From: Branchiostoma floridae
Lineage: Eukaryota > Chordata > Leptocardii > Amphioxiformes > Branchiostomatidae
NCBI RefSeq assembly: GCF_000003815.2
Contig: NC_049989.1
Coordinates: 17,244,287 to 17,308,286 of the forward strand
Direction: 5' to 3'
Length of the DNA stretch: 64,000 nucleotides
Each line of letters opens with the position of its first letter. Positions within the stretch are counted from its first letter, which is position 1. The position numbers were made by a program, and so were the translations under genes. Of the stretch, positions 1-64,000 are shown one piece after another. Below the pieces are notes generated by a model that was given only the letters and a program-made list of their open reading frames with translations, was not told the DNA's origin and did no database searches.

Positions 1-101
1 CCGCTAGGGGGCCCAAAATCTAAGAATTTCTAGCTTTTATCACACCCTACCAACACACCAAGTATGAAACCAATCCACCCGACCGTTCTTGAGTTATCTT
101 G

Positions 102-173
<72 letters not shown>

Positions 174-223
174 GACAAACGCGGGGTAAAATATAACCTG
201 CATGACATTTCATGGAGGTAACT
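1..223. repeat. AC microsatellite with mobile-element-like flank
   Basis: An (AC)n tract of about 65 bases (roughly 105-168) is followed by ACAGACAGACAAACGCGGGG and a short stretch ending in GGAGGTAAC. Read on the minus strand this is a GTTACCTCC...GGTTATATTTTACCCCGCG...TGTGTG arrangement. That arrangement resembles the ends of microsatellite-carrying non-autonomous elements known from several marine invertebrates; the family assignment is from memory only. No gene is seen here. Confidence 0.5.
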
Positions 224-299
224 AATCTAACAAAACTTATTCCTCTATTCTAAAATCAATTCAATGTGCCAAGGGCTTTGCCCTTTGTCTGCAGACAAA

Positions 300-1137
300 A
301 TATTTGCATAATAGACATACTAATAATAAAACTCACCTTCTTTCTCCGGGACCCAGGTGCTTATCCTTCCTTTATTTTGTCGCATTTTCTTTGTTCTCTG
401 GAAGGCTCAGTGTATAACTTTGACGAATGGTCTTGTAGTACCCAACACACGCGACTGGAAAAAAAAGTGTATAAATGTTTATTTTGTATAAACCAAACGG
501 TATCGAATGTAATTCTACGTTACCATAATTGTCTATTTTGAACATGTACATGCATCATATAGAGCAATGGTTTAAGGATCATCATGGCAGAAAAAAAAAG
601 AAAATTCCACACATAAGCCGCATGAAGAGTATAAGTTATACTATGTACAGGACAACAAAGACCGTCTTGTATTGCCTGTTTTAACAAATGCAAAAGGGGA
701 AGCTTGAAGCACAGTTACCTCGGATGATATCTGGCGGATGCTCGCAGTTAGCTTTCCTAAGAAAAGTCCTCACTGTAACATGTGGGAGAGTGTTGAGTCT
801 AAAACGATGATGATGAAAACTGTTACAAAGGTTTTTTGTAAAGATAGTTTTAATTATTTTTTTGTGTTACATAACCAGATAAAAAATAGCCTTTGTCAAA
901 ACTACACGTGTTACATACAACAAGACTACCCTGATATTATCGTCACACAAGCTTCCAATACACATTACATTATATATGTACTACAATAAACTAGTAATTT
1001 AAATGTCCCTAGGTACAAAGTGACAATGAAAAAAAATAACGTCGACAAAAGAAAATCAAAATTCACATTTTCATCATTTACAGCGTATTTGCACATATCT
1101 GGCCTCTACTAAAAGTTGTCAGGGGAAAAATCCTTAC
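300..1137 (-). repeat. Copy 1 flank of the duplicated MULE-like locus
   Basis: This stretch matches 13660-14160 with scattered substitutions and indels. Shared landmarks are AACTTTGACGAATGGT against AACTTCGACGAATGGT near 418 and 13728, and a cluster ending in a common minus-strand splice donor at 1133-1137 and 14156-14160. It is downstream or intronic sequence of the transposase pseudogene that follows on the minus strand. No open frame of its own is convincing. Confidence 0.5.
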
Positions 1138-4100
1138 CATGTAAAATGCCATGCCGGCATGGTGGGCAGTTTAGCAGATCACGGGCAGTCTTTTCTCCGT
1201 TCTTATACTTGATTCATAGCTTGAAAATTGCCTCTTGGGCTATCATGCTGCCCCTTCTTTGCGTACGGAACAGTTTCTTGTCTTTGACGAGCCTGATGTT
1301 GAGATGTACACTACCAAAAAACTGTTTTCTTATCTTTCTTGTTTCTTGTTAAAAACAGAAAAAAATTCTTAAAATAAGAAAGCTTTCTGTATTTAAGAAA
1401 AAAAAATTGTCAACGCAGTAAGAAATTTTTTTCTTACTATCATAAGTAATTTTTTCTTAACAGCACTTTTCTTGATCTGAGATTATTCTTCTCACAAGCA
1501 CGTACGTACGCAAAAGCTACTTCCAAAATGTTATTCTTGCAGTAAGTCTTTTTCTAAATGCAGATATTTGCATCTGGCTGCTTTCACTTGGAAATACTAT
1601 TTCACTTGAATTCTATTTATCTTATAACATAAAACTAATTATTGCAAAGATTCAGATCTTTGAATATCTTTAATGTAATTATAACTTTTAAGTTGAAAAT
1701 CCTCACAATGAGAATTTCTAAGATGCATTTTCTCAAATCAAGACTACTTTTCTTGCTTGAAGAACAAATTTGGTTTCTTATTTCTAATGTCTTTGTTCTT
1801 ACACCAAGAATCAAAGCTTTTCTGACTTCAAGACCTGAATTCTTATCGCCTAGAAATGTTTATGGTCCCTAAGACTTAGGTTCTTAAGATTTATGTTCTT
1901 ATATCAAGAAAACTGTTCTCACTTCAAGAACTACATTCTTATTTATTATAAGAAATGATTTCTTATTTCTAAGATTTATGTCCTTATACCAAGAACAATA
2001 TTCTCACTTCAAGAAATTCTTATTGCCAAGAAATGATTTCTTATTTCTAGGATTTATTTTTATTCACAGTCAAGAAATATCTTCCTAATTAAATAACATA
2101 ATTCTTATGCTGAGAAATGTTTTCTTATTTCTAAGATAGATCCTCTTACATCAAGAATAATTTTCTTACTTAAAGAGCGTACATTCTTATTGTCTATAGA
2201 AATGTTTTCTTATTTCTAAGATAGAATGTTCTTAAATCAAGAATACTTTTCTTACCTCAAGAGCATGAGCATACATTCTTATTGCCTAGGAAGTTTTTCT
2301 TATTTCTGAGATAGAATGTTCTTAAATCAAGAATACTTTTCTTACCTCAAGAGCATACATTCTTATTGCCTAGAAAGGTTTTCTTACTTTTAAGAGAAAT
2401 GTTCTTACATCAAGTCAGAATATTTTTCTTACTTCACGAGCGTATACATTCTTATTGCCTAGAAAGGTTTTCTTACTTCTCAGTCCTTACATCAAGAATA
2501 CTTTTCTTACTTCAAGAAATACAGTTAAAATGACATGTTTTTGATGAATAAATGGACAACGAAAATTACAATGGCAAAGTTTTACAATAGTTATATTCAA
2601 GAAACATTTATAAAAAATAGCTTACCAAAATGTTTTAATACAAAACGAACTGGTACTGGTAGAACATTAGGAAGATTACAAACTGTCACCTTAACATATG
2701 ATTACAAACATATTTGGCCTTTGTCTTCTTGGTAAGCCACTACAAACTGCATGCTAACCGTCACGGGCCTGAAGTGTGGCATTGGCATTGGTAGGATGTA
2801 AAAAACATCAGACATCTGGAAAAAAGTAAAGACATTATATCATTATTTTGCATTTTCACAATATTGAGGTTTAAGATAAACTTCTAGCACAGAAATTTGG
2901 TTGTTTATACAATAAGGTTAGGTCATTGTACAGTCAACTTTTAAGCCAAAATTCGACTATTAATCAAGAAAAATTGATCCAAAGAGACTTACCATGATAG
3001 ACATTTATCAGAGACACACACTAATGCTTGTTGCTTTGATGGTAAAACCATCCAGGTTTAAGCCTTTTAAAATCATGATTTTAAACTGTTTTTCAATGCC
3101 TCGGGGGGAGGGGGGCAGCCTTACCTTTTGCCAAACCGATTTCCAGCTTTTCCGTGCCAACTTGCTTTCTGCAGCCGCTGCTAGGCTCAAACCAAGATCC
3201 TCTTTGACTTTCCTGTTCCCTTGCACCTGGGTTTTGACTTGAAACTGACATGAGTCTTTGAAAAACCATTGATACAGACAGATCTGTGAGCAGCTCTGAT
3301 GCTGCCCTGCATTCAAAATGAACTCTGTTGTTCAACTGCCATCTGACATGAATATACCAATCAGGAGTTAGAAAAAGATTACATGACTTTGGCATCACAT
3401 GATCACATTTAAGTAAAAACAAGAAATGCCTTTCTCAAAGTTTCTTGATGTGAAAAACAAGTTAGAACATTCAAGAATATCATTCAAGCCATGACTTGAA
3501 CAATAAGAACGCCTAACAATGTTTTACCTGTCATAACTTCATCATTGTCCTAAGTTCAAAAAGAGAAGAAACCATGCTTGTATCTTTTCAAACATTACAA
3601 AATGGACAAGGATTTCCTTTCTTGAAATTCTTGATTTGAAAAGTAGGACTTTTCAAAAAAAGAATTCTTACAGTGTCGTAAGTCTTGTCATATGTCAATA
3701 AAAGGAGGAAAATAACTCTTATTTCTACTTAACCAATAGTATACAAGAAGTGCCTTCCTTGATTTCTTGTTAAAAATACAAGAATAGGTAAAAAGCAAAT
3801 TCTTGCAATTTCTAAACTCTAACAAGAAAAAACAAGCATTCCCTTTCTAAAAGTTTCTTGATACTGAAAACAAGAACATTCAAGAATGTTATTCTAGTCT
3901 TTACTTAAATGTTGTCTCATAGTTTTACTATCTTGATTTTTTTTTTTAAGCAGTATATTCAAGAAAGCCAAGAAGCAAATTCTTGTATTTTTTAGTCTAA
4001 CAAGAAAAAACAAGGATTCTCTTTCTCAAAGTTTCTTGCTACTGAAAACAAGAACATTCAAGAATGTAATTATAGTATTTACTTAAATGTTGTCTTATAG

Positions 4101-4753
4101 TTTAAATATCTTTATTTTCGTGTTTTTCCTGGCAGTATATTCAAGAAAAGCAAGAAGTGAATTCTTGTATTTTCTAAACTCGAACAAGAAAAAACAAGAA
4201 TCCCCTTGCTCACTATTTCTTGATACTGAAAACAAGAATATACTAGAATTTCTTTCTGGTTATAATATATCTTTATTCTTGATTTTCTTGTTTTTTCTTA
4301 CCAGCGGTAATGTAAGAAAATGGAAGAGAAACATTCTAATATTTTCTTAAACTTGATAAGAAAAATTCACTCGTCAGACAAACAAGAAATGTAAACTTGA
4401 ATTTCTAGAAATTTCTAGGAGTGAAAATCGCTCCAAGAAATAATTTCTTAGAACAAGGAATATTTTCTTAATTTTCAACAGGGACGTTTTCTTCTGCAGG
4501 TGGGGAACCAGCAGGTAGAACGGCATGTTGCTCTCTTGTTGATGGCGTTGTGCCAACCTTCAACGCCGTTGTTCGTTATGATCGTCTCCTTGCAGATACT
4601 CCATGTCCCTGGAGAATGCATTGACGACTCGATGCAGTTGTTGTCTATGTACTCAACAAAGTTGAGTAGGTGCCTAACATGCCAGAAGTAAAACCCCTTC
4701 CATCCCAGTCTAAATCAGTTTTTACTTCCGAAGTTACATGTGTTGTAAAAATA
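1138..4753 (-). pseudogene. Decayed MULE-like transposase, copy 1, C-terminal exon split by insertion
   Basis: Minus-strand sequence 4753-4481 and 1310-1138 is the paralogue of the exon at 15011-14161. After removing the insertion it reads in patches as GVEGWHNAINKRA, then LVKDKKLFRTQRR and NGEKTARDLLNCPPCRHG. This is the pattern at the C-terminal end of MULE-type DDE transposases of the FLYWCH/MULE kind (NNDVEGWHxxLN, then LPFYLLVxxLxxE). Frameshifts and stops are present, so it is not functional. A minus-strand acceptor (CAGATTTAG) opens the exon at 4753 and a GTAAGG donor closes it at 1138. A 3.2-kb insertion lies inside the frame. The family call rests on the motif plus remembered family patterns; a related DDE family is the alternative. 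Confidence 0.45.
1311..4480. mobile_element. 3.2-kb TTCTT/CAAGAA-rich insertion in transposase copy 1
   Basis: Comparison with copy 2, where GATGTACCAGGGACG is uninterrupted at about 14750-14765, shows that bases 1311-4480 were inserted. The left third (1330-2520) consists of degenerate tandem units of roughly 85-95 bp built on TTCTTATTGCCTAGAAA, TTTCTAAGATAG and CAAGAATACTTTTCTTAC. The right third (3420-4480) repeats CTCAAAGTTTCTTG and CAAGAACATTCAAGAATG. The middle (2530-3420) is less repetitive and contains minus-strand exon-like pieces: an acceptor before 2817 opening a frame that reads SDVFYILPMPMPHFRPVTVS, and a frame reading AAAAESKLARKSWKSVWQK that stops at a GTAAGG donor. No TIR or target duplication was found. 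The element class is unknown. Confidence 0.5.
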
Positions 4754-4948
4754 CTAAATCTGCTTTTTGGTCTTTGCCTTAAAAATAGTTTTTCGTTTAG
4801 TTTCATCTCCTATGCTTAACATTAAAGGATAAGCAATTAAGATGAACCATGCTCATCAGCATGTGTGATTATACCTTTTAGCCCTTACGGGCTAATCTTC
4901 CAAGGTTCAAACATTCACAAACAATCAACATGACTATACACCACACAT

Positions 4949-5927
4949 TTAACCCTCAAACCACCGTAGCTTTTTTGTGACGTATATTACCGTATGGGGT
5001 CAAAACTGACCCCAAACCATTTTGTACAAATACAGTTTTTTGTGTGACTCTTTTTGTGATTTGCATATATGTTTAGTTTCATTAATCTATGTGGAACAGT
5101 CTGGCATGATTAGGTGAGAATATTTCTAGCTCATTATCATAATTTATGCAAAAGATCATGAGGACGACATTTTGCACAAATACTATTCGGACCGGGAAGG
5201 AGGTTTTTGATGCCAACCTTAATGCCGTATAGCGCCCGAATGTCTCATGCTAGGGCCACCAAACTTGGTAACTTTTTAGAATATGTTAAAAGCAAAAATT
5301 TTCAGTGAACAAAGTATGTTCATCATTCTTAATGTTGCCATGGCAACGAAATTCTGACAGACATATTTATTACTAGTTATTATTATTAAGTTTTCTAATT
5401 TTGTATTAAACATTTAAGTTTTAGGGTTTATTAGCAGATATCAGTTGTTTATCACATCTTATGAAATTCAACATAAATTTTATTACTCAATATTCATAGT
5501 TTATGCTAATTTAATGACGTCATCAGGCAAAATCCAAGATGGCGGCCGAGATTACCTAAATGACGTCATAATGTCGTCATATATTTTCATATTGGCACAA
5601 AAGCTGATAAAATAATTTTGACTTACATGTACGTCATTCTCTGAAAATTTCGTGATCCTACGATAAATAGTTCAGGTGTGGGGCGCAAAAGTTTGTTTAA
5701 AAAAATGCTGGGGTCAGTTTTGACCCCACTGGACCATACATAAACTTTCTAAGATAACTTAATCAATAATGAGCCAATCTAGTTAAAAACTTTTAAGAAG
5801 TTATAGGACATATATACAAACAAACTCATAGGAGGAAATTTGTTTTCGACCAGAAATGCCATAATGGCATACATCGATATACGCCTGGGGTCAGTTTTTA
5901 CCCCATACGGTGGTTTGAGGGTTTTAA
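4949..5927. mobile_element. TTAA-flanked piggyBac-like MITE, family B copy 1
   Basis: The element has TTAA at both ends and 16-bp TIRs (CCCTCAAACCACCGTA and its reverse complement). Subterminal palindromes read GGGGTCAAAACTGACCCC near 4996-5013 and GGGGTCAGTTTTGACCCC near 5710. Internal landmarks are an X-box palindrome GTTGCCATGGCAAC (5334-5347), TGACGTCA at 5515 and 5561, and AAGATGGCGG at 5536. There is no transposase frame, so it is non-autonomous. TTAA plus CCC-type TIRs is typical of piggyBac-type elements; the autonomous partner is not in the window. Confidence 0.85.
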
Positions 5928-6015
5928 AAAAATACAACTATAAACAATCAAAGTATTTACAATAGAGCACAGTGTCTAGAGATCAAATTTCTAGACAATG
6001 TTTGAGATGGCATGT

Positions 6016-6986
6016 TTAACCCTCAAACCACCGTAGCTTTTTTGTGACGTAGATTACCGTATGGGATCAAAACTGACCCCAAAACATTTTGTACAAATAC
6101 ATTTTTTTGTGTGACTCTTTTTGTGATTTGTATATATGTATAGTGTCATTAATCTATGTGGGACAGTCTGACATGATTAGGTGAGAATACTTCTAGCTCA
6201 TTATCATAATTTATGCAAAAGATCATGAGAACCACATTTTGCACCAACGCTATTCAGACCGGGAAGGAGGTTTTTGATGCCTGTACCAACTTCAATGCCA
6301 TATAGCGCCTGAATGACTTACGCTAGGGCCACCAAACTTAGTAACTTTTTAGAAAATGTTAATAGCAAACATTTTCAAGGAACAAAATATGTTCAACATT
6401 ATTCATGTTGCCATGGCAATGGAATTCTGACAGACATATTTATTACGAAATTTTCAAATTTTGTATTAAACATTTAAGTTTTAAGGTTTTATTGGCAAAT
6501 AACAGTTGTTTATCACATCTCATGAAATTCAACGTAAATTTCATAACTCAATATCCATAATTTATGCTAATTCGATGACGTCATTAGTCACAATCCAAGA
6601 TGGCGGCCGATATTACCTAGATGACGTCATAATGTCGTCATATAACATGAGAATGGCACAAAAGTTGTTACAATAATTTTGGCTTACATGTACATCATAT
6701 TCTGAAAATTTCGTGATTCTACGATAAGTAGTTTAGGTGTGGGTCGCAAAAGTTTGTTTAAAAAAATGCTGGGGTCAGTTTTGACCCCACTGGACCATGC
6801 ATAAACTTTCTAAAATAACTCAATCAGCAATTAGCGAATCTCGGTAAAAACCTATCAGAATTTATAGGACATATATACAAACAAACTCCTGGAAGGAAAT
6901 TCGTTTTCGACCAGAAATGCCATAATTACACACATTGATATAGGCCTGGGGTCAGTTTTGACCCCATACGGTGGTTTGAGGGTTAA
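6016..6986. mobile_element. TTAA-flanked piggyBac-like MITE, family B copy 2
   Basis: This is a second copy in the same orientation, 88 bp after copy 1, with the same TIRs and TTAA at each end. The two are similar along their full length, with scattered substitutions and a few indels, so they are independent old insertions or an old duplication. The X-box is slightly eroded (GTTGCCATGGCAAT at 6407). TGACGTCA at 6576 and 6622 and AAGATGGCGG at 6597 are intact. Both copies sit in what would be the intron of transposase copy 1. Confidence 0.85.
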
Positions 6987-7119
6987 AACTGTACAATGTA
7001 CACAGTGACTTAATGTCTACCAGATATAACCAGTCTTCCAGATATGTACCAGATATAACCAGTCTTCTAACACGTTTTGGACATAAGATTCTAACCATAT
7101 TATAGAAAAGTTAGAGCGC

Positions 7120-7400
7120 CAAAACCACAATTCCGAAAGTCCAATAAATCATAAGCCCGTTCTCTTCCAAGTCCGTCACCCGCGAGTAGACAAAGGTGCT
7201 TCTCACGCGCGTGGTCAGGTGGTGGTGTCCCCGTCCACAGGTGTTCCGCGTGACTAATTCTGCGATGCCACAGGTCTGTAATCTCTGGTCGTACTCAGCC
7301 CTGTCTTCCCTGGGGTGCTAGCTGGGACCGCACGCATCCTCGACTCTTTTATCAGCCTCGTCGGGACGTTGTCTCGCTCGCTGGAAACCTCCGAAATAAT
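7120..7400 (-). pseudogene. MULE-like locus copy 1, upstream exon remnant
   Basis: The stretch is homologous to 15200-15490; both carry CAGGTGGTGGTGTCCCCGTC on the plus strand. In copy 2 this is the 3' part of a hydrophilic exon ending at a GTGAGG donor (15302). In copy 1 the same donor context (CACGCGCGTGG on the plus strand) is recognisable at about 7205, but the frame is broken. Homology to copy 2 fades after about 7400. Confidence 0.4.
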
Positions 7401-7963
7401 AGTTATCTCCGTAAGAGTTATCTCGGATAGGCTGAGCTGTTTAAACTATTCAGTGTCATCTTACCCTCGCCCTTATTATTAGCTGTGTCAACCAGGATCT
7501 CCTTCATGTACATTATGATTGCTGGTCAAGTACTAGCAATACGGGGTATAAAATTTTGACCTGACAACTGAGCAATAAACATGTTGTAGAAACAGTTCAA
7601 GCATGTTCCCCTCGTTTCTGTTCTAATAGAAAGTCATCATACATTGTAGTTTTATAATAACAAACTGTCCATGTTATATCACTTACTGAATACAGTTTTT
7701 TCTAAGGCCCAAATGGCCTCATTTGTATCATCTTCTTCCCGTCCATCACAAGATACTTCCACAACATACTCTCCATCACTCAGATCGTCACATTAGTCAT
7801 TTGCATCTGACATGTGAGAATAAATCGTGTGTTGAATATGACTTAGAATAGGGAATGGGAAGACCCAAATGTATTGTTTGAAGCCGTGGAAGGACCTTTA
7901 CACCCTGAGCTCTATTCTGATGATGTGTTAGCACTGCTTGCCCTTAGATATTGCCGTTTTTCT
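7401..7963. other. No gene seen
   Basis: AT-rich DNA without a convincing open frame, TIR pair or exon signal. Confidence 0.4.
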
Positions 7964-8858
7964 TAACATGCAGTGGCATAATACCGGTCATAAGCCTTAT
8001 ACCGGTCGATTGAAAATAGTGGAACTTAAAGAGATCTACACATGCAACAATAGTTATTTCTGAGGTATGCACACTTCAGACATCTAGGTGTCCAATACAT
8101 AATTTACAAAGCATCGATAACAATGCATTCGAAGACAACAAGGCCTAAAGTTTTCAGGTCATTTTCGGGGCAGGCGAGCTCGTCGTGGGACAAACACACT
8201 GTCACGTTCATCGCCAGATTTGTAGATAATAATCACATGTGCTCACGGCACAAGACGAGCATGATTCAACAGCAATCTTGAATTTCTTTTGGTGACCTAC
8301 AACTCGTGTAAAAGTGTGAGGAACCGTTGCATAATAGCCTGGATCTACGGCTGAATGGGTCAAATTGAACGTACGCCGCCATTTTCCCGCCATTTTTAAT
8401 GCTACGGCCAGCAGTAAAGTTTTATGTCATTGCGGTTGTGACGGACCAAAATTAAATGAAAATTCTTGTCAGTATACGCCCATTTTCTCATGACTTTTTG
8501 TATGCTCATGCAGATTTTTGTTTTGTGCAACTACTAACAGGAAAGAAAGGAACAACAGAGGATGAATAAAGGTACATAGCGGCAGTTAATTGTGCCGTGT
8601 TTCGTTCGACCGGTATAGTGCACCCCCTTCCAACCACGCGCCCGTTCTCCGTGCAATTCCGCGGTGTGTTCCAATTACGATATTATGTTTTTAGCAGGAC
8701 CAGATCTAGAGAGACAAAATAATTTACATAGAAGAAGTGGCAAAGGTAAGCTGTAACAGCAACATGTAACTGGAGAAAATGATGCGTTGATCATTTGCCA
8801 AATTAGCATTGCTTGAGAAATTGCAGTAAACCGACCGGTATTATGCCAATGGATGTTA
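7964..8858. mobile_element. 895-bp non-autonomous TIR element, copy 1
   Basis: The left end TTAACATGCAGTGGCATAAT continues with ACCGGTC. The right end, read in reverse complement, is GTAACATCCATTGGCATAAT followed by ACCGGTC, giving about 27-bp TIRs. A second full-length copy is at 23956-24844 and aligns throughout, for example around CATCTAGGTGTCC. No transposase frame is present. The superfamily is unassigned because the target duplication is ambiguous. Confidence 0.75.
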
Positions 8859-9039
8859 CATCTGCGAATTTCCTATTTTGTTATGTCATGCTGAGTAAAA
8901 TACACTGCATAGCACGCTCGATGCTGTTGGTAAGACCCGGCTCACCCTGTCAACGTAAATGAATTTGATTTATTGAAATTGAAAGCAGTGAAAATATGTT
9001 ACATACAGAAGTGTAATAGATAAATTAATCTGTCACTCC

Positions 9040-11889
9040 TATATCTGGTAACAGAGTAGAGTTGTTTGGTAAGATAGGAGTATCACTACGGTTGGAACAT
9101 TTTCTTTTGAACTACTTGTTGTGTCCTCAATCAGTAAAGGGTTCACCTGCTGTAAACAATCAATGTATATTACTGAGATTAACATGAACGGAAATGGTGT
9201 AGCGTAGGACCTGCAGGAGGACGGGGTGGATCTAGTAGTGAAAAGTGGAATACAGCATCTTCTCCCTCTACCTGCCAATGGATCCCATAGCCTCGCTGAA
9301 GGAAGTTTCTTATCCACTCACTGTGTGCCTGGGCATCTCTTCGGACTTATTCAGCAAGGCTACAGGGTTTCTTGTTCTCTGTTGTTGAAAGGCATTGGCT
9401 GCCTGTGAGATTGTGCTCTCTTGATGTGAACGTCCATTACGCCACTGGCCTTTCTCACAATGGTACAGTAGAACGATGTTTGTGAGGATCTGGTCTGGAT
9501 CGCCATAGTTTGCGGAGGTCTTTTCTGCCATGAGAGAACTGATGGGTGCAAGTCTGTATGTGATTGGTGTGTGGTCTCTTATAGAATGAATGATTGACCG
9601 CAGAACTTCCTCTTGGTCATCGTTTTAGGGATGACGGGATTGCATTCTCTCAACATCAGGTGGTGCAATATTAGTACATTGTGCAGCCGATATACATTGG
9701 CATTGTACGGGCATCTGCTGCAGAATAGCACAGTCTTTGTATTTCTACTAGACTGTGCAGTAGCTGCATGCAGGGAATTGTTGCTTGCTTTATTCTTACG
9801 CTCTAATGCTTCTGTGACAAGAAGGAGTGCTTCTCTCATGTCCGCAGCTCTTACTGTATCTCTGTTGCCTAGAGTGGTCTCTTTCACAGTTTGGATAGTG
9901 TCAGACACTTTCTTTGGGACATGGTGTGGCAGCTCGTCCAATACGTGTTTTGTATGGTTATAGAGATCATGCATACTCTCACAGGCTGGGGCCTTCAAGT
10001 GCTGTAAGTTCAGTTCCACAATGTTCTGAGTGGGGTTTGGCTGGAGTAGGGCCGGCATTCTTTTCTTGCCACACAACATTTGTTTCATTTCTTCTTGCAG
10101 TTCTTTTTGGTCATCCTTTCAGCCGCCTCGTACCTATTGTTCCTCTGCCCGTCAGCTCGTCCCGCATGGGTTCCTTTGACAAATCACTGAAAGGGTAAAG
10201 AAGGGTAGATGTAGCCTTCTGAGTTGTTACTAGCCCATCTACAAAGAATGCCTGTCTTTGATGTCCTCATCTGGTTTCTCCACATTACAGCATTCATGGT
10301 AACTGTAGGCTCATTGTACGTCTACACGACACAGCCATGGATGGTAACCCCCTCGCTGCTCCCCCAGTTCGAACTGCCTTGACGGATTATCTCCTTTTAA
10401 AAAACAGAGAATGTCGTTGTATTTCCTATCGGTACCATCTGATGCTGTCACTGGAGTTCCAAGCGAGGGTAAGTCATCACGTCGAGTTTGCACATACAAC
10501 AGCTGATCTGCATCGGATGAGTTGATTCCCTTGCGATGAGGTAGAGTTCGGGCTGTTCGACTTTTGACCGTACCGAGAGGTGCAGTTTATACTTTTGGTA
10601 GTACTCTGCATCAGTGAGGTAGATAGCTTCATCCCAGACAATGTACCCATGGTTGTCAAGAGTAGCCCCGTCTTCCCAGTACATGAGGTTCCTCGTTGTT
10701 TCCATGGCTTGCAGACAAATTCTTATTCGTCTGTTTCATTGTAATAATGGTATTCTTCAAGGTCAGTCTATCTTTTCTTTAGATCTTCCTTTGTCATCCT
10801 GTGGTACTTTGTAGCTTCCCTGCGCCACTGATAGCTGTTCTTGGATTTCTTGAAGAGGCACTTTTCTAACTTCAGTTGTCACCAGTTTTGTCTCAATCTT
10901 GTTTCTTTTTCTGCTGCTGACGTATTTTCTGTATGTCCGTGGAACCACAAACTCCCCTATACTGATCATAGTCCACAGCGCTTCACTTAGCTGTTTCTCG
11001 GTGCGTTTCTATTAGCCTAGCTCTTCTTACCCTTGGTGCTCTTTCTGCAAACCTCTCTGTGATGACATTCTTACTCTGAAGCCACAACTTTAACAGTTGC
11101 CCGGCATTCGATATTGCATTTCCTTATGTTGTATTTTCATGCCAGTTCTGACCAGTTTACCCCGTCTTCATAGTTTTCCACCTCTTCATTAAATTTCTCT
11201 TCATCAAATGTTGCCCATCTTTCAAAGTTGCCCAGCCTGTCTTTGGTATTTTCAGTCCCTCATCCGCTGAAATCTTTGCTTTCTTGGTCCTTGCTTCTTC
11301 CTCTTACCATGTTTCAAATTTATTAGCCAGACGTCGTTTTCTTCGGGCATTGAGAGACTCTCTTGTTACTGTGACATCTTTGTTGTTTTTCCTTTGCATC
11401 TTTTTCAATATTTGCTTTGATTTTTTGGGCTTGTTTTCGGACTTTGTACTTAGCATTATCTTTGGGCACAGCTTGTTTGTTTGGACAACTCAGTTTGTTG
11501 CGCACCCAGTTTGTCTTTACCTGTTTGCTGTAGAGTTCCCAGAAGGCTTTATGCTTCTGTTGACACCCCTTGAAAATACTTACAATGGAGTGTGCTGGGC
11601 TTAGTTTCCTCCAATTGCTAAGGCTGAAATGTTCATAAAACTGAGCCATTTCTTCCCGATGATTGACTGGCCAACTATTGAAAACCTTTCCAGTATGGGA
11701 AATGCTGCTAGAAAGGTCTTTTACGCTTAGCGTGCACTTTTGTCCGACTTCAAAGATTTCCTTGAAAGTATTGTATCTTTCCTCGAGGTTTCCCTGAGCA
11801 AATTTCCGTGTTTCGCTATCAGTCAATCCAAGAACCTTGGTTTCTTTAATTCCAACACGGCCAAACCCACACGTAATCGTCAAAGCCAT
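9040..11889 (-). pseudogene. Decayed multi-frame coding block, probably from a mobile element
   Basis: On the minus strand a chain of protein-like segments shifts frame repeatedly. They are 11889-11323 (188 residues, basic C-terminal half), about 11190-10763 (includes KLWLQSKNVITERFAERAP and FVVPRTYRKYVSSRKR), 10705-10448 (MYWEDGATLDNHGYIVWDEA), 10088-9579 (LHDLYNHTKH-like segment with ELPHHVPKKVSD) and 9531-9310. Composition is that of real protein in each segment. Stops and frame changes between them show decay or unrecognised introns. The style (VNWSELA.KYNI, NAGQLLK) resembles multi-copy uncharacterised proteins of invertebrate genomes, but I do not recognise a named family. Function unknown. 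Confidence 0.45.
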
Positions 11890-12357
11890 GTCATGTTGGG
11901 TTTTCCTCTTCCTTTGGCTTTTGAATGGAACCTACAAAAAAGTTCAATGAAACCAAATTCATTTACCTAGAACCAAATGCAATATTCAGATCACCAATAC
12001 TCTGCATTTAGATTGATACAAAATGTAAAAGGTCACAGCATGTGAATTTATGGATGAAATCCTCATGATCAGCAAGGTAGCGTTTTAACAAGTTGGTCAA
12101 GATGCTCACAAATAAGATACATTTTTTTTCATTTTTTTTTTGTGTGACCTTTACCAGTCAAAACTCAACATACCCGCATTTCATAGTGGTTCAGGTCATC
12201 ATACATGCATGTTAGATTGTCACACATTTTAATCTTACAATTTGCAAAAGTAAATGTGTATACTGCTCCCATCCATAGAATTAACTTGTTGTGTCCTAAA
12301 GTAATCTACATGAAAATGCACAGTAGTAATTTTTATTTGTTTATTTTTTTTTGTTTA

Positions 12358-13287
12358 TTAACAACAAATGGGGGGTGGGCTAAAAGTGCCCGCGCCGACT
12401 TTGACCTCCTATAGCTTCCAAACGGCTTGTGCTAGAACAACCAAACTTGTTAAGTTTTCCTAAAATATTGTTCGCAACAATTAAAAAAAAAATGGGTAAG
12501 TTTATGATTTTTCGTGTTGCCATGGCAACGGGTTTCTGAAATGCAAATTTTACAAAAATCACTAATTTTGGTTTAAACTATGGGATTTTAAGATTTTCTT
12601 GCTAAACTAAACTTCTTTTCATATATATTCAATATCCAACACATCTAAGTTAAACATTTATAATTAAATATTCATAAATTATGCTAATGAGATGGCGTAA
12701 TTTGTCAAAATCCAAGATGGCCGACAATATCATGATTTAAAGTATAACAAGCTTATTTTCACTCAGATTTCATCACTACGTGGTCTTTTCTTACAGAAAA
12801 CATTCATGTGAACGTTTTTAATCCATTTCCATGGGGTTTTAGCGTTATATGTTGAAAAAAATGTATCTTGAAAAATTTAAGGTTCATAATCCAAGATGGC
12901 GGATAGCTAAACTACAGATGACGTCATTCTATGACGTCATTTTGACGTCGTTGCGTCGGCTTTTGACAACAGAAGTCTTATAACACTTAAATATTAATAA
13001 TAAACCTTTATTGGTAACTTTTTGAGTGAGATATTTAAGTATTATGGGAATTTCCCGTTTTAGCCAAAAATATCAATGTATGACGTCATAATTACGTCAT
13101 ATTACGTCATAATATTATAAAAATTCAGGAATTATAAAACTCGATGAGCACAACCACCCCCCCCCCCCTTGCAAATTTGGTGATCGTACAGTAAGCCGTT
13201 TTGAAAATACGAAGGGGCGGTCGAATGAGCTTCCCCCCCTCCCCCAGGCCAGGGAAGGCCCAAAAAGCCCAGTGTGGATAGGGTTAA
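12358..13287. mobile_element. TTAA-flanked element, family A copy 1
   Basis: The right end reads AGTGTGGATAGGGTTAA, the reverse complement of TTAACCCTATCCACACT. The left end begins with TTAA but its TIR is eroded (ACAACAAATGG then GGGTGGGCTAAAAGTGCC). Internal landmarks are the perfect X-box GTTGCCATGGCAAC at 12516, AAGATGG at 12714, TGACGTCA at 12919, 12932 and 13081, and a poly-C tract near 13150. It aligns with the elements at 45979, 49617 and 62335. No coding capacity is seen. Confidence 0.75.
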
Positions 13288-13640
13288 ATATCACGATAGT
13301 TGAAGAAATGTAAATGCAACATTTTACTTTATGTTGTACTGCAAATTAGACAATCATTGGTGAATTGGATCATACCAAGGTCAGCTTGATCACCATTGCC
13401 ATTACAGCATCACCAAAATATAAGATAGAGGTTTTTTTTTTTTAATTTGAAGGCCGATGCAAGGATGGGCACTTACAAAAACACCCAATGCAAAATATGT
13501 AGATGTTGGATTTCAAAAAATTAATTTAAAGTCATAACACTAAAAAGTTATGAAAACCTTCTTGAATGTACGGAAATATCTATCTCAATCGTCCAGTTTC
13601 TAGATATCAGACATATAAGACACACTAGAAACACTTTTAG
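13288..13640. other. No gene seen
   Basis: AT-rich spacer between the TTAA element and transposase copy 2. Nothing recognisable. Confidence 0.4.
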
Positions 13641-14160
13641 ACTAGACTCCCTCTTTCTCCGTGACCCGTGACCGGAGGTGCTTTTTTTTGCCGCCTTGTC
13701 TTTGTTTTCTGACAGGCTTTGTGTGTAACTTCGACGAATGGTTTAGGTAACCAATACAGGCTGGAAAAAGTGTATCAATGCTTCTTTTATATAAACCAAA
13801 CTTTTTATATAAACCCAACTTTGAACACGCACATACATTATATATACCAATGGTTTGAGAATTACCATGGGAAAAAAATTAATATTCCACAAAAGTTGCA
13901 TAGAGACTATATGCTATACTATGTACAGGGCAACAAAGACAGCAATTGTAAAAGGGCAGCTTATTACGTTGATACTATCGCCACACAAGTTTCAAATACA
14001 CATTACATTATATATGTATTACAATGAAATAGTAACAGTACAACTTGACGATAAAAAATGTTAACATCGACTAAAGAAAATCAATATTTATAAGTTTATC
14101 ATTTACAACTTATTTGCACATCTGGACACTAGTAACAATTGTCCGGTGAAAATTTCTTAC

Positions 14161-15011
14161 CCTGTAAAATGGCATGCCGGCTCGGGACAGTAGTACTAGT
14201 GGCTGTGTACGTTGCCAGTAGCTCGCGATCGCGGGCAGTCTTCTTTCCGCTCTCATACTGGATTTATACCTTGAAAATCCTCTAATGGGCTATCATGCTG
14301 GCCCTTCTTTGCGTACGGGGCAGTATATAGTAGAGTAGATTCATCCCTCAAGCTACCGCGACATCTTGCACACTGCTGTCGTCCTTCAGAAAGACATCTG
14401 GAGCCGCATAGTTCAAGTTTTGCAAGGTCACTCAAGGTCAGGGCAACCTGCCCCAAGGATCTAAGGTGCAATATGTACCAGGGCAGAATGCACTGGAAAG
14501 GTATATAAGTGCAAACTTCACTGTACTTGTGTCATTTAGCCTCTAGCCACTGAAGAAGCTGTACATAGCGAAACTAGTTTGGCCGACAGGCTGAATAAAA
14601 GTTCAAAACTTGAACTATGCGGCTCCAGATGTCTTTCTGAGGGACGACTGCAGTGTGCAAGATGTCGTGGTAGCTTGAGGGATGAATCTACTCTACTATA
14701 TACTTCTTTGCGTACGGGACAGTTTCATGTCTTTGACGAGCCTGTTGAGATGTACCAGGGACGTTTTTTTTCTGGAGGTGGGGAACCAGCAGGTAGAACG
14801 GCAGGTTGCTCTTCCCGGTGGCTCTTTTGTTGAAGGCGTTGTACCACCCCTTAACGTCGCTGTTTGATATGATACTCAATGTCTCCGGAATATGCCTTGA
14901 CGAGTTGATCCAGTTGTCTATGTACTCGGCAAAGGTGAGCAGGTGGCTACCGTTGCCCGAAGTGAAACACCTTCCACTCCAGTCGAAATCAAACTCAGTG
15001 TTGTAAAAATA
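14161..15011 (-). pseudogene. Decayed MULE-like transposase, copy 2, C-terminal exon
   Basis: A minus-strand exon opens after an acceptor (GCAGATGTAG) at 15011 and ends at a GTAAG donor at 14160. It reads YFYNTEFDFDWSGRCFTSGN, then LLTFAEYIDNWINSS, NSDVKGWYNAFNKRATGKSN and LPFYLLVPHLQKK. The segment DVKGWYNAFNKRA followed by LPFYLLVPHL matches the conserved end of MULE-type DDE transposases (usual form DVEGWHxxLNxRA). A run of A residues just after KK shifts the frame; the other frame continues as LVHLNRLVKDMKLSRTQRR. A fold-back element (14324-14702) interrupts it as well. Relative to copy 1 the second half is better preserved. It is non-functional. Alternative: another DDE family sharing the GWH motif. 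Confidence 0.5.
14304..14722. mobile_element. Fold-back element with about 100-bp inverted arms and 20-bp flanking direct repeats
   Basis: The left arm (about 14324-14427, starting TATATAGTAGAGTAGATTCA) and right arm (about 14599-14702) are near-perfect reverse complements of about 100 bp separated by a loop of about 170 bp. The flanks 14304-14323 and 14703-14722 are direct repeats, CTTCTTTGCGTACGGGGCAG and CTTCTTTGCGTACGGGACAG. Transposase copy 1 has a single version of this flank at 1254, so the repeat is a target-site duplication of about 20 bp. The loop contains GTATATAAG and ACTGAAGAAGCTGTACATAG followed by CGAAACTAG. It is non-autonomous and its class is uncertain. Confidence 0.65.
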
Positions 15012-15301
15012 CTACATCTGCATTTTGGTCTTTGTCCCGTTTAAAAATAGTTTTTCGTTTAATTCAAGCGTATCTCTTATTCTTAACATTCAAGGATAAA
15101 CAATTCAGATCAGCCATACCCACCGGCATGGTCACCAAATGTAACAAGTTATCTAGCACATTTTATTTCCTTTGGACGTAAGATCCTTACCATAGTACAG
15201 AAAAGTTTGAGCGTCAAAACCATAATTCTGAAAGTCCAATAAATCATAAGCTAGATCATTTCCAAGTTCATTATCCGTGAGTAGAGAGAAGTGCTCCTCA
15301 C

Positions 15302-16050
15302 GCGCGTTGTCAGGTGGTGGTGTCCCCGTCCACAGGTGTTCCGTGTGCCTGCCTCTGCGATGCCGGAGGACTGGAATCGCTGGTCGTACTCAGCCCTGTC
15401 TTCCTGGCAGTGCTGGCTAATACCAGACGCATTCTCGTCTCCTTTATTTATCAGCCTTGTCGGGACGTTGTCTCGCTCGCTGGGAACTTCCCACAGCTGC
15501 CGAGCAGGGGACTTGGATCTTTTTCGGCCCCTGATATTCTTGTCATGCCAAAGTGACTTTGGGCTGACATTCTCGTTAGCTGGTATCTCGGAAGTACTGT
15601 TGCTAACATCTGCCTCATGTCCAAGGTAGAGACGATTAAAACTTTCCTCAATGGTATCTTCGGGCGATGGTGAATGGATCTCCCGTACGGTGGTGATGCA
15701 TTGACAGCAAGGTCGCCTTGCTTGTGTCCTGACATGACACAGACGATGTCGTTGGAAAGATCGTGCTGTAGTGCCCCAGGCCTCTTGAGAGGACAATTCC
15801 CGCATTTCATGTCTTCCAGCTTCTTGTGCTACTGCTCTCGGTGTTTCATAGCACCTAGGTGGTTACAAAATGTCAGCTTAGTCGGCAAAGTTTTGGCAGA
15901 GATTTTAATAAACATGAACCTGTTGCTGTTCTTCCAGCGTTTCAGCTTCCTGTCCTCGTCGCGGTCCTTCTTATGAGCATACATGAGAGCTCTTCATAGT
16001 TTGCAACCGAAGCGCTCAAGGGTTTCCTCTGTAGGTTTTGCATGTTGATT
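15302..16050 (-). pseudogene. Possible N-terminal part of MULE-like transposase copy 2
   Basis: Minus-strand frames at 15805-15302 are hydrophilic and protein-like (ITTVREIHSPSPEDTIEESF, then WHDKNIRGRKRSKSPARQLW) and end at a GTGAGG donor. Farther upstream, about 16000-15810, another frame reads KLKRWKNSNRFMFIKISAKT and KLEDMKCGNCPLKRP with a stop inside. A C...C...EIHSPSPED pattern is compatible with the end of a FLYWCH-type zinc domain, which often precedes a MULE domain, but this is weak. Two frames overlap over 15805-15450, so an indel is likely. The downstream homologous exon is at 15011. Confidence 0.35.
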
Positions 16051-17820
16051 CAACCGGATGTGGTAGGATAAATTCTATGAACGTGTTTGCACAAAGGGTT
16101 TTGGTCACAACAGTTGCAGTTATATAAGTTTGAGCAAAGACCTATAGAAGTAAGATAGCTGGCCACAATGGACATTTTTGTCACATTTTTATTCGGTGGT
16201 TGGAGCTGTGTACCATAAATCTTTATTAGTTTGAGATCCGGCACTCCGTTTGCCATATTTACCTCAGTGACGTCATTATCAGAGATAAGTAACCCTCTGC
16301 GATGCCTTTCTATGATCTGCTAATGGAGGTTATTCGTAAAGCAGGCCATGTTTTCTCCTCCAAAAGTGGGCCTCCCCCTTGGTCATAAGCACGTCAATTA
16401 AATAGCCCAGACGGCAATTCAGTACCATATAAGGTTAAATGTTTTAAACGGTTATGGTATGACTGATACACACATACTAGTGTCTGTATTGGCATATGAG
16501 AAGTTTTTGTGACACTTTGCACGCAACTACATCTACAGAAGTAACAGAACTGTTTTACACCACTACTTACTTACATTAAAAGACTATAAAACTACACAGT
16601 AATCATTTTATTTTGCATTCTGCCTCCCTTCATTATCAAGAGTCGACAGCACAGCAGGGAGGTACTTGTGGAGGGGGTCACAGGCTGCGTCGTGGCTCAG
16701 CTAACGTGTATCGTTTGCTTTCTTCAGTGCTTGCTCTGGTCAATGGTGTCGTAATAGTACAATTATATAATGAATAACTGCAGTACTCGAAAATCTAAAA
16801 AAAGCGAACTTAAAGTTATTTACAGGGATGCTTACACCAATTTATATTAATATCAGCCTTATATATAACTGCATATTTAAGCAGCCTACCTAAACCATGT
16901 GCAGTCGTGGGCCTGTATCGAAGAACCTGGCTTGGGGCCGAAGTGTCCTCGGCTTGGGGCCGAAATGTCCAGATTGCAAGGGGGCCGAAGTGTCCATGTG
17001 CTGAAGTGTCCGACATTCACCTAAACAGCTCCCGGGGTTGGGTTCGAAGGTGTTCCGGAAGAAGCACACAAGTTCTCTAGTCTGGCCGACGCTTAGTGTT
17101 TTTGGTTTCAGAGAAGAGTAGATCGAAACTTTACCACACCGATAAAACGGAACTTGAATGGCACCAGTGCAGCAGAACCAGCAAACGGAACATGAACAGA
17201 AGTAAAGTCTTAAAACGTAACCTTACCAAAGTTTTAAAACCGTTTAAACCTCTAGGTGTGGCCCCTAGGCGCTTTATATTAGTTTCTATCTAGTAGAAAA
17301 CCTCTAGCCGCACGCCCCACTCATCTGCAGTCAAAGATGAGCGGGTCTTGAAGGACGATGTGCACATTTCACATGCGAGTCCCCATGTTGAAGACACACA
17401 TTATGGCAAACACCTTTTCGTACTCTTCTTCCCTGAATGGACCCTTATGTACGTGTACTTCGAATTTTTTTCTACTGGAGAATGTCATGTTGCATTACTA
17501 ACACCGGTAAGGTCTCTGCCTGTGTAGCTCTTATGTTGTGGGTTCATAGCCTCGCAGAGCACAGTGCCCTATGGGTAGATTTTCTCTACGTAGAGTTCTC
17601 ATGTGGACGTGAAGTGCCCCTTTTGTTGCGAAACGCCTTGCACACTCCCTGCACTCGTGTGGCTTTTTCCTTTTCATCCCTGTAGGTGGTTATCTGCACA
17701 GAATAAGTTATGAAGTAAATATAGACAATAAGATGGAAAGTAGTAAATATAGACAATAAGATGGAAATCAATCATACGTTCTGTGTTAGGCATAGTACTT
17801 ACGCACACATCGAATATCAA
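16051..17820. other. No gene seen; short GGGGCCGAAGTGTCC repeats
   Basis: There is no convincing gene. At about 16931-17010 a 15-bp motif GGGGCCGAAGTGTCC and variants occur four times with short irregular spacers, giving a short repetitive frame on the minus strand that I regard as spurious. Confidence 0.4.
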
Positions 17821-17827
17821 CGCATTA

Positions 17828-18013
17828 CTACACCAAGATAACGAAGTTCAATATAATTATTTGAAAGAATTTGATTTTTTGTATTTCTGAGTTCCGCAGG
17901 TTATGGCCATGTGTCTGTTCACGGTCATGACTTTTACTTGCGTCGTTGATCATACATACGAAGATGGCCGGGCTTAGTTTGGTGCCTTGCGGCACACCTG
18001 CGATGTATCCCAA
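17828..18013 (-). pseudogene. LINE reverse transcriptase fragment
   Basis: The minus-strand frame reads GYIAGVPQGTKLSPAIFVCM then INDASKSH. GVPQGTKLxPxxFxxxIND is the motif just before the catalytic YADD motif in non-LTR reverse transcriptases. Only this short piece is recognisable; no YADD is seen downstream in frame. A truncated, dead LINE copy. Confidence 0.5.
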
Positions 18014-18710
18014 TGTCTCTCAGCCTGATGTGGTGGAACCGTAACGTACTTTCTGTCGCCTTCCTGTCTAATGTTTATGAAAATAGCTGAAGTTAGGAAT
18101 GTTAATTGTGGTGTTTTATGTACTCTGGGTTTCTAAAAGTGGAAAGAAGTTGAATTTTTTATGTGAGACTTCGGAAATTTCTCATATAAAAAGTAATTTA
18201 AGTAAAATACTGTCCCTACACGAGCATTAGAATGCAATATCTAAAAAATTCATATATTATAGATTATGGTTCATATTCATAGATTATGGTTGAAAATAGA
18301 ATGAGCATTTGTAGAGACTGATTGTCTTTAAATATTGTTAACCTAAATGTCTTATCTTCTTATAGTTACCGAAGCCTCGGAGCCTGTACACAATGTCTCT
18401 CAGCCTGATCTGGTAGATCCGTGACGTACTTTCTGTCGCCGTCCTGTCTATGTTTATGAAAAAAAAAGCTGTAGTTAGTAATGTTAATTATGGTGTTTAT
18501 GTACTCCGGGTTTCTAAAAGTGAAAAAAAGTTGAACTTTTTTTACGTGAGACAGAAAATCCGAATCTTCAAGTTTTGGACCTAACCCATGAACAGTCCAA
18601 ACGCCAAAGCTTTTGCTTCCACTTCGGAATGTTTTCACTAAAAAAAAAGTAAAATACTGTCCCTATACGAGCATTTGGATGCAATATCTAACAACATTTA
18701 TATATTAAGG
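18011..18710. repeat. Direct duplication pair
   Basis: Bases 18011-18265 and 18389-18710 are two diverged copies in the same orientation, both starting AATGTCTCTCAGCCTGAT and both containing CGTACTTTCTGTCGCC and GTAAAATACTGTCCCTA. The second copy has about 85 additional bases in the middle. No coding function can be assigned. Confidence 0.6.
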
Positions 18711-19017
18711 TTTAAACTAAAGTGAGCACATTAACGTTATATGCGAATACAGATTCAAGAAGTTTTCTCAAAATATATTAGGTTAACATGTATTTCAAAA
18801 AGGAAACAATACAAAGAAATACTATTACGTGTACAAAGCATAGCATGTTCTCCCGAAGTTCATGTAGATGTGCATTTACTCAAATCACTGATGATCATCT
18901 ATTCTGGAGCTATCTTTGGTTAAAAAAACATTTTGCTGGTCTTCAGAACAACAGATTTAACACTGGGAACTTCCACATCAGGTATGTGCATAAGAGGTCA
19001 AACATTGCATTTCATGA

Positions 19018-19822
19018 CAGACATGAATACATTTTTATGACATTTCAGACACCACAACATGGCATATGCCATGTAATTTGATAATGTACTTTGCTATAAA
19101 CTGTTAATCAGTACAATTAAACAACCATATAGAAATTAGTCTGTGTGCAAAATAAATGAGACCTTGAGGTTTTTACAGTCATGATTACTGCATTTAATCA
19201 AAAGAGTATAAAACATTAAGATAAACAAAACAGACTTGGTGCAAATATACAGTGACTAATTAGCTTTGTTCATCAATACGTACAATGTATAATGTATTAG
19301 CTAATTATAAGTATAAAAACAGAATGTGATCCTTCTCGTTTGAATACATTGAACATAACTCTATATGTATTTGTACTGATAATGTCATTGCAGTGCAACC
19401 ATCCTATCCAATTGGATTTTACAAACATACACATCACTAAAAATGGCTGAGTAGGACAGTTCTGATAATCATATTTTGGTAAAGAAGTTTTGTTTAATGA
19501 GGTATGTTAACGTTTGTATGATGATTGATAATACTTGTGACAATTTTGAATAAGTACAGTAACTGCCCTTGCAATTGTCTTGTGTACATAAGCAGGAAAG
19601 CAACGCTATCGTCTACTGTGGGTATGTAATGCCAAAGTTTAGGGTCTCATAACGTGTTCAATCTGTAGAGAAAATGCGACACAATTTCCGTTTAGGAAAT
19701 TAAAAAAAAATCGTTATTGAAGGACAATTGTGTCTTCTTTGTTAATGTGTGAATCACTAGCATACTGTGTGCGTGTTGTAATCAAGAAATAAAAGTGTCG
19801 GTACTAGAATGAAAGAACCGTA
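19018..19822 (+). repeat. Dispersed repeat pair, copy a
   Basis: The stretch matches 22660-23255 from GACATGAATACATTTT near the left end to ATCAAGAAATAAAAGTGT near the right end, with indels. There is no coding frame. It appears to be a dispersed repeat of unknown type. Confidence 0.6.
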
Positions 19823-21399
19823 ATTCCGAGTCATTCTCAAATGGACCTTTTTTTTCAAATTCAATTTTAGAACAATCCATTTTACGGAGCGGAGTAAAAA
19901 TAGCTGAATTTTCAAAGTAAATTTCTGCCTTTCTAGTTATTAATTTTGTTCTTAATTCTACATTACATAGCAATTTGCTTTCGTGTTTCTGTGTGTATAC
20001 TTGGATAAATGATATATGAATATAACATGACAGTAGTTACAGTTTGAAATGGACGATGTGTTCTATGACACTATTCCAAACGGCATCTCGAAATTAATGT
20101 CTCTGAAAACAACTTGTGTTACGATTCCGCAGTCTATATGCTTCATGTCAAAATCGGTGTTCAGATTATAAAGTTCAAATCATCTTAAACTTTCATAGCA
20201 CTGATCATGCGGCACTGTTAAAATACAATTTCGGATATCCGAGCTGGGCCTTCCCTGCCCTGGTATCTCCGCATCGCCCTCTCACATGTTCCATCTCGTG
20301 TATGTCTGATGTTTGTCGCCATTCTCCGGGTAGCAAATTGTGGTCAACACCTTCAATATCCAAAGCAGAATTTATATGGTCGGATATCTGACGCGCATGT
20401 GATGCAGGCTTCTAGCACGCCCTGGACCACTTTATGCTATTGCTGCGACGTATACGTAGTGAGAAATTAAAAGCGTTGAGCCAAACGCATTCTGTACCCC
20501 TTGACTTCCAAGCGAGATGTGGTAGTTGTAGATACTTTTTGCAGAGCTTTTTTTGTAATAGCTCTGAGAGAGTTTGGCTTTATCATGTAGGTTCTGAGTG
20601 CAAAGGCATCATCCCCGAAGATGAAATATGAATTGTCACGTTGTCGCTAGGTAGTAAAAGATTTTTGGCCACGCCTGGGAATAAAAGAAATAAGAATAAA
20701 GTTTTACCCTTCGACAACAAGGTACGTTCATATCCTTAAACATCTTCACTGACACACATGTCAGTACTGCCGTAGCTTTGGTATCAGGTCTTTTCCCCGT
20801 CAAGACTTTTCCCGGTTAGAATTTCTTGGCGTTTTCCCCACAGTGGATGTACGCATGCGTGGGCGTTGGACGGGTCCATTCGCGGATAGGGGTATTGCTA
20901 GAGGTCTCACGTGTTGCTAAATATTACTATGCGCATGCGTGGACTGAACCGTGCTATTATTGAGTATGGGGGTACTTGAAAGTGTAGCTTGTTTAGCATT
21001 CTCATTTTCTCATTGCAGGACATCCGACTGACCCAACTGTGGAGACAAATCGCAACAACAAATCCAGGCGTTATGGACTTATGTTCTTCATTCACATCAT
21101 GGTGGTCACTCATGGGTAACCTTCGAGGTGTATTGAGAAAAAGGAAATTGTCTTCGACAGTTATGCGGTTGTTTACAATAGTTTCAAATGTTTTTTGATT
21201 GGTTCACAGTAAAATGTACGATGAAATAGCCTGTATTCACTTGTGTCAAACACATCCACTTGCACATGCACACACAGAGACGAACGCCCACCCGCCCGCT
21301 CTCGCTCGCTCTTTCTTACACACATGCGGACACACATACACACAGATATTTAAAGCTTTTTAAAGGATGGGGTATATAGGTTTCTCTTCTTTTCATTTA
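19823..21399. other. No gene seen
   Basis: Short frames only. A minus-strand stretch near 20390-20230 (DHNLLPGEWRQTSDIHEMEH) has protein-like composition but no family I recognise and no supporting exon signals. CA/CT-rich sequence lies at 21255-21345. Confidence 0.35.
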
Positions 21400-21921
21400 G
21401 GCCACAGCAAGTAATCTTTATGGATGACATCCTCTACAGACTGCAAAAATAGTGCGATAGGGCGAAAAAACAAAATGGGTGGAAAAAACACGATGGCTAC
21501 ATTTTCAAAATTAGGCACTATAAACTTGTGATGACTCTTGTAACAAGAATAAAAGGGGCAAAACATGGTATCAGAGCCAACAAGGCATTCATTCCTGTAT
21601 TCAAGACATGTACTGATGTGGTAAAAGTGACACTAGTGTTGTAGACTGGCATCACCAACAAAGTTGGTAACCACACTCGTGACTTCCATATTGGTGTCAC
21701 TTTTACAACTATCCATTGAGTTTTTTTTCATTTCTACAACTACAGTCCTGGGTACCTCGCAAGTGCCACTTCTACAAGTACAATTATTAGGCTAAAACGC
21801 AACATATTTGCTCATTTTGGTACTTTATCGTCATGTTGACCATTCCTTGTTTTTTTTTCTGAAATCAGGCGAAAAATAATGCGCACGATGATGTCATCCA
21901 TAAAATTTACTTGATCTGGCC
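21400..21921. mobile_element. Non-autonomous TIR element (GGCCA..AAGTAA family), copy 1
   Basis: The left end is GGCCACAGCAAGTAATCTTT, followed by ATGGATGACATC. The right end in reverse complement is GGCCAGATCAAGTAAATTTT, followed by ATGGATGACATC. The TIRs are therefore about 32 bp. A shorter relative is at 27556-27804. There is no transposase frame. Confidence 0.7.
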
Positions 21922-22659
21922 TTATTCTACATAATGATAATACGTAACATTTTGAAAATCCAGCGGGATTAACAATTGTGATGGTTTTCAATAAATCAGA
22001 GACTAGAGACTGGAATACAGTCAAGTGGGGAAACGGTTCCAGAAAGATCCGCACCAAATTGACTTGTGGAGTTGAACGAGTTGAAAAACACAGCAAGCTA
22101 CCGCAATGTCAACAAAATTGGGCTTCAAGATATTATGAGGTAGGTACCATTTCCTCTTGTCTCTCTGTACACATGTAGTTTGAACGTAGGGCTATAAGAG
22201 TGCTTGGTTTTGCAAAATTTCTTTATAAAAAGGTATTATGATAAAGGAACCCGAAATTTGGTATGATAGTGCATGAGATATTTACTAAAAGGACCCCGTT
22301 ATCATTTTTGGCACAAAATCACTTAAAAATCTCTTCCATAGTATATTATAGTACAGATTTTCGGGGGCTTGTTGGGAATTGTCTACGCTTGCTGGTTGTA
22401 TACAATAATCAGATGTGACTTTTTTTTCTAGTGAACAAACAAAAAAGGGATCTTTCTTTTACTCTGGGTGGCACATGAAATTTTACAAAGGAAACAATAA
22501 TTATTGTATTCTATACTATTTTCTAGCAGATGGAGAGGAGACACCAAGAACGTTGTGCAGACACGTGGGTTTGTGTCTTGATAGAACTTGTCAGTTTGAC
22601 AGTCCCATTATTTACCTCATTCTGGAACTCTAATGTTACCAAAAAGACTGCCCTAACGG

Positions 22660-23255
22660 ACATGAATACATTTTATGACTTTTCAGACACCATAACATGC
22701 ACTGTACTATAAACTGTTAATCAGCACGATTAAACAATCATATACTAATTAGTTTATGTGCAAAATAAATGAAACCTTAAGACAGACACATGATTACCGC
22801 AATTGATGCATCCTTTTTTTAAACAAAAGAATACAAAACATTGAGACAAAACAGACTTGGTGCAAATATACAGTGACTAATTAGCTTTATTCATCAATAC
22901 TTATACATTAGCTAATTATAAGTATAAAACCAGATTGTGATCCTTCTTTTCTGAATACAACATACATAACAATCTTGAATATGTACAATAACTGACCTTG
23001 TCTTGTGTACATAAGCTGGGAAACCACGCTATTGTCTGCTGTGGGTATGAAATATCAAAGTTTTGGGTCTTATAACATGTTCAATCTGTAGACAATATAC
23101 GACACAATTTCCGTTTTTTTAATAAAAAAAACTTTCTTTCTTGAAGAACAACGGTGTCTTCTTTGCTAATCTGTGAATCACTAACAGACTATGTGCGTGT
23201 TTTAATCAAGAAATAAAAGTGTGATTGCTGTACAGTACTAGTATGAAAGAATCGT
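22660..23255 (+). repeat. Dispersed repeat pair, copy b
   Basis: This is the diverged copy of 19018-19822; it keeps the same order of landmarks but is shorter by about 200 bp. Confidence 0.6.
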
Positions 23256-23292
23256 TTAAAAAAAACAGTTTAACAGTGATGTATCAAACTGT

Positions 23293-23664
23293 TCAATAGA
23301 GTTTGATCTTCTTTTGCTTCCATTCCGCAATTTTCGTTTTCCAGTCAATCTCTCTTCTTCTGATCATGGCCGGTGTGCGTTGTAGAATCACTATAACGTC
23401 TGGGTCTGCATCTAGATCATTATCATCATCTTCTTCTTCTTCTCCTTCATCCATCCGTTCTACTTTGATTTCCGGGACAGGGTCTTCGACTACCGCTTCT
23501 TCCATCATCGGTTCGTCTTCATCATCTTCTTCTACATCGGATCGACGGTCAGCACACAACGACCACTGGTTCTCCATATCCAAAATGAAGTCCAACGCCT
23601 CATCCTCTTCAAATGGACGATAATTTTCTGACTGATCCAACAGAAGTTTGATCATTGCTTCCAT
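23293..23664 (-). CDS. Small acidic hypothetical protein (single exon, 123 residues)
   Basis: An intact frame with a true ATG at 23664 encodes 123 residues. Residues 1-40 are mixed and could form a helix (MIKLLLDQSENYRPFEEDEA). Residues 43-95 are dominated by Glu/Asp with an EEEEDDDNDLD run. The C-terminus is basic (RRREIDWKTKIAEWKQKKIK). A TTTCTATAG acceptor lies 10 bases before the ATG, so this may be the last exon of a spliced gene whose first exon is non-coding or unseen. It has no signal peptide or membrane segment, and I recognise no family. It lies between two dispersed repeats, so it could also come from a mobile element. The acidic stretch reflects a GAT/GAA-rich tract, which can stay open by chance. 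Confidence 0.4.
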   Translation of the reverse strand: MEAMIKLLLDQSENYRPFEEDEALDFILDMENQWSLCADRRSDVEEDDEDEPMMEEAVVEDPVPEIKVERMDEGEEEEDDDNDLDADPDVIVILQRTPAMIRRREIDWKTKIAEWKQKKIKLY

Positions 23665-23955
23665 TGTACCCTATAGAAATACAAAACGAAACACATATGC
23701 TTGAGTTTAGTAGTAGTTGAGGAATTCGACACGTTCAGTCGTAGTTGTAACTAAGCGATTTAAGTTTTCGACGTGAGTTTCTATGGCTGCCTCTTAAATA
23801 AGGCTTTTTTACCTCTGTTTCAACAGTTTTATCCGTACTGCTTAAGTACCCGCGTCATGGACCCCGGGGGTAGCGCAAAAATACTATGTTCTGCTACCTT
23901 GCACGAACTTGACCTTGGGTTTTCTTTCGCCCATACAACGCAACTAGTAAAGATG

Positions 23956-24844
23956 TAACATGCATTGGCATAAATACCGGCAGTAAGACTAATACCCGCA
24001 GATAAAAAAAATAATGAAATTTAAAGAGTTCTACACATGCAACAATAGTTATTTCCGAGGTCTGCACACTTCAGACATCTAGGTGTCCAATACATCATTT
24101 ACAAAGCATCGATAACAATGCATTCGACGACAACAAGGCTAAAAGGTTCAGTATCTTTTTCGGGGCAGGCAGCTCGTCGTGGGACGAACACACTGTCACA
24201 TTCATTGCCAGATTTGTAGATCATAATTACACATGCTCACGGCACAAGACGAACTTGATTCAACAGCAATCTTTAATTTCTGTTGGTGACCTACCACTAG
24301 AGTAAAAGTGAGAAGAACCGTTGCATTATCGCCCGGATCTACGGCTGAATGGGCAAAATTGAACGTACGCCGACATTTCCCGCCATTCTTATATCTACGC
24401 TAGCAGTAAAGTGTTACGTCATAGCGGTTGTGACGGACAAAAGTTAACTGAAAATTCTTGACATTATACGTCCGTTTTTTGATGTCATTTTGTATGCTCA
24501 TGCAGGTTTATGTTTGATGCATTTACTAACAGAAAAGGAAGGAACATCGGAGGATGTATAAAGGAACAAGCGACAGTTAATTGTGCCGTGTTTGTTCCTG
24601 CCGGTATTTTTTTAACCCCCTCCCAACCACGCGCCCGTTCGCCGTGTAATTCCGCGGCGTGTTACAATTACAATATTACGCTTTTAGCAGGACAAGAGTG
24701 GCAGAAAAGTTACACAGAAGAAGTGGCAAGGGTAAGCTATAACAACAACATGTAACTGGGGAAAATGATGCGTTGACAATTTGTCAAATCGGTATGGCTA
24801 GAGAAATCGTCGTAAACGTGCCGGTATTATGATAATAGATGTTA
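23956..24844. mobile_element. Non-autonomous TIR element, copy 2 of the 7964 family
   Basis: It aligns over its whole length with 7964-8858. The left end TAACATGCATTGGCATAAAT and the right end ATTATGATAATAGATGTTA are more eroded than in copy 1. No coding capacity. Confidence 0.75.
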
Positions 24845-27240
24845 AACTTTTGCCAATTTTCTTTCCACACTTTCAAGCGGTTGCTGCCTGGCAGACAGGA
24901 AATGTCCCGCGGCGCGCTAGCGGAGCGCGGCAGAAACCCTAAACTCCCGGCGCAGACTTAGCACCTAGGCACAAAACGCCCTGAATTGTCAAAGTGATTA
25001 GATTTAATACCGATTACCGAATCGATATAGTGCCGGCACCAGTATAGGTGCAGGGATATTTTTCTTCGCTAGATGGCGCCCTGTCCACACGTTTAACAAC
25101 ACCGTGGCTTCCACAAAACTTAACTTGTATCCGTATCCGTATCTTGTGCCTTTGAATTTAGTCTTACACTCTTTCCTGCACTATCTTGCTCTCTACCTTT
25201 GTCTGAGTTACTGAATGTCAGTATCGTTGCTATTTAGTATCTTGCCTTTCAGAAGCTATTTGGTGTCTTGTTTTTAAATAAGAGCTGTCACCCTCATTGT
25301 ATATAGAATAAGATCATTTGGTAAAGATTAGTCCCTCTCAAATTTGTATTTCTTTTCAAATAGTTATGAGCTTCCTGTTGGATTTTGTGTATCTACAAAA
25401 TAGAACTTGTAATCGTAGCACCATTTTTGCAATGTGAATGAGTAGAATTACTTGTACAGTCACCACCAGCAACAAGGGTATGATATCTCAGTGCCCCAAT
25501 GTTTCCCTTCCACAAAGTTCCAGGCTGGGCTTAGTGGGTCCGTGGTCATTACTTCACATGATTTCTGTTTAGAGAAAGATTACAAATTTACTTTTTATGT
25601 GCAAACAAACTAAAACTCTTTATCTACCTGTAACTATTTGAACTCTACGGAGTACGTATTAGCCCTGCTCCAGCACCCATGTTCACTGTATGAGAGCCTG
25701 TTGTAGACTGAACCCGGTAGTTTACGTTAGCCGAATTTATTGGGTGATTTTATAGTACCACCTTGGTCTTTAAAACAGTTATAAACATAAGAACAGATGG
25801 AATTAATAACGTATGGTTTATCTAATTGCATGAGAAATATCAATTTTCCAGTGGTATTCAAGTATCAAGGAACATAATGCTCCCGCCGGTATGTTTTTTT
25901 TGCACGATAAACATGAGCAACAGGTGGGTGCTAAGTCCATCGAAGTGAACATCGAAGTGAACAAGAAACCTTCCTATATGTTTATAACAAAAATAATCGA
26001 AAGAGAAAAGTCACAGAATTTTCTTACATTGTACAGAAGACGCTCAGTGATGTCCTGGTTCGGTGGTGTGGCCCGAATAGTCCACGGCCTGCTCTTTTTT
26101 ACGATGCCTGAATCGTGACGAGAGGTGAGCGTCCCTGGGGAGTATACGTGTAGGCCTCTGACTGAACTTGGGGGTACCCAAACGGCGGTGAACAGTACTG
26201 TCCGGGGGCAAAAGGTGGGGATATCCTCATCCTGCTGTCTACTGTGGCTAATCTTAAATTCTGATGGTTTGACAAAAATGCCATAGTGATTATATGGATA
26301 GCCTGAATATGAGATATGGTCATCACTAATTCAGATCATCATCTCACGTAAGTTACTAATTGTAAGTCATGTACAATCCGTTACATACAGTATCTGTTCG
26401 TCTATGGATACAACATTCGATGTTCACGTGCAATTTGATATATACACTTGCATTAGCAGTTTTATTGCAAACATTTAGCTTCCAAGGAACAACGTAATCA
26501 AACAAGCAAATTTGAAGCTCTAGTTATGAAGAATCTCATCATCTCAAAAGGTCTGAATAACAATATAGCAAAGTCCAACGTCCACAATGCTCAGCTGTCG
26601 GGGTCCTTGCTCTTGTGTGATCACTGGGTAACACCCCTTAGTGTTGGGACAATCCACCCAGGGCGCAGAACTACTGTTTTATTGGCCGTTCCTTAGCAGT
26701 TATTGCACCTCTTCCTTGACCTGAACAGGATTAGCTTAAAGGGCGGTTGAATATGGTAGATTATTCCAGTCGATAATGGTTCTTGACTTCTTAATGAGTT
26801 TATATGAGTTTGGGTGATTATGTCGAGATTGACTTGGGTTCGGCTGCAAATAGGAATCAATTGACAGTGCTAGGAAACTTTGTCTGGATGGAAAACACTC
26901 AAAAATAGAAGAGCAGCCAACAGAACTTCAGAAATAGAAAGTCCGAGATTATTTTAGTGGCGCTTGACTGAGAATTTGGGAGTATACGTTAATAATGATT
27001 GATTGGAAGTGGGTGTACCAGTACAGAAGGGTTGGATACCGGTACAGTACGGGTCCGTATGAACAGGTCCTGGCCCGGATAACTTGAACATAATTACATT
27101 GTATCTGTGAAAAGTTTTGAATGGGCGATTCCCAAAGCCCCACATGCGTGAACGCCTGCCGATATAAACTGTTCATTATTGTATCAGTCCAACATCAATT
27201 AAACTGTTTTTTTTTATTGGCTGTTTTTTCTTGATCAATC
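24845..27240. other. No gene seen
   Basis: Unremarkable AT-rich DNA with a short GC-rich patch near 24900-24930. No exon signals or TIR pairs were found. Confidence 0.35.
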
Positions 27241-27284
27241 CAACAAGATGAAAAAAATTGAACTGGTCCACCGTACTAACCCTG

Positions 27285-27289
27285 AAGAT

Positions 27290-27316
<27 letters not shown>
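27285..27316. repeat. (AC)n microsatellite
   Basis: About 15 AC units. A second imperfect AC/AG tract lies at about 27882-27948. Confidence 0.9.
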
Positions 27317-27320
<4 letters not shown>

Positions 27321-27555
27321 TCGTGCTACGTCAACGACACATGTGGTTTTGTCTACATGTACTGCGGCTAGATTTCGTATGCCTCGTCTGTCGTGACGAC
27401 AATTTTGCCAATGACAGTTTTTGTGTTAGTGGTTTCGGAAAACGGACATGAGTCAATGTGTACTGTGCATGTCTCAGGTACCAACGGTATCATCAGTGAT
27501 CATATGACGATTTAGACTCGTCATCATTAGGGCATATGGTATAACTTTAACGTTA

Positions 27556-27804
27556 GGCAACAGCAAATTTTATGGATGACATCCTCCGCAGACTGCAAAA
27601 ATAGTGAGATAGGGCGAAAAACAAGATGGATATAAAACAAGTTGCTAGATTTTGCAAATAGACACCATTAACGTTGTAACAAAAACAAAAGCGGCCCATT
27701 TTGGTACTTCTCGTCATGTTGACCATCTGCGAAGAAGAAATTTGAAATCAGGCAAAAATCAATGAGAGCACTGGTGTCATCCATAAAACTCACTTGTTGT
27801 GGCC
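27556..27804. mobile_element. Non-autonomous TIR element (GGCCA..AAGTAA family), copy 2
   Basis: This 249-bp relative of 21400-21921 has the same ATGGATGACATCCTC start and GTCATCCATAAAACTC end and shares GGGCGAAAAACAAGATGG internally. It is internally deleted relative to copy 1. Confidence 0.65.
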
Positions 27805-27967
27805 TCAGTAACAAAGAATACAGGGCTGCAATGACAACAGTTTTTCTCATGTAACGCCACATGTTGTCATTTTTTTTCAAGTCACACACACACACACGTA
27901 CACACACACACACACAAACAGACACACACACACAGACAGAGAGAGAGATGGTAAATGAAGGATACAC

Positions 27968-28090
27968 CTTCATGAGTAGATGGATGTGTTGACTTCCTTT
28001 CTCCTCTCTGTGGGAGACCAGGTCGCTAACCATCTCCTTGCACCCTGGCAGAGGGCATGTCCGAATGTAATTCTTACATGACAGCACATC
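27968..28090 (-). CDS. TRAF-type zinc-finger exon (partial gene)
   Basis: The minus-strand exon is bounded by a TTCAG acceptor at 28091 and a GTGTAT donor at 27967, and is exactly 41 codons in phase 0/0. It reads DVLSCKNYIRTCPLPGCKEM then LVSHREEKGSQHIHLLMK. The spacing C-x6-CPLPGC-x10-H followed by QHIHLLMK fits the last part of a TRAF-type zinc finger, which normally precedes the coiled coil and MATH (TRAF-C) domain of TRAF adaptors. A second zinc-finger exon lies upstream at 29304. Phases do not join directly, so at least one exon between them is missing from my reading. No RING or MATH exon was found nearby, so the gene may be a fragment or have exons outside what I can recognise. Confidence 0.5.
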
Positions 28091-28099
28091 CTGAACTAC

Positions 28100-29100
28100 A
28101 CATTTCCTGTCATGTTAAAAGATAGAAATGGAATTTTTAAAAATTATTTTCATTTTGTTTCATATGCACTGAAATGCGTGCAGTCAACATTGTCATTGTA
28201 ACTGTTACTGTATACATTCTTAAGTATTGTCTGTGGCTACAATCATGCATGGTTTTTATACACACTATGCATGTAAGAAAAATGCAAGCGCAATACAAAC
28301 ATGATTTGTGACAACATATGCAGAATGCATTCCAATATGCAAAATGCATTCCATATCATTTTCATGTATTTCAAATTCATCAGAATTTGCCTTGTCAATG
28401 TGTGCGGCACAGTAATTAGGAAGATAACAGTAAAGCCAACCTGTATTCAAGTCTATTACCAGTATCATCAATCAAATTAATATTGATAATTTTTATTGCA
28501 TATTCATGCCCGAGGGCTAAATGCAGACAAAGTAAAGTTGTGGTATACATAATTGTATACTTAACAGAGAAGGAAAATTAGATCTTTTTATGAATCAAAA
28601 GAGAAATAATGTCTAATCTGACTTCTTTTCCGCAGGCAGTGGGAGATGATATGTCGAACATTTTCATATATAAAGGGGTTGGATGACTTAAGCAAGAATA
28701 TTGTTTTTTGTTGGTCGGTTGGACGTAAGAAAAGCTGGGGAAAGATATGCAGATTTTAAGGAAAAGTTTGTTTCTTTCGCAATTGTAATGTGAACATTGA
28801 CATATAAAATGAAGTTCATCTTCCACTGCTTTCCCTGAACATTATTTACATGTTCTCTCGTCAACTGACAGTTTTTATACCTGCCCCTCTCAATTTCTAG
28901 TGAATGAGCACTTATCCTCATTTTACATAAAGTGGGTCTGAGCTAAAAAAAAACAAGGAACTCTCCATACTTTACTCTGTTTTTAAGCATTCTGCTGACA
29001 GAGGGAAACAGGACATACCGAGAAAACAATATTTTAGTTAATGTAAATGGTAACTGCCATGAATTCAATATACAGGCAATTATAATAAAAAACATGTAAC
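28100..29100. other. Presumed intron between TRAF-like exons
   Basis: An intermediate exon taking phase 2 to phase 0 should be here, but I cannot identify one with confidence. A minus-strand frame at 28921-28688 is the only long one and shows no zinc-finger cysteines in the right spacing. Confidence 0.3.
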
Positions 29101-29104
29101 CCAC

Positions 29105-29304
29105 CTCAGGACAATCTCTCCACACTTCAGAGGGCATTGCACCCTTGTGATACCACACAGAAACTTTTTGTGCATTTGGACTTCCCCCCTCTCCATCGTT
29201 CTGCAAAATGCCCTGCATTGCTCAGGGACCTCTGGGCAGGAGGTCTTGGTGTGGTTCTCATGGTCCTTTCTTTTCATCACTTTACTGCAATGTTCGCTGT
29301 GTAT
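29105..29304 (-). CDS. TRAF-type zinc-finger exon (partial gene)
   Basis: The minus-strand exon opens after AAATTTCAG at 29305, reads in phase 0 for 200 nt and ends in phase 2 at a GTGGGT donor (29104). It encodes IHSEHCSKVMKRKDHENHTK, then CPEVPEQCRAFCRTMERGEV, then HKKFLCGITRVQCPLKCGEI. The repeating pattern H-x3-C ... CP-x6-C-x3-C ... H-x5-C-x6-CPLKCG is the TRAF-type zinc-finger array used by TRAF signalling adaptors. No stop or frameshift is seen in the exon. Together with the exon at 28090 it supports a TRAF-like gene or gene fragment on this strand. Confidence 0.55.
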
Positions 29305-29305
29305 C

Positions 29306-30930
29306 TGAAATTTTGAAAATATACATTAATCGTTGGGAGCCAAGTACAAGGCTATTCATGAAGACCAGGGCTCATAATACTGGTTCACTACTGAACAGAA
29401 AGATAAACATCATCTATGGTGTTTTTCCTGTGTAGTGTGGATATAACATGACAGATAAGTGGACTCCAAGTATTGAATACATATGATTCATATAAAAATT
29501 AAACTTTATGTCAAAGATATCATGACTATAATTAGACAATTTTGCCAATGTTGATGTCATCTTTATGAAACGATTATGTCAAAACACACACTGCCCAGGC
29601 AGACTGTGTGAACCCTATTGTTGAGGCCATACTAGCTGCTGCTCTGCCCACGGTACTACCCTTTGACCCATTGATGCCAGTACCCCTGTTGGGCTTGTTA
29701 GATAATAAAGAAGAAAGAAGAATATGTACATTCACAGTTAAACAATTACTGAGGCCTCTTAACTTCATCATAATCATAACTTTCCAACATGTAAACATCG
29801 CACTGGACAGTCAATCATGAGAGCATTCATGTATAAAATGTAAAATCAGAAGTTGTCAAAACACTCAATGAACATGAGAAATTTAAGACCTCACCATCTC
29901 ATAGTCACAGCCCCATTCATGGCTGCCATGCTGCCATATGGCCCAACCCAGTTACACATGAATCCAGAAAGACATAAAAAATATACAACTGTCAGTGCAT
30001 GAAAACAAAAATTTCTGGCAATTTCTGGTTTCTTACACTACCGTGGAACTTGATATATCCGGGTCGTATAAAGGAATTTCTAGCCACGGTGTGTCCGGTG
30101 CTGAATATCCCCAATTATTGCCGGGCATGGCCATGTCCGGTAGTTTGCGGTACCCGCACACTGCGTGTCTTGAGAAGTAGTTGAGTGAATTGGGTAGTGT
30201 GTATTCAAGTGATAATTACTATCAATGCTTTTTAAAAGAAAATGGCACGGAAAACAGTGTAAAAGTATCCCCGGAATAAAGATACAAAAAACTTCTATCT
30301 CTGTATCTTATTTCTTGCATTAACAAAGCTTATGATCCTGATAAAATGTCAACGTGTGTATATTCAACTTACGGTACCGCAGAGTGACTTTAAAATTTCA
30401 AAGTTTGTCCATGCTGCACGAATTATAAGACATTACTTTGCAACAAAATGCTTGACAGTTGAACATGTCTATTTCGTAACATTCTGTTCCGTTTGCTTAT
30501 TTACTGGTCGTGCGGCGAAAGGCGTGTTACTGGTTCTAAACACGCACGTTCCAATTCTGTGAATAATGTCCGATACGGCAGTAGCATCTTACAGTAAATT
30601 TGCAAGTTTGTTCAACTTTTGGGATTGAGATACCCGTGGATGAAAATCTACACGCTACAGTATTTTAGAAAGAAACAGACGTTAATAAACTGCTATTTCC
30701 CCTGAACGCACCCCCTCCCTCCAATATACATGCAATGTTTTGTTCTGAAAACATGGCGTCGGTATACGTATGCGACACGCCTGTCTTACTGGCTACAAAA
30801 ATTTCGCCACCCCCCAAAAAGGAAAAAATGCATACACATATATTGAAAATAAATGTAAGGGTTGATGTTATGGCACCATTCTGATTGTCTAGCTATCCAG
30901 CCAGACACAGGGTGTAGTTAAATGATTATT
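29306..30930. other. No gene seen
   Basis: No recognisable exon. A plus-strand stretch at 29608-29735 (VEAILAAALPTVLPFDPLMP) ends near AATAAAGAAGAAAG and may be the tail of a dispersed repeat. Confidence 0.3.
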
Positions 30931-30942
30931 ATATTTGTTTGA

Positions 30943-31018
30943 GTGGGACCGCGTGGTGCAGTGGCGGCATTTGCGGCTCGAGACCGAGAGGTTGCGGGTT
31001 CGAATCCAGCTGCTGTGT
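30943..31018 (+). promoter_or_regulatory. tRNA-like head with Pol III A and B boxes
   Basis: The A-box-like sequence is TGGTGCAGTGG (30954-30964) and the B-box is GGTTCGAATCC (about 30997-31007). This is the usual internal promoter of tRNA genes and tRNA-derived SINEs. The cloverleaf is imperfect, so it is not a functional tRNA. Confidence 0.75.
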
Positions 31019-31448
31019 CACCGATCTTGTGCCCTTGGGAAAGGCACTTTACACGACTTTCCTCACTTAACTCAGGTGTAAATGAGTATCTAGTGGCTTG
31101 GTGGGGCTATGTGGCCGAGACAGGCCTTAGGGGCATGTTCGGGCATGAGCGGCACCCGCCATGGCACACGAGTCGGGGGTAGGAGGAACCCCCTACATCC
31201 TTGGTTGGAAGTCCTCCTAGGAGACGGATACTCCGAACAACAAAGCTGCATCTGCTGGAGCCGCCTCACACGTTGCATACAGTTGCCCCCGTGAGACTTA
31301 GTGCTCCAGTAGACGAGAGGGTGGAGAAGGGATTGCACACCCCTCCTTCACCATAAAATGTCATGTGCAGGTCAGGCAAACAGGCAAATAGCCTGTCTGC
31401 CTCCTCATCTGTCCAATCGACAGGAGAAACCAAAAAAAAAAAAAAAAA
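30943..31448 (+). mobile_element. tRNA-derived SINE, complete, with target-site duplication
   Basis: The insertion is flanked by a perfect 12-bp direct repeat ATATTTGTTTGA (30931-30942 and 31449-31460). The 5' head is tRNA-like. The body has a conserved-looking core, GTGCCCTTGGGAAAGGCACT, about 80 bases downstream, reminiscent of central domains of metazoan SINE superfamilies. The 3' end is a run of about 19 A. The element is 506 bp, probably transcribed by RNA polymerase III and mobilised in trans by a LINE. A perfect target duplication and intact A tail suggest a fairly recent insertion. Confidence 0.85.
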
Positions 31449-31460
31449 ATATTTGTTTGA

Positions 31461-34105
31461 AGGATTTCTGCAAACACAAACAAATTCTATCAGAACCTAT
31501 GGAGCTTAGAAAAACAAGAACTTCAATCTGTGATAGATTTGTTTATGATATATAACGATACACGACAAGCTCATGTTAGTGAAATAGAACATAGGACATA
31601 CAATTAGTATGTAACAAAGGTTTTCAAGATACATAAAGTGTCCTCTTGGTTTATATAAACAGGAAACACACACGCGTAGGGTCAATAATTAAATGTGTTC
31701 TTTGTTAGGATACGCATGGACGTAATACATCGAAGCATTGTACGACAAACAAATATCATGTTTTTTCTGGCAGGGAAGTTAATAACTATGCACGTCGGGG
31801 CCCTTGATTCGTAACGTTTGTATGCTTTGTGATAATGTTGGACCAAGGAGGTTATAGTTCACTATTGTTATAGGATAGAGTAAAACGTTACGTTTATTAT
31901 CAAAGTCATGTCTGAAACCGTAAACAATTACATCTGCACTTTGCCACCTAGTCACAGCGGCCGTGTGGCCTGTGGGTATTGTTTGACTGACTGTAATGTT
32001 TGAAAGTCTGTAATTTGGGACCATGTGACAAAAAGCTAAATTCAGCTACGTATACAGTAGACTTTCCGACTTTCTTTGTTTGTCTGTATGCAAATACGCA
32101 TAAAACACAGCCAATTGTATTCCACACAGCAGTTTAGTAGACCAATCAGCATACGTGTTGCGATTTTCAAATCTTTCAATCCCATCTTTCAGTTGGCATT
32201 CAGAGATGACCTTGTTTCTGTACCATACAAGTACCGTTTTCATTTACAAGAGGTTAACGGTGATGACCGTGATGCAGTTATAAGTGAGCTATGAGACGTC
32301 TCCTGTCTCCTGAGAGAGACCGGTAACCAATTACAAGTGGCTCAGAGAGATGAGTGTGTCAGACTCCATGTGTTGTGTTTTTCGATGGGTAACCAAGTAT
32401 ATTGGGTCTGGTCATTCGTGGGTTCATGGATCACCTGATGCTTTGTGTTGACCTGGACAACCAGAGACGACCAGTGGCCCAAAATTGCCGTACACCCTAG
32501 GAATATGCAAGGAAAAGTGTAGTTTTACGTTATTTTGGACAAGAATATAACCAGAAAGTGAGTTGGGTGTATTGTTTCTACATGTCTTGGCACTGTAGAT
32601 ATGCCTTTTCTTCAAACCCTAGTCGGCCGTCGGCAGATGATCGCAGCTTTGAGACGGGTCCAGGGTCGGTTCGATCGGTAAACGTATATAAACCTGAGAT
32701 TACCGCTGTGTAACCTTACATCACTTCCCAGCGACCGTGACATAATTCGCCATACAATTGTTAGTAGCGGACGTTGTTGATAGAATCTGGAGGTTTCTTG
32801 TTTAACAACTGCGCACAGAACTGAGCTGGTATTAAGTCGCACTTTTTTGGGGGGGAGGGGGGCGAAGTGAGGGGGGGCGTCTTTGAATGTTGGTAGTATT
32901 ACTATTAGTAATGTGACCAAAAATACCAAACTTTGGGGCAACACTCCACGCCCCCTGTGACCCATATATAGCAATTGGGTCTCATGTGAAAAACTACTTT
33001 TTGCCAGGAATCCATGTACAGTTAAATATGTATTATACAGAAAACGTGGGATCCTTTGTCTTTCACTGTCTCATTCATTCACCTTGGTGTAACTACTATA
33101 AATTTGCAGCCAGTAGATACCCAATCTGAGTAATAAGGCTGTTAACGTGCTCTTGGCACCTCCTCAAACACAGGACTCCCTTTTTACTTGAACCTTTCCA
33201 GCCAACCCTGGGATCGAATTCAGACCTTTGAAACATCGATGTGTTCTCCAGAAAGAATTTAGAGTTTAGGTTTTCAGACTAGAGGTGACACAATGGCTAT
33301 ATTGTTCTTTACCTATTATTGTACATCAAATGATAATAATTGCAATTAGCTGTCGGGCAAGAATTTGCAAGAAACCATAATAACATTATGATCTAACAGG
33401 ACAACACCATAAGAAAAATTTGGTACCTTACTTTTCACTCACCAAGAATAGGGGTGGGTACAAAAAACGTTTTTTGCTTGTTAGACCGGTCCAGAAAAAA
33501 CAGACCTGAAAAAATCAGTAGACCGGATATTTCTTTATACATTGTGCCTGCACATGGGAGTCTTGTGCAATGTCATATCACACGTACCACTGTAAAACTG
33601 AGAATGAAGTGTGTACTGAATATGACTTGAACGGGCAATGTGTGTGTGTGTGTGGGGGGGGGGTCCTGTTATTGGCAGTTATGTTGTTTTAGGTTTGCTG
33701 GGAAAATGTAAGTCATGCTTTTATCCTGATAATGGCTCTTTTCCTTTGTCACTGCTTTTAAGTATATCTAAACAACTGAATTTGCTGCTGGGTTCCCTCC
33801 ACCCAGTTACCCCCTCTACCATTCTCAGTGAAATTTCCCTCAATTTATAGATATACGAATCCACCGTCTTGAATGCAAGACACGTTGGTCATGCGCATAT
33901 GCCCTGATCCTTCTAATACGTTCTTTGTTCAGCTTTGTCTTGCTGGTCCTTGTTTGGAAATCTTATGATGTCATTAGGGGACGCTGAATCAATCGATCCT
34001 GGTGGAGTCAGAAACTTCAGAAAGATTTTAATGCTCGTTTTTGTTCAGCGTTAGCTGAACTCTCTCCAGCTCCCATGATTTTGTCAAATCTTTTGTCAAT
34101 TCCTT
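31461..34105. other. No gene seen
   Basis: Only short unsupported frames. A GT/G-rich tract lies at 33640-33662 and a G-rich tract near 32848-32877. Confidence 0.35.
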
Positions 34106-35323
34106 GTGTTTGTTTGTTTATTTATTTGAACCTTTATTTATTCATAAAAGCTCAAATCGGCCTGCAGGCCGCTTTTCATTGAGGTCATGAGGGAAGAGGC
34201 AAGGGTCAGACAAAGTATATAAAGTTACATCGTTTTGAGTCCTTATAAGTCTTATACGCCTATATACACGATTTACATTATATACATACAAAATGCATGA
34301 TAGAAACTGCTAGATGGTTCAAGTCCGCTGATTTGGCCGTTCCCATTACTTTAAGAGTCTCTTAAAGGAAGCCAGAGTTGGGGCTGTGCGTATGTCCGGT
34401 GGTAGACTGTTCCAGATGGTGGGTCCACGGTAGGCGATGGCTCTTCTGAAGGTTTCTCGGTGGCGTTTTGGGACAGCAAGTTGATTACTTGTGCTTTGCC
34501 TGGTTGTTCTTGTGCTTTGGTCTGGGCAATAGACAAACATCTGGCGCATGTAGGGTGGGAGTTTGTTGTTCAGAGCTTTGTAGACGAGTACGGCATTGTA
34601 GTACTGATGTGTTGCCTTAATGTCCTTCCAGCCCAATCTAGAGTGTACTTCGGTTGATCCTTGTGTGGATCCTTCAGGATTAGTTTTCCCGCCCGGTTCT
34701 GCATAGTTTGTAGCTTCTGCACGTCCTGATCTGGAGCAGTGTCCCATGCCGTGCAGGCATACGTTATGTGTGGTAGGAAGATGGCGTTGTACAAGGTGTG
34801 GAGTGCTGATGTTGTGATGAAGGGGCTGACGTGTTCCATCATGAATAATGATTGCTTCAGTTTCCCTAGCACATCTTTCACCCGGTTCTTCCAGTTCAGT
34901 TGACGGTCAATAACCACACCTAGGTGTATTGGTCACATGTTTGTATGTTGGTGCCGTTGACAGTCAGCTTTGGAGCGCCACAGTTTGACAGTCTCTTGTG
35001 TGTTCCTATTTACATGCATTTGCATTTTCCACCATTCATTGACAGCGAGTTTGCAGCAAACCATTTTGCCAACCTTTGTAGATCATGTTGGAGAGCTTAC
35101 TCAATGTTGATGGAGTTCTTGTGGCTGTAGTAGATTACAGTATCATCTGCGTACATGGAGATATCACAAGACTGAAGACATTCAGGCATATCGTTGACGT
35201 AGATGATGAAAAGGAGGGCCCCAGTATTGATCCCTGAGGCACCCCGTACTTTACATTGTGAAAGCCAGATGTTGTTCCGTTGATGGACGTGCAGTGTTGT
35301 CTACCTGTTAGATAAGACCGAAA

Positions 35324-36244
35324 CTAGTCAAGAGCGTGTCCCCGTATGCCGTATCTGGACATCTTCTGGAGAAGGATGGAATGGTCCAGAGTGTCAAATG
35401 CCTTTGACAGGTCAATGAACACTGCTCCAGTCAATTCTCCGTCGTTCATTGCATTGAACCACCTGTCAGTGAGTAAGTGTACAGCCATTTGTGTTGAGTG
35501 ACCGGGTCTGAAACCGGATTGAACTTGAGAGAGGACGTTGTTGGTTGTCAGGTACTGATAGAGCTGTGTGTGTACAGCTCTTTCCAGGGTTTTGGAGACG
35601 GCAGGAAGGATGCTGATGGGTCTGTAGTTGTTGGGGGCGTCTCTGTCACCAGCCTTGTGTATGGGTGACAGCCTAGCTTTCTTCCAATCCTCTGGGAATT
35701 CACCTGTCTGTATAGATGCATTTATGATGGTTGTCAGGGATGGTGCTATTTCCTGAGCGGCTGACTTTAAGAGCCTGTTGTTGAGCTGGTCAAGTGCAAC
35801 GGCTTTGTCAGTCTTTAGAGCTGAGAGTTGTTGGGTGACAAAGTCCACTGTTACAGGTCTGAGGGTGAAGCGGCACTGGTAGTTCCTGACAAACTGAAGG
35901 GGGTTGAAATGTGACCATCCTTTGTTGCTGTTTTGGGCTAGAATTTCGGGAACTGTTCCAAAGTAGTTGTTAAGTACATGAGCTTTGTCCGATAGTGCTG
36001 TTTTGGTGTTTCCCTCTCTATCCTTCATGCTAGTGACGTCACCTGACTTTGACTTTCCCAACAGAAACTTGAAGCAGCTCCACATGTCAGATACAGAACC
36101 ATTGTTGATTTTGTCGGTGTAGTGGTTGCATTTGCTGGAGAGAATTGTGCGCTTGGTGTGATTGCGTAGTTGCTTGTACGTTTCCCAGTCAGTTGATTTT
36201 TGCGTTCTTTCAGCTGTGTACCTTGCTTGGTCTCTGAGGGACAT
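35324..36244 (-). pseudogene. LINE reverse transcriptase, longest intact frame
   Basis: A 306-codon open frame contains the finger and early palm motifs of a non-LTR reverse transcriptase, from TERTQKSTDWETYKQLRNHT to FIDLSKAFDTLDHSILLQKM. The catalytic YADD follows downstream at about 35160 in another frame (MYADDTVIYYSHKNS), so a frameshift near 35320-35230 separates it. Part of the LINE described in the 34110-37450 entry. Confidence 0.85.
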
Positions 36245-36418
36245 GGGCTTGCGTACATCTTCAGATAGCCATGGCGGGCAATCAGTTCCTTTTACACGGA
36301 ATTTCTTGATTGGGGCATGTTTGTTACAAACTGATTCAAACAGTGACTTTCATGCACTCCACATGTCCTGAACAGAGTCGAAGACAGAAATTGTGCTCCA
36401 ATGTACCTTTTCGAGGTC

Positions 36419-37201
36419 TTATTTGAACTGTTCTTCATTGAATCTCTTGAAGATTCTAGCCCATTTAGCTGGGGGTTCGGGCTGTTTTATCCCCCGATAT
36501 GTGTAGATCAGGTGGTGGTAACTCAAACCACATTTGAACACGCCACTCTTTGAGTACTTGCTAGGGCTGGATGTAAGGATGACATCTAGCAGAGTAGAGC
36601 TGTTTTCAGTTACCCGTGTTGGTTCCGTTATGAGATTGGTGAGGTTGTGCAGGTCACAAAGAAATGTCAAACCTTCGGAAGGACCCTTGTCCTGGAGGAG
36701 GTTACAGTTCAAGTCTCCCATTATTGCTACTTCTACGTTTGTGTCAGATGCCTTTTCCAGGCTCTCTCTGAAGGTCGTGAAGAATTAACTGTCGTTTGGT
36801 GGTCGGTAGGTACAGCACAGAAGCAGGTGTTTTGACTTGGGTGATGTCAGCTCGATCCACAGAGCTTCCAGTCCCTCAACATGTAGATCGTTTCGTTCTT
36901 TGAAAGCTATGAAATGTTTGATATACATGGCTATTCCACCACCGTGTCTCGAGCCTCTCTCCTTTCGTAGGAGTGTGTATCCGGGAAGCTGAATGGTGTT
37001 GTCGGGAAAGTGTTCACTTAGGTGGGTTTCAGTCAAGCCAATGATGTCCATTTTACTTTCCGCAGCTAGGATCTGGAGATCAGTGTGTTTCGCTGGGAGG
37101 CTACGAATGTTCTGGTGTGTCAAGAAGAGTCCTTTCTTATGCTCTTTCTTTGGTGGGCTAGGATAACTCAGTGGACCAGGGTTCATAGCAGAATTGCACA
37201 T
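36419..37201 (-). pseudogene. LINE APE-type endonuclease domain (broken)
   Basis: Two frame-matched segments, 37201-36785 and 36721-36419, carry the apurinic-like endonuclease motifs HQNIRSLPAKH, GLTETHLSEHF, YRPPN and MGDLNCNLL. A stop separates them after YRPPNDS. This domain nicks target DNA in active elements; here it is inactive. Confidence 0.8.
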
Positions 37202-37450
37202 AAACAGAATTGCATCTTACTACATTTCCTTCCTGGGATGAAAATACTATGCGCTAGCTTTCTACGGCCATTATACAGCTGATATAGTCCATACTCATAG
37301 CTTGATATAACATTGTGTTCAAGTTCATTAGTATGATTTATCACAGGTGAGTCCTTAGCTGTTACAGATTTACAGAGTAGCAACATCAACACAGCAAAGA
37401 TTGCTAATCTAACACAGGTGAAGTCTGGCTGTACATTACAGCTTGGCAAC

Positions 37451-38415
37451 TTTGCTCATTTTAGATACCTTTTAACAAGGGAAGACAATGGATTTTAAAA
37501 TACAGCTAGATACAGTTGGCACATGTGTATTGAAATGCTAATTTATGAATGCATTGCTTGTACCCTAATTATGAAAGGTCCTGTTTACCTAGTAGTCTAT
37601 TAGCAATACTACATGTACAGAAATACTATAAGTAGCAAAAACTATGGAGATATCAGTACAACTTCTGTAAATCCACAATTGTAACAAGCGTATACCATAA
37701 TTAACAGTTTAAAATAACAACAGATCTAGAGACAACAATAACAATAATCACAGAGTCAAACAATATAAGGAAAAAGATTGTATAAACAATACCTCCGTGT
37801 TGGGAAGCTTGCCCTCCCCAATGTCAGTGTCAGTTCAAAACAAAGACTAAGCATTGGTAAAAGTGGTCAAATAACAAATTGGAATGAAAGTCGTTTGGCA
37901 AATTTACCTTGAGTATGTATTTAGATTGCTACACTGCAAAAAAGAGAGGTTTAGGAGTCTTGGCTGGTAGAAATGAGATTTTAGGACTAACTGAAGTGAG
38001 ACCTGGGAAAAGGTGATGCCCCCGCCACGGTGACCCTTGACCTACTGATGGTGTCAATTTCTTTGTGAAAGCTACTTTTAAATTTGGGAGAACCCTTTTT
38101 GAAAAAAAAAAAGTAACCTCACGCAAGAGTCAATTAAGAATCAATGACAAGCCAGTAGTAGCGATCTTCTGTTTTTTCACTTGTCTTCTGCCACGTGTTT
38201 TTGTGTAAATATATGAAAAAATAACGGTTCTTGTGGTTGAAAAATGTGCTGATATTGGCATATTTTCGCACCAATTTCCGTGTATGTTTTTGGCACACAA
38301 TTAGATTAGCCGAAGAGCCCCAGTGGGCGTCACTCCACCGTCAGGGAAAGTCGTGTAAAGTGATTTTTGAATTTTTTTTGAGAATGAGAGATTGTTAGGC
38401 ATTTACCTGTAATCA
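37451..38415. other. No gene seen
   Basis: AT-rich DNA, no exon or repeat structure recognised. Confidence 0.35.
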
Positions 38416-38643
38416 TCATACTATTATTGTAATGTCCCTCCTTTTTCCACCACCTAATCGTTTTACTAGTTTGGACAGTGGCTTGTTCCCACCATTGCAC
38501 AACTCTCTTTCCATCTCCCCGCACTGCTTAAAAGACAGTGTTTTACCAACTCCAGCAAACTGTCTTAATGCTGCCCTTGTTGCCTCATAATTGATGATTA
38601 CACGATGTTGATGCCTGCTCCCACTGTTGATATCAGCAGGCAA
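38416..38643 (-). pseudogene. Possible downstream part of KDZ-like transposase
   Basis: An open minus-strand frame reads INYEATRAALRQFAGVGKTL then CGEMERELCNGGNKPLSKLV and ends at 38416. It follows the KDZ-like exons and has protein-like composition, but the splice phase from 38826 does not match a clear acceptor, so the link is unproved. Confidence 0.35.
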
Positions 38644-38825
38644 GGAAAAATGAAGGCCTGGTTAAGTTTATTGCTGTCTTCTCAGTTATTTTCTTTTTAC
38701 TTTAGAATGATGAATGATCTAAGAAACAGGGGTGCATTTAAACTCTTGAAAACAAGGTTAAAAGTTTACATAAGTATTAAAACAATAGCTTATATGTTTA
38801 TTTTGTTTGTAAATATCATGCTTAC

Positions 38826-39867
38826 ATTTGGCGTTTGCAGGACAGCTTGCAGCTCAGGCACCAGGTCTTTCTTGAATCCCAGTGTGATGACATCCATAAT
38901 GATTACTGCGGGTTGTGTCTTGCAGGTGGGGCACTGGAATGATGTTGTCCAGTCAATGTCCAAGAGTCGCTCAAAGGCATTGTATGCATACAGAAAAGGG
39001 TTGTAAGCTGTGAGTTGTGTTGTTGTGGACAGGTTGTTTGTGCGTTGACATGCCCGGTGGTACGCCCTGAGAGGTGTCTTGCTCTACATCATGCTGTGAA
39101 AGTATCCAAAGAGGTATGTGTAAGAGTACATAACTTTGTTAGAAAAATTGTAGAGAAGATCTTCCTGGCCATTATAATGTAGTCGGCAACTACAGTACCT
39201 CGTGGTTGGCCTGTAGTACACCATCTGGTACTTCCACTGTTGCTGGGTCAATGTACCTGGGTAGTGCACCAGCTTCCAAGTGTACATGTATAGTGACACC
39301 TCGCACTGTCATCCAGCCTTCCTCTACTGGAGTTCCCATCCATTGCTATGATTACAGCTTGGATCCCAAATGGGGGGTTAAATGTGTTCTGGAAAGGTTA
39401 CTTTGCCAAATAAGTGTTTGTTGTTCATTTTTTTTTTAATGTGGTCAGGTAAGGGATGGGGCCGTATTATACTCCAGCCTGGCGTTTGGAGGTTGATGTG
39501 GTGTTCTGTTCTTCTGGGATTGGTGCATCTTCTCTTCGGCAGTAGTTGTGGATGTGGCAGCAGTTATGGATTTGCCGTGTACAACTACAACACAATAGTC
39601 TATTTTTCGGCCCTTCGTGCTCGACACATCCGTAGCCCGTACCTTCTGAGTGTACAGCCACTATACTCGGTTTGGTTTGCAAAAATTTTGGAGATGTTGT
39701 CGTCTCCCCTTCCTCGTCATCAGTTGAATTGCCTTTTTGAACACCCAAGTTGAGCCCTTCTATGATGTCCTGTGTGCATCTGCTGTGGATGCAGTACATT
39801 GCCCTCTCCCGTATTGCAAAGTCAGAGATCCTCTCTGATGTCACTGTTTGCACACATATTCTCAACA
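38826..39867 (-). pseudogene. KDZ-like (Kyakuja/Dileera/Zisupton) transposase with SWIM-like zinc motif
   Basis: Three exons join in phase on the minus strand: 39867-39473, 39388-39257 and 39236-38826. The first carries a SWIM-like motif CSCTRQIHNCCH (CxC-x6-CxH) after a Glu/Asp-rich linker. The third reads YCSCRLHYNGQEDLLYNF, FSNKVMYSYTYLFGYFHSM, KTPLRAYHRAC, YNPFLYAYNAFERLLDIDW and FQCPTCKTQPAVIIMDVITL. The RLHYxGQEDLLxNxxNK and CPxCxxxPxxIxxDxxxLGF patterns are those of KDZ-family transposases as I remember them. A single in-frame TAG (39086-39084) sits between YFHSMM and SKTPLRAY; otherwise the exon is open, so the copy died recently or needs readthrough. KDZ proteins usually exceed 1000 residues, so this is partial. 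Confidence 0.55.
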
Positions 39868-39949
39868 CTGCAGTTTTGCATGGGTAATTTTAGGTATAAA
39901 ACAAGATAAAACAATTGGCTAATCTGATGTCACCTGTTTAAAATCAGTA

Positions 39950-40150
39950 CATATGTCAGGAATGTAAGTCAGAACTACATCGAGCAGGTGTCCATGCTGA
40001 CTCGATGTCATGTTGTTTATGAGACAGAGAAATTTAGTTTACTATATCGCACAGAGTGCGTTCTTGTGCCAAGCAACAAGTAGAGTTGGACCAGTCAATT
40101 CTGGGAACTTTGAGGTCTCCTACCAGCACAATCTTGTCATATTCCTTGGA
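39950..40150 (-). pseudogene. LINE endonuclease fragment
   Basis: The minus strand reads YDKIVLVGDLKVPRIDWSNS, then after a frame change INNMTSSQHGHLLDVVLTYI. GDxxxPxIDW followed by a short loop and LDVVLT is the end of the APE-type endonuclease of LINEs. It is a different copy from the 34-37 kb element. Confidence 0.5.
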
Positions 40151-40448
40151 AACAGAACTTAGAAATGTTTAAAGGTAGACATGTCACCACTGGGTGTAGT
40201 ATAAGATGATCGCAAATTTTAATTGATTGACGAGTTGCATTTCACATACCAGCATCTCATCCAGGGCCTTAATGTTTTTTTTTTTTTTTTTTAGACAGGA
40301 TATCTGACTTAAAATCTAGAAGAAATCCTCCACCAGTATTACCCAGTAAAATGACACCCTTGTCTTAGCGGTAACAGTGTAACCTTGAGTTAAAAGTTCA
40401 TGGTCAAGTACAACAGCAAGAATACCCTTTAGGGTATATTCTACCATG

Positions 40449-40979
40449 TTAAAGGGGCATTCCACTCCACACGGGAGTGTTATTTTCCGATAGGTATTAA
40501 TTTTAGGAAGTAATAAATACATGCTACTTCACATCATACGATAAAGTACCCAGTTACCCCACGCGCCTCAAAAGCATTCAGTCTTCTACTAAACTCCCCA
40601 AGTATCCGCTAATTGAATTAATCCTATGGCTGAATACAATGCAAAATTTTTAGGTAAGGTTACAAAGTTAATTTCAGGGTCGCTAAGAAAGATACTCTTG
40701 TTATGTGTTCTTTGATATATTGTGAACAATTGAACTTCTTGGCGTGCTTAGCGCCCCTCATTTATGCCGAAATTATCCACGATAAAGGAAGTGTCTACAC
40801 GTATAGGGAATGCAGTGGTAGGGTTTGAATGGGTTTAGTGAGTGTCATATTGTTTTACAAAACACACATCGCGTAATTTATCCCAAGGTGAATTCCACAA
40901 AATTCGGCTGATTATGTATTCATTGACACATTATCTATTGGAAAACATAACGCCCTTCTGGAGTGGAAAGCCCCTTTAA
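40449..40979. mobile_element. TTAA-flanked element with AGGGGC TIRs
   Basis: TTAA flanks both ends (40449-40452 and 40976-40979). The TIRs are AGGGGCATTCCACTCCACAC on the left and, in reverse complement on the right, AGGGGCTTTCCACTCCAGAA. It is 531 bp without coding capacity. TTAA target with AGGG termini fits Kolobok-type or piggyBac-type non-autonomous elements; it is unrelated in sequence to families A-D described elsewhere in this window. Confidence 0.75.
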
Positions 40980-42480
40980 GGAAATGGAACAACTTGTTGC
41001 GTTTTCTTCACGGGCTCGACGCTTCGGATATTCAAATAAAGAAAAGTAGTACTTGCCGCCTTGCTCCGTCGTTGCTAAGCTGGAGCAGTAGCCACATCCG
41101 AGCATGCTGACATCTCTGATGGGCGTCAGGCACCTGTTTACTTACACTCTTGTCATGGCATTGGGAGTTTAGACGGAAATATCCAAAAGTTCAGGCGCAC
41201 TGGCTGAAGTTAAAGTAGCGACGGGATCGTTGCCGCCTCGCCAGGTGTGCACCTTACTAGACGTATGCAGATGTACTAAACTGGTTGATGATGTGGCCCA
41301 ATTGAAACTCTGAAGTGGGTCAGTAACCTGTTTCTTGGGTGCAGAGTAAGTGCGCAGCTCAGGTGACGGTAGGGAGCTCTCCTATTTCTCAGGTTGTAGC
41401 CCCCCCCCCCACCCCTCCCTGAGGTCCAGATGTGACCAACGAGGACAACTGTTCTGTCCTTTTCCTGTTTTTGAACTTGTTGTTCCCGCTGCTGGAGTCG
41501 CCATTCTTACTCAGGTCGGGTTGTGTTGAAGCATTAAGTAGAGGAGGCTGTTAGTGTACTGGTGGTTGTAGAACAACGTCTGCATTACTGCCAGTCTCGG
41601 GTTTTGATTCAAGGTCAATTAACTGCTCAACCATTAGTAACAGTAAGTGAATGGTTCGCTATCTAAGAAGCTCTACTGATGGTAAATAGAACGTTCCATA
41701 TATAAACATAAGATAGATTGCCAATACTTACGGCTTGATGATACCGAATTTTTGGTAGATAGACCAGTTAAATGTACAGTGCGTTTGTACCGACACATGG
41801 GATACACTGTCTGTTCAATGTCTCCCATATGTCCCTGTGTTCTTCATCTAAGTCTTCTGCACTGCTGGTATCTAGGAAGAGGAGATCAACTGATAACAAA
41901 TGAGGACCGCATTTGTATAATCAATGAGAAGCATTTATGATAGGTCACTCATCGCAAGAGATTACCTTTCTTTTTAACAACAATGACCTACAAACATGCA
42001 TCGCGTAAAACAGGCTTCATACATACAAACACACACACCTACAACAATAATCATCAATACTTATAAACAGTAAGGCCGTCGTCATGGCAATAATTAATCC
42101 AATTGGGAACTAAGCCTTACCTGTACCAGGGCACGTTGGGTAAAAGAGGTGGCCATGAGTGGAACACAGTTTTTGTTTTAACGCACTGTACTATGATATA
42201 GTCATGCAAATCTGCCAGCATAACTCACACTCAGCTCAACCGCAAACACATTATAAGCGCCGCACGTTAATGCCTCATGTGGTTTTAGTCGGCAGTTTCC
42301 CAAACTGTACATATGCAACGGACTGATCCTCAGGCTAACCGACATTTTTCCAACCGCATTCGCCCCTCAGAAAGACAGCCGAAGACGCAAAGTTCCCGGT
42401 TTAAACTTTTATTCAGTCTTTTACACAGACTGGTTTCACCACTCTGGCTTCTTTAGTGGTCCAGGCTCAAATGAGCACAG
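40980..42480. other. No gene seen
   Basis: No supported exon. A poly-C tract lies at about 41400-41412. Confidence 0.35.
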
Positions 42481-42999
42481 TTAACAAGCTTTGGATAACA
42501 GCAAGAAAATCTCTATAAATTGGTTCAGGCTTGTTACAAAGGACATTCCATCAACATTTACCAACAGTTCATCAATAAATACGAACAGTACAGCTTTTTT
42601 TCTTCCGTTTACTACAATATAAGGAAGTCTGTCTATTTTATAAACAGTGTTTGTACGAAACGTGCAAGAAACAGGCAACACACTTGATGCGCCCAAATTA
42701 GCTGATTTCCCCTTTCTGGAGTGTTGGCATAATGAGTTCATGCGACTAGTAGTAGACATAGACCCACGGATTTTATAAAATGCATGTGACAAACTACTAA
42801 GAAATATACGGATTTTATGGAATTCAGAACGTTCTATGAATACTTTTATGGCACCCATAAACAAAGCTGCTAAGCTGGGTCTTCTGTTTGGAACTTCTAT
42901 TTCCTTTAGTAGAGGCACTGGTGGCTCGTTTGTGCTAAGCTGTGACAACAAAAATTCCTGTACTTGGCAGGGATGTGTGAATTTTTCTTTTGTCAGCAC
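42481..42999 (-). CDS. Open reading frame of unknown function
   Basis: A stop-free minus-strand frame of 172 codons ends at TAA 42481. It opens with GTG rather than ATG, so the true start, if any, is unknown. The composition is protein-like (PSLAALFMGAIKVFIERSEF; NTVYKIDRLPYIVVNGRKKA) with mixed hydrophobic and charged residues. There is no clear membrane segment, no zinc motif, no recognised family, and no clear splice acceptor at its 5' end. It could be one exon of an unseen gene or a mobile-element remnant. Confidence 0.25.
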   Translation of the reverse strand: MLTKEKFTHPCQVQEFLLSQLSTNEPPVPLLKEIEVPNRRPSLAALFMGAIKVFIERSEFHKIRIFLSSLSHAFYKIRGSMSTTSRMNSLCQHSRKGKSANLGASSVLPVSCTFRTNTVYKIDRLPYIVVNGRKKAVLFVFIDELLVNVDGMSFVTSLNQFIEIFLLLSKAC

Positions 43000-43039
43000 A
43001 CTGTGCCAGTTACAAATTATTAATTATATCAATGTTTGA

Positions 43040-44240
43040 ACATGTTACAACAAGTGATGAATCTACGTTTGAACAGTTTCGAAACAAACAGAAATAATGT
43101 ATAACATTTTAGAAATGATTTTTGAAAAGATTTAGAACGTCAAACAGCTGTTATAAGTAGCTTTGAACAGTTACTTGTTGTAACAGTTTGTAATAAAGGT
43201 TTCCAAAATGCTAGAACAATCCTCTTGGTAATGTGGAATTGACTCTAGCTTTTATTGTTATAATCCAGATTTCAGGTTTCACTGGTTGATTACTTGTGCA
43301 GTCGTTGTACAGTAGCGGTGAGAGTTTCACCTGTCGACTATGGACGCACTGGAAAAAAAGGAACAGAATTAGCAAGGATGTGATGTGGAGTTATGTATTT
43401 TAGAAAACATTTTGGCAAATTAAAACTGATATTACGTGCTTAAAAAGTGCTGAATACGTAATGGTATTGGGTCGTGAAACAATTGCAGCTCATTACAGTA
43501 ATAGGATGTATGTCAGGATAAAACGCTGAGAAGTCAACACCACATCTGTCAAACCATCGCCCTCACCTTTTTTCTTAAGCAAATATATCGTTACATCCAT
43601 GCCCTGCCGTCAATCGCCAAGCACAACAAGTAGGTAATAAAATGTGTTGCCATTGCGACGGTTTCCAAGTTTCCATCTTGTGTTTCTAGCGGTAAATGCA
43701 GCTTTAGGATCAGAGAGTAACTGTAAGTTTTGGCCCCCTGGGACTTTTATGAAAATGCAGGCGTCTATTTTGTTTTAAACTTTGGAATAACTCAAGAACG
43801 TGGTTCAAGGATCGTCAAAATCAATGAGGAAATTTTAAAGTCAACTGTTTTCATAATACGACTCTCAAATTTGCCATGTATGTAACTGAGAACTAATGAT
43901 GGATATACTTTCATACTTGCAGTATTACGAAGTTTTGTGAAGATGAAGTTTACAAGTCGATAATCATGCAAACCAGTGTCACATTACATAATTTCAGTCT
44001 TTAAACAAATCATGTTATTATATAGATGACATAAGCAATGGAGACAAGTTATGCAAATGTGGACCTAATTTGCTTAACTAATATAGATATCTATATAAAT
44101 TTACTCAAGAATGGTGATATCATTTGGCGAAGGTATGAAGTCCTCAAAATCTAGTTTGAGTCATGAAATGAAAAAAAAAATCTAAACTCTTGTCTGGCTT
44201 CGTACTTTCTAACATTACATGCGTAAAGAAAAATCTATTT
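43040..44240. other. No gene seen; 3' flank of the receptor gene
   Basis: AT-rich DNA downstream of the receptor stop codon at 44581. A polyadenylation site for that gene should lie here or inside the repeats at 44240-44523, but no single AATAAA can be singled out. Confidence 0.3.
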
Positions 44241-44244
44241 CGTT

Positions 44245-44312
44245 CGTTTAAACCTTTGTTTATTCATAAAAGCTCAAATCGGCCTGCAGGCCGCTTTTCA
44301 TAGAGGTATGTA
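44245..44312 (-). mobile_element. 5'-truncated LINE copy (3' end only)
   Basis: About 65 bases match the 3' end of the LINE at 34120-34180, including ATTCATAAAAGCTCAAATCG and CCTGCAGGCCGCTTTTCAT. This is severe 5' truncation, as expected for target-primed reverse transcription. Confidence 0.7.
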
Positions 44313-44362
44313 TCATATAAGCGAAACAACATATTAAACAGACCTTTTAAAGACCTGAAACT

Positions 44363-44523
44363 GTAGTCTCTAATCAGTCCCTACGGTGACTTAGAGATAG
44401 TATCAAAGCTGGCAAAGGAGTATAGCCGGCCAAATGGAGTCAAACGGGCAACGGAGCCGACTATACTCCTTTGGTAGCTTTGATACTATCTGTAAGGCAC
44501 CGTAGGGTCTGCTTGGAGACTAC
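44363..44523. mobile_element. Palindromic MITE with 7-8 bp target duplication (hAT-like)
   Basis: The two halves are near-complete reverse complements: GTAGTCTC, then CCCTACGGTG, AGATAGTATCAAAGCT and CAAAGGAGTATAG on the left, mirrored on the right. The flanks are CTGAAACT on both sides. A target duplication of about 8 bp suggests a hAT-type MITE. It lies 58 bp beyond the receptor stop codon, so it probably forms part of the 3' UTR and could fold in the transcript. Confidence 0.7.
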
Positions 44524-44580
44524 TGAAACTGTTGTTACAGGATTGAGGTACTAATATTGGCGAATCTGTCAGGAGCTGTA

Positions 44581-44686
44581 CTAACCATTGGTTACGCCAG
44601 GAGGCGCTGCCGTCGACAGGTAGATGCCATTTGGGTAAACCAGGCCATCCACCAGCACAGTCTTGGTCAGGTCGGACTTGGAAAGC
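44581..44686 (-). CDS. Receptor exon 11 (propeller closure and C-terminus)
   Basis: The exon encodes LSKSDLTKTVLVDGLVYPNG then IYLSTAAPPGVTNG and a TAG stop at 44583-44581. The L.YPNGI segment is the end of a typical YWTD repeat. No further domain follows, so the protein ends right after the propeller. Confidence 0.85.
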
Positions 44687-46110
44687 CTGGAGGTGTGGTT
44701 AATATTTCATGATATAAATGCGTATACTTAAATTAAGAGTGTAAAAATAGGACTTCAAAACGATAGACATGAAATCATATGCCTATTTTTAATTGCATAC
44801 ACAATGTATATTCATGTATTTGGGGATATGTATTTTTTATACTCAAACTTTAGTATTTTATTCTATTTCATGCATATTTAGGTATATCGGCGCAAAATAC
44901 TGCCGGATATGTACACGCACGATTCATACCTATTTTGTAGATTATTATGTAGAATTTCACCAGGTAATTAGAGATTTCTTACTACAAACTGTTTTTAGTA
45001 GATAAAGGGTATTTCCTTACTTTCCGATTTTTGCCTGCCAGGATGATGATGAGTCCTGCCAGACGGAAGACCAGTAGACGACGTCTTCATCAACCGCGAT
45101 TCCAAAAACCCACTTCCCGTCTTCATACAGCACTTGTCGGATATCCTTGCCCAGCAGGTCTGAACTGTAGACGCCGTAACTGTGATTACGGTAGTACAGC
45201 CGATCCTCTAAATGGATGGAAAAATATGGTAATCAATACTACGTAGTTAGAGTTTTACATAAGAGTAAGGCGCAAACATGCACATGCGTAATGCCTGACA
45301 TGTAATGGTATTGCAAAGATCAATGAAGCAGGGATATAGTCACAATACCGTTATTCAGGTAATATTAATGTTTCCTTACTAAAAAAAGTTTCCAAACTTG
45401 TTCTACTTACTTAACTAATCATTTGCTTAAAAAACATGATCATATTGACAACACGTCCTTAACTAGAGCCTGTTTCATCACCTTTGAAGTCTATTGTAAT
45501 GAAGCCGGGATTACGCAGACCCGTGATGATGGTGGTTTGGCCACTGCCGTCCATCGCAGCTCGATCAATCTTGCCTTTAGAACTGTCCACCCAGTACACG
45601 AGTCTGGGGCAAACAGACATTTTAAATCTCCGCGAAATTTGCTGATTCATTGTGCATCTTCTCGTTGATTAAGTCGAAATTAAAATGATATAATTGCACT
45701 ACAATTAAATAATATACGGTAAATGCAGAAATGTTCGCGGTGTTTTTAAGTTAGCGGTTTTTGTGGTTGCCACTTCACCGCGAAATTAAAACCACCGCGA
45801 ACATTTTCCATGGTAGTAAGAGACTACAGTGCATCGTGTTACCGCGAACTTAAAGCCACCGCTAACAGTCATTTACAGTCCATGTACAGTATACAGCGCA
45901 AGAGAAAGAAGGAAGCTCATATGATATGGTATGACATTGTCTGATTTACTGAGTAATCAACTCTTCATGATGTTTATCTTAACCCTATCCAGGCTGGGCT
46001 TTTTTTGCATTCCCTGGCCGAGTGGAGGTAGGTAGGGCTCATTCAGCCCCTTTCGTAATTTCAAAACGGTGTACTGTACGATTACCAAATTTGCAGGGGG
46101 TCAAGTATTG

Positions 46111-46162
<52 letters not shown>

Positions 46163-49100
46163 TTATGACGTCATCAATTTATTTTTTGGCTAAAACGGGG
46201 AATTTCCATAATACCTAAATATTTCACACAAAAAGTTATCTATAAAGTTTTTTTAATCAATATTTAAGTGTAATTAGACTTGTTTTTTTAAGCCAAAGCA
46301 ACGCCGTCAAAAATGACGTCATAAAATGACGTCATCTGTCGTTTAGCTATCCGCCATATTGGCTTAACCTTAAATGTCTTGAAATGCAACTTTCTCAACA
46401 TATAACGCTGAAAACGGATTGAAACGTTTATAAAATATTTTCTGTAAGAAAATACCAAGTCGTGAAGAAATCCCAGTGAAAATGAGCCTGTTATACTTTT
46501 CATTATGATGATTTTGAACATTCACGTCATTATTCATGAATATCTAATAATAAATGTCACACTACGATATCTTACATATTAAAGATAAATGAAAGAAGTA
46601 TAGTTTAGCAAAGAAACTTAAAATTCTAATGTTTAAACCAAAATTAGTGCTTTTTGTACAATATGCCTTTTAGAAACCCGTTGCCAACTTAGGCTATTTC
46701 TTGTAAATTGTTGGCAACAATATTTTAGGAAAAGTCACCAGGTTTGGATGTTTTGGCACAAGCCGTTTGACGTCAAAATTTGCGCTGGCACGTATAGCCC
46801 CCGTCCCACGTCCCACACCCCAGTCTGGATAGGGTTTTAACGCGACTACCATCTGGTATTAAATGGCCAAAGTTCACGAATGAGGTGTTATATACAATTT
46901 TCGATTGAATATTCAAATTGTGGTAACCCTATGAAAGCACGCATCATTAGAAAGAGAATTGAAGATGGAAAAGGAGTTATGACCACACAAGATCAAAAAG
47001 CGACAAAACAGGTCAATCCTATATATGACTAGAGAAAACGTCCTGTTGAGGGCCATCACAGCCCGGCAAAGGAGTGTCTTACAGAAAACTCCCAACGAAC
47101 TTTTAGACTCGGTCTGTTGCCACCGCAGCCGGGGTGATCGAAGCGGAAAGTATTCACCATGTGAACGTTAATACATGAAGCTTTGTCACTATAACCACTG
47201 TTGTGTTTGTTTATGACGAAATGCATTTTACTCACTCATTCCTGGGGTCCAGGACCACATCCCCGGTATCTATGATGTCTGGTGACGTCAGAAGTGTCCT
47301 AGCGGACGATCCGTCCTTCTTTGCTACAGATATAGCCCCTGTGCCAGAGACAGACCAGAAGATATTCCCCCCAGCGTGGTCCAATGCCAGGCCCCAGGCA
47401 GCTGCAGAAAAGAGTTTAAGGACGTTCATGTGTAATTGATCACTGTACGAACAACAGGAAATGCTTACAATTGCACACTTATTTTGGAATCTTTGAAATG
47501 TTGTTCTACTGGTGAAAATCTTGATATTTGGGGTAGACCACAACAGTATTGCAGTATGCTTTATTTATCACTCATATATACGTATTTCTATTATCTAATG
47601 TATATTAATTGTAAAAAGTTAGTAAAGAGAGGCCTTCGTATAAGCAACAGCTTTTGGCTTCCTTTGCACTGTTATATCCCTTTATATTTCATTGTCATGT
47701 ATTTACTTTTTTTTTTTTTTACTCTAAGTGTGAAACAAATAAGCAATATATACAATAAACAGTGTACACAGATTCCCCAAATATGTTGGGGTTTTGTCGA
47801 TAGACTGACGCATTTGAGCTCAGAAATGCGTAACTAGGACCACCATGCAGTCACTCCATTTCTGTTAACTTTTATTGCATATTAATCTCTGAACAGATGT
47901 GATGATGATATGATATTTGCGGTCTTTCAAATTGATTGCAGATGATGTTAAAGCAGATGTTAGGATCTGGCACATTCTCTGTGTCCTAAGCCCGTTTTTG
48001 CAACATTTATCTTTCTTTTCTAGAACTGTATTCTGTTAAAAATTCACCTTTTCCTACATAAACAAAAGAACAAAGAGCAGGATCCTTGATATACAAAGAT
48101 CATTTGGGCACAGCTTACTCAGAAGTTTATTGATACGTCTTTGTAATTTAACCTAGCCTAAAATCAGATATATTATTTTGAAATGTTACTTCTGACTTTG
48201 AATTTAAGGATTACAATGACAATTTATACCTTATTTTCACCGGTATCTATGCTAATGGTTATTTAAAACTTACTATAAATTCCGGTATCTATGATGGTCT
48301 CCATGCCACTCCCATCACGACGAGCCCGTTTGATGTTGGCGTTTTTCCAATCTGACCAGTACACGTAGTCGGTGAGCGGATCGTAGTCCAGGGCGTGGGG
48401 CCGTCCAATATGTACACATACTAGTGGCAGTGTGACCTTTGATCCGGAAGTGATGTTAAATTGAATGATGATTTCTTGATCTGCGACCAAGAGGAATGGC
48501 TCAATATTCTCACGGGAGTACAGATATCCTAATGGGTGGAGGAAATCAGAGTAAAATAACGAAATATTTTTAATCATCATCTATATTTTTTCTGACATAT
48601 AACATCACGAAACGTCCTAATTTGCATATATCACTGAGAATGCGGTATAATACCGCAGTGGTAAATGATAGGCATTTCCTGATATCATTTATATACGTTC
48701 TTAGACATGATATAATAACATTTATTGTGTAAAACAATCTTAATAAACAGATAGATCAAGGGCTATAACACGAATACTAAAACATACCAACAGCACCAAA
48801 CGAACATTAACACATACATACCTCAAGCCGTCAAAAAGGCAAGATTTTTATTGCCACATTTTTGTACTAAGTATGTTGACCAACACGCCATCTCAAATAG
48901 CACATACAACAAATGAAACCCAACTCACCTGACGTCTCACTCGTCTCGTCAACACTCTGCTCCATGGTTGGGCCGGTTCGGATTAGCTCCTTGGCCAGGT
49001 CGCGTTTCAAGGCGTCAACATTGGTGGTTAGTTGGCGTAGGTCGTCTTGGTCATGCTTTAAGGCGTCAACAGTGGTGGTCAGTTGAGGCATGTCATCTTG

Positions 49101-52100
49101 GTCGCGCTTCAACGTGTCAACAATGGTGGACAGTCGGCGCATGTCGTCATCATCGTGATGCTTCAAGGCATCAACAGTGGTGAACAGTTGGTTCATGAAG
49201 TCTTGGTCGGGCTTCATGGCGTCAACAATGGTGGACATGTTGTCTTGGTAGTTCTTAAAGGCGCCAAGAGTGGTGGTCAGTTCAGATATCTCCTACGAAC
49301 AAATATAGGTATATATGTAGGTCAGAATACCAAACATTAAAAAAAAGTAAGATAGCAGAAGGTTCTGACCTGATGGACTCAATAAACACAAAAGAGACAG
49401 TGTCGGAAAAATTGCTTTCCAACAGGTTTTTGTGATACAATAGCGCTTACCTCATTGTTGATGAACGCCAGAAGGGAAAGTCCCACACAGACCAGGATGA
49501 GCAACACGGCAATACCCGTGGCCACGTAGGCAAGCTTGGAGCGGATGAAACTACAGAGAGCACGGCAGCCGCTTGGTCCCCCAGAATACGTGCGGTCTGT
49601 TAGAAAACAAGAGGATTTAACCCTATCCAGACTGGACTTTTTGGCATTCCCTGGCTTGGGTAGGGGTGGGGGGTCACCCCCCTCCTTCGTATTTTCAAAA
49701 CGGCTTACTGTACGATCACCAAATTTGCAGGGGATGATTTGCTCGTCGAGTTTTATGACTCCTGAAATCGTCGTCATTATAACGTAATATGACGTAATTT
49801 ATTTATTTATTTATTTATTGGTTTGGCTGCACCGAACACACAGCCAGGGCTGCCCAACTAGCCTATGGCTATTACAAAGGGCTAGCCCTGCTGACAAACA
49901 CATAAACAATACAAATTAAAAGAAAGAACATTTGTATGTACATGGTGTAGGATAACTTACATATCATCTAAAATGGAGTATATAACATCATATCATCGAC
50001 AACAATATTTGCAATGAGAGGTCAGGGTCTGTATATACACGTGTGTGACTAATTTACCATGCGTATGGTTGCCTAGACATTCCCATAGTTTTCTTTTGAA
50101 AGAAGCAGTGGAGGTGGCTGTGCGAGTAGCAGTAGGGAGAGTGTTCCAGAGTGCTGTTGCTCTGTAGATGAATGTTTTCTGGCCTCTGGTGGACTTAGTG
50201 AGTTCAGATGTCAGGTGGTCGCTGTTCCTGAGGGAGTAACGTGACTCAGTAGCAGACGCACGGGTTCTGGGTATCAAGGTTTGAAGGTGTGGAGGGCAGT
50301 GACCGTTGAGGAGCTTGTACAGGGTGACAGCGGTGTGGAATTTTCGTCGGAACTGCAGTGATGGAAGGGATAGCTGGGTGTACAGAGATTGGTATGACGG
50401 GTACGGGAGTCCATGTTGTCCGCTGATCAGTCTGGCAGTTTGGTATTGAATTGATTCCAGTTTTGTTTCGTCGCGCTTGGTGAGTCCAGTCCAAACGACG
50501 TCGGCGTACTCCAGACCAGGTCTGGTGATGGTTTTGTACAGTCTGAGCAGGATATCCTTTGGTACCTTCTTTCTCAGTGCACACAGTAGGCCAGCAGATC
50601 TTCTTGACTTAGTGGAGGTTGTTTCAATGTGTTTAGACCAGGAAAGTGTGTTTGTTAGGGTGACACCAAGATGCTTGTAGCTAGTTATGACGTCATTAAT
50701 TTTTTTCGGCTAAAATCGGAATGTCCCATAATACCTGAATATTAAAAAAAGTGACCAATTAAGGTTTCTTATCAATATCTGAGTGTTATAAGTCGTCTGT
50801 TGTCAAAATCCGACACAACGACATCAAAATGACGTCATAAAATGACGTCATCGTAGTTTAGCTATCCGCCGTCTTGGATTTAGCCTGGAATCCAGCCGTG
50901 TTGTGCTTTGGTCGCTCTGCTTCCTTGCGAACACGTCTGGCATTCGTTAGCATTGGAAAGATCGGTCCTTACGTCACTAATGCGGGAAAGATAGAAGTAG
51001 TGTTCCGTTCGATTACGAACTGTAAACATGATTCTGTGTGTTCGATTTCCACCTTGGGGGTGCTTTGCGAAGGGGGCTTGGAGCCAACAGCCAATCAGAA
51101 ATCGCGCACATAAAGTGTGCGAATATTCAAATGCCAATCGTTCCAATGCTAACGAATGCCAGACGTACTCACGGTGGTCCGGTTGCTAGGCCAAAATCAC
51201 CATTGCTATGTGAATAGGCCGCACCCACTATTGTCACGGCGGGATGCCACCTCTGACTTGCCGGCAGAACAAGGATCGGCACAAATATTTTTTTCAAGTT
51301 AACATGCAATCTGACAATCGTATTGAAAATACAAAGTATAAAACTATCAAAGAAATGTGTTGGTTCTGGAACTATGTAAAAATCAAGAGTTGACATGTTA
51401 ATGCTACGTCCCTCGGGAACAAAATGCGTCGCATGCACAGAGGTCACTCTCGGCCGTTGAACTTTGCACTGACAAAACTCAAATCCTTCATTTACGTGTA
51501 AAACAGTACCTTACTACATTATCTAACCTTCTGTCCTGCGAAAATACGGCTACGTTCTCAAATGTTGGATGTCTAGGAGATTTAACTTTTTTTACTAATT
51601 TTGAGGTACGTTTTCTCCCATATCCCTTTTCGGTGAAAACGTACGAGCTTCCGACCAAATTAAAAATGGCGGCGACGTTCTGAGCTTTTCGGCGTTGTCA
51701 TTTTCATCAAATTTTCTTTTGTTAAACTCCAGATATAGCCCGAAATATGAAATATAGACTTTATTCAACGTTTCCTCGTGGTAAATTTTGAATGTTTTCG
51801 AGTTATAATGAGGATGGCGGCTAAGAAAACACAGCCTTATGAAAACAAATTCAAATGAGGTGCCGATCGGGCCATTGTTATTCGTGGAGGCCCCAAGCGT
51901 GATAATTGCCCGGGATTTTCAAGTTGCGAAAAAGAATCGACAATTTGTGTATTTCAAAGCTCTTGACATCGCAGATAACTAACTCTACCTAGTACCTAAA
52001 GATTTCAAAACATTGAAGAAATATCGTAGCCAACTTGCCGTCAAAAGGGTTGAAAATTCAGTAATGATACGGCTTTCTGTTCGTGTTCGACGGGTGAGCT

Positions 52101-55100
52101 AAAAAATTCTTGCATTGTCAAGCCAACTCAAGGAGTGAGGTTTAAAAAACGGTGAAACAGGTTTTTATCTACATGACGAGTTTACAGAAAATCTGAAAGC
52201 CACAAGAGTCTAGACCAGGCTATTTCTGTTGTGTTACAGTACTTGATTAGCGATTAAACGTTTAGGAATAAATTGAAACAAATATGGCGTGGGTTGAGTG
52301 GTGCATTTGTAAACAAAGGAACTGAATTCCGGTCGGAAGCATTTTTTTTTATAAACCAAGACGCGTTGTCTCTCATTTAACCGCATACAGGAGGCATACT
52401 TCACGTAATGTAATGTGTGTGCCACTATACAAAATCTTTATTTTCTGTGTTGAAATTGACCGATCTATTGAAATGCTTGGTATGAAATTCTATGTCTAAC
52501 AACCAGAGGGCCCGCCGGCCGCTGGCCTCCGTGTTGTCACTACGCATTTTGAACTTCCTAACCTGCCCCAGATTTCATGAAGTAATGCTGTACTGGTATT
52601 TAAAAAGCTGTAAATGTCCATTATACGAGAGAAGAAGAAATCACAGCGGAAAACCAGGTAATGCTGTGATTTTGTGGTTCAATGCTTGTTCCTTGTTACC
52701 GGCCAAACACGCCGGTGCCCCTCCATGGCGGCTTCAAAACAAAGGCATACGAGCAATTGCGTTATGATCTGAGGCGTAATGTAGGAGGGAATGTTATGTT
52801 CGAAATTCAGTATGTTTCAAAAATTCAGTGTTTCAAAATGCTATTCACACCGAAAGCAGGGTTTTAGGCTCATTGTATGAACTTGTTTTTCTTCTTCAAC
52901 CAGGTTGTGTAGACAATGCAGATTTCGCTGGACAGTGATAATCATGGGGAAACAAAAACAATAGGCCGGGGCGGGGAAGACTACGCATTTGAAAGGAAAA
53001 CTCCCCGCGGAAAAACACAGGGGGTCAGAAGAAACTCAAACATTTTCAGATCAGTCCTTCAAATGTGAGAACCAATCACTGACTGTTTCCAAGGGCGATA
53101 GTAGTGATTGACATCAGCTTCTCATTAATATTAATTACCTAGAAGTGGTGAAAAACAGAACCGATTTGGACCATCGTGACTGGCAGGAGCAGAGCGACCA
53201 ACGCACAGTACGGCTGGATTCCAGGCTATCTTGGATTATCAACCTTACATGTCTTAAGATACATTTTTTTAAACATATAACGCTAAAAATCCATGAAAAC
53301 GGATTGCAAACGTTCACATGAATGTTTTATTTAAGAAAATACAAAGTAGTGATGAAATCCGAGTGAAAATAAGCTGGTTATACTTTTCATCATGATGTGG
53401 TCGGCCATCTTGAATTTTTACCAATTACGTCATCTCATTAGCACAATTTAGGACTATTTAATTATTAATGTTCAACTAATATGTGTTAGATATTAAAGAA
53501 AAGAAGTTAATTTTAGCAAGAAAATCTTAAAATTCTATTGTTTAACCCTCAAGCACCCGATTGGGGTCTATTTGGACCCCAGACGTACACTTTGAAGTAC
53601 CAGTTGAACATTTTTGATTTGAAGAAAAATGCATTCCGTGACTTTGTCAGTCAATATCTGCTATACATTCTCCTACGTTTTTACGAAGATTGGTACATTA
53701 CTGTGGAAATTATAAAGAAAGTCTGTGTTCAGTCCGTCTTGGGTCCAAACGGACCCCAGCAAAAATGTGCAGTTTTTAAAACAATCTTTTGAACAAACTC
53801 CTGAACGACTTATCTTATGACCACCGAATTTTCAGAGATTGATAAACATGTAAAACTAAATCCTCACAAAAACTTTTGTGTCATCACAATGTAATATGTC
53901 GACATCATGACGTCATTTAGCTTATAAGGGTGGCCATCTTTGATTTTGTCCAATGACGTCATGGAATTTGCATCAATTTTAAATTCTAAATCAAGAAAAT
54001 TAGATTGATTCAAAGAATTTAATTGTTGTCAGAAAACAAGTGTAGTTTACTAAGAAAACCTTGTTTAAATCGAAATTGGCAAATTTGGGCAAAAATATGC
54101 CTGTCATAATTCCGTTGCCATGGCAACCCAAAAAATGATACTTACTTTAGTGACTTTAATTTTTGCCAGCAATATTTTGTGATAAATTACCAAGTTTCGT
54201 AGCTTTAGCTCTAGCCGTTCATGAGTTATACGCCATAAAAGTTGCCGAGGGCCTCAAAATTCTCCACCCTGGTCAATATAGGTTTAGTGCAAAACTGGTC
54301 CTTCTGATCTTTTGCATAAACTATGATAATAAGCTGGAATAAGTAACACATTAACATCTCAAAATGTTCCTCTATCATTGACGAAGCAATGTATGTACAA
54401 TGATCACCGATGAGAATTTTAATCAAGATTTTTTAAACAAAACATGTCGGGGTCCGTTTGGACCCTACTCGGTCATTTTAGTCGCACAAAAAGGTCGGGT
54501 GCTTCCGGATTAAACCCTAATTAGTGATTTTTGACAAATTTGCCTTTCAGAAATCTGTTGCCATGGCAACGCGGAAAAATATAAACTTGCGAAATTGAAA
54601 AAAAAAATTGACAACAATATTTTAGGAAATGTCGCCAAGTTTGGCCTAACACAACCGTTTGGGAGCTATACGACGTCAAAGTTGGCGCAGGCACTTTTAG
54701 CCCCCCCCCCCCCCACTCCCCCTTAAAGAATTTTAAGGACTGACAAAGACCGGAGTTCGTGCTGGAAATGACGTATACAGCTTAAGTTCAATCCGCAACA
54801 CGAAATCGAAAATAACACACAGTACAACAAATCACATTATAATCGTTTATAGGGGATTGTTTAGTTAGTGACTGAACCCACATAAAGATTGATAAGAGCA
54901 ACATCGCGGACGAGACAGGTTAATTAATTTAGCATTAGTAAGTCTATTTATTTACTAGTATTTTATCTATTTTTGTTTTCTTTAACCCTCAAACCACCGT
55001 ATGGGGTCAAAACTGACCTCAGGCGTTTATTAATATGTGTCATTATGACATTTCTGGTCGATAACAAATTTCCTCCTATGAGTTTGTTTGTATATATGTC

Positions 55101-58100
55101 TTATAACTTGTCATACGTTTTTACCGAGATTGGCTCATTGTTGATTAAGTTACTCTAGAAAGTCTATGCATGGTCCTGTGGAGTCAAAACTGACTCCAGC
55201 AATTTTCTAAACAAACTTTTGAGGCCCACGCCCAAACTACTTATCGTATGATCAATATTCTTTGTAAACATTGTTCTTGAAAGGAAGCAGTGTGCCCAAA
55301 GAAAAAAATGCATGATGTGTTCTTTGATGTTTTTAGAGCGTTTGTTGTAGTTTAAAAATTAAAGATGACGTCGATCGATTGCTTAACAAATCGGATTTTT
55401 CTGCATTGCAGTCCAGTTAGTGTCATCACGAGATGTCACGACGTCACATTTGTCGAAGTTTTTTTTTGTCGTAGAGTTATCAAGAATCTATGACAGAACC
55501 GACAAGCGACAAGAATCTAAGACGGCCCTTTCGTAGGAAGACAGCTAAAGCTTGTGTGACACCTTCGTTATCGTACGGAATTAGTTTGTTATCGTACGGC
55601 AATCGTACGAAAAATCTGACACAGGATGATTTACCTGTTCCGGAGGCGTACATTGGGTTGGGTATACTCGCAGCAGCGTCGGCACGTGCCTGCCAATCAG
55701 TCTGCTGCATGGTTGTGGTGCCTGGGGGGAAATTAAGATGGCCTCGACCGTATGAATCTGGAACACAAGCGCATCTGTGGCAAATCGACACCCTTCTCCT
55801 GTTATTGTTTATCGCACCACCAGAGAGCCATTCTTCAAACTCGAGTTGTTTTTGTCGCATGGCAGTCGAATGATGTCACGACGTCACATCCGTAGAAATT
55901 TGTCTAGCGATTTTGAAGATTTTGAAGAGTTTAAAAGTAGTGTATGACAGAGCCGACCACCGACAAGAATCTAAGACGGTCCTTTCATAACAGAACAGCT
56001 CAAGCTTGTACGACGCCTTCGCGACTCAGGAACGTAATCAGTTTGTTATAGTACGGCAATCGTACGAGGAACCTGACACAGGATTACTTACCTGCTCCGG
56101 AAGCGTACATGGGATTGGGAAAACACGCAGTGGCGTCGGCACGTGCCTGCCAATCAGTCTGCTGCATCGGCGTGGTGCCTGGAGGACAGTTACCAAATTT
56201 AAATGGTGTGAAAGGTATGAATTAGGGAGAAAAGTCACTTTAAGATACAACATGATATGACAAATATAACGTTATATCCATTAACTATGGTAGTATTATG
56301 TTATTGTACATCGCACCTTTAGAGGGCCACTCTTCATACTCGAGGGGTTTTTTTTGTCGCATTGCTATAAGCCTTCTTACACTAGTTGTCACGCACGCGC
56401 GGGTGATAGGAACACTGGGTAATATGTCAAAGTTGAAGGCCCCCAGAAAATCAACATTCCGTCATATTGCAGGCGCCATTACGTTTCTTACTTTGTTCTA
56501 CAAATCCAAACAATGGTAGAGACGTCAGCTGTTGACGTCTGAGGGCCTTAAACATTGACATATTACCCAGAGTTCCTCTCACCCACGCGTGCGTGGTAAC
56601 TAGTGCGAGAAGGCTTATCCGAAACCTATCAGGCTCATCTATATAAGCCACACATCCCATATAGTGCAAGGTATTAATATGCTAATAAAATCGCATGTTC
56701 AAGCGCATCGACGTTGACATGGAGACACCCCCTTTGACGGAAATGACGGTTATCCTCCTCTGGTAGAACATACAGGAAGTACACAAACAAGTACACGCAC
56801 TGAGTGGATACACGCGCGGGTTCGCCAGAAAAACAAACCTACACGGCTCTCCTTACAATTGAAGTAAATGTGGATATTGTCTTACCACCAGCTGCTTCCC
56901 GAGAACAGTGGGGAACACCCTGTGCGTGCCTGGGCTTGCGAGTGCCGCGAATGTTCCTGTCATCCCTTCCTGGAACCGAAGTGCCAGCATCTTCCTCCTG
57001 ATATCTGACGGCATATGGCTCCATGCTAGCTGGTTGGTGGTCTTTATCAGCGTCAACATCTTTATCCTGATATCTGACGGCATATGGCTCCATGCAAGCT
57101 GGTTGATGGTCTTTATCATCATCAGCATCTTCCTCCTGATATCTGACGGCATATGGCTCCGTGCTAGCTGGTTGGTGGTCTTTATCATCATCAGCATCTT
57201 CCTCCTGATATCTGACGGCATATGGCTCCATGCTAGCTGGTTGGTGGTCTTTATCATCATCAGCATCTTCCTCCTGATATCTGACGGCATATGGTTCCAT
57301 GCAAGCTGGTTGATGGTCTTTATCATCATCAGCATCTTCCTCCTGATATCTGGCGGCATGTGGCTCCATGCTAGCTGGTCGCAAGTCAGTATCAGGATCT
57401 GTGCCCTGGCCCTTCAGGTCATGCCCGTACACCGGGTTGGAAGCGTCACGTGCAAGCACGGGGTCAGAGGGACTTAGGTTGTACAGGGGGTTCATGTGCA
57501 CGGAGGCTTCGTTTGGAGGATGTTGAGACTCGTGCAAGGTACCACCGCCCCCGAAAAGGGCTGGAGCCTCAACACTGTTCTCGGGTCTATCACATCCTGC
57601 TAAGTGAACTTGGAAATCTTCTTTGCTGGTTGAAGCCACTATTTTTTTCTGAATGGGCGCCTTGGTCTTGGTATCTTCCGAACGAGTCTTCATCGCAAGA
57701 GCATGGCACATGTATGTGTCGCTGTTTGGTTGAATAGTGTCATTTCCCTGTCCGCTCTGGGTTGCTCCTTTACCTTTATAAGGCATGGTCAGTTCGTGTG
57801 TAACAGCGTATGGGCTGATGTCTGTAATGTATGTAATCCAACAAGTATTTATCTATTAAGCTTCACAGAAAAAGTTCTGTAAGGTGTTGGCAACAGGATT
57901 TTTGCGTCCTTTACAGGATCCACACCTCCAGCAACAGTTAAAAAACTATAAACTATAGAGAATGGGCAAATAAAATCTAATTACTTAACATAAAGATATT
58001 ATAACAGAATAACAGCAAATACAAAATAATACCCAAACGAAACAATAGTAAAAAGGATCAATTAAACTTAAAAACAAATGAAAATGATGTAATTAAAGGT

Positions 58101-60459
58101 TGACCACATATTTTGATGTTCATCCAATCAGCACTTGCAACAATGGGTCCAAGTGCTTATTAAATGGACATCAAAATGTGTGGCCAGAAGAATGAGGTAA
58201 TGTTCAATAGCCGATTGCTTAAAACGATTGGTTGAAAAGGTAGGATTTATCCGGAGTTCTACAATTTCTGGTGGTATAAGGCGTTCCACCATATGTCGAC
58301 GATTCTGTTGAAATAGGAGTACAGAAAGTTTGTAGTGTGACATTTACGAGAGATAAATTTAGATTGCGTATGTGCTCTTTAAAGGGGATGTGGGAGATTT
58401 AGAAAATTGTCAATATCAATATCGGAAGGTAACTAGCTTTAGTAACCTTTCTTCAGCCAATCAGAGTGCGCCATTTCCATGACCCCAATATTTGACCCCA
58501 AATCTAGATGGCCGCCAAAACCAGGAAGATCCAGGAACTTTGAGGAAGTGGTTGACACCAGATGAAATCTGTTTGCTTTTTGTCTTTTGGTACATTACCG
58601 TTTCATATTGTTACTTCCATTTTTTTGTGTCTGTGTGTCTATCTGAGTGTATGTTTAAGTTTCCGAATATTTCTGGTTATGATAACTTTAGAACCTCTGG
58701 ATAGAATGTTAATACTAGATGGGAGAGGTGCCCTACTATCAATATTGTAGTATTTACTTCATTAGTAATAGACTTATTACATGTAATAGACTTTATAGTA
58801 AATACATCGAACAATGTTTATTTTTGACACTCATGTTGTTAACATCTCAATAAAAACATTTATGTACATCGGAATTTTAAACTTATTACACTCCTCATCT
58901 TGTAGTCCTTGTTCTGTTATGCATATACTACATGTACTAGTATATGTTGAGGCTTTCACACAGAACTTGGACCATATAGTCATATAAATATAAATTCAAT
59001 TATTTAATTTAATATAATAATTTAATATATCAAAAAACAGGTAGTGTGCGAAGGTCACAAAGCACTGTCTTAGAGTCTCTATTGATTAAACATCCTCACA
59101 CTACATCCATGTATCAACATTAACTTTTGCCTTTTTGGTGGCATAACATTGAGGAACATCGTCATACAAATATAAATGATGTACAAAACAGATACCACAG
59201 GGTACTGGTATTTCATTTAGTCCTAACACAACATATCCACATAAACTTTTGCCTCTTATTGTGATATAACACTGAGGACCGTAGTCATACAAATATAAAC
59301 CAATAAAATTAGGGAACTTTATATGGTCCTTACACAACTTACAGTATCTTCATTAACTTATGCCTGTTTGACAGCACAACACTGAGGTGGTTCTTATATC
59401 TAACATTACATAAACAAAGGTAATTTGTGACAGACTAATTAGGTTGGCAGATGGATCAATCCTAACGAGGTTCAGAAACTGCTCCATATGATGTACATAC
59501 ATCATTGGTAAGTGTTGTTGTCACTTCCACATAGTCTGAATCTTCTTTTCAGTTGGTAGCAGTGGTCCATTTTGTCACCTACATATGGGCAAGCAAAATA
59601 TTTCAGAATTGACATACAAACCCTTCCACAGTAGTCCTACCATCGCATATTATTATACATGTCAATGCCTAGTCATGTCTGCAGAATATTTACTAACACA
59701 CAAATCTACCTACAAATTACAACAGACTAAGTCCAGCAAAATAGACATTAAAGTACAGCATTTTTACAAATACCAGTAAAAAGAACAACCAAACTCCATA
59801 CATGCGTGAACCCATCCCCAAAATACTGAAGACTAAAATGTCCTTCAAAAAATCATTCAAGTCATCAATTTTGTCGACACAATGATCTCAGAAGTCACAC
59901 ATATATTCATGATTGTGTCAAAATGATATGCAATTGAAAATTACAGATAAAAAACGGCAGGACTCATGCCCATAGCGATCTCCGCAGAACAACGCCCCCC
60001 TCCCCACCTTTAGCCATTATCGCTAAAATTGCGGCTTATACCCGTTCAAAAATGGAGGAAATTTTCTAGAACACCATCAGCCCCAAACCAACAATGTAGA
60101 AGCATGGTGGAGACTTTGATTCATTCAAGAAAATTTTTAGATTTGGTTTAACCCGCCGCGAAAGGCAAATAAAATCATTTTTTCTACGAAGAAACAACCC
60201 GCAAATGTGCAAATGTCCGTGCACTAACAATACGGCTGGCTGTCCCCGAGCAAGCAACTAGTCAACTTCAAAAACTCAAAAATTCTTTGCATCGCAAGAC
60301 AAACAAAGACAAAATGGCGGAATCGACTCACGACACCCCAAACAATCACGGAAAAACAACAAAAACTACGACAAATTCCATGAAAATAACAAGTTAGACC
60401 AGTCAAATCACATGAAAAAATTAAGAAATGGACCGCTTACCCGACGATTTGGCCGCCAT
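44581..60459 (-). CDS. Type II membrane protein with cytosolic NPxY repeats and extracellular YWTD propeller (11 exons, 824 residues)
   Basis: Exons: 60459-60441, 57821-56886, 56178-56092, 55721-55635, 49596-49451, 49292-48929, 48528-48274, 47401-47236, 45603-45482, 45207-45021, 44686-44581. Every junction has GT/AG and matching phase. Residues 1-397 are predicted cytosolic: no signal peptide, NPxY motifs at 117-120, 135-138, 340-343 and 369-372, and a 23-residue repeat EPYAVRYQEEDADDDKDHQP at about 158-286. Residues 398-422 (LAYVATGIAVLLILVCVGLS..) are the single membrane helix, with R/K before and E/E after, so N-terminus inside. Residues 426-546 form a stalk of 17-residue repeats (TTTVDALKHDQDD). 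Residues 547-824 carry six YWTD-type blades (YWSD, FWSV, YWVD, YYRN, YWSS). YWTD propellers bind protein ligands in LDL receptors; binding here is inferred. EGF and LDLa modules are absent. The first exon is the least certain; ATG 57786 would give 806 residues. Confidence 0.8.
45021..45207 (-). CDS. Receptor exon 10 (propeller blade 5 and start of 6)
   Basis: The exon encodes DRLYYRNHSYGVYSSDLLGK, DIRQVLYEDGKWVFGIAVDE and DVVYWSSVWQDSSSSWQAKI. The YYRN and YWSS tetrads are divergent. Phase 1 in, 2 out; donor GTAAGG. Confidence 0.85.
45482..45603 (-). CDS. Receptor exon 9 (propeller blade 4)
   Basis: The exon encodes LVYWVDSSKGKIDRAAMDGS then GQTTIITGLRNPGFITIDF. It is a well-formed class B repeat (YWVD...I.R..MDGS). 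Phase 2 in, 1 out. Confidence 0.9.
45718..45878. mobile_element. Palindromic MITE in receptor intron 9
   Basis: Mirrored blocks include GTTCGCGGTG and CACCGCGAAC, with a further internal pair TAGCGGTTTTTGTGG and CCACCGCGAAC. The ends GGTAAATGCAG and TCATTTACAG are imperfect TIRs. Non-coding. Confidence 0.55.
45979..46840. mobile_element. TTAA-flanked element, family A copy 2 (receptor intron 8)
   Basis: TTAA is at both ends, with TIRs CCCTATCCAGGCTGGG on the left and, in reverse complement on the right, CCCTATCCAGACTGGG. TGACGTCA occurs at 46166, 46314 and 46327. The X-box position is eroded (CCGTTGCCAACTT). A (TA)n microsatellite has expanded inside it. Confidence 0.8.
46110..46160. repeat. 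(TA)n microsatellite
   Basis: About 25 uninterrupted TA units inside the family A element. Confidence 0.9.
47236..47401 (-). CDS. Receptor exon 8 (propeller blade 3)
   Basis: The exon encodes WGLALDHAGGNIFWSVSGTG then AISVAKKDGSSARTLLTSPD. The YWTD tetrad is replaced by FWSV. Phase 1 in, 2 out; donor GTGAGT. Confidence 0.85.
48274..48528 (-). CDS. Receptor exon 7 (propeller blades 1-2)
   Basis: The exon encodes FLLVADQEIIIQFNITSGSK and IGRPHALDYDPLTDYVYWSD, then WKNANIKRARRDGSGMETII. DYDPLTDYVYWSDWKNANIKR is a classic LDL-receptor class B repeat. Phase 1/1; donor GTAAGT. Confidence 0.9.
48929..49292 (-). CDS. Receptor exon 6 (repetitive stalk)
   Basis: The exon encodes about five units of 17-18 residues with consensus LTTTVDALKHDQDDMPQ. 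They are strongly charged and predicted helical, and link the membrane helix to the propeller. Units are encoded by about 51-bp tandem repeats, so copy number may vary between alleles. Ends in phase 1 at GTGAGT. Confidence 0.85.
49451..49596 (-). CDS. Receptor exon 5 (transmembrane segment)
   Basis: The exon encodes DRTYSGGPSGCRALCSFIRSK then the hydrophobic helix LAYVATGIAVLLILVCVGLS and LLAFINNE. Two cysteines and four basic residues just before the helix favour a cytosolic N-terminus and possible palmitoylation. Phase is 1 in and 0 out (GTAAG donor). The acceptor lies 20 nt from the edge of a large nested repeat. Confidence 0.9.
49799..50686 (-). mobile_element. LINE 3' fragment with intact reverse-transcriptase C-terminus
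   Basis: The minus strand has an unbroken frame from the 5' edge to a natural stop at 49993. It begins SYKHLGVTLTNTLSWSKHIE, includes LYKTITRPGLEYADVVWTGL and ends TALWNTLPTATRTATSTASF plus KRKLWECLGN. These are the C-terminal motifs of CR1/L2-like reverse transcriptases. The 3' end is a run of AATA/ATAA units at the insertion edge. The element is 5'-truncated and different from the 34-37 kb LINE. The intact frame suggests a comparatively young insertion. Confidence 0.8.
50881..53228. mobile_element. 2.35-kb TIR element with 9-bp target-site duplication
   Basis: The left end is TAGCCTGGAATCCAGCCGT; the right end is its exact reverse complement. The inverted similarity continues to about 43 bp (GGTCGCTCTGCT at both ends). 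The flanks are TCTTGGATT on each side (50872-50880 and 53229-53237), and the uninterrupted family A copies have one such site. An 8-9 bp duplication fits MuDR, Merlin, hAT or P types. No transposase was recognised inside; the interior is non-coding or too decayed. Confidence 0.8.
50933..51166. mobile_element. 234-bp palindromic-ended insert inside the 2.35-kb element
   Basis: A perfect 26-bp inverted repeat starts ACGTCTGGCATTCGTTAGCA (50933-50958) and is mirrored at 51141-51166. It may be a separate MITE that landed close to the left TIR, or subterminal structure of the larger element. Confidence 0.55.
53542..54513. mobile_element. TTAA-flanked element, family C, nested in family A copy 3
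   Basis: TTAA flanks both sides. The TIRs are CCCTCAAGCACCCGA and, mirrored, CCGGAAGCACCCGA. Subterminal sequence shows GGGGTC..GGACCCC palindromes. TGACGTCA is at 53908 and 53954, a YY1-like GGCCATCTTTG is near 53932 and a perfect X-box is at 54114. Removing the element restores GTTTAAACC, as seen at 12580 in the other orientation, which proves TTAA-targeted insertion. Confidence 0.85.
54982..55255. mobile_element. Truncated family B TTAA element (receptor intron 4)
   Basis: It begins TTAACCCTCAAACCACCGTA with GGGGTCAAAACTGACC, the mirror image of the right ends of 4949-5927 and 6016-6986. It ends abruptly after about 270 bp where the others continue. Confidence 0.75.
55635..55721 (-). CDS. 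Receptor exon 4 (NPMY exon, duplicate b)
   Basis: This 87-nt phase 1/1 exon encodes TTTMQQTDWQARADAAASIP then NPMYASGT. The donor is GTAAAT, weaker than that of its twin. Confidence 0.85.
56092..56178 (-). CDS. Receptor exon 3 (NPMY exon, duplicate a)
   Basis: This 87-nt phase 1/1 exon encodes TTPMQQTDWQARADATACFP then NPMYASGA. It is a tandem duplicate of the exon at 55721. Because the phases are symmetric, either copy can be skipped without a frameshift. Confidence 0.85.
56367..56618. mobile_element. MITE with about 80-bp TIRs (receptor intron 2)
   Basis: The left arm ATAAGCCTTCTTACACTAGT with CACTGGGTAATATGTCAA is mirrored on the right by TTGACATATTACCCAGAG and ACTAGTGCGAGAAGGCTTAT. Length is 252 bp with no coding frame. 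Confidence 0.75.
56886..57821 (-). CDS. Receptor exon 2 (cytosolic region with 23-residue repeats)
   Basis: The large exon enters in phase 1 and leaves in phase 1 at a GTAAG donor. It encodes DISPYAVTHELTMPYKGKG, a Ser/Thr-rich linker, NPLY and NPVY motifs, then five full and one partial 23-residue repeats rich in Asp/Glu. An internal ATG at 57786 could be an alternative start. Confidence 0.85.
56986..57369 (-). repeat. 69-bp coding tandem repeat
   Basis: Five full units (57369-57301, 57300-57232, 57231-57163, 57162-57094, 57093-57025) and one partial unit inside receptor exon 2. Units differ by only a few substitutions. Unit length is a multiple of three, so gain or loss of units keeps the frame. 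Confidence 0.9.
57822..60440 (-). other. Receptor intron 1
   Basis: Non-coding. It contains a hairpin at 58102-58184 (GACCACATATTTTGATGT mirrored by ACATCAAAATGTGTGGCC with few mismatches, MITE-like). It also has a degenerate tandem of about 120-bp units at 59095-59390 sharing CAACACTGAGG and CGTCATACAAATATAAA variants. Nothing else was recognised. Confidence 0.45.
60441..60459 (-). CDS. Receptor exon 1 (start codon, MAAKSS)
   Basis: The ATG at 60459 has a good context (GGAATGG). Six codons plus one base are followed by a GTAAGC donor. The phase matches the acceptor TTACAG at 57822, giving the junction MAAKSS-DISPYAV. PYAV then recurs in the downstream repeats, which supports the join. A 2.6-kb intron follows. 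Alternative: 5' UTR exon with translation from 57786. Confidence 0.55.
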
Positions 60460-61330
60460 TCCGGCCAGAAATTGTTGATTCTCGTGGTTTTTCGCCGATC
60501 AAAATTGGCTTCAGCGCTTTCAGGGGTGACGTAAGCATTAGCGCAGGCGCCTAGAGCCCACGGTGAGAGATCTCAAATAAAAACAAGGCTTTAAACCATT
60601 GAAAAGCCTTTCTTGGTGGGATTTTATGTGAAATCTGGGCATTTTGGGAGTGGCTGCAGTAGGAAAGACCCTACACTGGTAGAATTAGTTGTAAAAAATG
60701 ACCTTTCTCCATCGAGGGGGTTTCCGCACCCCCCTGAAATAGTGGTATCGTCGCCAGAATGCTGTTTTCAGCCAAATGGGCCAATCCAAGGGCTCTAATC
60801 AGGGGGGTGTATCAAAAGATTAGCTGTATAGAAATTCTTGCCAAGAAATTTGCCGAGACTGGCCATATTAGGCTATCATTTGAAGGTAAGTTTGTATGGC
60901 TTGAACTTTTTATTCTTGAGATAATTGCATATTTGTTTCCTCAACTCTCCCATTGGAACGCATGTATTAGTGGCTGAAATTCTAATGGCCTCGTCTCCCC
61001 TTCACCTTGTTTCCACAAGGGTTCTACAAGACGGATATGACGTATTTTGACCTTTGAACTGTTCTCCAAGCAGATATAGAGCCAAAATTCGCATTGAAAA
61101 TGAACGGAGAGATAGCTTGGCATGGAAGGATCGGGTCCGCGGAAAAATGACGTCATGGCCCGGAGCGCACGCTGATTGGCTGAAATTGGTAGTAAGCATA
61201 GATGTCATATTTCTCGTCGGTAAGAGTGAACCACGGCGGTCGGTTGCTAGGGTATTCTTTCCCGTTGCTATGCGCGTTCGACAGAATATCGGGTTACTGG
61301 AGGCCTACTTTTGGCTACCCGTAATATATT
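60460..61330 (-). promoter_or_regulatory. Presumed receptor promoter region
   Basis: The region lies directly upstream of the first receptor exon. It has CpG-richer patches (60440-60560 and 61130-61280), a CRE palindrome TGACGTCA at 61148 and an inverted CCAAT (GATTGGCTGAA) near 61170. The promoter call is inferred from position. The part around 61229-61275 resembles 51168-51215 (GGTTGCTAGG ... TTGCTATG), so some of it may be repeat-derived. Confidence 0.3.
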
Positions 61331-61990
61331 TGAAAATAAACAAAACGTTTTGACAAGGAAAATGTTTTCGAAATAAGATTAAATTAGCAATTTTACATAC
61401 ATTGAACGATGTCGTTTGGATTTAGATAGCTGTTTTGTTTCGATGTTACTAAAAAAGACGATCATTTTCTGTTTTCAGGAAGGCCTTTAATTTGACCAAA
61501 CTCTTGATAAGATAGGCCGCATGAATCATCGGAAATTCTCGTTTTTTATATTTTTCGTCATCTATGAGGAAAATAAAACTTTCTGTTTTTGGGATTTTTT
61601 AATTTCTAATTTTAAGCAAAGTTACAGTCGAAAATATGCGTAAAAATGGCATTTTTCGCACTTAATTACCAATAATTCAAAATCGAAGGCATTTTTTAAA
61701 AATCCCCAAAACAGAAATCTCGGGAAAATCATGGCGGTCATTTTGAGCCGTCAACGAGTTAATTTGGACTCTTCTTGGTCGCGATCTTAAACGAAGTTTG
61801 CACGCATGTCATGCCGCACGGATAGCGGGAGGGTGTAATTGATACCGGTGTAAACAACACTTACAATATTCAAGGTCACCAACACAAACGTCAATAGCTT
61901 CGTTAAATATCACAGGTCCCAAACAAAGTGATAGCATGGATGTACTGTCCAGAAAATTGTTAATATTAGTGAAAAACTATCTTTTTTGGC
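61331..61990. other. No gene seen
   Basis: AT-rich DNA with no recognisable exon or TIR. Confidence 0.35.
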
Positions 61991-61994
61991 TGAT

Positions 61995-62334
61995 TCAAGG
62001 TAGTTTGGGGAAAAAGGCCAGAGAGCAGTGTTTACCGGCAACGACCGCAGATGACCCCAAATAGAACACGGGTTCGGTTCGCATTACGTCAGATGGAATA
62101 TCGTGGAACAAGGTTCCAATTCGGATAGACATGGGAGGTTTTGAGCCCGTATTTGACCACCGTGAACAATGTATTAATCCCGTCTTGTAGTCTGTTGTGT
62201 AATCATTAAGAATATACTTGGAGGCACGTCTTTGAACTTTTTCGACTAAGGAAATGAGGTTGTGCGTATAGGGAGACCAGATGACTGAGCAGTACTCGAA
62301 TTTGCTTCTGACAAGGGTGAGATACAACATTCTT
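61995..62334 (-). pseudogene. LINE reverse-transcriptase C-terminal fragment
   Basis: The minus strand reads MLYLTLVRSKFEYCSVIWSP, YTHNLISLVEKVQRRASKYI and LNDYTTDYKTG. The pattern LVRSxxEYCSxxWSP...LxxxEKVQRRA is standard for LINE reverse-transcriptase C-termini. The frame degrades after about 62150. It is interrupted at its 5' side by the TTAA element at 62335. Confidence 0.75.
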
Positions 62335-64000
62335 TTAACCCTATTCAGACCGAGGGGGGTTGAGTCATGCGCCAACTTTGATGTCCTACAACGCTAGAAC
62401 GGCTCACGCTAGAGCCACCAAATTCGGTCAGATTTCCTAAAATATTGTTGGCAACAATTTAACAATGTTTGACAAATTTTCCATTTTTTTGTGTTGTCAT
62501 GGCAGCCGTTTGTTGACAGGAAGTTTTGCCAAAAATCACTATTTTTGGTACTAACAATGTATTTTTCACATTTATTTGCTATATTACTGCTATTTTGTTA
62601 TATAAATAAAATATTATATTATCTAGCATATCTTTTATAATTATATATGTATAAATTATGCTAATTTGATGACGTCATCAGCCCAAAACCCAAGATGGCG
62701 GATCGTATGGCCTGATCAAGAATAACAAGCTAATTATCCCTTAAAATTTGTAACTACCTGGTATTTTTTCATCAAAAACCATCTAAATGAATGTATTTTG
62801 TCTATTTCCATTGCCCTGTGTGATTATTTGTTGCAAAAAAAGTATTTTTTTAAGTTAACCCTCATCCGACCGTTGCATTTTTACGACGAATCTGACCGTA
62901 TGGGGTCATTTTTGACCCCATTTTGTTTTGCTCATAGACATATTTCTGCTGGCTTATTTTGTCATTTCTATGTATTTACTGTTTCACTAATCTATGAAAA
63001 ATATTTTGACAAGTTTTGGTGTCAGTAGTTATTACTCATTATCATAATTTATGCAGAAAGTTAGGAGAAACCACATTTGCTCTGAAAATCTACCATTCTC
63101 AACTTACTTAAACAACTTTCTGTCTTATCAATTTCTAAACAATAATTTTGATGCTGCAATAATACTGATAGCATAATAATGTTATTTAACAAGAAAAAAT
63201 ACAATATTTGTAAAAAGTAACTAATTTATTACTTAATTATGCACCATATTCCGCCATCTAAACACATACGTACAATAACTCTTGTCTATTTTCCCGCAAA
63301 GATCTTTCTTTTAGGTTCCTTCTGCACATTCTGCCCATATATTTTTCTTAATTAATTGGAAAAATATTAGCTTCATTAGCATAGGTAATTAGTGCATATT
63401 ATCATAATTTATGCAGAATGTCGAAAAACTGTGTTTTACAATAAAATACTAATTTTTTTTCAAAATATTCGGTGTTTATTCATCTGAACAACTATACCTC
63501 TTTACTGTAATAGCAATGATGAGGAATGCCTGTTATTTTATTGAAATGTCTTGATATTTATGTAATTAATGATTCATAATTGGCTGGGGTCATTTTTGAC
63601 CCCACCGAACAAGACACAAACTTTCAAGTATAGCTTAAAAAATAATGGGCAAAACTTTGTGAAAAATTGATAGATGTTGTAAGACATGTATGCAAACAAA
63701 TTCATGGAAGGAATTTTTTCTCTGATGAAAAATGTTGCAATGGCAGATAAAAATATACGCCTGGGGTCAAAAATGACCCCGTACGGTCGGATGAGGGTTA
63801 AAATTCAAGGTGGTGAATATAATATGGCGGAGCCCAACCGGTAACTTAGATGTGCATGACGTCATTTTATGACGTCATTTTGACGTTATTGATGTTGCTT
63901 TTTGCAACACAAGTCGTAACAAATATTATCCTTCTATCACCTGCACTTGATCTCTTTATAAAGAAAAGAGCCGAATTCGTTACTCAAGCAACTGGATATG
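62335..64000. mobile_element. TTAA-flanked element, family A copy 4, running off the window
   Basis: It starts TTAACCCTATTCAGACCGAGG, inserted into the LINE fragment. It continues past the nested family D element and reaches the window edge. TGACGTCA is at 62670, 63857 and 63870, and AAGATGGCGG at 62692. The X-box is degraded (GTTGTCATGGCAGC). Confidence 0.75.
62855..63801. mobile_element. TTAA-flanked element, family D, nested in family A copy 4
   Basis: TTAA is at both ends, with perfect 15-bp TIRs CCCTCATCCGACCGT. Subterminal palindromes GGGGTCATTTTTGACCCC occur near 62905 and 63584, and a variant near 63763. It lacks clear X-box, CRE and YY1 motifs. No coding frame. Confidence 0.85.

Follow-up and report, generated by a model that had tools for sequence, protein, structure and literature searches.

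The repeats of families A to D in this part of the Branchiostoma floridae genome are a nested lineage of non-autonomous TTAA DNA transposons of the MITE type, with piggyBac-like ends. Three of the families, A, B and C, carry a block of putative host-factor sites, and we lean, if only just, towards the view that this block has been kept by selection on the source elements of the lineage, through host-factor binding that would aid mobilisation in trans.

Motifs and elements of the window

The window, i.e., the whole stretch of 64,000 nucleotides that was analysed, contains the X-box sequence GTTGCCATGGCAAC four times (5334, 12516, 54114 and 54557; Markov expectation 0.0003), TGACGTCA 23 times (Markov expectation 0.8–2.1) and AAGATGGCGG four times (5536, 6597, 62692 and 12893; 0.03–0.04 expected). 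All motif coordinates of the first-pass annotation were found again, and the AAGATGGCGG at 12893 is an addition to its list. Every X-box lies within a TTAA-flanked element of A, B or C type (4/4), as does every AAGATGGCGG (4/4); 19 of the 23 TGACGTCA are also within A-, B- or C-type elements, and those outside are located at 16268, 36034, 47283 and 61148. Across the genome (513,431,437 bases), with the reversed pattern as control, GTTGCCATGGCAAC was counted 2478 times versus once, ATGACGTCAT 10244 versus 1391 times (an imperfect control, the reversed pattern having no CpG), AAGATGGCGG 3291+3171 versus 192+184 times and the composite ATGACGTNATNNGNCAAAATCCAAGATGGC 271+298 versus 0+0 times. The Markov expectations and these controls exclude chance composition as the source of the motifs. 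Among the first 28 X-boxes of C1, 13 were within A, B or C elements (10/25 in the 24 loci read, and three more at L010, L015 and L067), indicating that the X-box is not confined to these families.

The consensus of the RFX X-box is GTTGCC-N0-3-GGCAAC, and GTTGCCATGGCAAC fits it in the window copies as well as in the consensuses of A, B and C. Matches to the generally known CRE and YY1 consensuses (TGACGTCA and AANATGGCGG, respectively) occur in the same places. As sequence matches, the identities proposed in the first-pass annotation (X-box, CRE and YY1 core) stand, with the reservation that the YY1-like site of C and the first one of B read AAGATGGCCG, off by one base. The first CRE of B is a half site. 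Both X-box and CRE are perfect palindromes. An Rfam scan gave no match to known RNA families at gathering scores.

Family A is represented by two copies on the forward strand with TTAA at both ends, A1 (4949–5927, left end TTAACCCTCAAACCACCGTA, 95% to the A consensus) and A2 (6016–6986, 91%), and by a right arm fragment on the reverse strand (54982–55254, 89% to A 709–979). The ends of A2, TTTAACCCTCAAACCACCGTA and TACGGTGGTTTGAGGGTTAAA, are inverted repeats starting CCC(T) beside TTAA, and its X-box at 6407 is damaged (GTTGCCATGGCAAT). Within A1, all on the forward strand, the X-box occupies 5334–5347 (the consensuses of A, B and C agree in 14/14 columns) and is followed by TTATGCTAAT at 5501–5510, a 10-base run identical in the three families that the first-pass annotation had missed and that we take to be POU/octamer-like. 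A CRE comes next (TGACGTCA, 5515–5522, with agreement between the three in 7/8 columns), then the YY1-like block CAAAATCCAAGATGGCGG (5528–5545), whose first 16 bases form the longest three-way identical run, and a second TGACGTCA (5561–5568). As read from the sequence, the block consists of an X-box, 156–173 bp later ATGCTAAT, CRE and CCAAGATGGC at fixed spacing, and further CREs; the inner spacings are 12 and 20 bp in A and C, and ATGCTAAT to CAAGATGGC measures 32 bp in A, B and C.

Family B has CCC(T)-type inverted repeats beside TTAA, decayed in several copies. Copy B2 (12370–13287, forward strand, 94% to the B consensus) has a decayed left terminus and the right end GTGTGGATAGGGTTAA; it contains an X-box (12516–12529, forward) and a second module (12892–12939, forward), consisting of CAAGATGGCGG and two TGACGTCA (12919 and 12932), which is also present in the B consensus of 28 sequences. 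On the reverse strand are copy B1 (45979–46840, ends TTAACCCTATCCAGGC and GTCTGGATAGGGTTTTAA, 76% to the B consensus), a fragment at 49617–49799 (83% to B 721–899) and another with three TGACGTCA at 50682–50880 (86% to the B consensus). The B-like element E is on the forward strand in two parts. Part 1 (62335–62854, left end TTAACCCTATTCAGACC, 71% to the B consensus) holds TTATGCTAAT at 62656, TGACGTCA at 62670 and AAGATGGCGG at 62692, and part 2 (63798–64000, extending past the window end; B match 63856–63918, 81% to B 549–611) holds TGACGTCA at 63857 and 63870.

Nested insertion and the origin of the shared core

It was claimed in the first-pass annotation that families A, B and C differ in their terminal inverted repeats and share one internal order. 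The order is indeed common to them, but what is shared is a whole homologous core of several hundred bases, not motifs alone, and a fourth TTAA family, D, has no X-box or CRE. The A, B and C cores align over 402–428 columns, with the consensuses 65–75% identical, which rules out short motifs set on unrelated interiors for these families. The three families thus share the motif block despite their different ends because their cores are homologous, and the sharing reflects common descent, probably by nesting, rather than the independent retention across families that had been suggested.

Nesting can be seen directly in the window. A family C element (53542–54513, reverse strand, 88% to the C consensus), with an X-box at 54114, TGACGTCA at 53908 and 53954 and GCCATCTT at 53933, splits a B host element on the same strand into a part at 53225–53545 (90% to B 201–531) and a part at 54510–54710 (84% to B 1–207, X-box at 54557). 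TTAA is duplicated on both sides of C (at 53542 and 54510); at this point a single TTTAAACC stands in the B consensus. Inside A and C, 32 and 38 aligned bases, respectively, of a B-type left terminus adjoin a D-like outer arm (matched by 0/500 shuffles each); this terminus is absent from D. In A1 the B-type stretch runs from about 5184 to about 5672 (forward strand) and comprises the inner left terminus CTATTCGGACCGGG and the core with the cassette, with B homology throughout the core and a 32-base stretch of B's right part. The presence of the B left terminus inside A and C makes entry of the block by nested insertion likely, and the motif block probably came into both families with a B-type element; the terminus itself is a matter of sequence, and the direction of insertion is what we infer from it.

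The window copy of family D (62855–63801, forward strand) has A-like arms and no X-box or CRE, with TTAA at both ends, and is 96% to the D consensus. All nine D copies read start with TTAACCCTCATCC and finish with GGGTTAA, and X-box and TGACGT are absent from all nine. D has nonetheless been amplified: of 424 first-look candidates, 40 were scored, and 40/40 matches (the window's own included) reached at least 97% over a 226-base query. The suggestion that the cassette is needed for mobility was therefore dropped, D having multiplied without X-box or CRE on homologous arms. It is possible that D holds weak cassette remnants. The exact ATGCTAAT is found in 7/9 copies and in the D consensus (also in 11/200 shuffles), TAGATGGCGG is one base from the YY1-like site and GTTGCTATGGCAGA three bases from the X-box (3/200 shuffles as good in either case), and AAGATGGC occurs in one of the nine copies.

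Conservation between and within families

Consensuses were built from 16 sequences for A, 28 for B and 29 for C; the short loci L073 and L064 were dropped from building A and C, L073 being offered again in the later variant tests, and B left out loci without a match or with a best piece below 350 bp. Each consensus contains a perfect X-box, TGACGTCA, CAAGATGGC and ATGCTAAT. In the three-way alignment, 220 of 391 ungapped columns are identical, and the longest identical runs are CAAAATCCAAGATGGC (16), GTTGCCATGGCAAC (14) and TTATGCTAAT (10), i.e., the YY1-like site, the X-box and the ATGCTAAT block (shuffle P 0.0005, in a test independent of motif choice). Motif columns were identical in 31/35 cases versus 189/356 elsewhere, a score reached by one of 391 circular placements, namely the true one; this comparison is partly circular, the motifs having been chosen with their sharing already in view, whereas the run test and the following off-window test are not. 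At three off-window loci diverged from B, selected by a perfect X-box, the other motifs matched a B consensus built without the tested loci at 118/120 positions versus 1536/2108 elsewhere, the latter count including a fourth, truncated locus. X-box loci near B or C (L090, L101, L094, L104, L105 and L108) were left out of this test, and L106 had no motif columns. The condition that the first-pass annotation had named as refuting its claim, sites conserved no better than neighbouring bases, was thus not borne out in these copy samples.

Such conservation could in principle arise without selection, if it were mimicked by a recent common origin of the families, by gene conversion among them or by mutation rates that differ locally. 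The core is indeed common to A, B and C by descent; nevertheless, the 14 identical bases of GTTGCCATGGCAAC end precisely where the palindrome does. Variants within families speak to the same point, since those shared among copies report on source elements and private ones on inserted copies. The tests used the best-scoring copies of each family (40 scored of 875 first-look candidates for A and of 1334 for B) and were base-matched, with homopolymers of at least 5 and gappy columns excluded and B1 excluded from B; as the 28-sequence B consensus holds both window copies and the X-box-chosen loci L003 and L004, tests were repeated without them. Shared variants were two- to fourfold depleted in motif columns. 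With window copies out, there were 3 versus 11.8 expected in C (P 0.002) and 6 versus 15.4 in A (36 cores, P 0.002). The B depletion, 10 versus 28.2 expected with the two X-box-chosen loci in, was weaker once these were removed (10 versus 19.5, P 0.008). In smaller A sets, shared variants were not depleted (5 versus 5.3 in 16 sequences; 5 versus 5.0 in 15). The A depletion persists with window copies in, whether CpG columns are kept or dropped, and the B and C result survives base matching and the omission of CpG columns. Private mutations were not depleted in the motifs of B (48 versus 50.0 expected) or C (24 versus 22.2), so the local mutation rate there is not low, and an explanation without selection appears very improbable.

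The same figures bear on whether inserted copies act as enhancers under purifying selection on the host. In line with this, motif columns are better conserved within B and C copies, and private mutations in A motifs are low (11 versus 21.1 expected, P 0.005), an outcome not expected from source-level selection alone. Against it, the motifs of B and C are as rich in private mutations as the remaining columns, and we hold such host use to be scarcely more credible than an absence of selection. The shared/private split suggests that selection acted mainly on source elements. The idea of selection during transposition, put forward in the first-pass annotation, thus fits better than host use through the depletion of shared variants in A, B and C and the undepleted private ones in B and C, and fails to cover the low private count in A. 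In A, simple conservation was no different in the motifs (0.977 versus 0.972; 387/978 shifts reached this level), and CpGs within motifs were conserved to a lesser degree than CpGs outside them (0.906 versus 0.949).

Autonomous partners, related systems and a candidate mechanism

No stop-to-stop frame of at least 110 aa was found inside A1, A2, B2, B1, C or D. As a rule, MITEs descend from autonomous elements, and the TTAA target is used by other superfamilies besides piggyBac. The genome has 25 matches to the piggyBac domain PF13843; the flanks of two of them showed no cassette and no A–D ends, and neither fits as an autonomous partner. One of these loci (L111) has TTAACCCTT and subterminal palindromes, the same layout as A–D in a different sequence. 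The block might be the promoter of an unseen autonomous parent, conserved for transposase transcription and inherited by the MITEs as deletion derivatives. The usual derivation of MITEs would agree with this, and conservation between families would need no function in the MITEs. Nevertheless, the depletion of shared variants is seen within the MITE families themselves (A, B and C), and the two flanks examined lack the cassette; such a relic is rather unlikely, though it deserves more weight than the other alternatives.

Five MITEs have been reported in B. floridae (Osborne et al., 2006, cited in PMC5803294), and LanceletTn-2 is a named MITE in PMC5802833. Like piggyBac-type MITEs (TTAA target, TTAACCC ends), A–D are short and non-coding, with inverted ends, TTAA duplication and many copies. 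Their ends, however, are unlike the two piggyBac-domain flanks, A–C have a conserved block of several motifs that shows signs of constraint at source level, and A and C seem to have arisen through nesting. SVA is a retrotransposon. It is reported to have a composite YY1-OCT4 motif that is bound and active, and enriched in de-repressed, co-opted copies (PMC9239442). The A–C block resembles what is described there in its adjacent YY1-type and POU-type sites within a multi-copy element, whereas A–C are DNA transposons whose putative sites include X-box and CREs as well. Mammalian L1 carries a YY1 site in its 5′ untranslated region, a CAAGATGGC site that a mobile element likewise retains in the service of its own expression; unlike the window copies, L1 is autonomous and transcribed. 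In titles and abstract beginnings, where subscription journals are thinly covered, nothing was found on this site combination in MITEs.

Under the favoured reading, selection on source elements, a B-type element would have landed in one with D-like arms, and families A and C would be the multiplied composite, the outer arms serving as its ends. Source elements with intact motifs would have given more copies during family expansion, as the variant depletion suggests, and copies would mostly drift after insertion. The likeliest mechanism would be occupancy of the block by RFX, CREB/ATF/CREM, YY1-like and POU-type host factors in germ cells or early embryos; this would hold the chromatin of the element open, and a transposase supplied in trans would reach it more often. 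Whether regulatory sites in transposons serve the host or the element is an old question that multi-copy families can separate, and the shared/private split here speaks largely for selection on the element. Hundreds of natural copies are on offer for study of the motif block.

The motifs might instead be sites for transposase or other transposition machinery, merely resembling host sites. Source-level selection would be equally expected, and the palindromic X-box and CRE would suit such sites; however, the motifs are internal rather than at the ends, two of the four are non-palindromic, each is like a known host site, and D moves without X-box and CRE. In addition, the pairing of an X-box and a neighbouring YY1-like site is seen again in the TTAA-ending repeat family F, in which the A–D consensuses found no match. 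This alternative is improbable. Nesting gives a concrete route for the possible transfer of a regulatory module between transposon families. More tentatively than selection on source elements as such, we propose that a host-factor docking module is a selfish fitness trait passing between families: it would be captured by nesting, its X-box, POU-like, CRE and YY1-like sites kept through source copies, with germline binding raising mobilisation in trans. Family F would then have gained this trait independently.

Motif set and anatomy of the families

The first-pass annotation had described TTAA-flanked families with a common motif set. All of its motif coordinates were correct when the window sequence was rechecked, and the observation was confirmed. 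All four X-boxes and 19 of the 23 TGACGTCA sites in the window lie within elements. Markov models gave expectations of 0.0003 X-boxes, 0.8–2.1 TGACGTCA sites and 0.03–0.04 copies of AAGATGGCGG, which occurs four times, including an unlisted copy at 12893. X-box, CRE, YY1-like and POU-like are labels given by sequence match to the usual consensuses. The genome was searched over 513,431,437 bases in 431 contigs (window, G000:C11:17244287-17308286), using reversed patterns as the control. Counts were 2478 vs 1 for the X-box, 10244 vs 1391 for ATGACGTCAT, 6462 vs 376 for AAGATGGCGG (both strands summed) and 569 vs 0 for the composite CRE-CAAAATCCAAGATGGC. Among the matches listed, elements with the composite CRE-YY1 site show strong regional clustering: 69 of 84 sites on C1, a contig of 35.3 Mb, fall past 29.5 Mb (span 29.5–34.2 Mb), and eight of those listed on contig C2 fall in its first 0.97 Mb.

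The elements measure about 0.86–0.98 kb, with TTAA on both flanks and inverted ends opening CCC. In the window copies, no reading frame reaches 110 aa. Queries were taken from window 4949-5214 (family A), 46560-46860 (B), 53513-53800 (C) and 62855-63080 (D), yielding 875, 1334, 672 and 424 first-look candidates, respectively, which are unconfirmed as copies; 40 were scored per family. The A, C and D queries hold no full motif, and the B query covers the decayed X-box position of the B copy at 45979..46840 (-). Family C is inserted into a B element, where TTAA is doubled, and D is located inside E, a B-like element from 62335 onward. The consensus sequences of A and C place ATGCTAAT, a CRE, CAAGATGGC and a second CRE at identical offsets (12, 20, 26 bp). 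The ATGCTAAT-to-CAAGATGGC spacing in B is equal (32 bp) with a half CRE in between; beyond CAAGATGGC, CAAGATGGCGG occurs a second time, followed by two full CREs and, at a greater distance, a third. CATAATTTATGC is repeated in the outer arms of the A, C and D consensuses (D copy, 62855-63801) and recurs in the A core as part of the ATGCTAAT block; it may be an additional site common to the families.

Probable nested origin of the common core

The A, B and C cores could be aligned over 402–428 columns at 65–75% identity. Most B-type copies read open with TTAACCCTATCCAGACTGGGG or a near variant, and E and three loci outside the window (L003, L095, L106) open with TTAACCCTATTCAGACCG. A B-type left terminus was found inside A (32 aligned bases) and C (38 aligned bases), each with a score reached by 0/500 shuffles, exactly where likeness to the left arm of D ends. 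No such terminus was matched in D, where 419/500 shuffles score as well. A 32-base piece of B's right part is present in A (0/500 shuffles) and more weakly in C (3/500); a search of A and C for the right end of B did not find it. Judged from these alignments, the simplest history for A and C, its direction being our inference, would be that a B-type element inserted into an element with D-like arms and then lost part of its interior and its right end, after which the composite would have spread as both families.

The arms of D are homologous to those of A (71–75%), and all 40 scored D matches reach at least 97% over the query. X-box, TGACGTCA and TGACGT are absent from all nine D copies read. 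Since D amplified without them, the block can help but is not needed.

Conservation and the probable level of selection

The A, B and C consensuses are identical at 220 of 391 ungapped columns. Independently of any motif choice, unbroken identity extends furthest over CAAAATCCAAGATGGC, GTTGCCATGGCAAC and TTATGCTAAT, followed by AAACTTGGT (nine bases, without a label), and ATGACGT forms a run of seven; the three longest runs total 40 vs a shuffle mean of 23.9 (P 0.0005). The motif mask, which depends on the choice made in the first pass, is identical at 31/35 columns vs 189/356 elsewhere, and of 391 placements the true one alone reaches this. Within A, plain column conservation is similar in motifs and remainder. 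In three diverged B-like X-box loci outside the window (L003, L004, L095), the motifs apart from the X-box agree at 118/120 positions vs 1536/2108 elsewhere, the reference being a B consensus built without those loci; L106 contributed no motif column.

Variants shared by at least two copies report on source elements, and private ones on inserted copies. In the main tests, with window copies excluded and bases matched, shared variants in motif columns were deficient in all three families: 3 were counted in C against 11.8 expected (P 0.002), 10 in B against 19.5 (P 0.008; 10 against 28.2 with two X-box-chosen loci kept in) and 6 in the larger A set of 36 core copies against 15.4 (P 0.002). Dropping CpG columns left the B, C and large-A results unchanged, with window copies or X-box-chosen loci still included. 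In a first A set (n=16), shared variants were not depleted (5 vs 5.3) and private ones were few (2 vs 9.0). Motifs carried 48 private mutations in B (50.0 expected) and 24 in C (22.2 expected), no deficit in either, which is consistent with neutral drift in these two of the three families. Together with the shared-variant deficit, we read this as selection acting on source elements. The earlier proposal of selection during transposition is partly supported, by B, C and the larger A set; D amplified without the block, and private mutations in A motifs are also depleted (11 vs 21.1, P 0.005), so that the host level may contribute to motif conservation in that family.

Putative function, relatives and other features

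Regulatory sites carried by transposons are well known. To our knowledge, transfer of a block by nesting combined with source-level retention is unusual in non-coding DNA transposons; a literature search with thin coverage of subscription journals found no report of such a nested, source-level-kept block. SVA elements exemplify transposon-borne regulatory sites, and active human copies are reported to have neighboring YY1 and OCT4 sites that are bound (PMC9239442). RFX2 and CREM are described as key regulators of mouse spermiogenesis (PMC11864758). By analogy, the putative X-box, CRE, YY1-like and POU-like block would suit an element whose chromatin has to be accessible in germline cells.

Beyond the window, the first 28 X-boxes listed on C1 were followed up: 25 of them fall in 24 newly read loci, and the remaining three in loci already sampled. 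Of these 24 loci, 10 are similar to A, B or C. A separate repeat family, F (276 first-look candidates; L092, L102, L103, L107, L133-L135), ends ...CAGACAGAGCCTCTTAA and carries an X-box near the YY1-like AAAATGGCGG. L092 is a 74–75% relative with its YY1-like site changed, and L102 and L103 are two inverted ends, apparently of one element of >3 kb with an internal tandem repeat. Ten others of the 24 C1 loci hold perfect X-boxes outside A, B and C and are not clearly F (L001, L002, L089, L091, L093, L096-L100); these X-boxes may belong to the host itself or to other repeats. L091, L093 and L096 have 22–35 bases around the X-box in common with F loci, and L093 shares a further stretch of about 100 bases with them. 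Of the 25 PF13843 loci in the genome, two were read. In one of these, on contig C12, the flank upstream of the piggyBac-type frame (L111) carries TTAACCCTT and paired subterminal palindromes. It also includes 21 bases with 90% identity to the subterminal GCTCATTATCATAATTTATGC of A (E 0.004), a possible, weak link to the autonomous group.

The window also contains a fragmented non-LTR retrotransposon (34346-37216, minus strand; reverse transcriptase PF00078, E 5.6e-16; endonuclease match just under the cut-off) and a single predicted tRNA-Ser (cga) gene (30947-31019). Two tandem repeats lie within open frames on the minus strand, one of 51 bp (48990-49292) and one of 69 bp x 5.7 copies with 93% matches (56985-57379), the latter in a 337-aa frame.
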